Part shown: positions 1-64,000 of the stretch, in pieces
How the letters are laid out: each line of letters opens with the position of its first letter
Position numbering within the stretch: the stretch's first letter is position 1
DNA from: Tubulanus polymorphus
Lineage: Eukaryota; Nemertea; Palaeonemertea; Tubulaniformes; Tubulanidae
Length of the DNA stretch: 64,000 nucleotides
NCBI RefSeq assembly: GCF_964204645.1
Contig: NC_134030.1
Coordinates: forward strand, 2,395,855-2,459,854
Direction: 5' to 3'
Position numbers and translations under genes: made by a program
The notes under the pieces: model-generated
Seen by the model: the letters and a program-made list of their open reading frames with translations, nothing else
What the model was told of the DNA's origin: nothing
Databases searched by the model: none

Positions 1-2245
1 ACAAGAGAAGAGCAAATTCTACCCGACGTTAACATAAAAACTTCAGTTATATATATATATTCTTGGTAATTTGGTAAACCAATCGTCATCGGAATTCACA
101 CATGTCAATATGTATATATATAACATAATTTCAGCAGAGACAAGGCTTATGATTAATGTACAATCGATGCTGTATTAAAGAATGAATCGGTGCTACAAAG
201 TTTAGACACTTTTTATTGTCAATGTTACTGATTATTCGACGGGGACGCGTTTCTACGCCTATTAAACGTACGTAATTTCCCAAGAAACCAATTACAAACA
301 GTTTTATTCGCTCTAGTTTATAATTGAATTCAAACCGCAAAATAGAAATGTAACACTATCTGCAGAAAGCGGATATGGGGAATTCAAATCATCTGATGAA
401 ATATCATATTTTCTGTTCGAGTACGTGTGCTGACCAAATTAGGTCAATCGAAAATGCAAGACCGCGTTGTGATTGGTCTAGAGCCGGTGTATGCAAATAG
501 CCTACACTGTTGACTAACCACTGAGTGACGAGTGGGTTCGAGTCCTGCTGGTTGTGGGCAATATTTCAATGGTCGTGGTCCCGTCGTGAGGTTGAATGAA
601 CAACCACATTCAAACAAGCTAGATCATAGTCTGCAGTTGGCGAAAAGGCGGATGCCATGAACAAACAGGTCATACGCACACGTACGCTGATCAACCAGGT
701 ACGAATCCCGAAATTCCCGATATTAGTACCGCTCCTCTCGCTCGGGTAACAAAGTGACGCTCGCTTCCGTCGCAATCGACATTTCTCTAAACGTCAACAA
801 CAGGAAAAAAGCGCAAACACATTTAAGCGCATCGGATGTCAGAAAATATTCCACGTTTGAACGAGGCAAAGTAACCAACTAACTATGTGTTTCATATATA
901 TTTTAGCGCGCATATGCACGGAAAACCAATAATGCAAAGTTTACATTATAACTACCGATACTGGCAGCACTTTGCTGGTACTCAAGGGTTGTGCAGTAGT
1001 GTTCACATTGAGAGACTGCATGTTAAAATTCAAAATTGTCTATTATTTGAAAACCGGATATTTCCGTTTTGCATAAAATTATATACGTGTATGCTATATA
1101 ACAAAACTGGGAGTGAATGAGAACTTGACGACACGAACCTAGAGCTCATACGATTTTGTCTCTTGCATTTACAAATTCACGATCTCTCTTGAATTCTGTT
1201 TCATTCACAGAACGGGTCGTATCCGTCCGTGCCTAGTACCATCGGGGGGCTTTTTTACACTTTGCAGTGAATATTCCGCATAAATGTATTTTTGATTTTC
1301 TGAAGTGTAAACGTCGAGTATTCTGCGCGTCAAACCGTCTGCGGTGGCGCGTACGAAAGTGTGAGCGAAACTTTGCCGGGTACAAAGTGGAAAAATTATC
1401 GATAAAAGTACATAACTGTAATAGTTAACAGCCAAAACAAACACTGAAATTATCAGCATTATTGACAGATATACCTGTCCGTCCGTCAGTGTTACTAATG
1501 TAGGTGGGTACAATATCCGTTCAAGCATCTGTGTGGTAAAAATTGAAATAAAATACAAGTAAGAATTGAAATAGCTGCCGCGTTCACGCTTTATTATTTT
1601 GAACTTAGTTCGTTACAATTTAGAATGGACCAAGCGGCCGCACTAACTAATAGTCGTCATTAAATTGGTCACTTCCATTTTGGAACGGACCAATTGATAC
1701 CAGCCGGCCATTGTGAATAGAAACTTTACTTTTATTGCTCATCAGTAAAAAACTTTTAGTTATTTTTCGTTATTATGAATTTTTCTTTACTTGTCGATAT
1801 AAGCGAAGACCGATTTAAACCAAGGCCGCTAGAATTTTTATAGGGAATATATCGTATTTCATTGCGCACGCTTCATTCGATACGACAATCATATTCAGAA
1901 AAAAACCGTATCCACATTTTATAAAGATATATTTTTTTTAAACGCCTCGTCGGAATCTGTTCAGATAGAAACCCGACACGCTATATTTACATCAGTAACT
2001 CGTACTATGAAAATGATATATTTAGAAATGTCGAACTGTGGAGTGTCGTTACTTATAAAATAATCAATCGGCGCCAATTCAAAATAAAATACGCCCGGAT
2101 AAAATTAAAGCGACAGAGAAAGAATCGCCGCCGGTTCCGTTTTACAATTGGATTCAGTTGCGCTGAAAAACTGGGTTCGATTTTTCTGCTGGTATTTTTT
2201 TTTCTAATCGTATTTCTTCGATGAAATCTCGTAACACATACGACA
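1..2245. other. Non-coding stretch, no gene recognised
   Basis: I see no convincing exon or RNA gene here. Open frames are short, lack family motifs and have no splice context. A B-box-like sequence GGGTTCGAGTCC lies near 535-547, but no cloverleaf can be built around it. Short AT microsatellites (for example 48-60 and 110-122) are present. Confidence 0.6.
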
Positions 2246-2249
2246 GTGC

Positions 2250-2660
2250 GCTAAGGATGAGTGTGTTTCTTCGGTGAAAATATGGACGCATTGATGAAAC
2301 ACTCAGAGTCAGTGTTGTGACGATTTTATATAGAGAATCCCACACAAACGAAAGATGAAGTCCGAAAAGTGTTTCCTTCAAAGCTATTATTATTGATTCA
2401 ACGTTTCGACAATAACCCAAATAGTCATCTTCAGGAATACTACTGATTCATAGTCGAAACCTCGAATCAATGAATTATTAGCTTTAAGGAAACTTTTCAG
2501 ACTTCATCTTTCTCGTTAAAACAGTTTGGGATTCTTTGGACGCATGAAACAGGGGTATCTAGTTTACAGGCGTCGGGTGAAATACTCCGAGTCCGCGTTT
2601 TAACAATCTCCCAAAAAGGTTTCCTTTGGTTTATTCGACGTTTTCGGCATTAAGCCACAC
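2250..2660. repeat. Cluster of one repeat in inverted and direct copies
   Basis: An imperfect inverted repeat has a left arm at about 2334-2410 and a right arm at about 2453-2535. A further partial direct copy follows at about 2575-2655, sharing GAGTC, GTTTCCTT and a GACGTTT-type end with the left arm. Read on the minus strand, the spacer-side end gives CCTGAAGATGAC, a short stem-loop and GTCGAAACGTTG. That is the GATGA / stem / GAAAC layout also seen at 12.6, 18.0 and 19.4 kb. It is probably retroelement terminal debris; the class is uncertain. Confidence 0.5.
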
Positions 2661-2688
2661 ATCTTTTTTTTATGCTAAACTCTAAATA

Positions 2689-2823
2689 CAGTAAACCTCA
2701 CTTAAGTCAGACATGACTAACTCGGACTCATTTCCTGACTTCCTAACACTTTTTTCCACCCTTAGCTCGCAGTCCCAGTTCTATCGTAGTCCTAGTTTTT
2801 TCCCGAATCGGGGTGACGTGTTC
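2689..2823 (+). mobile_element. Possible pogo/Tigger-like transposon end, cut by the gap
   Basis: The 20 bases from 2689 (CAGTAAACCTCACTTAAGTC) resemble the terminal repeat of pogo/Tigger elements, which commonly read CAGT-AACCTC-TTAAGTC. The interior runs into the assembly gap and the other end is not seen, so only the terminal motif supports the call. Confidence 0.35.
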
Positions 2824-2923
2824 NNNNNNNNNNNNNNNNNNNNNNNNNNNNNNNNNNNNNNNNNNNNNNNNNNNNNNNNNNNNNNNNNNNNNNNNNNNNN
2901 NNNNNNNNNNNNNNNNNNNNNNN
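2824..2923. other. Assembly gap (100 N)
   Basis: Exactly 100 undetermined bases, typical of a scaffold gap of unknown true size. Open frames crossing it are artefacts. Confidence 0.99.
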
Positions 2924-4638
2924 GTATTTCGCGGCAAAAAAAAATTGCTTCGAAAAAAAGAAACGCCCTTTTGGAATACGAAACGCAATAATGAATCGAC
3001 GTTTCTGCATCGTGCGTGTACTGTTATAGTTCCATATATCATTCAAGTAGATAAAAAATGAATTTCTATATACAGAATCAATTTGTTCGGTATCCACATA
3101 TATATACACATAGATTTAAAAAAATACTTTCTCATCTGATAGGTAGCTATGAGTTCTTGAAACTTGAAAATTTAATTAGATAAAGAAAAACAAAGAAAAT
3201 TAAAATTCAAAAAAATTTAAAACTCTTTTGAAACAAGATTCGCTGCCCATTCTTACAACGAAATCGATAGAAAATCCCTGTCATACACTTTCCGAATAAA
3301 TTTGAATTCGAACTTGATACTTGAAAAAAGATTCGCTACGCATTCTTACAACGAAAATTGATTCACGGGAAATCGTGTGTCAATCAGTAAAAAAAAAGCG
3401 AACTATAACTTGTCCCTGAATTATCTGGTAACAAACCTGTCATCCCAGACACACGATACTGCGCCTTCCCGAAGAGAATCCACGTCCGATATCTGATGGT
3501 CCTCTGTAAGATTGTTGGTGACATTGACACATGTGTTTATCTATCGAGTTGTTTCCCACAAAACAGAACAAGTCGTAAATACATAAATCGTTGAGGACCT
3601 TACAGAAAATGGAGAGAAATCGAACGACAACAATATTCCGTCGTCCCCGCTCTCAATACGACGCATATCATATTGACTTTTTTTTAGTGACCGCTTCGCG
3701 TCAGAGCGACAGATACATGTGATTTACTGAGCTCTTCGGGTCCTGTTCCGAAAACGCTTTTGATGATGTCATTTATAACTGACGGATCGGATATGTTTAC
3801 ACAGATTTGTGATTGTTTTTACATCGATCGTCAGCACAAGATTTCTAAGGCTAAAAAATGATACCTTGTTGTTTTTCATTTATGCCGAGTTTAAAAGTTC
3901 ACTCGACCGGCCGCCTATCTCTACCCTTACTTTTATAGGAATCACGATCAAGCTAGCAATAACAGACCCGGCAGTTATAGAAAAAATGAACTAATTACAA
4001 ATTATATTGCGGTTTACATGATGATCCCGGCCGATCAGTAATAATAAGGTATAGCTGAAAATAACGATATAAATTCGATCATCTTGCACTCATTTTTTTA
4101 AACAAAGCCTCATTAAAATGAACGCGTTTTTCGATACCTATTTTTTCAAATTATTGGCAGAAATTAATAGGCATCTTTTTCGATAATGCTTTATACATGC
4201 AGCTTATATTGGTCGGCTCCTACGAATGCGTCAGGGCGTTTATTTCAGATTGAAATTGCATCAGTTGATTTCTAAAAAGTTGTCCAATAAAAACACTTTA
4301 CATCGTTTCCATTCGATCATTGTTCAGGCGCGGAGTCTTGTGGGCTTTGTACAAGACCTTCAACTTGTCCATTGCTTAATGAACTCTTATTCCAGATTAT
4401 TACTGTTTTATGTAACTTATTAACTTCCCTCGTTGGTAAGGACAAATTCATACTTGGAAATGCTGTAAAATGCATCCTATCCATCCACACATTTTCAAAT
4501 ACGTTGCCTTAATCGCTCATACGCCTCCAAATATGCCTTTGAAATCATCAAAAGTGCCGTCAAATGCGTCACAAGACCTTCCAAAGTATTACTTAGCTCC
4601 CCCTGAGATCGGATACACCAGTTATGGCTTAGATTTAA
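2924..4638. other. Non-coding stretch, no gene recognised
   Basis: AT-rich sequence with small local repeats: the phrase GATTCGCT-C-CATTCTTACAACG occurs twice, near 3237 and 3329. No exon with recognisable protein similarity was found on either strand. Confidence 0.55.
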
Positions 4639-4875
4639 TATCAGTCTAAGGTCCACATAGTTCTACCGCCAATTAAGAGAACTTTTCGATTTAAGTCACG
4701 ACGACCGTGGAACTGGGTTATTTACTTCATCGCGAAGGGGATGAAGTTTACAACATCGAGTCTCGATTCGACCATAATCGTTTTATTTATTTTGCTGAGA
4801 ATGAGAGATGAAGGTGTAGAAGTATTAATAGGTTACGTAGATGATTATCTGGCAGACGTAAAGCGCACTTGCTGA
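4639..4875 (+). pseudogene. Decayed reverse-transcriptase fragment (DIRS-like retroelement)
   Basis: A 78-codon open stretch ends at TGA 4873-4875. Near its end is the polymerase motif YVDD, codons 4834-4845, in the context GYVDDYL. Upstream, RFK is followed by a hydrophobic run and LLRMRDEG. This matches the usual order of RT blocks before the catalytic box: a LRF-W segment, then an -LR--G segment just before Y-DD. After several further stops the same frame gives LGFTLETP near 4900, resembling the LGF block downstream of Y-DD. The spacing there is shorter than usual, so an internal deletion is likely. There is no start codon and no flanking gag, RNase H or recombinase. DIRS/tyrosine-recombinase type is my best fit; another LTR-like class is possible. 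Confidence 0.5.
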
Positions 4876-5735
4876 CTTGATTAACTATTGGAGTAAGCAT
4901 TAGGATTCACACTTGAAACACCAGTCGCAATCAATTCAGCTTCGTTATGATGAAGTAAATATTAGCTTAATTAAGTATATATATATATACAAACATGTCT
5001 TCTTATATGCGCGGTCTGTAACCGGCTGGTGCCGTCGTTTATCATATTTACCGAATTGCCCATATGTTGTGTCCACACAATTGACTATTGAAATTCCCCG
5101 TCAAAGGGCCCCGCGAGGCTTGTGTAAGATAACGGTCACGCGATTCGACTTATATCTTAACGTGGTTGGGTTTGAATACTGAATTATCATCAGGAATCAA
5201 ACTACGAAACTGCGGAACTGGGTTCAGAACTGTAGTGTGTAATCATGATAAAACGCGCAGGGCCAGTTTTATAGACTAGTAGGCCTAATATCTTAAATCC
5301 GAAGTTCACTGAATTCATTTCAGTTGATTAGCCCCTGGTTTAAACAAAATATATACCAGTCTATCAAACTGGCGTCGGGAGCCTGAAAACAGGAGGAGTT
5401 TTGAAAGGCTGGTATTATCTTTGACTCGGGGCTAACTCGAATCTTTGCAATTGATAAGCCCTAAATTAAAGTTTACACCAGTTGAAACCGGGTGTAGGAC
5501 TCAATTCCACAGTCAATTGACGTTAGCCTTAAAAACGTAGGATATGAACCTATAACTGCTATCTCATATAGTTAAACTGAACCGGTGACTGTTAAAGCGG
5601 GTTCAGCGGGATCAACGTTTTCTAAATTCAGAATGTCACACGAGACGATCATGGACCACGTGTTTATCTGGGTGAAAACGTGACGACATGTCTAAACCAG
5701 CTGGCTACAGGTAGACTCCTCCAACTACATCTATA
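4876..5735. other. Non-coding stretch with degenerate repeat fragments
   Basis: No gene seen. Phrases such as TTGATTAGCCCCTGG (5326-5340) and TTGATAAGCCCTAAATT (about 5451-5467), each followed by CCAGT, look like two diverged copies of one short dispersed repeat. Confidence 0.45.
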
Positions 5736-6096
5736 GCCGCAATCACAGACCCGAGTGCATTCACACTGCGCTGTCAATAGCCGCCATTAAACGGAGACTA
5801 TTTGGGCCCGGGTCAAACCGGCCCGGATCAGAACCGAGTCTAATTTGGCCCGTGCCTAATAAGAGAGCGCGTTCACATCGATCATTTGATACTTCAATGT
5901 CACCGAAAAGATGCTGTGGCAAGTGAGGTGAATCACTTCCAGAACCAGTTAGCATTCATACGCAATAATTTGACCCCTGCTAAAATTTGTCACGGGCCAA
6001 CATTTTCCGTCGGCCCAAACTATTATCAAACAGGCATTGACCCAGTTGGCACCGTTTTGACCGGCCCATTCGGCTAATACACTTGTGTATCGCCGC
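5736..6096. repeat. Interspersed repeat family R, copy 1
   Basis: This copy is rich in GGCCCGGGTC and GGCCCGTGCC motifs and contains AGAGCGCGTTCACA and GATGCTGTGGCAAG, which recur in the same order at 20.6 and 29.4 kb. Its ends carry weak inverted similarity (GCCGCAATCACAGA against the reverse complement of TCTTGTGTATCGCCGC-like sequence), suggesting a short non-autonomous DNA transposon. At 5941-5945 it keeps AGAAC uninterrupted, the site occupied by another element in copy 3. Confidence 0.55.
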
Positions 6097-9000
6097 ACAG
6101 AAGGCTCCTCACGTGCCGCGTCCGTTCCGTGGTCCGTACAGTAAACCGCTTGAATAGATCGATAAATGTCTATTAATCGAGGTGACTTTTCTCACAATAA
6201 TCGTATCAGTCATGACTGTGTTGTCGTATAATTGATCCTGTTGCTCGACTAACCGGTAACTATTTCATGTGTAATTCAACAGATTGTCGTTTGGTTTTTT
6301 TCTGCGGCCCGTTCTGCGGCGGTTACAGACGCTTCACATACAATATCATAGTCGAAATGAGAAACCGACACCGTTGAAATATTACCCCTTAATTCAGGGA
6401 TGCATTTAGGAACCTCCGACGCTGCTATGGCAATCGAGGATTCCACGTATGGCACGCAAGGATCCGGCAGGCGTTACTCTATTGCGCTGCTGCGTTACAA
6501 TCGAGGACTCCGGGGATCACCACCAGGTGTCACTGGTGTGCTGTAGGACGTTACTAATCAACGAGAAAAATCCCACAATAAATTCAGCCAAAAATGAAAA
6601 GTTCTATAGTAAAAAGATATATATTTCGACAAACGTTTCGGTAGTAGTTACCCGGTCTACTGGGTTGCGTTCGAAATAACTTTAATTGATCCTGAACATT
6701 ATCCATTGTCGATCATATTGAGGGATATGTGTGATCAATAACTTTCAAGTTAGTTTTTTCTAATGAATTCACAATTCGGTTTTTTCATTGTCGGTTTCAC
6801 ATTCGTACCATATTGCACTCGACAGTGCTATTTCACGCGTTAAATTCTATTGTAATTTGTAACGCCGCAGTTCTTCACTGATATTTCAGCGTGATGTTTT
6901 TTTTCTCTCAAATACACAGGCTTTTAGATTATCGTAAAACGATATGGTATCGCGTTATAGTAGTTGGGCCGGTATGGCTGTATGTAGCTTACTGAATCCT
7001 GAATAAATACAGGCACGGGCGTGTGTTGAGGATACTTCAATTCATGGTTTGTGTTTGCGTATATACGCTGCTCGCTATAGTGACAATTCGATCTTGACGT
7101 CGAGTGCGCTCTTGACTAAAATATCAAATCGAATCCGCCATATGATACACGTATAAAGCGAGAATCAGGCAGCAGTCGCCTGAACACAGCTGAAAAAAAA
7201 CAGTTTTGTTTGCTGTTCTGAAGAGCAACACGGCAAACAATAAACCATTTTACAGTTCAGTCCATGCGCCATGTTTTTTGGGATGCCCACTGAGTCCGCG
7301 TTGTTGATTTCTTTCTAATTGAATTCTTCAATTTCGTTCCTATCATAGCCAAGAGTTCGTTACAGTCACGGCTTACATTTTAGATCACATGCTATGACCA
7401 TCTTAATTCTATAGCCAATCCAACAACGAAAAGATCGGTCTTTTGACAATTTTTGAACATAAATCATGACTAACATGCATCTGTACCCACTACTACCTAC
7501 TGGTCAGAATTACCTGGTGAATGAATAAATACTAGACTGATAATTGAAATTGTGATCACCAGTTTTTGAAGGCTGATTCCATAGTCGAGATTTTAATCCA
7601 ATCGATCAGACATTAGGCTGTTTGATTTGCTGCTGCTGCTATAGAACTGAGATGTTCTTAGACTGGTTTTGTCCTAAGGCCATGATCATAGAATCGGGAC
7701 TGGTTTTATAGATGAATGAGTATATTCTGATTCGGAGTGTCAGTATACACTGTGGAGTATGCACCAGCGCGGTTTGTACGGCGCTATATCTGTTTTACAT
7801 GGATACAAACACATGAAACAAATTGTAAAAGTAATTGTAATCGGGCGCTAGTTTTTATTTACGTCGTCGCCGGCGCAATTCGCGTCGTGTTAGATTTGGC
7901 AGGCTTTAAGCCGTCCTTGATGGGTACGGATTATTCCCCGGTGAAATAAGCCACAAGTCGAGAGAGAGAGACAAACGCGACAAGAGCGACAACACTCAGT
8001 GAGCCTGACGCAATATCATCCACACGCATACAAACGTATACAAAACTGTTTTGTGGGACTAATCTCAAACATGCAACACAATATTCAGGGCGTAAAAATT
8101 TTAAGAATTTTTGGGCTCCCGAAAATATTCTTTTAGGAACCTTCTTCTATCATAAAGGATATATATGTAGACGATTTAACGTATTAAAATCTTTTAAAAT
8201 CATCTCGTAAATGACAGTGGGGAATTCTCTCTGTCTCACCGTGCTCGAATTGTTTCATCGACGACCTGAGATTTCCGTACCGGTCACCATGTTTGGTCCA
8301 GTTAATCTTCAAGAACCTTAGTTTTCTGATGTACCGCAGAGCGACGGAGATCACTGTGGATACAACCACTTCCAGGACTGGATGAAGTTTTTTTTCACAC
8401 ATTCAGATCGGGAAAATGCCGTTTTCACAATCGTGGAAATTTTTCATAACTTCGGGTATGATAATTTGGTAAGGTTTGGTAATGTTCTGAAATATTGCGT
8501 TGTTATGTATCTGTTTTCAAAATTCTCTAGCTCAATCCGGGAGACTAATTGAATTCGATTCATATTCCGTGATTCGTGCGCGTGTTGATATTGACTGCGG
8601 ATAGTTATATTCGAATTTTAAGTCAACAGAAGAGTGTGAAACGGTGCCCTGGGAAAAACGCTCATTAACTATCATCATATTAACATCATTTTCAACAACG
8701 TGTTTGTTTTTTATATAGTATTTTCAAATAACTTTCGTAACGTCATTCACCAGTACTGTATAATTACTTATATATTGTGAAGGGTTCTTCTTTACGGTTC
8801 GTTTCGTGGTTCTTCGATATCTGATATTTTCTTCTTTTTTTCTTTACTTGAAAACATCAGTTCTATCAGTTGTTAAAAAGACGCTGTTTGAAGTATTAGT
8901 AAATTAGTAAACTTTCACGTCGTATTTCGATAAGACTGCGCGACGAACAATGGAAGCCGATCATGGTATTTCACATATAGGCTACACCGTACGCGCCACG

Positions 9001-10387
9001 TGTAGGCGTTTATGCAGTAAAGTCGCTTAATTAGCACTCTCTCATTCACTTAACTTATTAGTTCTAAAATACTTGTAGCGAGCGTATTGATCTCCAACGT
9101 GCTTCCCAGAAACATCATCAGACCTATACGCGTATATATATATATATACAGATATGCGTTCAAAGCGATACATATTAAAGGTGCTGACGATGAGCCTGCG
9201 AACGGGTGAAGTTTGTCTATTTGTCTACGGTGAAGATATCGCTGGGAATTGCGGATCTAATTGGTATACAGGTATGAGAATTGGGTATTAATGGAACGCA
9301 CCGAGTCAACATACTCTGAAATACCGTAGAAATGATAAGATAGAGAGAGAGAAAGAGAGAAGAACTCATCGTGGAATATTGCGAGCTGGTTGTTAATTAT
9401 CGGCCGTATTTTCGACCAATAGACCACAGCAGATACATCTACGTATACGGGTTGATTCCTGGTTATTAATTAACCGAAGATTAATGATGAATACCGAACA
9501 AAATAACGTGATTTGCCCGTCGTTGATTGAGTTACTGGTCAACATAGCTCCGGGCTCCAGTCGCTCTGCAGTCATTGACTTACGTCACTAATAAGTGCAA
9601 CTTCGCAACTCGCCTCATAGTTTGAAGCCGCCGTAAAGAATTATCCCAGAACTAATGTATATATATAAACGTTCGAGGTTCAATGTATTGTTTTTATAAA
9701 TGGCTTTGCTTACAATGTTTACAATGGTTTGTGTATATTCTGTCTCAGGTAAGAATGTGGTGCGAGTCTTTCAACTTCACTTTCGTCCAGCGTCTCATTT
9801 TTCAATATTTTCTATTAACCTATATACGTACTTCCTTTTGTAAATTATTTCGTCAATAAAATATGATGATGATCATTATAAGACTGATCTCAAAGCTAAG
9901 CCCTGAAGCCTGTAATTTGACCCGGGGCTGTTATAGTTGTGGGGTCAACATTTTGTCCCATGCGTCAGTTGCATAGTCAATGCTTAACCGTAAAACCTGT
10001 CTAAGACCTTCTTAGTTCTATAGCCAATTTAACAACCATGGCCATAGTTCGAGACTGAAGTCACATAGTGGTCTTAAATCTGAAGACTGGTCGAAAATTG
10101 TTAGATTGATTATAGAACTAAGTTGGGTTTAGACTGGTCTTATGACTATTTATGGTCATCACAGTACAATCGTGTGTCGCAGAAGTTTTGTTTTTTAACT
10201 AACCAGGTACAAGCAGCACATACACAATATCGACACTACCGTATATACATATACATAGAATCCTTCAGTTTGTAAGTTGCAACATGTGCAACTTATTGAC
10301 GGAAATATCTTTGTTAAAACAATTGATGCACACGATGACATTACAACTGTCTGCCCCTCTTCCTGTGTATACTTTATTGGGATATAC
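6097..10387. other. Non-coding stretch, no gene recognised
   Basis: No exon with recognisable similarity. It contains diverged copies of dispersed repeats. One includes AGAGCGACGGAGATCACTG and CCAGGACTGG (about 8313-8400), also seen at 40.7 kb and, more weakly, 44.5 kb. Another is built on AGACTGGTCTTA with TATAGAAC (about 7570-7690 and 10000-10150), related to the 47-bp tandem array at 41.7 kb. A small TA tract lies at 9133-9150 and a GA tract at 9341-9359. Confidence 0.5.
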
Positions 10388-10600
10388 GTATGTTCCCTCT
10401 CACTCTCTTTCTCTCTCTCTCTCTCTCCCTATACCTGTGCTTTATCTCGGATGAATGTATTTTCCCTCTCACTCTCTCTCTCTCTCTCATCATCTTCTTT
10501 CCCCACTCGCTCTCTCTGTCCTTCTCTCGCCTCTCTTCTCCCCCACCATATCTCTCCTCTCCCCCACCCTATCTCTCTTCATTCCCCTTCTCACTCCCTA
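10388..10600. repeat. CT-rich low-complexity tract
   Basis: Runs of CTCTCT interleaved with CCCTCTCACT and CCCCCACC phrases. The Ser/Leu/Pro-rich frames in all three phases come from composition and are not evidence of a gene. Confidence 0.9.
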
Positions 10601-11689
10601 TCTGACCCCCTGTCTACAGGCCTACATCATAAGTCGTAAAAACAGGGATATTCAATTATTGAAACATAAGCTACTTCAGTTTTCAAACATATTACATGTA
10701 AAAATGTCCTGGAACAAGTTAATTGAGATATTGAGATATTCGACTGATTTTCATATTTCCAGCCCCAGTGTTTTATCATGTATAGGTTCTGTAGTGCTTT
10801 GCGCAGCCGTTGAAAATTTTAGATGAACAAATAAATGAAATAGGCTATTATTGAGTCACGTGACTAAGTTAGGATCGAAACTTCGCTATATACGCAGACA
10901 AGTCAAATATAGGAAAATCACGTGACCGCTAGGATGGGGTCTCGTCCTCGTGTTGTACTTTTGAAGAAGTAACGCTCCGAAAATATCCAATTTTCGAAAG
11001 TATCAATGTCGACAAATTTGACTTTTTAACGATCTGTGCCTTGACAAAAAATTCAACCTCAACCGCGTGAAGGCTGCGAGGCTCCGGAATCCGAGCGAGT
11101 TTAACCCGTGATAGATTTGCAAGCAGCAAAAACAGAAAGTTCAGACTTTACGTCAAAATTATGATGAATCAAACAGTTTCCTAAGAATCTTTGAATGTAA
11201 GCTTTTTCTTTGCATATCCGAAAATGAGTTTTCTTCAATGTGAGGGATCGGGTTGCCCTTTTAATTGTAATAATGTACCCTATTTGGGGGAGGGGTGTAG
11301 CCCTACCTAACCGTGGACCCTAGATCCACCTCTGCCGTCGTCATACATTCAAACTATTTTTTCAGACGGCTCAATTCCGCGTTGGTTAAATCAAGATTTT
11401 CTATACAAAACGCGCTGATTTGTCTGAAACACGCGAGTGAACCATACAGACAACAATGAACCTTTTAACTTTCTACTGTTTTCAGAGAGATTAGAAATCT
11501 AAAAATATTCCGACTTACCGAATTCTGTCGTGATGTGTTTTTTTTTTTAAATCCAACAAAATACAACTAGAAATCAGCGTCAAATCTTTCTCTAATTCAT
11601 AACGTAATATTCTCGATTTCGAGCCCCTGAGACAACATCGGATTCAACGCCGCGCACGATTGAGTTTAGTTGTGAAACTGATGCTGAAT
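10601..11689. other. Non-coding stretch with a possible transposon end
   Basis: No exon recognised. Near 11312-11333 the minus strand reads CAGAGGTGGATCTAGGGTCC, a typical hAT-type terminal sequence. No partner end was found, so it is a candidate solo end only. Confidence 0.4.
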
Positions 11690-11835
11690 TCAAACGGGTA
11701 TCGTTCGCTCGCGCCGTCGCTTTCCGGATGAGGTTCGCTTGCGTTGTGATGATTGGTCGATCGAGTCAGCGAGAGTGGTAAGTAACATCTGTAACAGTCG
11801 TGCTAGCGGCGGCGGCGGCGGCGAGGTGAGTGTAG
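11690..11835 (+). promoter_or_regulatory. Possible CpG-rich promoter / non-coding first exon
   Basis: A local GC- and CpG-rich island in AT-rich surroundings, with an inverted CCAAT box (GATTGG, 11750-11755) and a (GGC)n run at about 11806-11822. Two good donor sites are present: GTAAGT at 11778-11783 and GAG|GTGAGT with the intron starting at 11826. This is the strongest first-exon-like signature in the left 43 kb, but no downstream coding exon was recognised, so the gene it would serve is unknown or outside the window. Confidence 0.3.
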
Positions 11836-12511
11836 CGACCAGCTCGCCCGACTCGCTTAGCCGTGAAAAATGCTTCGTCCTTGTGAACGTTCTAAACGCG
11901 TGAAGAATCTCTCAACAAAATTAGATCCCGGAAAAATTTCTCGATTTTTTTTTAAATTTTCATTCATCGTAATTGAAATGACGTATTTCTGCGACGATCC
12001 AATTCTATTCTGTTGCGAGTTAACTTTCACTTAAAATTATTTCCACTAAGTCAAATCTTAACCCACAACTATTGAACCGGATCCTGATTCTAACTAACAA
12101 TATTATGAAGCTTTTCCCAGGATCCTGCTCCTCAGTCTCCAATGAGTGAGTTATCTTTGATTCGAATTGAAAACTCACAACTGTGGAACTGGGTTGCTGA
12201 ATATCATCTCCAAGAATTAGTTGTTCTAGAATTCTATTTCGAAACGAAATTATATAAAGATCCCACTAATCGGAAATGAAAGTAAAACTTAATTTTTTTT
12301 AACCATAGATTTTATTTTCTTTATACATAATCATACTTGATAACGTGACAAATTCTAATTCTCCACAAATCGTCCAAGGACATTATATGTGGTTGAAATA
12401 ATGAAACTAGTTGTCAGTTAGAACGTGACTTCGATAAACATTGGAAATGACCTAATCTTTTTTATTCTAAGAGTTAAATTCGTAGAGTAGCCGTGTTAAC
12501 CAGGTTTAAAA
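11836..12511. other. Non-coding stretch with GGATCC/GTGGAACTGG dispersed repeats
   Basis: Carries fragments such as GGATCCTGATTC and TGTGGAACTGGGTT that recur at 13.3-13.7, 16.1-16.3 and 24.3 kb in both orientations. No exon recognised. Confidence 0.45.
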
Positions 12512-12689
12512 TAAGTAACGAGACGAGTAGTGCTGTATAGGTTAACTATTTATTTGACGCACGAGCTTTCGCTTCTAATGAATAGAAGTCATGAGTCATT
12601 CACCTGATGAAGCTTCTATTCATTAGAAGCGAAAGCTCGTGCGTCAAATAAATAGTTAACCTATACAGCACTACTCGTCTCGTTACTTA
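12512..12689. repeat. Perfect 77-bp fold-back (inverted repeat)
   Basis: The left arm (12512-12588) and right arm (12613-12689) are exact reverse complements over 77 bp, separated by a 24-base loop. Exact identity implies a recent origin or active homogenisation. The right arm carries a hammerhead-like core on the plus strand, so the left arm carries its antisense. A fold-back remnant of a retroelement terminal repeat is a reasonable reading. Confidence 0.9.
12604..12645 (+). other. Hammerhead-ribozyme-like core
   Basis: Parts in order: CTGATGA (12604-12610), one extra A, a 6-bp stem II GCTTCT/AGAAGC (12612-12617 with 12625-12630) closing a 7-base loop, GAAA (12631-12634), a 2-bp stem III GC/GC with loop TCGT (12635-12642), and GTC (12643-12645) at the position of the cleavage triplet. 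This is the type-I minimal stem-III layout known from Penelope-like elements. No complementary stem I is visible directly outside the core, and the extra A is non-standard, so self-cleavage is uncertain. Confidence 0.5.
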
Positions 12690-15069
12690 AGAGTCAAATT
12701 GTCAACCTGTCAAACAGTGAGAAGATAATTTCAAATTCAAGGTTAGACAATCATCTTATTCATATTTGAATATGTGATCCCTCAACATCTATCATGAAAA
12801 AACAAATGTCTTTAAGACATCGTGAACTGTTCGTTCGAGTTCAAACTTAATCCGATAATCCAATTTATGTATATATATACACGAAAGAGCAATTATAAAG
12901 CAAACTCATTAAACAGACGAAAAACGATCCTCCTGTAGCCCCTGTACTTGATGAACCCTACGGGGTTTTTTAGTGCTCACCACGGCGTCACTTGTCGCGC
13001 AGAATTAACAATAACACGAGAAGATATGCTCTAAATTCTAATCAAGATCGCGAGCGAATTTATGAGTTCGAAAAATTCGGTAATTTCAGATGTAAAACTG
13101 TAATGAAAGATATGAAATTTCGCCTCGTTACTCGGGATTCAAGTCATTCGCTATCGTGAATAAAACTCAGCGAACCCAAAATTAACCGCGATCCATTAAA
13201 CCAGAATCCAGTTCTTCGGATGTCAGTTGAAATTAGCGCATGTTCTTTAATTCGAATCTTCAGTCAAAATTAAAGAAAGAATCAGAAATCCATTCTACAG
13301 TTCAGAGTTGCAGTTAGAATTAGTTCATTTTCAATGTTTCAACTCCACACGCATAGATTCTCACCGACAGGAGTTACTCGGTATCCAGTTCCACAGTTCC
13401 TAGTTAAGATTTTACTATGAGTTAACTCATTGAAAATGGAGTTACTTTAACTCAGAGTTAACTCAAACTCACGAATGTGGAACTGGATCCGGAATCACAA
13501 TATTCCCAATTAGTTAACTTGCGCTTTTTGAGTCAAAATCAAATTTTGAATTTGGATCCACAACCGATTTGAACTGGATACTGTGGAACTTGACCAAGAA
13601 CTGGATTCAGAACTGTTAAACTGGATCCACAACTGTGGAAATAGGGTCAAAATTATTTCTCGTAGACGTTAATGAGAAAAGACTATTCGATACTGGTTGG
13701 AGATGTTGGAATGTCTGTTCAGGTCAATGGAATTTCTCTTAGAGACAGAAATCTCTGTGACTGAAGAGTTTATTTGTAGCTTCATTATTAGAATATCTGC
13801 CAAATGTCATCGTTCAGCAGAGAAAATTGAGATTAAGTCTCTGTTATTGACCTCTGTTGGGCTCCATTCAAACTGTCGACGTTTGATTTGTGAGATGTTT
13901 GCACGGACTCGTATTTCTGTTTATCTGATTTTGCAGGCGACCGCGAGGAGAGATTTCTGAATAACTTGTCGTCTCGGTGAACAGGTCGAACGGTGCGGAT
14001 GATGATTCCACACACCTGCAGTTACAGGTTCCCGGGAATATAATTATGAACTGATGGAGCAATTAAGAGCTCCAACGGTTAAAACAGCAACCCTATATAT
14101 CAACCTCCTTTTTGTCAGACATTAAGTATATTCATTTCTAGTCAAAAATCTTTTTATGATTGTAATCAAACTATATGAAGCAGTTACCCAGTGAATGAGT
14201 GCAGCCCACACAGCACAATAACAGTAACATAACACCCTAAGTCATCAGTATACATTAAACAAAGTTTAGCTTAATTCATAGTACCAAAACTGAGGAGAGA
14301 TCTTAGCAAATATAATTCGAAGAAAGTTTTTCCAACAAATCCATTTCAATATAAGCGGCCATGTTTGTTCACGTGCGATTTTGATTAAATCACGCTTGAA
14401 ACGTGAGAGCGAAATTTCAAATCACTAAGCAAAACATGTTATTCATGCCTTGATGTCGCGAGGCGGAAAGAAAACTGAAAAGCAATCGGACTGGGAACTG
14501 TGGTTCTGGAATCAGGTTGAACGCGATATTTTTGCTTATCTATATAAGGAATACAGTATTCTATGGTGGCTGGTGTCTGATTCGTGCTACGCCGAGATTT
14601 TTCGACCAAATTTCATCGAAAATCTGAAAACAAAGATATCATAGCGAGAAAACGAATCAGCCACTGTGGTATTCTGCGTTTTGAGGACTTTTAAAGATGG
14701 ACTTATGTCGACGCGTTTTAGTGTGAAGTTCATCCTGTATCTATGCGAAAACTGCAGCTGAAAAAGTATGTCTATTGTGAAACGAAGCCTTGGTTCGGTT
14801 GTATTCAGGGTCGTTTTTCTTTCACAACACTCAACGCGTACTCGAATCACTGATGTATGAAATATTGTGAATTTTAGAAAATGAACTCAATTCAATACAA
14901 AGTTCGTGCGCACTAGTTCAAAAACTGCGTAAATCAGCGAATTTTATCAATAGAAAAATAACGCTCTCTGTGACAGAAATCATGGGAATTTTACCACCTG
15001 AATTTGATTGATAGTTGGTTTCAAGATTTGTTGCCTGATCACTTATTTTAACGAGCATGTTATTGGCTC
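12690..15069. other. Non-coding stretch, repeat fragments only
   Basis: No gene recognised. Between about 13200 and 13650 several copies of a short phrase (AACTGTGGAACTGGATCC and inverted forms) are scattered and diverged. Open frames of 60-90 codons near 13.7-14.85 kb have no motif I recognise and overlap each other on both strands. Confidence 0.5.
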
Positions 15070-15345
15070 AGTGTCCGCAATCTGCTGTCTGTACCCTGCA
15101 CCCTCTCAGACAATTTGCTGTTTGTACCCGGCACCCCTCAGACAATCTGCTGTCTGTACCCGGCACCCCTCAGACAATCTGCTGTCTGTGTCCTGCACCC
15201 TCTCAGACAATCTGCTGTCTGTACCCTACACCCTCTCAGACAATCTGCTGTCTGTACACTGCACCCTCTCAGACAATCTGCTGTCTGTACCCTGCACCCT
15301 CTCAGACAATTTGCTGTTTGTACCCGGCACCCCTGTCAGGCAATT
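15070..15345. repeat. 33-bp minisatellite
   Basis: About eight copies of a 32-33-bp unit containing CAGACAATCTGCTGTCTGTA followed by CCCTGCACCCTCT. The unit is open in all three forward frames, giving overlapping Cys-rich open frames that are repeat artefacts. The unit includes the inverted pair CAGACA/TGTCTG (CAGACAATCTGCTGTCTG), which can form a small hairpin. Confidence 0.9.
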
Positions 15346-16672
15346 ACCATTTGATGGATGACTTCTGGACGATCTGATTCGCATGCTCGCTGATAAGAAA
15401 GAAGTCTATGTCTGTGAAAATTCATTTTCAAATAGAAATGCCTCGGGTACTATCTGCGAGAGCTAGTATTGCAGTAATAAGGTCTTGATGATCAGTTATT
15501 GTAAAGATGATGTACTACGGGAGTGGTTGCGGACATTAGATTGATACCTGCATTAACGCAAATCCGTGTTGAAATCCTCGCCTTAGACAGACGAAGGTCC
15601 AGACGCGCCGGCGAATTTATAAATTGCATTTGATGCGACCGAAAATACGTCGCTGACATTCTGCGATAAATAAATGGACAGATGATATTGACGTTCGGCG
15701 CAGTGGTCAGTTCATTACAACCCCACAGTCCAATCATAGATTGCTTATCAAAATTGACTTGCACCCGATCAACTCTGAGTAACTCTCAGTAAGACCGCTT
15801 CTTCTACACTCAGTGCTATATTGTTATTATATATTGTACGGCTGTCATCAGCAATTTGCCAAAAATACAGCTTTTAGCGATCACCTGGATCCAGGCCAGT
15901 TTTCGTAAATGTAGTTTCTTGTGTGTCAATTTCAATTTAAAAAAAAATGCATTGTTTACAAATTTATAAATTAAAAGCGAAATTATCTATTAAAAAAAAA
16001 TCAAAAATCAGAAATTATAGACAGGATTATAGACACTTTAAACACCTGATTTTATTGACTGTTATCACCTTTAACATGGACCCAATTCCACAGTAATGTT
16101 GTGAGCTTAGATATCACTCTAGAGTTTGACTCATCGAAAATGTACCGATTTTTTAAACTCATCGTTAATTAACTCTTACTCTTATCATTATTCTATTCAA
16201 CTCATAGTTAATTCTTACTCGTGACTGTGGTATTGGATCGTGGACTCAAACTCAAATTCAATGAATTAGCTCCCGGGCTGATAAAAGTTTAAATTGGTCC
16301 CATAAATATAGCCACGGGGTTAAAAATGTATAAGTCTACTATAGCTAAGTATACCCACCCGGGGACAGTCTAGAATCTAGAAAGGTAAACCGAAAGAAAC
16401 GATTATAACAATATTGTATAGTTTTAGAGATTGAAATACCTGAACACAAACGCATGAACCGTTTGTAAACTGGACGATAGTATGAAGTATCTGTCCTCAC
16501 AATAATCAGTTCAATCTCCGGTCAATGCTATACCTATTATGACTAGTGTGCACTATTTTAGTGGAAAACCTAGAATTTTGATTTTATAATAGATTTTAAG
16601 TTTTTGATATTTCACCTTTTCGGCTTTCTGATTGTAGGACTTGGATCTATAGGAATGTCAAGCGTTAGTATG
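15346..16672. other. Non-coding stretch, no gene recognised
   Basis: Contains diverged copies of dispersed repeats (for example around 16080-16260, with TAACTC and GACTGTGG phrases). No exon or RNA gene recognised. Confidence 0.5.
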
Positions 16673-16750
16673 GTGTGAATGGCACATTGGTATAGAGCGT
16701 TTAGCTGACAAGCGAAGCGCCCGGAGAACGAATCTCGGTGGGGGACACAC
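16673..16750 (+). other. tRNA-like sequence, probably a pseudogene or SINE head
   Basis: This 78-base span resembles a tRNA. The A-box-like TGGCACATTGGTATAGAGC is followed by an anticodon-stem-like CGTTT/AAGCG and a degenerate B box GAACGAATCTC. Ends GTGTGAA and GACACAC pair at five positions. The loop AGCTGAC lacks the usual T before the anticodon and the T stem has a mismatch, so function is doubtful. A run of seven T (about 16754-16760) follows and would serve as a Pol III terminator. Confidence 0.45.
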
Positions 16751-17851
16751 AATTTTTTTGTTTTTACGCTTTTGTGTTCTAAATCGCTTAGTCAATTTTC
16801 ATCGGCCATTCGCGGCTAAATAATCATTCCGATAACATCTTATAGTGTTTCTAATACGATACAAATATTAACAACCTCACACATCTCTGGAGAAATAGAC
16901 TGACACCCGCTGAAACAACCACCTTACGTCTTTATGCGATAGATTTATTATTCCCGGGCGTCAACAGCATTTCACTAAACTTTTTCCACATTTTGATGCG
17001 GTTCAAATACAATAACGATACATGATCAGAAACGTCATCGATTCTATGAGAAAATTCCGTTACGATTTTAAATCAATTTATGTGATTCGATTTTTGAATT
17101 CCACTGAAAACTGTTCTCAATCCGAATGTTCGCGGAGCCTATACTTTCACAGATGGAAAAACCGGAAATATGATTTACTTTTTCAAGAAGAGAAAAATCA
17201 ACCAGACAATGAACTTATTTATTCAAACACGTCGCAAAATAAATAGACAGATCATCATACTCGGTGTTAGGAAAAATGGGGACCGTGGACACGACACGCA
17301 TTTCAAATCAGCCGAAATAAGACTCGAAATTCGATCAGGCGACTTCATAGAAATGATTGTAAATTATTCACCATGGCAATCAACACAACAATCAACTCTG
17401 TTTGTTTGCAGCCGATATTTGAGACGGTTCAGACGCGCTCTAGACTCGGTCCCGTCGATCGGAGATCGTTCGATTTTAAAATTCGATGAAATATTTTGAT
17501 GATTGACGCTCATCGAAATTATATCGCCTCTTTCGCATCGAAGCACGTGTTTGTTTTCATGGATTTTGGTAATTGACTCATATTGATTTTGTTGCATCCA
17601 ATTCCGATTCGGCGCCAGTCTGAGAACCCGGAGCGGTAACCCGAACATCGCCGAACGCTCTCCAAACTCTCGAGAATTGTTTGACATTAACGTAAATAGA
17701 TCATCGTTGAAAGTTCGTTTTTTATCGAAAACCTATTTCACTGATGGTTTTTCAAAAAGGCTAATAATTATGCAAAGGTTGTTCTTCTGAAATATTGATT
17801 ATTATTTTTTAAATAGTACTTCGGGTGCGATCATGTATAGGACTAATTAGA
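16751..17851. other. Non-coding stretch, no gene recognised
   Basis: Nothing beyond short unrelated open frames on both strands. Those at 17.0-17.7 kb overlap antisense frames and have no recognisable domain. Confidence 0.5.
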
Positions 17852-18095
17852 GGCGCCATGGAGACCGATCGGTCTAAGCTGTAATAATGGTCTCGTCAAT
17901 CTAGGGTTCATGGGTTCGAATCCCAATGGCGGCAGAGCTTTTTTGCCAGCTTGTGGTAGTAATCTCAATCTATCAACGGCTGGACTCATTTTCACAGGGA
18001 ATCAATGTACTCTTCTATATCGTGAACGCCTGATGATGGCTTTAAGACGAAAGCCGAATCGAATCAGTGCAGGAGTTTCGTCTTTTTTATTTCAT
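17852..18095 (+). repeat. SINE-like unit: tRNA-like head plus hammerhead-like tail
   Basis: Positions 17852-17933 form an 82-base tRNA-like block. The ends GGCGCCA and TGGCGGC pair at six of seven positions. The A-box region contains the palindrome AGACCGATCGGTCT, and the B box GGTTCGAATCC is intact. The anticodon arm is not recognisable. About 100 bases downstream (18030-18059) is CTGATGA, stem GGCTTT/AAAGCC, then GAAT, a degraded version of the GATGA-stem-GAAA layout. A six-T run follows near 18084. A single composite element is inferred; two neighbouring relics are possible. Confidence 0.4.
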
Positions 18096-18335
18096 GAAAA
18101 ATGTCCTCCGAGAAACCTAAATTCAAATTGTATCTATTCTCTAAAGTGCAATGACTCGTTGTTCTTAACGATACATGGATAAAGAACTTGAAATGAATAA
18201 AACAAATTCTAACGCGAATTCTAACCAGTAAAAGCGTCACTAAACCGAATTACAGGAAGCCTCGAGAAAAACTGGGACCAGCAATATTAGTCCGAGGTAA
18301 ACCAGGTCTGTGTTCAGGATAGGAAAATCCCATAA

Positions 18336-18502
18336 GGGGTCATTCATTTATTACGTACGCATTAAGGGAGGGGGAGGGGTCAGTGCAATGGCGTACTGTA
18401 CAAAATGCTTAATGTATATGAATAAATGGCTGATTTTGCGTACAGAGGGGGAGGGGGGTTGAAAATTCAAATTTTATGCGTACGTAATTAATGAATGATC
18501 CC
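18336..18502. mobile_element. PIF/Harbinger-like MITE with TAA duplication
   Basis: Terminal inverted repeats of about 27 bp (from 18336 rightwards and from 18502 leftwards) differ at about two positions and begin GGGGTCATTCAT and GGGATCATTCAT. The 167-bp element is flanked by TAA at 18333-18335 and 18503-18505. A 3-bp TWA target duplication with G-rich termini is the PIF/Harbinger pattern. The inside has G-rich runs and no coding capacity. Confidence 0.75.
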
Positions 18503-18505
18503 TAA

Positions 18506-19414
18506 GAAGTTTTAAAAAAACAATTCAATTGTTTTTTGAGTGACTTAGTCAAAAGTGCGAGTAACGGATTACTGTAGTCCCGTGCCATCTCGATCTGTTC
18601 TCGTATAATCTTTATTTCTACGAATATTTCAACTCGATCAGAGCTATATAGACATTCATTGATTCAACACGCAGCACGAAGCCCTCGGGGCTTTAGCGTT
18701 CGACAACCGTCGAGCCGTTTCGTAAAAGGCGCCGAGTTTAATAATCAATTTCAATTCGTTATCTTTACAATCGGCACAGAATGAAATATCCGCCTCAATT
18801 CACAGATAATTCTGATCATTAATTACATAACCGCATCGACGAATTCAGCCGATTATGCGTCACCACATTTTTTTAACTTGTCGGTTAACTAGAAATCCCT
18901 GGGAACTTACAAAGTTTCGCTAAGATAATCGAGTTTGTTTTTCGACTTGTTATCATTGTAATAACTTGTTGTTTTTGATGAAAATGAGAGAAGATTTGCT
19001 TCGATTTATAGATTTTATTTTGTTACGATTGCGTAGATTGGAATAGAATGTAAGTTCAAAGTCGTTGAAAATGAGAATGTATTCCTCAATTGATACGTAA
19101 TGATGATATTACGGAATTTTTGTCAAAGTTATTTAATTGTTTTTAGGAATTTCGCTGAGTAGAGAATAAGAATTTAGCTCCACAGTGTTGTGAGCTAAGA
19201 TCATTTACTAGATGGTCATAACTTATTTCATATCTAGAGACAAACAAAACCGACCGGGTATACTACTATTACTGGGTTCGAACCCGGGACACGCCTATTA
19301 GAACGATAACCACACTCAAACGTGGTGAACGGATAATAAGATAAAATCCCACTATTTACAGATTAAAAGAATTTCAAAACAAGAATTTATTTATTAAATC
19401 TAAAATATTTAAAA
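18506..19414. other. Non-coding stretch, no gene recognised
   Basis: AT-rich sequence with no recognised exon. A TTCGAACCC motif in the 19275 region and a repeat near 19508 (GTTCGAACCCAG) are isolated B-box-like words without a cloverleaf. Confidence 0.5.
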
Positions 19415-19453
19415 GACACGACGTTTCGATCTCACCCTAGAGATCATCGTCTG
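19415..19453 (-). other. Hammerhead-like / retroelement-tail motif
   Basis: On the minus strand this reads GACGATGA, stem GATCTC/GAGATC around a TAGGGT loop, then GAAACGTCGTGTC. The stem overlaps the GA of GATGA and the first two core bases differ from CTGATGA, so a working ribozyme is unlikely. The layout matches motifs at 2.4, 12.6 and 18.0 kb. Confidence 0.4.
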
Positions 19454-19946
19454 TCTATCAAGGACCACTTTGAATCAGTATCAGTAATCACTACCGGTAC
19501 CATTCTTACTGAGTTCGAACCCAGAACGGGGAAATGATCAACGTTGATCAGAAATCGACGTGTCTGGAGCGGCGCGATGACTTCTAATGGAAGTATTACT
19601 AATTATCGACGTTCATCATTGATCTTTCGTCGTCATGAAATATTTTTACGCTCAAATCCACAAAATCCAATTCGTTCAGTTGTTTTCAATCTTTTGTTAC
19701 CAGTCACGGTATGATATCTTGTGACAAAACTTGCCGGCATAATAACCCGATATTAGCGCTGTTCGTATGAAACACTCGGTACAAGCTTTTATCAACAGTC
19801 GATGACAAATTGAAAGTTTTTTCGTCGTCGAACCGTCGAAATCAGACATTCTCTGAGCGTAAAGAATCGCTGAACCGTCGCATGGAACGCGCCGTGATAA
19901 ACTTCTATATACACGTTAGTCTATCATAGATATTTAATGACAACCT

Positions 19947-20235
19947 GTCTCTCTCTTCCCTCTCTCTACCTCTCTCCCTCCCCTCTCCCTCTCCTTCCTC
20001 TATCTCTCTTCCTTCGCTCCCTCTCTCTCCCTCTCCCTGGCCCGCCCCTCTCTCTCCCTCCCCTCTCCCTCTCCCTCTCCTTCCTCTATCTCTCCCTCCT
20101 TCGCTCCCTCTCTCTCTCCCTTTCCCTGGCCCTCTCCCTCTCTCTAACTCTCCCTTTCCCTCCCCTCTCCCTCTCCCTGGCCTTCTCCCTCTCTCCCTTC
20201 CCCTTACCCTCCCTCTCTTCTTCTCCCTCGCTGCT
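19947..20235. repeat. CT/CCCT-rich low-complexity tract
   Basis: Nearly pure pyrimidine on the plus strand with interspersed CCTGGCCC. A long block of about 80 bases is repeated once within it (TCCCTCTCCCTCTCCTTCCT context). The Ser/Leu/Pro frames are compositional. Confidence 0.9.
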
Positions 20236-20550
20236 GATCAGCTTAACACAATAAAGACCCTTCCTTCAAATGCTTATGGTTCCGGCTTTCATACATAACT
20301 ATATATCTTCATCTATTGCGCTTTTGGCAAACGGAAGATTCGGCGAAGATTGAACATGCTTTAACATGGTTTATCTTCTGTCAAGCTATAAACGAAACAA
20401 GACGATAAAATGCTTTTGAACAAGAAAACAATTTCCTCACTTCAAACGCTATATACAGAGAACGGGGTTTGAAAGGATATCTCGTTTGTTTTTAGGTCTT
20501 TGGGAGATGTTCATAGCGTTTAACTTGCGGCCAGCGCTCAGGGGTTTCTG

Positions 20551-20885
20551 ATTGCGATCACACAAAGACGATTTCGCCCGGATCAGACTCGAGTCTAATA
20601 TGGCCCCTTTATTAGAGAGCGCGTTCACACGTAAACCACTCACTCGTTACTGAAAACTGAAATGTTATCAAATCGATGCTGTGGCAAGTTAGGTGACTCA
20701 CTTTCGGAATCAGTAACCATTTATACGAAATTACCTGGCCCGTGCTAGAACTTGGCATAGGTCTAAGATGTCTTCTTCGGCCAAATTTGGCCCGTGTCAA
20801 ACGAGACCATTTATCACCTGTATGAACGGTTGACCCGGGTCTAATCTGGCACGGGCCAAAGAAGGCGTTCGTGTGATCACGGCGC
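20551..20885. repeat. Interspersed repeat family R, copy 2
   Basis: Shares GAGTCTAAT-TGGCCC, AGAGAGCGCGTTCACA and GATGCTGTGGCAAG in the same order as copies 1 and 3. The left end, GCGATCACAC, has an inverted match at the right end (GTGTGATCAC), supporting a DNA-transposon origin. No transposase is present. Confidence 0.6.
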
Positions 20886-21452
20886 CGATATTCTCACGCA
20901 AGGTATCACGACTAAAACCCTGTTCGCCGATTCAAGTCACGAAATATCATTAACTATAGAACACCGTGAGGAGGACTTCATTGCGTATCGTGTGACACCA
21001 CCGCGCTCTCTCGAAGCGGCGTGTGTAGGCTCAGTTCAGTTACTCGTAACTAGATATTCGTTTTAAAGCGTCACTTGTTGAGACCTCGTTGAAGAGGTTG
21101 AGTAAATTAACAGTCGCCGACATTTGGTTGCAATTTCGAGTCGATGCTGGTTTTTATGTAGCGACACTATCTTGAGAATAAGAAGTACTATTTTCACGGT
21201 GCGCGCGTGTTGATGTGAGTGAGTCTGATTGTGTTAAGATGCAGTTTTCGCTTCTGTTGGTGAACGAGTTTTTTTTCTAGTCGATCGAGAAGTTTTCGCT
21301 TCGTGCGTAAAAAGGACGCAACTTTCTAGGTTTTTTCGCCGGTTCTGCGCTAACTGGAATCGACAACGAGAGACATTTTGATGTCGAATATTGAAAACTA
21401 GTTGACCAAATAAATATCAATTTACGTAAACTCGAAATCCTAAGTGTGACAC
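20886..21452. other. Non-coding stretch, no gene recognised
   Basis: No exon recognised. The antisense open frame near 21.3-21.47 kb has no motif and runs into the next element. Confidence 0.5.
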
Positions 21453-21653
21453 CAGCGGCGGATCCAGGATCCAATTTTGATTACCTCATCAAAGAAAGAG
21501 GGCAATTTTTTTTTCAAAAAGGCGCGTTGTAAGAATCGACCACCAAACCACCCAACCTTATTTCTGTAAAAGAATAAATTAATATTTATATTTCTACAAA
21601 CAACTATCAGTCTACGTGATTACTGATTGAAAAAAATCCAGGCCGCGCCACTG
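21453..21653. mobile_element. Short hAT-like MITE
   Basis: The left end CAGCGGCGGATCCAGG and the reverse complement of the right end, CAGTGGCGCGGCCTGG, match at about 12 of 16 positions. CAG-GGCGGATCCAGG-type ends are typical of hAT non-autonomous elements. I cannot see a clear 8-bp target duplication, so the boundaries are tentative. Confidence 0.45.
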
Positions 21654-22684
21654 AATTCGACAGTTTGACTACGAGTATCTGGATGTCCAATGGATTAAGT
21701 GAACTCCACTATGAGTGAAACAAGGCTGAATTCTGATTAACACTTGGAGTAGAAGCGGAGTTTAGATGTCAAATGCAGTATTGGTTATTAATTGAAAATC
21801 AGTAACAGATTTTAATATCACTGAGATATTTGTAATATAATCGTGTTGGTGACGTCGTGTTTCTGTCAGACTCGACGTGTCGCGAGGAACTGTTTATCAC
21901 CATTCAATTCAAACCGTTCGTTAGATAGAGATCAATTAATAGTAATTTAATCACAGAAATGTTGCATTCGCAGAAACAGGCTGCAACAGGCTGCAGTATC
22001 CCCCTGTCCTCATAAACTTCAGGCTCCGATTCACAGGATCATTGACATTTCATTTTAAACAAATGGAACTTTAATTTCGGCTGCATTTTCTTTTCAAAAT
22101 TAGATTCAACTACAGCTTATTTTTTTACATCGAGGACATTATTCATTCTTCTCGAATTAGTCTTGTTTACGTCTTTTATCCTCATTTGGGACAAAAAGAT
22201 TCGACGAACAATTTCTTAGTAAGTAATCAGAGGAACGCTTGACGACAGTTCCAGTGTCAGTTTAGTTTATTGCTCCGCAAGTTATAGTAACATTGCGCAG
22301 TGCAAAATAACACAGGAATTGCATAAATTTCAATAAAGCGGAATGATAGAAAGTTGACGAGATCAGAAATAGAATAAACAGAAGCAATGTATCAGTCATT
22401 TTAGGGTGTTATATTATTAAGTAAATGATTTGATACCTATTTTGATGAATGTCGTCAGATTGAGCAAAGTTTTAACTCTCGAACAAGGCTATTTTCATCG
22501 GGATGCCGCACGAAGTATGACCTCAGGCGTTTGAAAAATCGTAACGCATGAAAGGACCATGTTTCAACTCGCATTTCACCGAATATTAAGCACAGTTTCT
22601 ACTAGCCTACTTCAACTGATTCGGGCCACGACGAGATTTTTCGAGCACGACAAATTTGATCTAGAAAACAAATATAAACACGAT
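21654..22684. other. Non-coding stretch, no gene recognised
   Basis: AT-rich sequence without recognised exons or RNA genes. It contains a short tandem AGAAACAGGCTGCAACAGGCTGCAG-type duplication around 21972-21994. Confidence 0.5.
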
Positions 22685-22782
22685 GAAACAAAAAATAACG
22701 CGAGAAAACAAATCGGCCGAGAAAACAAACCATTTTTTTTCTCGGCCGAAATATTTGTTTTCTCGCGTTATTTTTTGTTTTC
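22685..22782. repeat. Near-perfect hairpin with GAGAAAACAAA motifs
   Basis: A left arm at about 22685-22725 and a right arm at about 22735-22782 are reverse complements apart from an ATTT insertion and a 1-base slip. The shared word GAGAAAACAAA recurs just outside at about 22790-22802. The arms contain CGGCCGAG and AACGCGAG blocks. It is probably a fold-back transposon remnant; all open frames across it are palindrome artefacts. Confidence 0.8.
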
Positions 22783-25700
22783 GTGGGGCGAGAAAACAAA
22801 CTTTTGTTTTGGCGAGAGACTTGCATGGGTATAAAAACTGACTGAAAATATTTGCACCGATCCCTGGTGAAACAATGAGAGTAAGTTCCGTTTGAACCTT
22901 TCGACCTTTCTGCGATTCTGATTCATATTCGAGGCGTAATTTCGATAAAAGCTTTATTGACATCCACCGGTTTTTGGCGCCATACTTTTAATTGCAGCGC
23001 GGTGACGAAAGTTGTCAGATTTCATTTGCCTCAGCGTTCAGTGACAACCGTCGGGGGCTACTGTGAAAACGATTCTTTTTTTCCGACGAAAGTTTTTCGT
23101 ACACGGAATAAATCAGTTTTCTTTCGGAAAACTTTTCGATGATGTCACATAGATTGATTTCATACTAGGAAAGTTAGATGCTTTGTAATATAACGTAATA
23201 ATACATATTCGCCATGTGTATATGCCGTATAAATAATAGGTGATTAAAAACGAGGAAAGACATACACTTAGTTACATTTACATACGAGACTGGATGCTTG
23301 GAAAGCCATAAGATGCTGTTAGATCCAAACATCCAGAAAAAAAAATCGAAAATTAATGAAAGTAAATGAAAATGAATGTAAATTTTCAAGAACAACTAAT
23401 TCAAATCTGAAACCAAACTCGTGAGCTCGGATTTCGGTTGACACTCGAGTCGATTTTGCCGTTACTGTAGTTTGTCAATCCTTATTCGTGGCACGTATAA
23501 GATTTCTGCATTAGCTCTCAATAAATATCCGATGAAAGTATTTAGTGATATACATCGGGTTGGACGTATAGGTCCCCGTGGTAATGTAAGTCGTTACCAA
23601 AACCAACCACAGCGCGGAGTTTCTCTCTTTAACTTTACCCCAGAGGTAAAAACGGATAATGCAATAGAAATATTAGCGAAACGATTTATCGTAGCTGAAA
23701 ATGGGTTTTACAGTCGCCGCCAGTTGACCGTTCCGTTATTGACCTCATAGCGGTAAACACGCCGTCGGGATGTGTCGCCGTGTGCACGGCGCACAATGCA
23801 ATTAATCGCGGCGAAGACCGAGTAATCACGGGCTAATAACAAGCCATCAGGCTCGCGTCGCCGCGGGGTTTATAAACGCTAGAAACCGGCCGAATTACCG
23901 GACCACATCACTCAACAAAGGGACTCTAAATCTGCGGGCTTTTTGACGGTTTCCCTTCTCCGGAGAATAGCGAATATTTGCGTTCGATAATTGCCGAGGA
24001 AAAGCGCCAGTGCAATTGCAGGATGCGTGTGACCCGGCAAGCAAACACGATATGCACACATATACCGCACTGGAATGTATGGAAAAAATGATGGCTTTTG
24101 ACGACTATAAATCAAGGTGAATACGTCGCGATAACTATCGTGCAACCATGAAGGAAAACAACCACGATATAATGTGCCTTGGATAGAGTTTGAGGCCCTG
24201 TCCACATATATTTCCAATTGCACTTCACTTAAGGTTGATCCATAGCTATCCCTTTGGTTTATGTGTCTGGTCCGCTTTTTTGTTCCACAGTTCCACCCGG
24301 TTCCACAGAAATAGATTCAGTTCCACAGTTCGGACCAGTAGCAGCCTATTCATTTTGAGACTAACGTTAGCATTTTGGTTCTTAAGCAACCGATGACCAG
24401 TCTAAGCTCATTTTGGTTCTATAACCTAGGACAACTTAGGACCAGTATAAGACCGTTTTTGGTTCCATAGCCGAATAAACAACTTAAGACCAGTCTAAAC
24501 ACTAGTTCTCTTTTTGAATTGAGCCATGGCTGAAAGACATTGGGTCCTGGGTTGATATTTAAACTGTTTTTAGCTCCACACACTGCAGCTTTTATCGATG
24601 CACCTTATTCTCGTATTATTTTCTGACATTTATAGAAACGTCTGCGCGCCGATAGAATAAATCATTTTCGCCATTAATTGGCTGAGAATTCGCGGCAATT
24701 TTATTCCCAAGATGATAATTTGCTCGCAAAGATAATAATCATAATGCCCGATTATAGCAGCGAGCCAGTCTGCAGAGATGGAGCTATATCGGGTGTGGTT
24801 CTCTCGACTCAACATGACCGTGGGCTGAATTCATAACAACAACAATCAAGCACACTATTGGCCTATTTAGTTCGTCGGTAAACGGTGGTTCCCCAATTCG
24901 GTTATGAATCGAAAATATAGGTTTATTCAAAACAAACGATAAAATGATTAAATTTAGAATCTTAATATATACTTTGCCCGATGTTCTTTCTGTGGTTCTT
25001 CTGCGAGCTCTCCACCATTACGGATCATTTTGAAACACCAAAATTGATGACGTAGTGCACATATAGATTCACAAACTACCCCCCTAAACAACGATGAAAG
25101 CGAAAGGTGGTAATTTCTAATAAAATCAGTTTACAAACGTCAGTCTACCTAATCACTACCTGTCTTCGGAAAAAAAATCTAAATCTTACGAAGCAGAAAT
25201 TGATTTCGATTATAGAAATAACAAGATTATAATTCTTGTTGTTCTTTTTGATATTTCACACACGCTGTAAAAGCGGTAATCCGTGTAAAAACAAATTCGA
25301 TACGACTTTCTGATGTATAGCGAAATAGCATCTTGGGTGTGGAGCGTGGTACGAGTATAAATTGCTTTACAATTCATGTGAAAAATTGATTGATATTCCA
25401 TATACGATTATTGTATTACGATTACTTCCAGCGAGCGCTCAAACACACACTCCTCGTAGACGACTCCGGATCCTGTCGCAGCCGTCTGGAAACAGAAATA
25501 GTAAATGTTCACCAGGGACGTGATATTCCATAAAGGGATCAGAATGAACACAGGCGGAACTATATATGTCATACTTTACACCTTTCTGAATCCTTGAAAT
25601 TTTTTGAATGTTTTTAAATAGTCTTAATTTTGAAATTCGAAGCTTGAGAGGGGCGTTTTCGGAACCTTCGAAGTGAAATATTCAAGAAATCTCCGGTATT

Positions 25701-26969
25701 TGATAAACAAAATTTAGAAATAAAGGCAATACGGAACTTGAATTTACAAAGGGGATCGAACCCGCCTGGTGATGCCCCTTTTGTACACGGCTCTCCACAT
25801 CACAGGTAAGGTGATACATCCTCGTGGGGTGATATTCCCTTATTCAGGCTGTACTTAATTATCAACATATATTTAATTTCAAGATTCGATTACATTAAAA
25901 GATCGAAGATTGGCCGTTTTAGAACAGTTTTAGCGAGGAATGTTGAGCTTTAGTAAACAACCACACAGGTCTTCGCTGATCTTACAGCCGAGGTCAGAAG
26001 GGTCAGTCAGAAGTGCTATTGCTGACGACGCTGTTGCTATTGCTGAATATTCTCTTTTAGTTTGCCGTCGCCTTGGAGTAATCATCGATTACACCAAGCT
26101 GTCACTGACTTTCCGGTTCACAAGTATGACAAATTGCGAGACGCTGTCCGATACAGCAGTCCAAAGATGTCCATATAGCTGCCCAAAAATACAATAACCT
26201 GGCCTGTCTGGACTACCACACGACTGTAAAATTAGACCTAAATCATCTTAATACATACATACATCAGCCATTTGTCTGGCGAGGGTTTGAGAGGGTGTAT
26301 TGTATGAAGCGACTTGTTGCCGTTTTCTTTCACGCTCTTTGTCTAGTTTGACACCCTCGATTTATATATGGCCGTCGTATATACAATTTCAGTAAGCCTT
26401 GTCTCATTATACAGTCAGACCTTTCTCTCTCTATTCCTAAGGCAGACCAGTAATTGAACATTTCTTGTACTTATATCGCTATGTTTTTCTCGGTCACTTG
26501 ACCACATATACTGACGGCCGTTCACTGGTTTAAGTAATTGTTATTTCTCGCACTTACTGGGTAAATGGCGTATTTTGATAATGAGAGCGCGTGTTAAGCG
26601 TGGAGCGAGTGGCAGTCAGTGAGTGTCGTCGGTTAGTCATGCGGACATTGATGGACCGAATGTGTCTAGACGTGTGACGTCACGGGTATTCGTGCCGTCG
26701 CATTAGAAAACATCAGGAATTGATCATGTTGACGTTTGATTGCGTCTCTCACTACTGTAGAATACAACGAGATATAACGGGGACCAGTTTTAGACGAATG
26801 TAGCGTGGTTGTTTGTTCAGAGTACTATACTTTGAATCGGAAAATTGGAATCTAACCAATTAATTTCAGTAGAGTCAAACTTAGAAGTTCGTCTATCGAT
26901 GTTTTAACATCACATGCTGACCTAAGGTTGGCTGGAAGATTGTTTAAACGAACCGGAACCAAGATTTCC
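22783..26969. other. Non-coding stretch with dispersed repeat copies
   Basis: No exon with recognisable similarity. Around 24280-24560 there are several tandem-like diverged copies of a GACCAGTCTAAG / TGGTTCTATAGCC phrase, the reverse complement of the family arrayed at 41.7 kb. Frames at 23.47-23.75 and 25.94-26.2 kb are open for 85-92 codons but have no motif I recognise. Confidence 0.45.
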
Positions 26970-27298
26970 AATGGGATACCGGCAACACCAGATGGCGCAA
27001 CAAATCACTGGGTTACTCGTAGTGAAAATCAGTTCATTTTCAATGAAATTTGAACATTATTTTTAGGCTTTCAAATCCGGAAATTATCAAACGAGTCATC
27101 GAACTGATATAAGATTTCCTTTCTCACTCAGTGTGTGGTATTGATTTCACTGAAAATTCATTGAATAATCAGAAAATTTGACTCGAAGTTTATTGAAATG
27201 TAGAAGAAATTGAAGCGCGGTAACCCAGTGCCACTAGCGATCCTGGCGGATTATCGCTGAATCCTCGCTTCCCTCAGTAACCTTGCCGGTATCCCATT
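26970..27298. mobile_element. MITE or fold-back with 16-bp terminal inverted repeats
   Basis: AATGGGATACCGGCAA at 26970-26985 is exactly the reverse complement of 27283-27298. Inside, CACTGGGTTAC near 27007 has a second inverted match (GTAACCCAGTG) near 27222. The 329-bp span has no coding capacity. A related GATACCGG / GGCAAGCGAGGAT phrase occurs at about 32974-33000. No clear target duplication is visible, so the superfamily is not assigned. Confidence 0.6.
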
Positions 27299-28548
27299 AT
27301 GTACTTCGACAATAAATTCTGTAAACTCGATCGCCATTACATCTGTACTTCGATTTCCGATTTCAAAATCAAATCCCCAGGGACACCAAATCAAACGATA
27401 TCTACCAATCGAAAATAATAATAGGGTCAATCCCTATACATCAAACCTTAGTTCAAATATGTTATTTTTCAATGGAATAAGGTTGAAGTTACAAGTATAA
27501 AAGTGTTTTTCTAAGCGATAAAATTCGTTTTTCGAGAGAACATCTTTAGAACAGAAATAACTATTCACTTTTCGTTTGCCACGGAAAAAACCGTCGTTTC
27601 CCGCAGCACACGCGAAACTTTGATCTTAAACTTCGCCGCGAAACGAAAGATTGATCATGAATTTTACATCGGGTCCCGGTGAGCATAAAACCATACCGCG
27701 CGCATTACAGCAAAAACACCTCAAAAACCTTTCGCGTTCTGCGATAAATAAACCATATAACGAATTTACATTTTCCCGAGAGAAACCACGGCGCTTATAG
27801 CCCTAATCAGCAACGACATTCTCTCTACACGCTCTACGCTTATTGTTTTTTTCGACTTCAAAGACGTGAAATTGCAGCGGCAACCGTCGTGTTATTTATA
27901 ATGAATACCGGGGCGATTTTTGACAGTTTTAACAAACGCCTCCGGCGCGATAGAGATCAAAGACTTTTGCCTCGATTCGCTGCGAGAAAGGTCATTACTT
28001 TTGAGTTTATTTCCTCGGTCTTTTCGACCTCGAGCTTTAAGATGGAAGTGTTGAATGTTCTCCTGTGTGTTGTTTACCACGTAGCACGCCCTTGGTTTGA
28101 AACAGGGACCACTTTACACTCGTCGTAAGTATTACATAGTGCAGCAGTTATCTGATATCCTGAAGTGTCGCTGGCTTAGATTTCAAATAAACGTTCACCA
28201 CCGCCACGGCACTCGGTACACACTGTACGGAATACTAATCCTCCGTCTCATTTTCGATCAAAACCGTGGATGCCGAGATTTTTTTAATGGAAAATTTGCC
28301 CTTTTAAAAACTAGCACCCTCGTAATAAGAAATTACTCGACGTAATAAGAAATTGCTCGCAATGAGCCGGATGACGATAAGCTTAGATATTCAGCGAATG
28401 ATGTAGGGTTTGTCTTATCAGTGAATGGAGCATTTTGATAACCAATCATACCACAGCTCAATGGTCACCACACCGGCCTGACAAATTTCTGAACCAAATG
28501 TAGAATCACAACTGTAGACCTGCATAGTCTGAACTGAATGGTCAGCTA
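27299..28548. other. Non-coding stretch with a dispersed repeat copy
   Basis: About 27345-27445 belongs to a family with TACTTCGATTT-CGATTTCAAA, a CCCC-containing centre and AGGGTCAATCC, also present near 36865-36990 and, in part, 40880-40950. No gene recognised. Confidence 0.5.
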
Positions 28549-28606
28549 TTTTTTTAAGCTACTTTTAAGTCAGTCTTAAGTTCGACTTAAAAGTAGCTTA
28601 AAAAAA
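28549..28606. repeat. Perfect 23-bp hairpin
   Basis: Arms 28549-28571 and 28584-28606 are exact reverse complements around a 12-base loop. The arms end in T and A runs, so on either strand the structure is a stem followed by a poly-T/poly-A flank. A transposon fold-back is more likely than a gene terminator in this eukaryotic setting. Confidence 0.85.
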
Positions 28607-28689
28607 ATTCTTCATGGCTTTAGTGAGACTAGTGCTGAGAACTGTCCCTGCAACAAGACAAACTTGAACCAAATAAGTGCCTAAACCAT

Positions 28690-28765
28690 CCTCGCTTGCC
28701 ACCAGCGGAACGGCTTTAGCTTAGTAAGTTCGAATCTCTTTACGGGTTAAGATGCGCTAAGACCA
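28690..28765 (+). repeat. tRNA-derived SINE family, partial copy
   Basis: GGAACGGCTTTAGCTTAGTA, then GTTCGAATCTC, then ACGGGTTAAGATG aligns with the minus-strand copy at 32.7 kb (GGAACAGCTTTAGCGTAGTG, GTTCGAATCCC, ACGGGTGAAGATG). The B box is partly decayed. A GA/GGGA tract begins about 95 bases downstream, while the other copy also ends in a GA/CT tract. Confidence 0.55.
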
Positions 28766-28857
28766 ACTGACTCGGTCATAATTTAGAGTCACCACCGCGC
28801 AACCGACCTCAGGACTAAATACGGATGATTATTGAACAGTAAGGTGTAATTAAACAG

Positions 28858-29168
<311 letters not shown>

Positions 29169-29484
29169 GAAGTGATGACACGATTTTACAATATTACACT
29201 ATATACTGGGTAATTAATGAACTCAGTTTAATTAATGAAGTGCGCGTTTCACAATCCAATCAACTGAAATACGACAACACGATCGTGAATTCTCTGCACG
29301 TGAATATAGCGTGTCCATCGTGGAATACGGAGATAAGCCGCGATCTCACGGAGACGATTTGACCCGAGTCTAATTTCGCCGACCCGCGTGCTTCATTAGA
29401 GAGCGCGTTCACACGTAAATCATTCGCTCGTTACTGGAATTTCTATCGAAACGATGCTGCGGCAAGCGAGGTCATTTCTAGAAC

Positions 29485-29750
29485 CAGAGCCGTCGGAAGG
29501 AATATTTCAGTGGCGAGGCTTATTTCTGAAGGGGGTCTGGGGCCCTTCCCTAGAAACATTTTGAAAATTCAATCGCCGGAGATGCGTTTTGGGGCCTCAT
29601 ACACAGAAGCACGAGAAGCCGTGAGCCAACCACCTAGTACAGAGAACGACGAGCTGCTACGCGGTTCAGCGTGCTCTTGAAAAAAATTTTGTTAAGCAAA
29701 AAAGTGGGGCGGCTTTGCCCAGCCCTGCCGCCCCTGTCCCGACGGCCCTG
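29485..29750. mobile_element. Non-autonomous transposon nested in repeat R (family M, copy 1)
   Basis: Ends CAGAGCCGTCGG and CCGACGGCCCTG are inverted repeats (11 of 12). AGAAC flanks both sides exactly (29480-29484 and 29751-29755). In repeat R copy 1 the corresponding place (5941-5945) has a single AGAAC, so the 266-bp element inserted with a 5-bp duplication. There is no coding capacity. A reversed relative lies at 35695-35942. CAG termini suggest a hAT-like mover, but the duplication is shorter than the usual 8 bp. Confidence 0.8.
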
Positions 29751-29910
29751 AGAACTGCAGTTGTTAGCAATCACACGCATTAAATAACCCGCGCTGTTGG
29801 GCCTGGTCCGACGTTTTTGGTCGGGCCAAACCTTGAATAGGCACGTGTGTGACATTCGTAAACAGAACCTCAATAGGTGCTCACAAAAGCTATAAACTGG
29901 TTGATGATCC

Positions 29911-29960
29911 AGGGACCCTAATCTTAATCCTAATCCTTATCCTAATCCTAATCCTTATTC
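29911..29960. repeat. TAATCC-type hexanucleotide tract
   Basis: Imperfect (CCTAAT/CCTTAT)n of about eight units within repeat R copy 3. It is not the canonical telomere word. Confidence 0.85.
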
Positions 29961-30286
29961 TTCATTGTAATCAAGTCTTTCCGCGATGGCCCGGGTTAAA
30001 TTTGGCCCGGAACAACTGTTCACACTGGTCTCGAATGAGCCCGTGCCCGTGACCAAAAACGTCGGACCAGACTCGAGCCAAATTTTAGCACGGGGCAAAT
30101 GATTGCGTTCGTCTCTCCACAGGTTCCAAAAAAATGACTAAACTCGCTTTGTTTAAGCATTGTTTAGTATCGAGTGAGTGGTTTGCGCGTAAAATTCGGC
30201 TCGGGCCTGATCCGTGCCAATATTGCCCGGGCCTGATCCGTGCCAATATTGCCCGGGCCTGATCGTCTCGGTGTGATCGCGGTTAT

Positions 30287-31530
30287 ACGTCATGTAGGGC
30301 TGCACAGCTGTGCAGAAACGAATCTTCGCCATACAACATAATTCAATCATAACAAAACATATGTTCATCCAATCTAATCTTGCGCGATCTCTACAATCAA
30401 ATCATTCTGGCATTGTCGGGAAAAATCCTTCTTAAACCAACTGTCAAACCCCGAGAAACCGTTTAAATCGGCTTCGTTTCGCGATGAAATTAGCACGAAA
30501 CGCGGCGAACAGGATCAAGTGTAAGAGACGGCGGAGGAGTTTACGTTGACTAGCCGTGACTAAGATACAATCACTGGCGATCACATGGATCAAATCAGAT
30601 CAGCTACTTACATTCGCAGACAGGTCACAACCGAATCTACGTCAATATTTATACAGTTTTCACGAGCATAGTTTTGACGCGTAATTTCCGATAAAACGTT
30701 CACATCAGGCATCACCCGAACGTTCATACGCGTCGGCAATCGCCTCCGCGTCGACGTCATCAATTATTCAAATTGCTATTGACAACCGGGGGATCACGTG
30801 ATCGTTATGACCGACAGCAAGTATTTTTGACGAATATTTTCACCGTCGCAAATTATGACGCCAAATTCATTCGAAGGGGAAACTCGGAAATGACCTTTGC
30901 GTCAACTCGAGGCTTCTGACAGTTTCGTAATTATATTTTCCTGCCTAATATTCTCAGTTTGGCCGCGGTGTCTTCTGTCACAACAGCAGCAGGTGCTACT
31001 GCTGCTGCTGCTGCTGCTGCTGACCTTGGGGAAGCTGGTCATCGGTAGCAATGAATACAACAACGACACGTCACTGACCGGAAGAATTGATCCGAAATTC
31101 AATAAAGGAAGCATTACGAAGTAGACATTTCCGTTGAATAATTCACGATCGGCGAAGACTTTGAATTTTGCCATTGGAGAAAAAAAACCCATAATAAACA
31201 ATGAAATGAAAAAACTTCTATAGCACAACTTTTCGACTCGAGTCTTTTCGAACCTATTTTCGAAAGTGAATTCTGGACTAACATCGGTTTCTGTGAAATT
31301 GAAAATTAGGCAGAAGCAAAGACAACTGAAGAAAGAAACCACAATATTATGAAGTGAAACTTAGAACATGGCGATGTTTTGCATCAGGAGCCATTTTCAG
31401 TTTTGGAAATGGCACGGAGTTGAAAGCTCTTAGTTTTTATGTCTAGAATGTGGCTTTTTCTCCAATTCACGTTTAGACCGTCACTTGTTTATGGAAACTG
31501 ATCAATACAAACCGACAAAATGAAGAAAAA
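30287..31530. other. Non-coding stretch with a short GCT repeat
   Basis: A (GCT)n run lies at about 30981-31022. A 146-codon minus-strand frame across it contains poly-Ser from this repeat and no recognised domain; I do not call it a gene. Confidence 0.5.
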
Positions 31531-31922
31531 CTAAGAGAGTAGTAACGTTTAGACTCAATTCTATGAGCTATTTTCAAAACTAAGAGAGTAGTGACGTTTA
31601 GACTTAATTCTATGAGCTATTTTCAAAACTAAGAGAGTAGTGACGTCTGGACTCAATTCTATGAGACATTCTGAAAACTAAGCGAGCAGTGACGTTTAGA
31701 CCTAATTCTATGAAACATTTTCAAAACCTAAGAGAGTTGTGACGTTTAGACTCAATTCTATGAGCCATTCAGAAAACTAAGCAAGTAGTGACGTTTAGAC
31801 TTAATTCTATGAGACATTTTCAAAACCTAAGAGAGTTGTGACGTTTAGACTCAATTCTATGAGCCATTTTCAAAACTAAGAAAGTAGTGACGTTTAGACT
31901 CAATTTTTATGAGCCGTAATCA
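31531..31922. repeat. 49-bp minisatellite, eight units
   Basis: Eight head-to-tail copies of a 49-bp unit (392 bp in total) containing CTAAGAGAGTAGTGACGTTT and TCTATGAG. The units differ at scattered positions. Confidence 0.93.
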
Positions 31923-32543
31923 AAATCAACTGCTAACTGATTACTGAATCGTCAAAATACTCTCGGAGTTTTTCTACATATTGTGGGTTTTTTATTCGAT
32001 ATACCCTGTGCTCACTATTACTGACGGGTAGTTCCTCGCATTCACCTCTTTGTCGCTGTTTTAATTAGTATAATTACTAACACTGCCATCGCGTTCAAAA
32101 CAGATGAAAAAAAACTTATCGCGCGTCGTTTAGAAGGAGACTTTTAATTAAAGTTGATTCTTGGCTGAATTCTCGACGCGTTGATTGACATTTCTGATAT
32201 CATTGCTTCGTACTCCGCACCCGCAAATGTATCGTGCTTGATATTGATTTGAGATAACACGCTCCGAGGGCATCGGCTGGCTTTATTGATAAATAATGTA
32301 TCGCTTAGAGATGAGATGTTCGTATAGTTGAATCATTAAACATTTTTAAGACCGATAGCACTTTGAAGTTTAACTAATTCTTATCGTAAGTATGACTTTT
32401 CGCTACAGTAGCTTCATCGGGTAAATGAGTGAAGAGGTAGTCACTGTGTGTAGGAAGATTCTATTAGAAATTAAAAGCTTTCGCTACGAAAAGTACCTTC
32501 TTCAGATAAATGATTAAAGTCAATGGAGAAACAACAGTATTTT

Positions 32544-32544
<1 letters not shown>
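31923..32544. other. Non-coding stretch, no gene recognised
   Basis: AT-rich, with no recognised exon, RNA gene or structured repeat. Confidence 0.5.

Positions 32545-32593
<49 letters not shown>
32545..32593. repeat. (GA)n microsatellite at the SINE tail
   Basis: An uninterrupted GA tract of about 48 bp. It sits at the 3' side of the minus-strand SINE, where such elements commonly carry simple-repeat tails. Confidence 0.95.
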
Positions 32594-32595
<2 letters not shown>

Positions 32596-32777
32596 CAGTA
32601 GAGTGAGCAGAGTGAAAAAATGTTTGAATATTGGCCCCGATTCGAGCCCAACGCGAAGTCGCTCGGGCACACTGCACCGTGAAATGCATCTTCACCCGTC
32701 AAGGGATTCGAACCCACTACGCTAAAGCTGTTCCCCGAACCCCTTGACCTCACGAGTCTAGCCGACCAGAATCCGGT
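32594..32777 (-). mobile_element. tRNA-derived SINE
   Basis: On the minus strand, 32777-32694 is an 84-base tRNA-like head. It has a GGTCGGCTAGACTCG A-box region, an intact B box GGGTTCGAATCCC and weakly pairing ends ACCGGAT and ACGGGT. A body of about 100 bases follows, including GAAGATGCATTTCACGG and GTGCCCGAGCGACTTCGCG, and then the CT tail. A partial plus-strand relative is at 28690-28765. Confidence 0.6.
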
Positions 32778-33639
32778 CGTACCAATCACAGCGCTCGTAA
32801 CAAACCGTCAGTAGACTTCTTTTGGTTTTCCCGTTAAATTGACCAATCAGCGAACGTTTTAGCGAACAAGGAAGTATTTCGTTAATCGATATATGACGTC
32901 ACGCACAACAGTGCCGGTAATGAAATCGCGCGTCGTGAGGCCAGGGGGCTGGTGGAAGCGAGTTCGGGAGTGATACCGGACCCCTGGCAAGCGAGGATGC
33001 GTGAAATGCTGCCGCTATAGGCTTATCGACAGCGGAACATACACTGGCAATCAATGTGTCCTGCTTCACTGCCTTTCATATAACTATCATGAGCCGACTG
33101 TAGTGGTACTATTTATTTCACGCTTCTATGATGCAAGGTCAAGATGATGTATTGTAGTTTTGAAATGAAAAAATTTCAACTTGTCAGAATGCGCTTATAT
33201 TAATGTGTGAAAAATACGCTAACGAGCTAACGATTAGCATAGCGGCAGCACTGTACGGTACCGTGTGACCCAGTTGTGAAATGTAATGAAAACTTTCAAA
33301 TTTCTCTGATTATAAACAGCTAGAACTCCCACGGTTGCGAGTAAGAGTGTCGGAGTTATTTTCAATTTGAATTAAATATTAACTCTGAATATGCGGAACT
33401 GGAGCCAGGTTTCTCAAACACATACGCGACCGATCTGCAGTAGATTCATTGAATTAACGACGTGTGATTTTAATTAAACACAGTATTTACGTCATCAACG
33501 TCGACAACGTTTGTTTGACGTCGTCGAAACCGTGACAAACTGATAACGCTAGGACGACTCCGACAACACGTCATTTGATTCGTTTTGATTACATCGGGTG
33601 CGAGTAAATTCATTGTATAAGGAAGAAAAAATAAAAGAT
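32778..33639. other. Non-coding stretch, no gene recognised
   Basis: Contains a GATACCGG ... GGCAAGCGAGGAT fragment (about 32974-33000) related to the inverted-repeat element at 27.0-27.3 kb. No exon recognised. Confidence 0.5.
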
Positions 33640-35170
33640 CGTCATCGGTGGTGGTGGTGGTAGTGGTAGTGGTGGTGGTAGTGGTAGTGGTGGTGGTAGT
33701 GATAATCGTTAGCTCGTGGCGGTAACAGTGGTGCCGGTGTTAATGGTGGTGGTGGTGGTGAAGTTAGTGGTGTTGGGGTAGTGGAGGAGGTGGTGGTGTT
33801 AGTGGTGGTGGTGCTAGTGGTGGTGGTGGTATAAGTGGTGGTGTAAGTGATGGTGGGGTAGTGGAGGAGATGGTGGTGTAAGTGGTGGTGTAAGTGGTGG
33901 TGGTGTAAGTGGTGTTGGGGTAGTGGTGGTGGTATAAGTGGTGGTGTAAGTGGTGGTGGTGTAAGTGATGGTGGGGTAGTGGAGGAGGTGGTGGTGTAAG
34001 TGGTGGTGGTGCTAGTGGTGGTGGTGGTATAAGTGGTGGTGTAAGTGATGGTGGGGTAGTGAAGGAGGTGGTGGTGTAAGTGGTGGTGGTGCTAGTGGTG
34101 GTGGTGGTATAAGTGGTGGTGTAAGTGATGGTGGGGTAGTGAAGGAGGTGGTGGTGTAAGTGGTGGTGGTGCTAGTGGTGGTGGTATAAGTGGTGGTGTA
34201 AGTGATGGTGGGGTAGTGGAGGAGGAGGTGGTGTAAGTGATGGTGTAAGTGGTGGTGGTGTAAGTGGTGTTGGGGTAGTGGTGGTGGTATAAGTGGTGGT
34301 GTAAGTGGTGGTGGTGTAAGTGATGGTGGGGTAGTGGAGGAGGTGGTGGTGTAAGTGGTGGTGGTGCTAGTGGTGGTAGTGGAGGAGATGGTGGTGTAAG
34401 TGATGGTGGGGTAGTGAAGGAGGTGGTGGTGTAAGTGGTGGTGTAAGTGGTGGTGGTGTAAGTGGTGTTGGGGTAGTGGTGGTGGTATAAGTGGTGGTGT
34501 AAGTGGTGGTGGTGTAAGTGATGGTGGGGTAGTGGAGGAGGTGGTGGTGTAAGTGGTGGTGGTGCTAGTGGTGGTGGTGGTATAAGTGGTGGTGTAAGTG
34601 ATGGTGGGGTAGTGGAGGAGGTGGTGGTGTAAGTGGTGGTGGTGCTAGTGGTGGTGGTGGTATAAGTGGTGGTGTAAGTGATGGTGGGGTAGTGGAGGAG
34701 GTGGTGGTGTAAGTGGTGGTGGTGCTAGTGGTGGTGGTGTAAGTGGTGGTGGTGCTAGTGGTGGTGGTGTAAGTGGTGGTGGGGTAGTGGAGGAGGAGGT
34801 GGTGGTGATAGCGGTGATGGGGGTGGTAGTGTAAGTGGTGGTGGTGGTGGTGGCGGCGGCGGCGGCGGCGGCGGTGGTGGTGTAAGTTGTGGTGGTGGTG
34901 GTGGTGTAAGTGGTGGTGCTAGTGGTGGTGAGGTAGTGGAGGAGGAGGTAGTGGAGGAGGAGGAGGTGGTGGTGGTATGTGGTGATAGCGGTGGTGGTGG
35001 TGTAAGTGGTGGTGAGGTAGTGGAGGTGGAGGTGGTGGTGGTGGTGGTGGTGGTGGTGGTGGTGGTGGTGGTGGTGGTGGTGGTGGTGGTGGTGGTGGTG
35101 TAAGTGGTGGTGAGGTAGTGGAGGAGGAGGTGGTGGTGGTATGTGGTGATAGCGGTGGTGGTGGTATACT
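33640..35170. repeat. 1.5-kb GGT-rich higher-order satellite
   Basis: Built from GGTGGTGGTGTAAGT, GATGGTGGGGTAGTGGAGGA and GGTGGTGCTAGTGG words, arranged in longer blocks that repeat in order (for example GTAGTGGAGGAGGTGGTGGT recurs many times). It includes (GGC)n near 34851-34873 and a pure (GGT)n run near 35034-35100. The 203-codon His/Thr/Pro frame on the minus strand is compositional. The strong strand asymmetry could support G-quadruplexes. Confidence 0.95.
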
Positions 35171-35694
35171 CGTAGATGCCGCAGAATCAGTGAAGCGGAG
35201 ATGATTAAAATGCTAACTACAGACGTCAACATCTCAGTCATTCTCGCTTCAAGCATTCCAATACCTAATCACAAATCGAATGGTTACGGCATCCCCGACT
35301 GTGAGAGGTTTTACCAATTATTTCCTAGTTTCAGGGCAGCGCTTTTTCACTTTCTATTTTCGCTTTCTCTTGTTCAGTTCGTCGTCTCGCGGAAGATAAA
35401 CGGTTATATGATAAAGTTCAGGTGGGTATCGATCATTGAATTGACTGATGGACCCTACGTGACACCCGCCAGTGAGAGGTTACCCTTATATAACCAATGA
35501 TGAAACAGTCCGTGCTGTTACTAGGTATAATACTGAATCTCGCACTATTAAATGTTTCCTTGAGTTTACAAACCTGAAGATGACTTTTTTTCATCGTGTT
35601 GGTAGTTAATTAAACAAACCTGAAGTTGACTTTTAGGATCGGGACGAGTTATTGCATTGAGCTAGTAGTTCATTCAAACGTTTCATCTTCATCA
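35171..35694. other. Non-coding stretch with retroelement-tail words
   Basis: CCTGAAGATGACTTTT (about 35573-35588) and CCTGAAGTTGACTTTTAGG (about 35620-35638), each about 20-40 bases after a TTTCCTTGAG or CAAA context, resemble the repeat cluster near 2.4 kb. No gene recognised. Confidence 0.45.
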
Positions 35695-35942
35695 CAGAGC
35701 CGTCGGAATGGGGGCGGCAGGGACGGCCAAAGTTGCCCCACTTTTTTGCTTAACAAAATTTTTTTATGCTTTTCTCAAAAGCACGCTGTATCGCGTAGCA
35801 GCTCGTCGTTCTCTGTACTAGGTGGTTGGCTCACGACTTCTCGTGCTTCTGTGAATGAGACCGTGAAATGGCCCCGAAACGCATCTCCGGCGCCCGATTG
35901 AATTTTCAAAATTTTTCACAAAAATCCCCTCTGACGGCTCTG
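35695..35942. mobile_element. Family M transposon, copy 2 (opposite orientation)
   Basis: Ends CAGAGCCGTCGG and CTGACGGCTCTG are inverted repeats. Reverse-complemented, the interior aligns along its length with the nested element at 29.5 kb, sharing GAGATGCGTTT, AAGCACGAGAAG, AACCACCTAGTACAGAGAA and TTTTGTTAAGCAAAAAAGTG. I could not identify an intact flanking duplication here. Confidence 0.75.
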
Positions 35943-37520
35943 TCCTAGTATTGTGGTGTTTATGAATACAATGCAGTATTCGTGCAGATGAATATTAGGC
36001 ATATACGTAATAAGGTTATATCAGTTTAACGTGCGACATGAACGTAACGTCGAATAAACTATTTGCTCAAGGAATATTTAGGACTGGTTACATTCGATGC
36101 GCGCTGCAACAACGCAGACACAATTTCCTCAATTTGGATTCTGTGATTTTAGCTTCCATACCTAAAATGTTTCCTTGAAGTTGATATGTATCTGAAGGTG
36201 ACTAAAATGATATAAACAAAACGTCATAAGCTGAATGATACATGATTCAGACTCTCTATTTCTTATTCCTATCGTAGGATTTTATATAAAGAGTTCACGC
36301 ACTCTTGACAGCGGGTGTGACTCGACGTCAATCCCCGCCAGCGGTGGTATGCGAAAATCAGCATCATCATTTTCACGACATTTCCTCTGCCAGATAAACG
36401 CTCGAATTATATCGGTTTAAGCGCTATTTCGCCTGGTGAAAGAGACGCGAACAATTCAATATGAATTTTCAGCGGCAATTCGAGCTTTCAAAAACGTCAA
36501 AAACCTGAATATAATAGATATTCATGATTGTGGATGCGTCTTCAAACTGACGGCCTGATAGCAACAATCTTTTCTTGTAGGCAAAATCCATTTTAGAGTG
36601 AACTCGAAAATAAGTAAATACGAAAAGGTCATTCATCACTTTTTTTAAATGTGAATGTAGTCAAATTGAATAGGTCCTTGTCTAACGCTACTGTGGCAAG
36701 CGAGTATCCACCAGGCGTCGCTCGGTTGGTTACTCGGTCTCCAGCGTTGAATTTCTTCAACGTTTCGCTTAAAATCGAATGAAGCCCCGAAATTTCTAAT
36801 CATCGTCTTCGATTTAATTAAAAAATACTGTAGCTTCGACCACCGATCACACAACTATATATGGACTTCGATTTTCGATTTCAAATTTAAACCCCTGTTT
36901 CGCTCCCGGCGGGTGTGTTATGGGTTTTTATGGGACATCAATCAAATCATAACAAACGAATTAACCAACCAAATGAATAACAGGGTCAATCCATATTTTA
37001 AGACGAAAAAAAAATCGAATGAAGCTAAATCAATCGATTGATAAGAAAAATGAATTTAATATTCGGTGATTTGATTGACTAGATAAAGTCGGTTGATTAA
37101 CATAATTAAAGTTGCGCTGTACTTTAACAATATCATGGCCTTCACCTTCACCGACTAATCAACGATCTAGTTCATTAAAACGTTGATTATGTGATTGCGG
37201 ATTCCCGTTGTAACGCGGCCTACACATCATTAACGCCTTTAAATCTCCGCGGGATACTCGTGTTTTAATTACGTCTACACACATTTATTTACATGGTTGA
37301 GATCGTTTGGTTTGAATTGAAGTTTTTTTCGGGTAATCAATTTAACGGTAAACATTGTTTTCGACTTGCGTGGAATTGCGATGGAGGATGAATTTCATTT
37401 TACGAAGGCGATCGATGATAATTAGAATTAGTGAGATTTGTCGCGGTGTCTGACATTTACGTATATCCGTTTTTCAGCCTCGCCGAGTATGAAGTGAAAT
37501 GTAAACTATTCCTTACTCTC
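35943..37520. other. Non-coding stretch with a dispersed repeat copy
   Basis: About 36865-36990 is a copy of the family with GGACTTCGATTTTCGATTTC and a GCTCCCGGCGGGTGTGTTATGG centre, related to 27.35 and 40.88 kb. No exon recognised. Confidence 0.5.
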
Positions 37521-38395
37521 TAGCGTTGAAACTGCTGTAAATATTTCACCGAGTTGAGAATCAGGGAACTCAGTAGTGTTGAGACTGCTGTAAATATTTC
37601 ACCGAGTTGAGAATCAGGGAACTCGGTAGCGTTGAAACTGCTGTAAATATTTCACCGAGTTGAGAATCAGGGAACTCAGTAGAATTGAGACTGCTGTAGA
37701 TATTTCACCGAGTTGAGAATCAGGGAACTCGGTAGCGTTGAAACTGCTGTAAATATTTCACCGAGTTGAGAATCAGGGAACTCGGTAGCGTTGAAACTGC
37801 TGTAAATATTTCACCGAGTTGAGAATCAGGGAACTCTGTAGTGTTGAGACTGCTGTAAATATTTCACCGAGTTGAGAATCAGGGAACTCGGTAGCGTTGA
37901 GACTGCTGTAGATATTTCACCGAGTTGAGAATCAGGGAACTCGGTAGCGTTGAGACTGCTGTAGATATTTCACCGAGTTGATAATCAGGGAACTCGGTAG
38001 CGTTGAGACTGCTGTAGATATTTCACCGAGTTGAGAATCAGGGAACTCGGTAGCGTCGAGACTGCTGTAAATATTTCACCGAGTTGAGAATCAGGGAACT
38101 CGGTAGCGTTGGGACTGCTGTAAATATTTCACCGAGTTGAGAATCAGGGAACTCGGTAGAGTTGAGACTGCTGTAAATATTTCACTGAGTTGAGAACCAG
38201 GGAACTCGGTAGCGTTGAGACTGCTGTAAATATTTCACCGAGTTGAGAATCAGGGAACTCGGTAGCGTTGAAACTGCTGCAAATATTTCACCGAGTTGAG
38301 AATCAGGGAACTCGGTAGCGTTGAGACTGCTGTAAATATTTCACCGAGTTGAGAATCAGGGAACTCGGTAGGGTTGGGACTGCTGTAAATATTTC
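37521..38395. repeat. 53-bp minisatellite, about 16.5 units
   Basis: Head-to-tail 53-bp units containing GACTGCTGTAAATATTTCAC and CGAGTTGAGAATCAGGGAAC. Every well-preserved unit carries CCGAGTT and AACTCGG separated by 11 bases, a 7-bp-stem hairpin. Units differ by single substitutions, mainly A/G alternation at a few sites. Confidence 0.95.
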
Positions 38396-40554
38396 ATTTA
38401 GTTGGAAAGGTTTTATTGACATTGGTTTCCGTTGCAGGGTCAATCTGATGATCGGTATCGGCTCAGGTCGGGCCTGTTGTATTAACAGCTCCTCCTACAG
38501 TTGCAGTGACATTTCTAGGTCACCTCGTGACGTATACAGTGCCTGGAATGAAATGACATCGTTCCCCGCGGTGAACAGATATCAAGATTTCCGCCGAACA
38601 AATTCTAATTAAAATTTTACGAAAGGTTTCTCTTCATGTAGCGCGCTCGCTCAAGGGACCAGTTTTAAAGGGAAAAGTAGTAAAACCCGACGTAGACGGC
38701 GCAGTGTATCCGTGCTTCCCCACGTGGAGGTCGAGCGCCTGAGGGCAACTCAACCACGTATCATTACCGAATAGCTGAACCGCAAACCTCGAAATATATA
38801 TAAATTTCTTCTCGTTAACTGATTGTATTACATACACGCGACATCGTGTCTGTTCTAGTCGCCAACCGAAACTCCTTTTGGAATATGAATATGAGAAATA
38901 TGAGAAAATTGTCGATACGTAAACGGATGGATGAATCTCTGTCCTTTTGTCCATTTTTGTCATCTCCATCGTCGCAAAAACTGTTGAATATCACGCGGTT
39001 TATTGTCGAACGACTATACCGCATGAACTGTGCTGCAGTCCCTGGGAATTGGAACGATCAGGTGTCGGTCGGACTACATGCAGTGTATATAGCGCAACTA
39101 CCTGCTAACTTACCACTCCGTTGGGACTCGATAGACAAGTACCAAATCGATAAGAAACTCTCACCATAAAGACCGCTACCAAGGCCACTGTCTAGGATAC
39201 AACGCAACCATTAATGAAACACTCTGTCCTGGCGTCACACACACACGAATGAAAAATAATGTTTCCTTGAGCTAAACTGTTTCTACCTAATCCAAATAGT
39301 TATCTCCAGGAATTCCTGACTGGGATACACGATAATATTGATACGAATGACGCACAAAAACACGATGACACCTTCCTTAATCTCATAATACACGCTTTCT
39401 AACGCTTCAATAGCTGGGCGAGATATATGTTGAATTTGGTGGTTGTTTCCTCCTTTTACGGTTACGCTAAGTCTTATCAAGTCAATAAGTCATGAACTTA
39501 TCTTTTAGTAATTCTTATGTCATTCGTGGATCTAGAAAAAAAGTCTACTAGAAACCGGCAGTAATTATTATCGGGTTTCGAGGATGTTTTCAAACGGACT
39601 CTGTTTGCCTCGGATCTCGCATGATCTATCGAAAAGAAGATCTTAAAAAGCACGTGCTGAAAAGACAACTTAGTTGACTTTTAATTTATTCTTTTCAACC
39701 AATATTCTTTTTTCAACCAATTTGTTCTGTGGCCCGAATCAGCTACAATTTATGCCTCATTTTTTCTCGTTTGAATCTCACTGTACGGCGCTACTGTTTT
39801 CACCAGCAGCGCACCAGCAGCACCATCAGCACCAGCAGCACCAGCAGCACCATCAGCACCAGAGCACCATCAGCACCAGCAGCACCAGCAGCGACCCAGC
39901 AGCCCGTGGTGCATATTTACGGCTTTTATCATCCTTCACCGCGAGTCATTTAGGTGGAAAAAAACGCATCACTCTCCTGCCAAATGGCGCGCACATTTTT
40001 ATGTAATTTTTCCATGTTTATGAGATTGTAATGGAGATGTATTTTCTGACGGTGAAGAAAAGCGGCGCGTGTGGCATATTTTTTCGTCGCTTTCCAATTC
40101 GTCATCGCGGACTGAAATTAGTTAATGAGAAACAAATGGAAAAATACACGTAGAATCGAGGGACAGTTTCATCGCATTACGCCGCGCTATTCCTGCATAT
40201 TATGTTACATCGCTAAAAACAAAACCCGCCGTTCACACAGTTATATCTGTATTCTTATATGGCTATATAGTTTATTTTCAAGTGAAATTATAACAGATAG
40301 TCATACATAACATTTTATATAAATACGAATACAACAAGATGTTATAATAGTGAATGTTAGAACCAATAGAAAGCAGGAATACTTGTTTGAAGCACCTATT
40401 CGAACTAAAATTATTGTTTTTGGAATATTTCAGAAAATAACTGGCTTATTAAATGATTATATCTTAATCAAGCTGTTATCATAGTTTACTTTGATTGCAT
40501 TTTGTGTGTTAAGGGTTGACTGTGTGCATATTATTTTCTTTATTGCATTTCTCT
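38396..40554. other. Non-coding stretch, no gene recognised
   Basis: Open frames of up to about 110 codons on both strands near 38.6-39.2 kb overlap each other and show no known domain or splice context. TTTCCTTGAG and CCAAATAGTTATCTCCAGGAA near 39260-39315 are a relic of the repeat cluster seen at 2.4 kb. Confidence 0.5.
39801..39903. repeat. CAGCAC/CATCAGCAC repeat
   Basis: Imperfect tandem of CAGCAC and CATCAGCAC words, open in two forward frames (Gln/His-rich or Ser/Thr-rich). It could be part of a coding low-complexity segment, but no exon borders or conserved flanks were found. Confidence 0.9.
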
Positions 40555-40712
40555 TTTTTTCTTTTCTCTTTTGAGGGACCTGTTTTATACAAACTATTCC
40601 TTAGTTTCTACAGGCCCCTCCAGGTCTAATTTACTGTATTTTGTATTAGGCTTTGTACACTATGCTGTAAATTATATTTGAAAAATAAAGTGTTCAAATC
40701 AAATCAAAATCA
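40555..40712 (+). mobile_element. LINE-like 3' end
   Basis: A non-coding stretch ends in AATAAA (40684-40689) followed by a short tandem tail CAAATCAAATCAAAATC. Short repeated tails after a polyadenylation signal are typical of CR1/RTE/jockey-type LINE 3' ends. No reverse-transcriptase frame precedes it, as expected for a 5'-truncated copy. A 3' untranslated region of a host gene is the alternative. Confidence 0.4.
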
Positions 40713-41700
40713 CCTTAAAACTTCACCAAGAACCTTAGCGTCTGATTTACCACTGTTGGTTACACGATAGGATCGTAGAGCGACGGACAACCACTGCCAG
40801 GACTGGGTGAATTTCAAACACACACAATCACGCATCATTCGTTCCCCTCGCATACAGATTCATACAGCAAGCATCATTTTCATGCCTCGATTTGCGATTT
40901 CAAAATCAAGCCCCTTGTTTTCCTTCCGGCAGGTGTAGTGGGTTTATAAGGGACTTTACTGAAATTAGATCAAAATTGATCAATCACTCGTGTAAAAAAG
41001 TGGGACAATTCCGTAGTATATCATACAGTGTAGCGGAATATGAGTGGAAAATTAGGGACAATTAACTGGTGAAATTCAATATCTGCGGACATTTTTTTCC
41101 GAGTTTGGGATTTTTATATCGTTCGATTCATCAATTTTCGATAAAACTAGACCGACAACATCTTGAACTGACGTAACAATTAACGATTAGAATAACGTCG
41201 AAATGACATTCAAACAACTCGAATTGGCATCCGTTTATAATGACAACTATAAGAATCGAGGTTCATCTCGGAATTGTCAGTAAATAAAGGCGCTTTCTTC
41301 AATGATGCTCAACTCTGTCACTCGGTCGCAGTATTATACATATTTCTATCGATCTGATTTTCCAGCGAGCCGATGCGTTAATCGTTAACGTCATTAATCA
41401 ATATATGAATGTTATTTAAACTTGACGAGTTGATGTTTATCTTTCGTGTCGCATTCATGACAAATCTACCTTTTCTATATCCGCATACACAGCTGGTCAT
41501 ATGGAAATGTTTTGACTCGATTATTTTCGGCTGAAGTTTCGGGCATGACACGAGAGATAAATGGTCGACTATAGACATTGCTCGTTCGCGAGGTAAACTG
41601 TAGTTGTAGATTACGGTCCCACATTCGATAATTTACGAGAAATTTCTATACATTTTGTTAACAGCCGAGATTATGCATATTTATATAGTTGCGACCTGTA
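40713..41700. other. Non-coding stretch with two dispersed repeat copies
   Basis: About 40731-40815 carries the AGAGCGACGG / CCAGGACTGGGTGAA family of 8.3 kb, followed by the CGATTTCAAAATCAAGCCCC family at about 40885-40950. The two adjoin here, so they may be parts of one larger element. No exon recognised. Confidence 0.5.
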
Positions 41701-42090
41701 AAATGGTCCCAGGACTGGTCTAAAGTTGTTCAATTGGTTATAGAACCTAAATGAGCTCAGACTGGTCTTAAGTTATAAGATTAGCTATAAAACCAAAATG
41801 AGCTTAGACTGATCTCAAGTTGTTAGATTAGCTATAGTACCAAAATCAGCTAAGACTGGTCTCAGATTGTTCAATTGGTTATAGAATGAGCTGAAACTGA
41901 TCTTAAGCTGTTAGATTGGCTATAGAACCAAGATGAGCTGACTGATCTCAAGTTGTTAGATTGATTATAGAACCAAAATCAGCTAAGACTGGTCTCAGAT
42001 TGTTCAATTGGTTATAGAACCAAGATGAGCTGACTGATCTCAAGTTGTTAGATTGATTATAGAATCAAAATAGCTTTTAGACTGGTCCTA
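41701..42090. repeat. Diverged minisatellite, unit about 47 bp
   Basis: About eight imperfect units with AGACTGGTCTTAAGTTGTTA and GATTGGCTATAGAACCAAAA words. Scattered single copies of the same sequence occur at 7.6, 10.0 and 24.4 kb, so the array may have expanded from a dispersed repeat. Confidence 0.85.
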
Positions 42091-43502
42091 TGTAAGTAGT
42101 TAAATCGCTGTGCTTTCAGTTTGATAAAACTAACAGATTTATTTCTCGCACGATTTCAGTTTAAGACTAATATTCTACTATTATTTGACTTTATCCATCA
42201 TGCTAGAAAATGCTTACTAGAAATACCCAGAAAATTGTATAGGGCGGTAAAGTGTATTTGAATTATCAGATAGGAAACCGAAGTTCATTGTTAACTTTTT
42301 AACACCGATTGGATGACGCTGATTCTTTTTAGTATAATCATTCCATCAAAATGATTACTTCAAGCTGAGATAAAAATCCTCTGCTTGTTTTTAATATTTT
42401 ATCAACTACGGCGTTATCGAACCATCCTTGTCATCAAAATACGATTATAACGCGAGTTATCATCAACAGTGCGGCGAAGCTTATTGAAGAAATTCGATAG
42501 ATTAGATTTTTTTTTTGAATTCAAAGAATTTTCCCTTCGGAGCTCGAGATGATGCAGCTTCTCATCGACGCGTTATCTTTAAGTATATGAGCGAGGATTA
42601 CAGAGTTGCGACGTGCTTGTAATTTGTTGTTTGTTAATAATACGTTACGTTGGATACGAGGGTCTCCTGTGAGATCGAAGTTACGTCTTTAAAAACCTAC
42701 GATAAGCCGTTGATGAAAGGATAGCTACGCAAAAAAAAAACGTCGCGATAACAATTCCAAGGTGGTTATTTTGCGAGGTAGATTCGTCAGTCACGCAACC
42801 AGATCAGTTTTCTACGTCATGCGTCAGTTTAGTATGTTAAGAAAAAAAAATATCAGTGACAAATCGCACATAATGACGACGTATGATGAACGTGCAGTAA
42901 TTTCAATTTGGCAACTTCCGCTATAACGGTCACTCATCACTTATGAACCGATAATGAGATTGATCCTATTTACGTGATTCAATCGATCAAGAAAATGAAC
43001 AGATAAGGTGAACTGACATACAAATTATACTAGTAATACATCTTGCATTGTCATCATTATCATTCAACCATTTATATACTCTTCAGGGTTGGATCCAAGG
43101 AGTTTTAGGGGTCTCGACTCGAATATTTTCTCGTAGCATTATCAATCATATTAATGATAGTTGTTTCGGCGGCGTCTGCCAGAAATTACTGTAGGTAATT
43201 CACGAATTTTAATTAATGCATTTTCAATGAAATACAGATGAAATCACACGTATCTGAGAAAACCCTGCGCTTGACCCCCCTCTGCTCAAATGTTTGGTTC
43301 CGTCCCTAACACTTCCTAAACTGTATTAATTCTTAACGGTAAATGATAACCATTGACTGTCTGTGATAGGACAATTTATACTTGACCTTTAATATCTACC
43401 TTTCGACTCGTATTTCGAACTGTTTTCCATTGTTAATGCTGTGGATGTACTTGTATTTTTCATACAGGTCTTTTTTGAAAGTAGCGAATTTTTGAATCTA
43501 GA
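42091..43502. other. Non-coding 5' side of the first IFI27-like gene
   Basis: No exon recognised apart from a possible untranslated exon. At 43487-43500 the sequence TTTTTGAATCTAG just before AATG looks like a splice acceptor matching the position seen in genes 2-6. I found no kappaB-like or TATA-like block comparable to the later units. Confidence 0.45.
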
Positions 43503-44216
43503 ATGCGGGGATACGTGATTGCCGGTGCTGTATGTTTCGTCGCAGCTCCTTTTGTTCTACCAGCGATTGGTTTTACAGCTGCTGGAATCACTGCTGGATC
43601 CATTGCGTCGTCGATGATGTCAACAGCTGCAGTGGCTAACGGTGGTGCAGTAGCTGCGGGAAGTACGGTAGCCGTTCTTCAGTCGGCTGGTGCAGCAGGT
43701 ACGTGATGCGCTTAATCAAGACTGTACCTAGCATTTGAATTTTGTGGAGGGGGCAGTGAATGGGGCAGTCTATTGGATATATGTAGCAATAATATTTGCA
43801 AAAATGGCACCTAACCAGAATTTCTGGGGGCAATTCCTCCCCACGTCCCCCACTATGTACGGCCCTGTTAATGATAATATAATCTTCAAAAGATATCATA
43901 TAAAGTATATCCCATGGAAATCATAGCAAGTTATTGGGATTGTGCATCTGCAGTAGTAAAATCTATTGCTGATTTGAGTCATGACTTAAGATCTCGATCG
44001 CAGAAACAATTCTAAACAATTACGTTGTCATAGGATATGAGAATATTTCTAAATGTTGAACCTTCTATTGCAATTTAGTCATCGATCTCTTATGTTGCTT
44101 ATAATGTTTTTCGTTTGTTTTCAGGTCTTGGTTTAGGGACTAAATTGACGGCTGGTGCTGTCGGCGTAGGTGCTGTTAAAGCTGTTAAGGTTGCACGGAA
44201 GGCACTGAGACGATAG
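43503..44216 (+). CDS. IFI27/ISG12-like protein, divergent basic paralog (gene 1)
   Basis: Two coding exons, 43503-43698 and 44125-44216, are joined across a 426-bp GT-AG intron (donor GCAG|GTACGT, acceptor TTTTCAG|GT) in phase 1, giving 95 residues. Residues 22-65 contain [22 protein letters not shown] and VLQSAGAAG, the hallmark of the Ifi-6-16 (ISG12) family. Family members in vertebrates are interferon-induced small hydrophobic proteins of mitochondrial or nuclear membranes linked to apoptosis and antiviral defence. Almost the whole chain is hydrophobic with Gly/Ala small-residue packing, so membrane insertion is likely. It differs from genes 2-6 at the N-terminus (MRGY) and in exon 2, which ends in a basic tail ([10 protein letters not shown]). 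The spacer, minisatellite and downstream element of the array are absent. The intron holds a possible transposon end (reverse complement AGGGCCGTACATAGTGGGGG near 43845-43866). The family call is sure; the function is by analogy. Confidence 0.9.
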
Positions 44217-44989
44217 TGTTTGACACTCGTGAATTCATTGACGACGAACTTCTGATAACAAATCGTTTCTGCAATGTATTTCTTTCCATAAACATGTACA
44301 CATATTCTGCGTATATTGTAACCTAATTGGCCTCTACCAAATTGGATTAAAAATGTGATTTAAATATCATCATAGAGTTGTTATAAACGTTTCGAGTTAA
44401 ACCTCTCTAAAGAACTGTCTGGAATTAGCACAGACACCAAGTTCTTAATGAATTTATATACTTTTAAATCTTGGTCGGTTGGATGAGGGTCGTAGAACCG
44501 GGCATAGGAAACAACTACTCCCAGGACTGAGTGACCGCTAAACCCGTTCAAATGCACACAATTTGGGCTGCAGTATACATTTCAAAAACTCGTCGGAGAG
44601 TAGGCCGAGATCTGAATTCTTCTATTCGATCAAAGTTTTCTGTTAATAGATATATGAGATTGCCGATTTTCACCCTTCCCTCCCTTCCCTCTCTCCCCTC
44701 CCTTACCCTCCCTTCCCCCTCCTCTCTCTCCCTCCCCTATGTACGCTTTTAGTACATGTCTAAGGACATGTCCCACGAGTACGTACTTAACGTGACAACC
44801 CCCGCCCCCCCCCCCCATCCCGAATACAATGAAGGATATCATTAGGGTTCGATTAAAACAATGAGACAATGTTATTGAGCTATAAAAGTCATCAGCTAAA
44901 GGTTCCAATCCTTGACCTTGTCCAAATTTGGATAAAAAGAAGGCATTAATATTAAACGAATTATTTGCTCGCGGATAACGCACGTTACG
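44217..44989. other. Spacer between genes 1 and 2, left part
   Basis: Contains ATTAAA (about 44344-44349), a possible polyadenylation signal for gene 1. It also has a weak copy of the CCCAGGACTGAGTGA dispersed repeat (about 44471-44535), a CT-rich tract (44672-44742) and a C-homopolymer near 44802-44817. None of the repeat-unit parts of the later array are here. Confidence 0.55.
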
Positions 44990-45910
44990 CACACAAACTA
45001 CGGCAGACAGAAATATTTGTTTAAATAACATTGCGCTCCCTTAGTAAAAGTACGCTTTAAGTTTATCCCTCCCCTCGTCTGCATTCTTCCTTTTTGTACG
45101 GATTCTGAAACCTCATCCCTTCCTAGAGGCGAACGTGTGGCTTCCTAGACGCCAAATGCCTAGTTACAGCGCAGTACGGTGACAGTACTACGTATGCCTA
45201 CTGCGCAGCAGTATCAACATGCTTCAGTTGGATCGCGGGATTTCCCCAATTCCTCGTATTGAAACTTTCCACACTACCCCATATCATTAAATCCACTGCT
45301 TCTTCCCGAGAACTACAGCAGACAGAAATATTTGTTAAAATCACATTGTGCCCTCTTTGTAAAGTATGTACGCTTTAAGTTTACCCCTCCCCTCCCCTGC
45401 ACCCTTTTGCACAGAAACCTCCTCCCTTCTTAGATGCGAACGTATTTCCTAGAGCCTTGTGACGCTGGCGTATTTATGGCACAGTACTGCATTGAGCGTG
45501 ACAGTACTGTGTACCTACGCGTGTATTGTGCAGCAGTATGTTACATATTAGCATCTACTACGATCGCGAGATTTCCCCAATTCTTCGTATCGAAACCTCG
45601 CCTTTCCCGATTCCTCGTATCGAAACCTCGCCTTTCCCGATTACTCGTATCGAAACCTCGCCTTTCCCGATTACTCGTATCGAAACTTGCCACGTACCCC
45701 ATATGATTAAATCAACGGCTTCTTCCCGAGACGCAATACGTTTTAAGACTCATTTCTGTGATTAAACAGCACGAAGTTTAAAATTAAGGTAAGATAAAAG
45801 TTCGGACATTTTCGAAATATACACATTGGACAACGGCTCAATCTGTTTGATATTTAAGCGGAGAGCTTTTTAGCCACTTCTTGTCCGTTCACTCAGTTTG
45901 ACTGTCAGTA
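44990..45910 (+). promoter_or_regulatory. Upstream regulatory block of gene 2 (two modules)
   Basis: Module A (about 44990-45305) and module B (about 45308-45715) are diverged direct duplicates; both contain GCAGACAGAAATATTTG, ACGCTTTAAGTTTA and a CGCAGTACTG/GCACAGTACTG phrase. GGGATTTCCC (45237-45246) fits the kappaB consensus. Module B ends in 30-bp repeats (CGTATCGAAACCTCGCCTTT units, about 45587-45690). A TATA-like TATTTAA lies at 45851-45857, with candidate starts 24-40 bases downstream. Regulatory role is inferred from conservation and motif content. Confidence 0.4.
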
Positions 45911-46098
45911 CCGGTTCGGTGTGGTCAGACGGTATTAGTTTTAAACACACTATGGACTGTTTTTATATTTGGTTTAGTGTTCATGTTGTAATTTATAACA
46001 TATTCTATGATTGTGGTGAATTTCACTGCTAAAATAATAATTCTCTGAATTTGTTTACCATCGTTGAATATGGAAATATGGGTTGGACTGTCAAGCAA

Positions 46099-46127
46099 TT
46101 CACATAAGCATCAATGGCTTATGTGAA
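46099..46127. repeat. Hairpin upstream of gene 2
   Basis: TTCACATAAGC and GCTTATGTGAA pair perfectly over 11 bp around a 7-base loop. The same position in units 4-6 has CAATGGTTTCCCTGAA and cannot pair. Confidence 0.8.
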
Positions 46128-46344
46128 CCCCTACTGATTGTTACCTGAGATGTCTCGAGGTGTTACTATAACTACATGGTCTCCCGTGCAACGTTTTGAT
46201 GCCCAATTTTGTTAATAATCAATTGTGCTAACTTCGTATATCGTTGATAATGAAAAGAAAAACAAGTTTTTCTGAACAATTTGATAAACGCAGGTCAACT
46301 GAACGAAATAACTGATCAAAAAATCGCATTCAATTAATTTCAGA

Positions 46345-47050
46345 ATGGAATATATCCTTGGCGGTGTCGTAGCTGTGGTCGCAGCTCCTTTTGTTCTACC
46401 AGCGATTGGTTTTACAGCTGCTGGAATCACTGCTGGGTCCGCCGCTGCATCGATGATGTCAGCAGCTGCAGTGGCTAACGGTGGTGCAGTAGCTGCGGGA
46501 AGTACGGTAGCCGTTCTTCAGTCGGCTGGTGCAGCAGGTACGTATGATTCTAAAAATAATGCATATTAACCGTTACAATACCATTTCAGACTGATTTAAT
46601 GCTGTTTTAGAAAATCGCGGAAATAAAAACTAGTCTGAAACGGTTTCTTATAGTTTCAACTTTTCGATTACTGTTTATAGTCAATCTTAGATATATTCCT
46701 GAAGATGACCTTAATAAGCAGGGTCCGATCTAAGGAATGAAATCCACTTGCCCGGGTGGCAAGCATATCTGAAATTTCGCTTGTTCACAGACAGTCCGAT
46801 TGGTGGCACTAGGATATAGTCAAAACTTTGAAAAACGTATACAAAACATTACCTCAGCAATAAAACCTCCGAAGTTCGAAATCGTCGTTTCTTTTGAGTG
46901 TGGAATTTATTACGTGAAGACATTTTGATTTTAATTTGATATGCATGTTTTTCAGGTCTTGGTTTAGCGGCTAATGCGGTGGCTGGTGTTACCGGTGCAT
47001 CGGCTGTTAAAGCTGCAGAGCTTGCTCTGGATATCGTGAATGGTGATTAG
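46345..47050 (+). CDS. IFI27/ISG12-like protein (gene 2, MEYI type)
   Basis: Exons 46345-46537 and 46956-47050 with a 418-bp phase-1 intron (GCAG|GTACGTATG, TTTTTCAG|GTCTTGG) give 95 residues. The ATG is the second base after an acceptor (AATTTCAG at 46343), so an upstream untranslated exon is likely and the start is well fixed. Residues 21-65 carry [26 protein letters not shown] and VLQSAGAAG, the Ifi-6-16 signature. Exon 2 encodes [20 protein letters not shown] and an acidic end [10 protein letters not shown]. Hydrophobic Ala/Gly segments at about 5-25, 28-60 and 64-85 predict a membrane-embedded protein. By family analogy it would act at mitochondrial or nuclear membranes in stress or antiviral responses; nothing in the sequence fixes that. 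If exon 1 is read on without splicing, the frame ends after ten further residues. Confidence 0.93.
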
Positions 47051-47093
47051 TTTAAATGTCTAACACCTGTTATCTTTAACTAGTTTCCTTGTC

Positions 47094-47364
47094 GCAGGGG
47101 CGGATTTGATGGTGCTCTCGGGGATCCAGACCTCTTTCTTCCCGTTGAGGTTGTTCTTTGTGTCAAGACAAAAAATCTTTCTGCAAATTTGACACTCATT
47201 CTCTCAAAAAACTACAATCTTTCGGACGTATTTCTTCACAAATAAAACCAAGGGCGGAACCACGTGGAACCCCAGTAGAGGCTTTTAACTTCACTGCTTT
47301 AAACCAGAAATATGAATTTTCATCCGACCCTGTCTTCAAATTATTTTTTAAGATCCGCCCCTGC
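47094..47364. mobile_element. 271-bp inverted-repeat element in unit 2
   Basis: Ends GCAGGGGCGGAT and ATCCGCCCCTGC are perfect 12-bp inverted repeats. GTC borders it on both sides (47091-47093 and 47365-47367), a possible 3-bp duplication. CAGGGGCGGAT-type ends resemble hAT-like MITEs. It starts 43 bases after the stop codon, so it probably lies in the 3' untranslated region and supplies AATAAA inside it (about 47239) and just beyond (AAATAAAA near 47399). Confidence 0.75.
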
Positions 47365-48641
47365 GTCCATTGAATCATCGGATTAAATCAGCGATGATGA
47401 AATAAAATGTAATTAAAAAATCACTTTGTACAAATTTAAACTCTAAAAAAATCGAATTCTATTAAATCAAAAGATCATTAAATCGAAAAAAAACACGATT
47501 ATTAATCCGACCCTCACTATTTAAAGATCCTTGTCCGTGTATTTCTTATTCATTATAACGTGTAATTTAATTCAATAAATTGAAGCGAACAAAGTGAAAT
47601 AAAGGTTTTCGATTTAGTTGTATCTCAAACCTGTATTCTAAAAACACATCACGTAATTTCTACGAAATATGTCTTAAAGACGTGTCCTGGCCGTGTATCG
47701 GCGATCCCCCTTTGAACATACCCCATATCTGTTCACATCAAACACGACTAAACGAGGAAGTCAATTATGTTTCTCATTTACTGAATGTAATTATAACTAC
47801 GTATGAAGGATCACGTGATGGAGAACGGCGAACGCTTGAAACTCGTTTTGTCTTAGTTTACTGAACGGAAAGTCGTCATCATCATCAAATTCACGGACGG
47901 AAGGAGGCCTGGTGGTGGCCTATTGGTGTCCGGCTCGTTTGTTGATTAGTATTGGTTTAGGTGACAGGGTTTCCATAAAAAGCTCTCTCACTTAATGATA
48001 TTTCATTACAAATAATTGGTATATTTATTCATTACTAAAACAATAAATTGTTTATAGAGTTGATTAGTTGAATTTTATAAAAGTCTGATCAGTCATAATT
48101 AACAGTTTTGGCGTAGTTAATTTGATAAGTCATACACGCTTGATTTCTAGCCATTTTGTAGATTATCTACCAGGAGAAGGTTTTATTCGGTCCATAAATA
48201 CGAGTGTTATTCGTGTTGTTCGTGTTGTTCTGAAATGGTAAAGGAAGTGCTTGTGGCCCAAGGTGAACGTATCGGCAACCTCTATGGAGGTACCAGGATG
48301 AATCCCGCCGACATTGTACCACGTTGTATTAAGTCGAATTGAAAATCGCCTGCGGAGTATGCGGGAGTACTTGGCGTTAACGTCCGGCTTTTAGGGGTAA
48401 CTTGCGTAGGAAATTGTTTGATAAAAAGTATCCGTAACTTATAGAAGTTTAAAAGTTGCGCTATTGCTATCGCTGTTACTAATAGCCACCGGAATGGTGA
48501 CGGTTATTTCTTTTTTTTGTCGTGTAAATCGAATCGTGTACGATGACGGCAAACTGTAAGAAATTCAACACTGACTTTAAAAAATTCAACGCAAACTTTT
48601 GAAAAATTCATCTTGGTTATAGAATTAAAAACTAACTGTAC
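47365..48641. other. Conserved spacer of unit 2
   Basis: No gene seen. AATAAA-like signals lie near 47399 and 47573. The 60-codon frame at about 47.68-47.86 kb recurs in all units only because the spacer is duplicated; it has no known motif. The spacer also carries GTGTTATTCGTGTTGTTCGT near 48201-48220. Confidence 0.55.
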
Positions 48642-48992
48642 GATTGTGAGTTGGTTGTAAGATTGTGAGTTGATTGTAAGATTGTGAGTTGGTTGTAAGA
48701 TTGTGAGTTGGTTGTAAGATTGTGAGTTGGTTGTAAGATTGCGAGTTGATTGTAAGATTGTGAGTTGGTTGTAAGATTGTGAGTTGGTTGTAAGATTGTG
48801 AGTTGATTGTAAGATTGTGAGTTGGTTGTAAGATTGTGAGTTGGTTGTAAGATTGTGAGTTGGTTGTAAGATTGTGAGTTGGTTGTAAGATTGTGAGTTG
48901 ATTGTAAGATTGTGAGTTGATTATAAGATTGTGAGTTGATTATAAGATTGTGAGTTGGTTGTAAGATTGTGAGTTGGTTGTAAGATTGCGAG
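48642..48992. repeat. 19-bp minisatellite, 18 units plus 9 bp (unit 2)
   Basis: The unit is GATTGTGAGTTGGTTGTAA with G/A and T/C variants. Its length is exactly 18 x 19 + 9; the array always ends GATTGCGAG before TACGTTGTT. Confidence 0.95.
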
Positions 48993-49009
48993 TACGTTGT
49001 TAAAAATGC

Positions 49010-49860
49010 GATGTAGAGTTTTTGCTAGGATGGCGTTCCATAAACCCCCTCCCTTCCTAGAGCCTTTAGAACGCCTAGTTATAGCGCAGTACTGTATTGA
49101 ACGTAATAGTACTATGTGTACTGTCCAGTTATAGTTCGATCGCGGGATTTTCCCGATTCCTCGTATCGAAACCTCGCCTTTCCCGATTCCTAGTATACAT
49201 TCCATATTCGGCGCAAAGTTCAAGTTCAAGTTCCTCCTATCGAAACTTGCCACGTACCCCATATGATTAAATCAACGGCTTCTTCCCGAGAACTACAGCA
49301 GACAGAAAAATTTGTTAAAATCACATTGTGCCCTCTTTGTAAAGTATGTACGCTTTAAGTTTACCCCTCCCCTCCCCTGCACCCTTTTGCACAGAAACCT
49401 CCTCCCTTCTTAGATGCGAACGTATTTCCTAGAGCCTTGTGACGCCTGCGTATTTATGGCACAGTACTGCATTGAGCGTGACAGTACTGTGTACCTACGC
49501 GTGTATTGTGCAGCAGTATGTTACATATTAGCATCTACTACGATCGCGAGATTTCCCCAATTCTTCGTATCGAAACCTCGCCTTTCCCGATTACTCGTAT
49601 CGAAACCTCGCCTTTCCCGATTCCTCGTATCGAAACTTGCCACGTACCCCATATGATTAAATCAACGGCTTCTTCCCGAGACGCGATACGTTTTAAGACT
49701 CATTTCTGTGATTAAACAGCACGAAGTTTAAGATTAAGGTAAGATAATAGTTTGGACATTTTCGAAATATACACATTGGACAACGGCTCAATCTGTTTGA
49801 TATTTAAGCGGAAAGCTTTTTAGCCACTTCTTGTCCGTTCACTCAGTTTGACTGTCAGTA
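49010..49860 (+). promoter_or_regulatory. Upstream regulatory block of gene 3 (two modules)
   Basis: Retains module A (partial, 49010-49270) with palindromic CGGGATTTTCCCG, its kappaB-like core GGGATTTTCC at 49144-49153. Module B follows (about 49276-49690), with the 30-bp repeats near 49567-49640. TATTTAA is at 49801-49807. The stretch present in other units after the ATTTATAAC phrase (about 130 bp, including the hairpin site) is missing here. Confidence 0.4.
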
Positions 49861-50162
49861 CCGGTTCGGTGTGGTCAGACGGTATTAGTTTTAAACACAC
49901 TATGGACTGTTTTTATATTTGGTTTAGTGTTCATGTTGTAATTTATAACTACTGATTGTTACCTGAGATGCCTCGAGGTGTTACTATAACTACATGGTCT
50001 CCCGTGCAACGTTTTGATGCCCAATTTTGTTAATAATCAATTGTGCTAACTTCGTATATCGTTGATAATGAAAAGAAAAACAAGTTTTTCTGAACAATTT
50101 GATAAACGCAGGTCAACTGAACGAAATAACAGATCAAAAAATCGCATTCAATTAATTTCAGA

Positions 50163-50819
50163 ATGGAATATTTCCTTGGCGGTGTCGTAGCTGTGGTCGC
50201 AGCTCCTTTTGTTCTACCAGCGATTGGTTTTACAGCTGCTGGAATCACTGCTGGGTCCGCCGCTGCATCGATGATGTCAGCAGCTGCAGTGGCTAACGGT
50301 GGTGCAGTAGCTGCGGGAAGTACGGTAGCCGTTCTTCAGTCGGCTGGTGCAGCAGGTACGTATGATTCTGAAAATAATGCATATTAACCGTTACAATACC
50401 ATTTCAGACTGATTTAATGCTGATTTAGAAAATCGCGGAAATAAAAACTAGTCTGAAACGGTTTCTTATAGTTTCAACTTTAATAAGCAGGGTCCGATCT
50501 AAGGAATGAAATCCACTTGCCCGGGTGGCAATCATATCTGAAATTTCGCTTGTTCACAGACAGTCCGATTGGTGGCACTAGGATATAGTCAAAACTTTGA
50601 AAAACGTATACAAAACATTACCTCAGCAATAAAACCTCCGAAGTTCGAAATCGTCGTTTCTTTTGAGTGTGGAATTTATTACGTGAAGACATTTTGATTT
50701 TAATTTGATATGCATGTTTTTCAGGTCTTGGTTTAGCGGCTAATGCGGTGGCTGGTGTTACCGGTGCATCGGCTGTTAAAGCTGCAGAGCTTGCTCTGGA
50801 TATCGTGAATGGTGATTAG
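50163..50819 (+). CDS. IFI27/ISG12-like protein (gene 3, MEYF type)
   Basis: Exons 50163-50355 and 50725-50819, 95 residues, same splice sites and phase as gene 2. The protein differs from gene 2 by Ile4 to Phe. The intron is only 369 bp. Relative to the other units it lacks about 48 bases containing a GATTACTGTTTATAGTC ... CCTGAAGATGACC segment. It also has a shortened 5' flank, so this copy may differ in processing or expression. Family signature and predicted membrane character are as in gene 2. Confidence 0.93.
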
Positions 50820-50862
50820 TTTAAATGTCTAACACCTGTTATCTTTAACTAGTTTCCTTGTC

Positions 50863-51133
50863 GCAGGGGCGGATTTGATGGTGCTCTCGGGGATCCAGAC
50901 CTCTTTCTTCCCGTTGAGGTTGTTCTTTGTGTCAAGACAAAAAATCTTTCTGCAAATTTGACACTCATTCTCTCAAAAAACTACAATCTTTCGGACGTAT
51001 TTCTTCACAAATAAAACCAAGGGCGGAACCACGTGGAACCCCAGTAGAGGCTTTTAACTTCACTGCTTTAAACCAGAAATATGAATTTTCATCCGACCCT
51101 GTCTTCAAATTATTTTTTAAGATCCGCCCCTGC
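50863..51133. mobile_element. 271-bp inverted-repeat element in unit 3
   Basis: Same length, ends and position relative to the stop codon as in unit 2; the presence at an identical site shows it was inserted before the units were duplicated. Confidence 0.75.
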
Positions 51134-52406
51134 GTCCATTGAATCATCGGATTAAATCAGCGATGATGAAATAAAATGTAATTAAAAAATCACTTTGTAC
51201 AAATTTAAACTCTAAAAAAATCGAATTCTATTAAATCAAAAGATCATTAAATCGAAAAAAAACACGATTATTAATCCGACCCTCACTATTTAAAGATCCT
51301 TGTCCGTGTATTTCTTATTCATTATAACGTGTAATTTAATTCAATAAATTGAAGCAAACAAAGTGAAATAAAGGTTTTCGATTTAGTTGTATCTCAAACC
51401 TGTATTCTAAAAACACATCACGTAATTTCTACGAAATATGTTTTAAAAACGTGTCCTGGCCGTGTATCAGCGATCCCCCTTTGAACATACCCCATATCTG
51501 TTCACATCAAACACGACTAAACGAGGAAGTCAATTATGTTTCTCATTTACTGAATGTAATTATAACTACGTATGAAGGATCACGTGATGGAGAACGGCGA
51601 ACGCTTGAAACTCGTTTTGTCTTAGTTTACTGAACGGAAAGTCGTCATCATCATCAAATTCACGGACGGAAGGAGGCCTGGTGGTGGCCTATTGGTGTCC
51701 GGCTCGTTTGTTGATTAGTATTGGTTTAGGTGACAGGGTTTCCATAAAAAGCTCTCTCACTTTATGATATTTCATTACAAATAATTGGTATATTTATTCA
51801 TTACTAAAACAATAAATTGTTTATAGAGTTGATTAGTTGAATTTTATAAAAGTCTGATCAGTCATAATTAACAGTTTTGGCGTAGTTAATTTGATAAGTC
51901 ATACACGCTTGATTTCTAGCCATTTTGTAGATTATCTACCAGGAGAAGGTTTTATTCGGTCCATAAATACGAGTGTTATTCGTGTTGTTCGTGTTGTTCT
52001 GAAAAGGTAAAGGAAGTGCTTGTGGCCCAAGGTGAACGTATCGGCAACCTCTATGGAGGTACCAGGATGAATCCCGCCGACATTGTACCACGTTGTATTA
52101 AGTCGAATTGAAAATCGCCTGCGGAGTATGCGGGAGTACTTGGCGTTAACGTCCGGCTTTTAGGGGTAACTTGCGTAGGAAATTGTTTGATAAAAAGTAT
52201 CCGTAACTTATAGAAGTTTAAAAGTTGCGCTATTGCTATCGCTATTACTAATAGCCACCGGAATGGTGACGGTTATTTCTTTTTTTTGTCGTGTAAATCG
52301 AATCGTGTACGATGACGGCAAACTGTAAGAAATTCAACACTGACTTCAATTCAACGCAAACTTTTGAAAAATTCATCTTGGTTATAGAATTAAAAACTAA
52401 CTGTAC
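51134..52406. other. Conserved spacer of unit 3
   Basis: Nearly identical to the unit 2 spacer, with single-base changes such as GTATCAGCGATCC against GTATCGGCGATCC. No gene recognised. Confidence 0.55.
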
Positions 52407-52624
52407 GATTGTGAGTTGGTTGTAAGATTGTGAGTTGATTGTAAGATTGTGAGTTGGTTGTAAGATTGTGAGTTGATTGTAAGATTGTGAGTTGGTTGTA
52501 AGATTGTGAGTTGGTTGTAAGATTGTGAGTTGGTTGTAAGATAGCGAGTTGGTTGTAAGATTGTGAGTTGGTTGTAAGATTGTGAGTTGGTTGTAAGATT
52601 GTGAGTTGGTTGTAAGATTGCGAG
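52407..52624. repeat. 19-bp minisatellite, 11 units plus 9 bp (unit 3)
   Basis: The shortest of the five arrays; length is exactly 11 x 19 + 9. One unit reads GATAGCGAG. Confidence 0.95.
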
Positions 52625-52639
52625 TACGTTGTTAAAAAT

Positions 52640-53095
52640 GCGATGTAGAGTTTTTGCTAGGATGGCGTTCCATAAACCCCCTCCCTTCCTAGAGCCTTTA
52701 GAACGCCTAGTTATAGCGCAGTACTGTATTGAACGTAATAGTACTATGTGTACTGTCCAGTTATAGTTCGATCGCGGGATTTTCCCGATTCCTCGTATCG
52801 AAACCTCGCCTTTCCCGATTCCTCGTATCGAAACCTCGCCTTTCCCGATTCCTCGTATCGAAACTTGCCACGTACCCCATATGATTAAATCAACGGCTTC
52901 TTCCCGATACGCAATACGTTTTAAGACTCATTTCTGTGATTAAACAGCACGAAGTTTAAGATTAAGGTAAGATAAAAGTTTGGACATTTTCGAAATATAC
53001 ACATTGGACAACGGCTCAATCTGTTTGATATTTAAGCGGAGAGCTTTTTAGCCACTTCTTGTCCGTTCACTCAGTTTGACTGTCAGTACCGGTTC
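52640..53095 (+). promoter_or_regulatory. Upstream regulatory block of gene 4 (fused module)
   Basis: A single module starts like module A and ends like module B. The kappaB-like GGGATTTTCC at 52776-52785 runs directly into the 30-bp repeats (52786-52866). TATTTAA is at 53029-53035. The roughly 400-bp interval present in unit 3 is absent. Confidence 0.4.
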
Positions 53096-53522
53096 GGTGT
53101 GGTCAGACGGTATTAGTTTTAAACACACTATGGACTGTTTTTATATTTGGTTTAGTGTTCATGTTGTAATTTATAACATATTCTATGATTGTGGTGAATT
53201 TCACTGCTAAAATAATAATTCTCTGAATTTGTTTACCATCGTTGAATATGGAAATATGGACTGGACTGTCAAGCAATTCACATAAGCATCAATGGTTTCC
53301 CTGAACCCCTACTGATTGTTACCTGAGATGTCTCGAGGTGTTACTATAACTACATGGTCTCCCGTGCAACGTTTTGATGCCCAATTTTGTTAATAATCAA
53401 TTGTGCTAACTTCGTATATCGTTGATAATGAAAAGAAAAACAAGTTTTTCTGAACAATTTGATAAACGCAGGTCAACTGAACGAAATAACTGATCAAAAA
53501 ATCGCATTCAATTAATTTCAGA

Positions 53523-54227
53523 ATGGAATATTTCCTTGGCGGTGTCGTAGCTGTGGTCGCAGCTCCTTTTGTTCTACCAGCGATTGGTTTTACAGCTGCT
53601 GGAATCACTGCTGGGTCCGCCGCTGCATCGATGATGTCAGCAGCTGCAGTGGCTAACGGTGGTGCAGTAGCTGCGGGAAGTACGGTAGCCGTTCTTCAGT
53701 CGGCTGGTGCAGCAGGTACGTATGATTCTGAAAATAATGCATATTAACCGTTACAATACCATTTCAGACTGATTTAATGCTGTTTTAGAAAATCGCGGAA
53801 ATAAAAACTAGTCTGAAACGGTTTCTTATAGTTTCAACTTTTCGATTACTGTTTATAGTCAATTTTAGAATATTCCTGAAGATGACCTTAATAAGCAGGG
53901 TCCGATCTAAGGAATGAAATCCACTTGCCCGGGTGGCAAGCATATCTGAAATTTCGCTTGTTCACAGACAGTCCGATTGGTGGCACTAGGATATAGTCAA
54001 AACTTTGAAAAACGTATACAAAACATTACCTCAGCAATAAAACCTCCGAAGTTCGAAATCGTCGTTTCTTTTGAGTGTGGAATTTATTACGTGAAGACAT
54101 TTTGATTTTAATTTGATATGCATGTTTTTCAGGTCTTGGTTTAGCGGCTAATGCGGTGGCTGGTGTTACCGGTGCATCGGCTGTTAAAGCTGCAGAGCTT
54201 GCTCTGGATATCGTGAATGGTGATTAG
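53523..54227 (+). CDS. IFI27/ISG12-like protein (gene 4, MEYF type)
   Basis: Exons 53523-53715 and 54133-54227 with a 417-bp phase-1 intron encode 95 residues, identical in sequence to gene 3. Unlike gene 3 the intron is full length, so the MEYF coding form exists with two intron versions. The kappaB-like and TATA-like motifs lie about 750 and 490 bases upstream. Function by family analogy only. Confidence 0.93.
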
Positions 54228-54270
54228 TTTAAATGTCTAACACCTGTTATCTTTAACTAGTTTCCTTGTC

Positions 54271-54541
54271 GCAGGGGCGGATTTGATGGTGCTCTCGGGG
54301 ATCCAGACCTCTTTCTTCCCGTTGAGGTTGTTCTTTGTGTCAAGACAAAAAATCTTTCTGCAAATTTGACACTCATTCTCTCAAAAAACTACAATCTTTC
54401 GGACGTATTTCTTCACAAATAAAACCAAGGGCGGAACCACGTGGAACCCCAGTAGAGGCTTTTAACTTCACTGCTTTAAACCAGAAATATGAATTTTCAT
54501 CCGACCCTGTCTTCAAATTATTTTTTAAGATCCGCCCCTGC
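54271..54541. mobile_element. 271-bp inverted-repeat element in unit 4
   Basis: Perfect 12-bp terminal inverted repeats, 43 bases after the stop codon, as in the other units. Confidence 0.75.
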
Positions 54542-55820
54542 GTCCATTGAATCATCGGATTAAATCAGCGATGATGAAATAAAATGTAATTAAAAAATCA
54601 CTTTGTACAAATTTAAACTCTAAAAAAATCGAATTCTATTAAATCAAAAGATCATTAAATCGAAAAAAAACACGATTATTAATCCGACCCTCACTATTTA
54701 AAGATCCTTGTCCGTGTATTTCTTATTCATTATAACGTGTAATTTAATTCAATAAATTGAAGCGAACAAAGTGAAATAAAGGTTTTCGATTTAGTTGTAT
54801 CTCAAACCTGTATTCTAAAAACACATCACGTAATTTCTACGAAATATGTTTTAAAAACGTGTCCTGGCCGTGTATCAGCGATCCCCCTTTGAACATACCC
54901 CATATCTGTTCACATCAAACACGACTAAACGAGGAAGTCAATTATGTTTCTCATTTACTGAATGTAATTATAACTACGTATGAAGGATCACGTGATGGAG
55001 AACGGCGAACGCTTGAAACTCGTTTTGTCTTAGTTTACTGAACGGAAAGTCGTCATCATCATCAAATTCACGGACGGAAGGAGGCCTGGTGGTGGCCTAT
55101 TGGTGTCCGGCTCGTTTGTTGATTAGTATTGGTTTAGGTGACAGGGTTTCCATAAAAAGCTCTCTCACTTAATGATATTTCATTACAAATAATTGGTATA
55201 TTTATTCATTACTAAAACAATAAATTGTTTATAGAGTTGATTAGTTGAATTTTATAAAAGTCTGATCAGTCATAATTAACAGTTTTGGCGTAGTTAATTT
55301 GATAAGTCATACACGCTTGATTTCTAGCCATTTTGTAGATTATCTACCAGGAGAAGGTTTTATTCGGTCCATAAATACGAGTGTTATTCGTGTTGTTCGT
55401 GTTGTTCTGAAAAGGTAAAGGAAGTGCTTGTGGCCCAAGGTGAACGTATCGGCAACCTCTATGGAGGTACCAGGATGAATCCCGCCGACATTGTACCACG
55501 TTGTATTAAGTCGAATTGAAAATCGCCTGCGGAGTATGCGGGAGTACTTGGCGTTTACGTCCGGCTTTTAGGGGTAACTTGCGTAGGAAATTGTTTGATA
55601 AAAAGTATCCGTAACTTATAGAAGTTTAAAAGTTGCGCTATTGCTATCGCTATTACTAATAGCCACCGGAATGGTGACGGTTATTTCTTTTTTTTTTGTC
55701 GTGTAAATCGAATCGTGTACGATGACGGCAAACTGTAAGAAATTCAACACTGACTTTAAAAAATTCAACGCAAACTTTTGAAAAATTCATCTTGGTTATA
55801 GAATTAAAAACTAACTGTAC
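54542..55820. other. Conserved spacer of unit 4
   Basis: Same as other units except GCGTTTACGTCC for GCGTTAACGTCC (about 55551) and a longer T run near 55688. No gene recognised. Confidence 0.55.
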
Positions 55821-56247
55821 GATTGTGAGTTGGTTGTAAGATTGTGAGTTGGTTGTAAGATTGTGAGTTGGTTGTAAGATTGTGAGTTGGTTGTAAGATT
55901 GCGAGTTGGTTGTAAGATTGTGAGTTGGTTGTAAGATAGCGAGTTGGTTGTAAGATTGCGAGTTGGTTGTAAGATTGTGAGTTGGTTGTAAGATTGTGAG
56001 TTGATTGTAAGATTGTGAGTTGGTTGTAAGATTGTGAGTTGGTTGTAAGATTGTGAGTTGATTATAAGATTGTGAGTTGATTATAAGATTGTGAGTTGAT
56101 TATAAGATTGTGAGTTGGTTGTAAGATTGTGAGTTGGTTGTAAGATTGTGAGTTGGTTGTAAGATTGTGAGTTGGTTGTAAGATTGTGAGTTGGTTGTAA
56201 GATTGTGAGTTGGTTGTAAGATTGTGAGTTGGTTGTAAGATTGCGAG
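55821..56247. repeat. 19-bp minisatellite, 22 units plus 9 bp (unit 4)
   Basis: The longest array; exactly 22 x 19 + 9. It contains three consecutive GATTATAA variants also seen in units 2 and 6. Confidence 0.95.
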
Positions 56248-56262
56248 TACGTTGTTAAAAAT

Positions 56263-56718
56263 GCGATGTAGAGTTTTTGCTAGGATGGCGTTCCATAAAC
56301 CCCCTCCCTTCCTAGAGCCTTTAGAACGCCTAGTTATAGCGCAGTACTGTATTGAACGTAATAGTACTATGTGTACTGTCCAGTTATAGTTCGATCGCGG
56401 GATTTTCCCGATTCCTCGTATCGAAACCTCGCCTTTCCCGATTCCTCGTATCGAAACCTCGCCTTTCCCGATTCCTCGTATCGAAACTTGCCACGTACCC
56501 CATATGATTAAATCAACGGCTTCTTCCCGATACGCAATACGTTTTAAGACTCATTTCTGTGATTAAACAGCACGAAGTTTAAGATTAAGGTAAGATAAAA
56601 GTTTGGACATTTTCGAAATATACACATTGGACAACGGCTCAATCTGTTTGATATTTAAGCGGAGAGCTTTTTAGCCACTTCTTGTCCGTTCACTCAGTTT
56701 GACTGTCAGTACCGGTTC
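56263..56718 (+). promoter_or_regulatory. Upstream regulatory block of gene 5 (fused module)
   Basis: kappaB-like GGGATTTTCC at 56399-56408 is followed by the 30-bp repeats; TATTTAA is at 56652-56658. Confidence 0.4.
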
Positions 56719-57145
56719 GGTGTGGTCAGACGGTATTAGTTTTAAACACACTATGGACTGTTTTTATATTTGGTTTAGTGTTCATGTTGTAATTTATAAC
56801 ATATTCTATGATTGTGGTGAATTTCACTGCTAAAATAATAATTCTCTGAATTTGTTTACCATCGTTGAATATGGAAATATGGGCTGGACTGTCAAGCAAT
56901 TCACATAAGCATCAATGGTTTCCCTGAACCCCTACTGATTGTTACCTGAGATGCCTCGAGGTGTTACTATAACTACATGGTCTCCCGTGCAACGTTTTGA
57001 TGCCCAATTTTGTTAATAATCAATTGTGCTAACTTCGTATATCGTTGATAATGAAAAGAAAAACAAGTTTTTCTGAACAATTTGATAAACGCAGGTCAAC
57101 TGAACGAAATAACTGATCAAAAAATCGCATTCAATTAATTTCAGA

Positions 57146-57851
57146 ATGGAATATATCCTTGGCGGTGTCGTAGCTGTGGTCGCAGCTCCTTTTGTTCTAC
57201 CAGCGATTGGTTTTACAGCTGCTGGAATCACTGCTGGGTCCGCCGCTGCATCGATGATGTCAGCAGCTGCAGTGGCTAACGGTGGTGCAGTAGCTGCGGG
57301 AAGTACGGTAGCCGTTCTTCAGTCGGCTGGTGCAGCAGGTACGTATGATTCTGAAAATAATGCATATTAACCGTTACAATACCATTTCAGACTGATTTAA
57401 TGCTGTTTTAGAAAATCGCGGAAATAAAAACTAGTCTGAAACGGTTTCTTATAGTTTCAACTTTTCGATTACTCTTTATAGTCAATCTTAGATATATTCC
57501 TGAAGATGACCTTAATAAGCAGGGTCCGATCTAAGGAATGAAATCCACTTGCCCGGGTGGCAATCATATCTGAAATTTCGCTTGTTCACAGACAGTCCGA
57601 TTGGTGGCACTAGGATATAGTCAAAACTTTGAAAAACGTATACAAAACATTACCTCAGCAATAAAACCTCCGAAGTTCGAAATCGTCGTTTCTTTTGAGT
57701 GTGGAATTTATTACGTGAAGACATTTTGATTTTAATTTGATATGCATGTTTTTCAGGTCTTGGTTTAGCGGCTAATGCGGTGGCTGGTGTTACCGGTGCA
57801 TCGGCTGTTAAAGCTGCAGAGCTTGCTCTGGATATCGTGAATGGTGATTAG
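57146..57851 (+). CDS. IFI27/ISG12-like protein (gene 5, MEYI type)
   Basis: Exons 57146-57338 and 57757-57851 with a 418-bp phase-1 intron; 95 residues identical to gene 2 (Ile at position 4). It combines the gene 2 protein type with the fused upstream module of unit 4, a mosaic expected from recombination between units. Other properties as for gene 2. Confidence 0.93.
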
Positions 57852-57894
57852 TTTAAATGTCTAACACCTGTTATCTTTAACTAGTTTCCTTGTC

Positions 57895-58165
57895 GCAGGG
57901 GCGGATTTGATGGTGCTCTCGGGGATCCAGACCTCTTTCTTCCCGTTGAGGTTGTTCTTTGTGTCAAGACAAAAAATCTTTCTGCAAATTTGACACTCAT
58001 TCTCTCAAAAAACTACAATCTTTCGGACGTATTTCTTCACAAATAAAACCAAGGGCGGAACCACGTGGAACCCCAGTAGAGGCTTTTAACTTCACTGCTT
58101 TAAACCAGAAATATGAATTCTCATCCGACCCTGTCTTCAAATTATTTTTTAAGATCCGCCCCTGC
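57895..58165. mobile_element. 271-bp inverted-repeat element in unit 5
   Basis: Same element and position; one private change makes GAATTC out of GAATTT near 58118. Confidence 0.75.
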
Positions 58166-59442
58166 GTCCATTGAATCATCGGATTAAATCAGCGATGATG
58201 AAATAAAATGTAATTAAAAAATCACTTTGTACAAATTTAAACTCTAAAAAAATCGAATTCTATTAAATCAAAAGATCATTAAATCGAAAAAAAACACGAT
58301 TATTAATCCGACCCTCACTATTTAAAGATCCTTGTCCGTGTATTTCTTATTCATTATAACGTGTAATTTAATTCAATAAATTGAAGCAAACAAAGTGAAA
58401 TAAAGGTTTTCGATTTAGTTGTATCTCAAACCTGTATTCTAAAAACACATCACGTAATTTCTACGAAATATGTTTTAAAAACGTGTCCTGGCCGTGTATC
58501 AGCGATCTCCCTTTGAACATACCCCATATCTGTTCACATCAAACACGACTAAACGAGGAAGTCAATTATGTTTCTCATTTACTGAATGTAATTATAACTA
58601 CGTATGAAGGATCACGTGATGGAGAACGGCGAACGCTTGAAACTCGTTTTGTCTTAGTTTACTGAACGGAAAGTCGTCATCATCATCAAATTCACGGACG
58701 GAAGGAGGCCTGGTGGTGGCCTATTGGTGTCCGGCTCGTTTGTTGATTAGTATTGGTTTAGGTGACAGGGTTTCCATAAAAAGCTCTCTCACTTAATGAT
58801 ATTTCATTACAAATAATTGGTATATTTATTCATTACTAAAACAATAAATTGTTTATAGAGTTGATTAGTTGAATTTTATAAAAGTCTGATCAGTCATAAT
58901 TAACAGTTTTGGCGTAGTTAATTTGATAAGTCATACACGCTTGATTTCTAGCCATTTTGTAGATTATCTACCAGGAGAAGGTTTTATTCGGTCCATAAAT
59001 ACGAGTGTTATTCGTGTTGTTCGTGTTGTTCTGAAAAGGTAAAGGAAGTGCTTGTGGCCCAAGGTGAACGTATCGGCAACCTCTATGGAGGTACCAGGAT
59101 GAATCCCGCCGACATTGTACCACGTTGTATTAAGTCGAATTGAAAATCGCCTGCGGAGTATGCGGGAGTACTTGGCGTTAACGTCCGGCTTTTAGGGGTA
59201 ACTTGCGTAGGAAATTGTTTGATAAAAAGTATCCGTAACTTATAGAAGTTTAAAAGTTGCGCTATTGCTATCGCTATTACTAATAGCCACCGGAATGGTG
59301 ACGGTTATTTCTTTTTTTTGTCGTGTAAATCGAATCGTGTACGATGACGGCAAACTGTAAGAAATTCAACACTGACTTTAAAAAATTCAACGCAAACTTT
59401 TGAAAAATTCATCTTGGTTATAGAATTAAAAACTAACTGTAC
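58166..59442. other. Conserved spacer of unit 5
   Basis: Nearly identical to the other spacers; GATCTCCC replaces GATCCCCC near 58504. No gene recognised. Confidence 0.55.
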
Positions 59443-59717
59443 GATTGTGAGTTGGTTGTAAGATTGTGAGTTGATTGTAAGATTGTGAGTTGGTTGTAAG
59501 ATTGTGAGTTGATTGTAAGATTGTGAGTTGGTTGTAAGATTGTGAGTTGGTTGTAAGATTGTGAGTTGATTGTAAGATTGTGAGTTGATTGTAAGATTGT
59601 GAGTTGGTTGTAAGATTGTGAGTTGGTTGTAAGATAGCGAGTTGGTTGTAAGATTGTGAGTTGGTTGTAAGATTGTGAGTTGGTTGTAAGATTGTGAGTT
59701 GGTTGTAAGATTGCGAG
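59443..59717. repeat. 19-bp minisatellite, 14 units plus 9 bp (unit 5)
   Basis: Exactly 14 x 19 + 9. It shares the GATAGCGAG variant near its right end with unit 3. Confidence 0.95.
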
Positions 59718-59732
59718 TACGTTGTTAAAAAT

Positions 59733-60188
59733 GCGATGTAGAGTTTTTGCTAGGATGGCGTTCCATAAACCCCCTCCCTTCCTAGAGCCTTTAGAACGCC
59801 TAGTTATAGCGCAGTACTGTATTGAACGTAATAGTACTATGTGTACTGTCCAGTTATAGTTCGATCGCGGGATTTTCCCGATTCCTCGTATCGAAACCTC
59901 GCCTTTCCCGATTCCTCGTATCGAAACCTCGCCTTTCCCGATTCCTCGTATCGAAACTTGCCACGTACCCCATATGATTAAATCAACGGCTTCTTCCCGA
60001 GACGCAATACGTTTTAAGACTCATTTCTGTGATTAAACAGCACGAAGTTTAAGATTAAGGTAAGATAAAAGTTTGGACATTTTCGAAATATACACATTGG
60101 ACAACGGCTCAATCTGTTTGATATTTAAGCGGAGAGCTTTTTAGCCACTTCTTGTCCGTTCACTCAGTTTGACTGTCAGTACCGGTTC
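59733..60188 (+). promoter_or_regulatory. Upstream regulatory block of gene 6 (fused module)
   Basis: kappaB-like GGGATTTTCC at 59869-59878, 30-bp repeats after it, TATTTAA at 60122-60128. Confidence 0.4.
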
Positions 60189-60615
60189 GGTGTGGTCAGA
60201 CGGTATTAGTTTTAAACACACTATGGACTGTTTTTATATTTGGTTTAGTGTTCATGTTGTAATTTATAACATATTCTATGATTGTGGTGAATTTCACTGC
60301 TAAAATAATAATTCTCTGAATTTGTTTACCATCGTTGAATATGGAAATATGGACTGGACTGTCAAGCAATTCACATAAGCATCAATGGTTTCCCTGAACC
60401 CCTACTGATTGTTACCTGAGATGTCTCGAGGTGTTACTATAACTACATGGTCTCCCGTGCAACGTTTTGATGCCCAATTTTGTTAATAATCAATTGTGCT
60501 AACTTCGTATATCGTTGATAATGAAAAGAAAAACAAGTTTTTCTGAACAATTTGATAAACGCAGGTCAACTGAACGAAATAACAGATCAAAAAATCGCAT
60601 TCAATTAATTTCAGA

Positions 60616-61322
60616 ATGGAATATATCCTTGGCGGTGTCGTAGCTGTGGTCGCAGCTCCTTTTGTTCTACCAGCGATTGGTTTTACAGCTGCTGGAATCA
60701 CTGCTGGGTCCGCCGCTGCATCGATGATGTCAGCAGCTGCAGTGGCTAACGGTGGTGCTGTAGCTGCAGGAAGTACGGTAGCCGTTCTTCAGTCGGCTGG
60801 TGCAGCAGGTACGTATGATTCTGAAAATAATGCATATTAACCGTTACAATACCATTTCAGACTGATTTAATGCTGATTTAGAAAATCGCGGAAATAAAAA
60901 CTAGTCTGAAACGGTTTCTTATAGTTTCAACTTTTCGATTCGATTTATTATAGTCAATCTTAGAATATTCCTGAAGATGACCTTAATAAGCAGGGTCCGA
61001 TCTAAGGAATGAAATCCACTTGCCCGGGTGGCAAGCATATCTGAAATTTCGCTTGTTCACAGACAGTCCGATTGGTGGCACTAGGATATAGTCAAAACTT
61101 TGAAAAACGTATACAAAACATTACCTCAGCAATAAAACCTCCGAAGTTCGAAATCGTCGTTTCTTTTGAGTGTGGAATTTATTACGTGAAGACATTTTGA
61201 TTTTAATTTGATATGCATGTTTTTCAGGTCTTGGTTTAGCGGCTAATGCGGTGGCTGGTGTTACCGGTGCATCGGCTGTTAAAGCTGCAGAGCTTGCTCT
61301 GGATATCGTGAATGGTGATTAG
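60616..61322 (+). CDS. IFI27/ISG12-like protein (gene 6, MEYI type)
   Basis: Exons 60616-60808 and 61228-61322 with a 419-bp phase-1 intron; 95 residues identical to genes 2 and 5. Exon 1 carries two silent third-position changes (GGTGCTGTAGCTGCAGG against GGTGCAGTAGCTGCGGG), the only synonymous differences I see among the exons of genes 2-6. That shows how recent or homogenised the array is. Confidence 0.93.
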
Positions 61323-61365
61323 TTTAAATGTCTAACACCTGTTATCTTTAACTAGTTTCCTTGTC

Positions 61366-61636
61366 GCAGGGGCGGATTTGATGGTGCTCTCGGGGATCCA
61401 GACCTCTTTCTTCCCGTTGAGGTTGTTCTTTGTGTCAAGACAAAAAATCTTTCTGCAAATTTGACACTCATTCTCTCAAAAAACTACAATCTTTCGGACG
61501 TATTTCTTCACAAATAAAACCAAGGGCGGAACCACGTGGAACCCCAGTAGAGGCTTTTAGCTTCACTGCTTTAAACCAGAAATATGAATTTTCATCCGAC
61601 CCTGTCTTCAAATTATTTTTTAAGATCCGCCCCTGC
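61366..61636. mobile_element. 271-bp inverted-repeat element in unit 6
   Basis: Same element and position. One A-to-G change (TTTTAGCTTC near 61556) is private to this unit. Confidence 0.75.
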
Positions 61637-62911
61637 GTCCATTGAATCATCGGATTAAATCAGCGATGATGAAATAAAATGTAATTAAAAAATCACTTTG
61701 TACAAATTTAAACTCTAAAAAAATCGAATTCTATTAAATCAAAAGATCATTAAATCGAAAAAAAACACGATTATTAATCCGACCCTCACTATTTAAAGAT
61801 CCTTGTCCGTGTATTTCTTATTCATTATAACGTGTAATTTAATTCAATAAATTGAAGCAAACAAAGTGAAATAAAGGTTTTCGATTTAGTTGTATCTCAA
61901 ACCTGTATTCTAAAAACACATCACGTAATTTCTACGAAATATGTTTTAAAAACGTGTCCTGGCCGTGTATCAGCGATCCCCCTTTGAACATACCCCATAT
62001 CTGTTCACATCAAACACGACTAAACGAGGAAGTCAATTATGTTTCTCATTTACTGAATGTAATTATAACTACGTATGAAGGATCACGTGATGGAGAACGG
62101 CGAACGCTTGAAACTCGTTTTGTCTTAGTTTACTGAACGGAAAGTCGTCATCATCATCAAATTCACGGACGGAAGGAGGCCTGGTGGTGGCCTATTGGTG
62201 TCCGGCTCGTTTGTTGATTAGTATTGGTTTAGGTGACAGGGTTTCCATAAAAAGCTCTCTCACTTAATGATATTTCATTACAAATAATTGGTATATTTAT
62301 TCATTACTAAAACAATAAATTGTTTATAGAGTTGATTAGTTGAATTTTATAAAAGTCTGATCAGTCATAATTAACAGTTTTGGCGTAGTTAATTTGATAA
62401 GTCATACACGCTTGATTTCTAGCCATTTTGTAGATTATCTACCAGGAGAAGGTTTTATTCGGTCCATAAATACGAGTGTTATTCGTGTTGTTCGTGTTGT
62501 TCTGAAAAGGTAAAGGAAGTGCTTGTGGCCCAAGGTGAACGTATCGGCAACCTCTATGGAGGTACCAGGATGAATCCCGCCGACATTGTACCACGTTGTA
62601 TTAAGTCGAATTGAAAATCGCCTGCGGAGTATGCGGGAGTACTTGGCGTTAACGTCCGGCTTTTAGGGGTAACTTGCGTAGGAAATTGTTTGATAAAAAG
62701 TATCCGTAACTTATAGAAGTTTAAAAGTTGCGCTATTGCTATCGCTATTACTAATAGCCACCGGAATGGTGACGGTTATTTCTTTTTTTTGTCGTGTAAA
62801 TCGAATCGTGTACGATGACGGCAAACTGTAAGAAATTCAACACTGACTTTAAAAAATTCAACGCACTTTTGAAAAATTCATCTTGGTTATAGAATTAAAA
62901 ACTAACTGTAC
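61637..62911. other. Conserved spacer of unit 6
   Basis: As in the other units apart from a 2-base loss near 62866 (CGCACTTTTG). No gene recognised. Confidence 0.55.
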
Positions 62912-63186
62912 GATTGTGAGTTGGTTGTAAGATTGTGAGTTGATTGTAAGATTGTGAGTTGGTTGTAAGATTGTGAGTTGGTTGTAAGATTGTGAGTTGG
63001 TTATAAGATTGCGAGTTGATTGTAAGATTGTGAGTTGGTTGTAAGATTGTGAGTTGGTTGTAAGATTGTGAGTTGGTTGTAAGATTGTGAGTTGATTGTA
63101 AGATTGTGAGTTGATTATAAGATTGTGAGTTGATTATAAGATTGTGAGTTGGTTGTAAGATTGTGAGTTGGTTGTAAGATTGCGAG
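62912..63186. repeat. 19-bp minisatellite, 14 units plus 9 bp (unit 6)
   Basis: Same length as the unit 5 array but with a different order of variants, so equal length does not mean identical history. Confidence 0.95.
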
Positions 63187-63201
63187 TACGTTGTTAAAAA
63201 T

Positions 63202-64000
63202 GCGATGTAGAGTTTTTGCTAGGATGGCGTTCCATAAACCCTCCCTTCCTAGAGCCTTTAGAACGCCTAGTTATAGCGCAGTACTGTATTGAACGTAATA
63301 GTACTATGTGTACTGTCCAGTTATAGTTCGATCGCGGGATTTTCCCGATTCCTCGTATCGAAACCTCGCCTTTCCCGATTCCTCGTATCGAAACCTCGCC
63401 TTTCCCGATTCCTCGTATCGAAACTTGCCACGTACCCCATATGATTAAATCAACGGCTTCTTCCCGAGACGCAATACCTTTTAAGACTCATTTCTGTGAT
63501 TAAACAGCACGAAGTTTAAGATTAAGGTAAGATAAAAGTTTGGACATTTTCGAAATATACACATTGGACAACGGCTCAATCTGTTTGATATTTAAGCGGA
63601 GAGCTTTTTAGCCACTTCTTGTCCGTTCACTCAGTTTGACTGTCAGTACCGGTTCGGTGTGGTCAGACGGTATTAGTTTTAAACACACTATGGACTGTTT
63701 TTATATTTGGTTTAGTGTTCATGTTGTAATTTATAACATATTCTATGATTGTGGTGAATTTCACTGCTAAAATAATAATTCTCTGAATTTGTTCACCATC
63801 GTTGAATATGGAAATATGGGCTGGACTGTCAAGCAATTCACATAAGCATCAATGGCTTATGTGAACCCCTACTGATTGTTACCTGAGATGTCTCGAGGTG
63901 TTACTATAACTACATGGTCTCCCGTGCAACGTTTTGATGCCCAATTTTGTTAATAATCAATTGTGCTAACTTCGTATATCGTTGATAATGAAAAGAAAAA
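63202..64000 (+). promoter_or_regulatory. 5' flank of a seventh IFI27-like gene, cut by the window edge
   Basis: Contains kappaB-like GGGATTTTCC at 63336-63345, the 30-bp repeats, TATTTAA at 63589-63595 and an intact 11-bp hairpin at 63837-63865. The sequence at 64000 corresponds to 60533 in unit 6, so a coding start would be expected about 83 bases beyond the window. Confidence 0.7.

Follow-up and report, generated by a model that had tools for sequence, protein, structure and literature searches.

The 64,000-bp window of Tubulanus polymorphus DNA analysed here carries six complete genes of a tandem Ifi-6-16 (IFI6/IFI27/ISG12) array, which is probably young, grown by unequal crossing-over and gene conversion, and raising the dosage of an effector. 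In the assembly the whole array comprises eight head-to-tail genes (contig C6), two of them beyond the window, and seven of the eight are nearly identical. A profile search of the genome with exon 1 gave nine places, the ninth family gene being a single paralogue on another contig (C9). The gene family itself is already known. As the sequence-only reading had proposed, the six complete genes have two coding exons each and lie in the same direction (+ strand), although an extra non-coding 5' exon is suggested on top of these (see below); the segment 63341-64000 was likewise correctly read as the 5' flank of a seventh gene. All eight array genes have open frames and intact splice sites, each of the six complete window genes encodes a 95-aa product, and the repeat unit is about 3.4-3.8 kb long.

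43503..44216, + strand: gene 1, the divergent edge gene and the older one; product of 95 aa with a basic C-terminus; coding exons 43503-43698 and 44125-44216
46345..47050, + strand: gene 2; coding exons 46345-46537 and 46956-47050
50163..50819, + strand: gene 3; coding exons 50163-50355 and 50725-50819; I4F; intron shortened to 369 bp
53523..54227, + strand: gene 4; coding exons 53523-53715 and 54133-54227; I4F
57146..57851, + strand: gene 5; coding exons 57146-57338 and 57757-57851
60616..61322, + strand: gene 6; coding exons 60616-60808 and 61228-61322
63341..64000, + strand: 5' flank of gene 7, whose ATG lies outside the window at 64083 in extended coordinates

The units are approximately 99% identical. 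Genes 2 to 6 differ, exactly as had been noted, at one residue, where genes 3 and 4 carry I4F, and by two silent changes, at codons 48 and 51; with genes 7 and 8 bringing none extra, genes 2-8 have three variable coding sites, so that the coding diversity is too small for showing selection. Mean pairwise differences among genes 2-8 are 0.50% for the CDS, 0.72% for the intron and 0.31% for the first 800 bp of the 3' flank. The introns and spacers were also described as near-identical, which they are, but they are not uniform: gene 3 carries deletions (132 bp and roughly 50 bp), private deletions occur in both gene 3 and gene 8, and a 19-bp minisatellite varies between units. Since the seven genes encode two proteins that are one residue apart, the array would, as judged from the family, raise the dosage of its product rather than its diversity.

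An interspersed element of 455 bp, present at the same place in six of the seven units (units 2-7), points to the way in which the units multiplied.

47876..48330, unoriented: 455-bp element in unit 2, flanked by AAGTCG (47870-47875 and 48331-48336)
51645..52099, unoriented: 455-bp element in unit 3
55053..55507, unoriented: 455-bp element in unit 4
58677..59131, unoriented: 455-bp element in unit 5
62148..62602, unoriented: 455-bp element in unit 6
47095..47363, unoriented: 269-bp MITE-like stretch with inverted ends CAGGGGCGGAT...ATCCGCCCCTG, present in all seven units 2-8

Unit 8 is without the element, and its AAGTCG site is uninterrupted. Nine matches to the element were found elsewhere in the genome (at least 340 query bases, 80-92% identity); its exact border is uncertain because these matches start 3 bases inside the left AAGTCG. 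This distribution suggests that units 2-7 spread from one copy bearing the insertion, although a precise deletion between two AAGTCG copies would produce the same apparent empty site in unit 8. Four open reading frames shared by units (47149-47370, 47598-47861, 48166-48390 and 48285-48503) gave no Pfam match over the cut-off, nor did the rest of the 20 selected ORFs that were scanned against Pfam, and Rfam at gathering thresholds gave no match in the whole window.

Each of units 2-7 is followed by a 19-bp minisatellite, with lengths of 361, 228, 437, 285, 285 and 228 bp.

48637..48997, + strand: 19-bp minisatellite at junction 2/3, about 19 copies
52402..52629, + strand: 19-bp minisatellite at junction 3/4, about 11 copies
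55816..56252, + strand: 19-bp minisatellite at junction 4/5, about 22 copies
59438..59722, + strand: 19-bp minisatellite at junction 5/6, about 14 copies
62907..63191, + strand: 19-bp minisatellite at junction 6/7, about 15 copies
44996..45731, + strand: left edge of the array, with degenerate direct repeats (about 80-86%) and 30-bp repeats related to the unit-junction sequence

At the right edge, no short repeats were found in 2.2 kb, and the last unit ends before any minisatellite. Short repeats flank the array unevenly, being variable after units 2-7, related at the left edge and not found at the right edge, so that the junction repeats are no more than a possible seed of the first duplication. 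The units have exchanged sequence: in a four-gamete test of units 2-8, based on 13 sites with gaps and singletons excluded, 39 of the 78 informative site pairs were incompatible with one tree. These conflicting site histories are those of concerted evolution by exchange, and the array as a whole appears young and reshuffled. Very recent duplication and ongoing conversion had been offered as alternatives; both processes are supported, the former by the probable spread of a unit bearing the 455-bp element to units 2-7 and the latter by exchange between the units and between gene 1 and the array.

The near-identity of the units raises the question, a caution of the sequence-only reading that still holds, of whether the assembly has stacked haplotype copies or repeats, in which case the true count would be much smaller, or has collapsed the array, in which case it would be larger. 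Besides the identity, an assembly gap elsewhere in the window and the fact that two minisatellite lengths, 228 and 285 bp, each occur twice speak for such an artefact. Yet all six minisatellites are distinct in sequence, including the equal-length pairs, which differ at 6 of 228 and 13 of 285 positions; genes 3 and 8 have their private deletions and unit 8 misses the 455-bp element; and the array contains no N, the sole N run in the 84 kb examined being located at 2824-2923. Stacking of a single unit would not yield such differences, while stacking of two divergent haplotypes could explain a few of them. We consider an artefact of either kind improbable.

Unlike genes 2-8, gene 1 is not a near-identical copy, and it is older. 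Its intron is 46% identical to that of gene 2 (shuffled mean 45%), and its exon 1 contains a block that does not fit this divergence.

43539..43708, + strand: exon-1 block of gene 1, a conversion-like tract, 94.7% identical to gene 2, adjoining the unalignable intron and diverged N-terminal codons

Between genes 1 and 2, dS is 0.09 for codons 14-65 and 0.56 for the first 13 codons. Of 20,000 permutations, between 0 and 2 reached the longest run common to gene 1 and an array gene when the latter was one of genes 2-5, and 27-36 did so when it was one of genes 6-8; a separate permutation run gave counts of 0 (gene 2), 2 (gene 3) and 22 (gene 6). These comparisons point to a conversion-like exchange of sequence between exon 1 of gene 1 and the array. 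Nucleotide-level purifying selection could also have kept this exon array-like, and the exon-1 protein is indeed conserved in all copies, C9 included; however, the same codons that give a dS of 0.09 between genes 1 and 2 give 0.43 (gene 1) and 0.47 (gene 2) against C9, and for every one of the seven array genes the shared run is longer than that of almost every permutation, which leaves selection a poor prospect as the explanation. The tract ends some six bases or fewer from the boundary between exon 1 and the intron. With the exons joined as in the mRNA, gene 1 and genes 2-5 are exactly identical over 87 bases (75 in exon 1 and 12 in exon 2), a run that spans the exon junction. An array that overwrote exon 1 of gene 1 via a spliced-transcript (cDNA) template, pairing a homogenised core with divergent tails, is a conceivable but very improbable source of this run; since the 12 exon-2 bases are nearly the same in C9 too, ordinary conversion limited to exon 1 accounts for the findings. 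Exon 2 is strongly divergent between the loci, and the charge of the C-terminus switches. Positive selection on exon 2 is not claimed: the contrast between exons 1 and 2, in silent against replacement changes, gave p 0.001 for gene 2 versus C9 and p 0.21 for gene 1 versus C9, and exon 2 alone gave p 0.10.

Assignment to the Ifi-6-16 family, for which a profile search had been proposed, was confirmed for genes 1 and 2, and all nine exon-1 places found in the genome scored over the cut-off. Genes 1 and 2 reached 93.9 and 89.4 bits with Pfam PF06140 (curated cut-off 29.1), the profile match covering 78 of 84 positions, and their sequences matched the human IFI27L1 structure 2LOQ with E values of 1.2e-13 and 2.9e-14, respectively. 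The proteins of genes 1, 2 and C9 are 8.5-8.9 kDa, consist of 56-64% A+G+V and all three have a clear hydrophobic stretch at residues ~1-30, with further hydrophobic windows starting at 17 in gene 1 and at 48 and 64 in C9; the products are thus predicted to be small, strongly hydrophobic membrane proteins of this family. Their pI is 4.1 for gene 2 (acidic), 11.6 for gene 1 and 9.9 for C9 (both basic). No viral relatives of gene 2 exon 1 were confirmed by tblastn (172 pattern matches). Vertebrate members of the family have a mitochondrial or ER location.

An acceptor-like AG lies one base before the ATG in all nine genes, which suggests the extra non-coding 5' exon.

45849..45931, + strand: gene 2, putative core promoter and first exon (non-coding), with TATA-like GATATTTAAG and donor CAGACG/GTATTAG, as read from the sequence
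52776..52786, + strand: kappaB-like GGGATTTTCCC at junction 3/4, a motif match only, also at the junctions at 49144, 56399, 59869 and 63336

The same promoter and donor motifs precede genes 3-7, and the donor was not found before gene 8. The canonical ISRE GAAANNGAAA was found within 1.3 kb upstream of the ATG in gene 8 and C9 only, and not within 1.3 kb upstream of genes 1-7. The 10-base core GGGATTTTCC of the kappaB-like motif occurs at seven places in 84 kb, six of which are array junctions; since these six are copies of one event, the motif is a lead only.

IFI27-like genes are best known as vertebrate interferon-stimulated genes, and it is from the family that we infer the 'innate-immunity-type' label given to the array. 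The same genome has five exon matches to IRF DNA-binding domains; the STING_LBD profile gave no match in it, in a search without a positive control. A mollusc haemocyanin profile, likewise lacking a positive control, also found nothing, and COX1 had no match. The array could instead be an ordinary product of drift without an immune role, for instance a duplicated mitochondrial or apoptotic house-keeping gene, as would fit the inconsistent presence of the ISRE across genes and the absence, in comparisons between copies, of any sign of stronger conservation in the CDS than in introns and flanks. The intact frames and splice sites of all eight array genes argue against this, as do the antiviral homologue in shrimp (PMC9144789) and the 25 IFI27 transcripts tabulated for the Sydney rock oyster (PMC4892480), and we regard drift alone as possible but rather unlikely. 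In the shrimp, LvIFI6-16 is virus-induced, its expression is lower on IRF or STAT silencing, its knock-down raises virus load, and bacterial stimuli lowered its expression at early times (PMC9144789).

The most likely reading remains that unequal crossing-over and conversion have multiplied an IFI27-like effector and thereby its dosage. The starting point would have been an ancestral gene, a relative of gene 1 and the C9 paralogue, which was duplicated head to tail in a unit of ~3.4-3.8 kb; the 455-bp element would then have inserted into one unit, and amplification would have given six copies of the insertion-bearing version, with unit 8 remaining as an uninserted edge unit. Unequal crossing-over, possibly seeded by the variable short junction repeats, would have acted together with gene conversion, and the small, very hydrophobic membrane protein may act, as its family suggests, in antiviral or apoptotic defence. 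Such a young homogenised array in an animal with IRF genes could provide a copy-number series linking the dosage of one effector to infection outcome, and, with its variable junction repeats and a unit whose insertion site is empty, it lends itself to the study of immune-type array growth.

The array resembles the Ifi-6-16/FAM14 family (IFI6, IFI27, IFI27L1, IFI27L2; PF06140) in its profile match and its match to 2LOQ, and differs in its 95-aa proteins starting a few residues before the domain, in the acidic product of gene 2 and in having eight genes in one array. With LvIFI6-16 of the whiteleg shrimp it shares family membership and an invertebrate host that likewise possesses IRF, whereas the shrimp protein (PMC9144789) is 136 aa long with a reported signal peptide, and comes from one cloned gene with expression and knock-down data. 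The Sydney rock oyster likewise has multiple IFI27-like products, given as transcript counts (PMC4892480), where the present data give array anatomy. Finally, the amplification model of SRS x N + unit + SRS x N, as set out in PMC8831618, has units bordered by short repeats of variable copy number, as here; in the present array, however, the right-most unit lacks the repeat, and exchange is read from the sequence.

The arrangement proposed from sequence, six complete genes of one type followed by the upstream flank of a seventh, is present from position 43503 to the window end (window C6:2395855-2459854 of a 267.8 Mb assembly in 77 contigs), and genes 7 and 8 were placed within 20 kb directly beyond it. 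As claimed, the coding sequence of every gene is split over two exons and yields a 95-residue product. A genome-wide search with the family profile, in which all nine first-look candidates were scored, returned nine exon-1 matches above the cut-off, eight in the array and one on a second contig (the C9 gene); the intron of the C9 gene is 902 bp long, compared with 369-426 bp in the array. The window also contains a 100-N assembly gap (2824-2923), 33-bp and 49-bp minisatellites (15078-15344 and 31527-31915), a compound GGT-rich repeat of 1.5 kb with strong GC skew (33647-35165) and, upstream of the array, a 53-bp satellite of about 16.5 copies at 95% (37515-38396).

Membership of the Ifi-6-16 family (PF06140) was upheld by profile scores of 93.9 bits for gene 2 and 89.4 bits for gene 1 (cut-off 29.1), and the best solved structure by sequence is that of human IFI27-like protein 1 (2LOQ; E 2.9e-14 and 1.2e-13, respectively). 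The products are tiny and hydrophobic, with Ala, Gly and Val making up 56-64% of residues. Gene 2 encodes an acidic protein (pI 4.1), whereas the proteins of gene 1 (pI 11.6) and the C9 gene (pI 9.9) are basic. Much of this contrast comes from the last 15 residues, which are specified by exon 2 and have a net charge of -2, +6 and +3, respectively.

Across genes 2-8 the coding sequence varies at only three sites, and one of these changes the protein (I4F, carried by genes 3 and 4). Pairwise differences average 0.31% over the 3' flank (first 800 bp), 0.50% over the CDS and 0.72% over the intron, in agreement with the near-identity of introns and spacers noted in the sequence-only reading. Because the CDS is not clearly better conserved than the surrounding sequence, the likeness of these genes points to recency or exchange rather than to selection on the protein. 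The alignment of units 2-8 has 13 informative sites, defined as gap-free positions with two states that each occur in two or more units; of the 78 pairs that these sites form, 39 failed the four-gamete test. The 19-bp junction minisatellite (TGTAAGATTGTGAGTTGGT) follows units 2-7 in about 19, 11, 22, 14, 15 and 10 copies, respectively, the six tracts having four different lengths and all being distinct in sequence; with a four-copy query, 10 of 41 matches lay outside the array, all partial or weaker. Degenerate direct repeats and 30-bp repeats akin to the junction sequence occur at the left array edge, whereas the 2.2 kb examined at the right edge contained none. The simplest reading is that unequal crossing-over took place between the junction repeats.

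Two further elements lie within the units:

47876-48330 (unit 2), with counterparts in units 3-7: 455-bp insert with AAGTCG on both sides
47095-47363 (unit 2), repeated in units 3-8: 269-bp MITE-like stretch, ends inverted (CAGGGGCGGAT...ATCCGCCCCTG)

The 455-bp insert belongs to an interspersed repeat: besides the six array units, its query matched other places, at least nine of which span at least 340 query bases at 80-92% identity (41 matches, a lower bound, with 40 of 66 candidates scored). Since the matches outside the array often begin at query base 4, three bases within the left AAGTCG, the precise border is uncertain, as is the target-site duplication length. A retroelement-like origin is suggested by a left end common to the copies, by right ends that vary and by TCATCATCATC at the right end. 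In unit 8 the site is uninterrupted, with a single AAGTCG; a precise deletion there is the alternative, and unit 8 most likely preserves the pre-insertion state, which would make units 2-7 descendants of one inserted unit. The MITE-like stretch, for which no target-site duplication was recognised in units 2-8, is probably older than the insert because it is found in all seven units.

Gene 1 has diverged from gene 2 in the first 13 codons, in exon 2 and in the intron (46% identity versus a shuffled mean of 45%), where agreement is limited to the first six bases. Over exon-1 codons 14-65, dS is 0.09 between genes 1 and 2 and 0.43-0.47 between either gene and the C9 gene. With 20,000 permutations, the longest run of variant sites shared with gene 1 was reached 2, 0, 1 and 0 times for genes 2-5 and 27, 36 and 31 times for genes 6-8; in the latter three the longest run is a different exon-1 stretch. 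Conversion confined to exon 1 of gene 1 fits these patterns best; a spliced transcript as its template, conceivable because the tract border is sharp at the intron, seems improbable.

All nine genes carry AG-A before the ATG, as after a splice acceptor, with a poorer pyrimidine stretch at the site of gene 1. Motif scans located upstream:

-496 in genes 2 and 4-7, -364 in gene 3, -400 in gene 8: TATA-like GATATTTAAG
-413 in genes 2 and 4-7, -281 in gene 3: donor-like CAGACG/GTATTAG (cut at /)

Given the acceptor-like AG and these two motifs, the array genes likely have a non-coding first exon. The scan found no donor-like motif upstream of gene 8 (67835-68540, window-extended), where a 96-bp gap spans the predicted donor; expression of this gene may therefore differ from that of the other copies. 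By motif resemblance, all six junctions between units have one kappaB-like GGGATTTTCCC, and ISRE matches upstream of the genes were inconsistent.

The function of the array genes would follow from family membership. With seven genes specifying just two proteins, which differ at a single position, the array should add dosage rather than variety. The genome encodes IRF-type DNA-binding domains (five exon matches), and those at C1:28067862-28068164 and C4:21902602-21902901 lie within single open frames of 415 aa. Together with genome size, the IRF domains suggest an animal host, probably an invertebrate. In a shrimp study (PMC9144789), the homologue rose up to 434-fold after white spot virus challenge, was reduced by silencing of IRF or STAT and decreased early upon bacterial stimuli, while its own silencing led to higher virus load and mortality. 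An IFI6/IFI27-like gene is also reported within a sea-bass viral-resistance QTL (PMC10161657), and 25 IFI27 transcripts are reported in a Sydney rock oyster transcriptome (PMC4892480).

The Ifi-6-16 family, its occurrence in invertebrates and the tandem growth of gene families are already known; among the papers listed, mostly judged by title and abstract opening and with subscription literature thinly covered, none described a homogenised IFI27 array with such anatomy. The 'SRS x N + unit + SRS x N' model covers a layout of this sort (PMC8831618), and recurrent tandem duplication via non-allelic recombination has been proposed for lineage-specific gene families in a coral study (PMC12314368).
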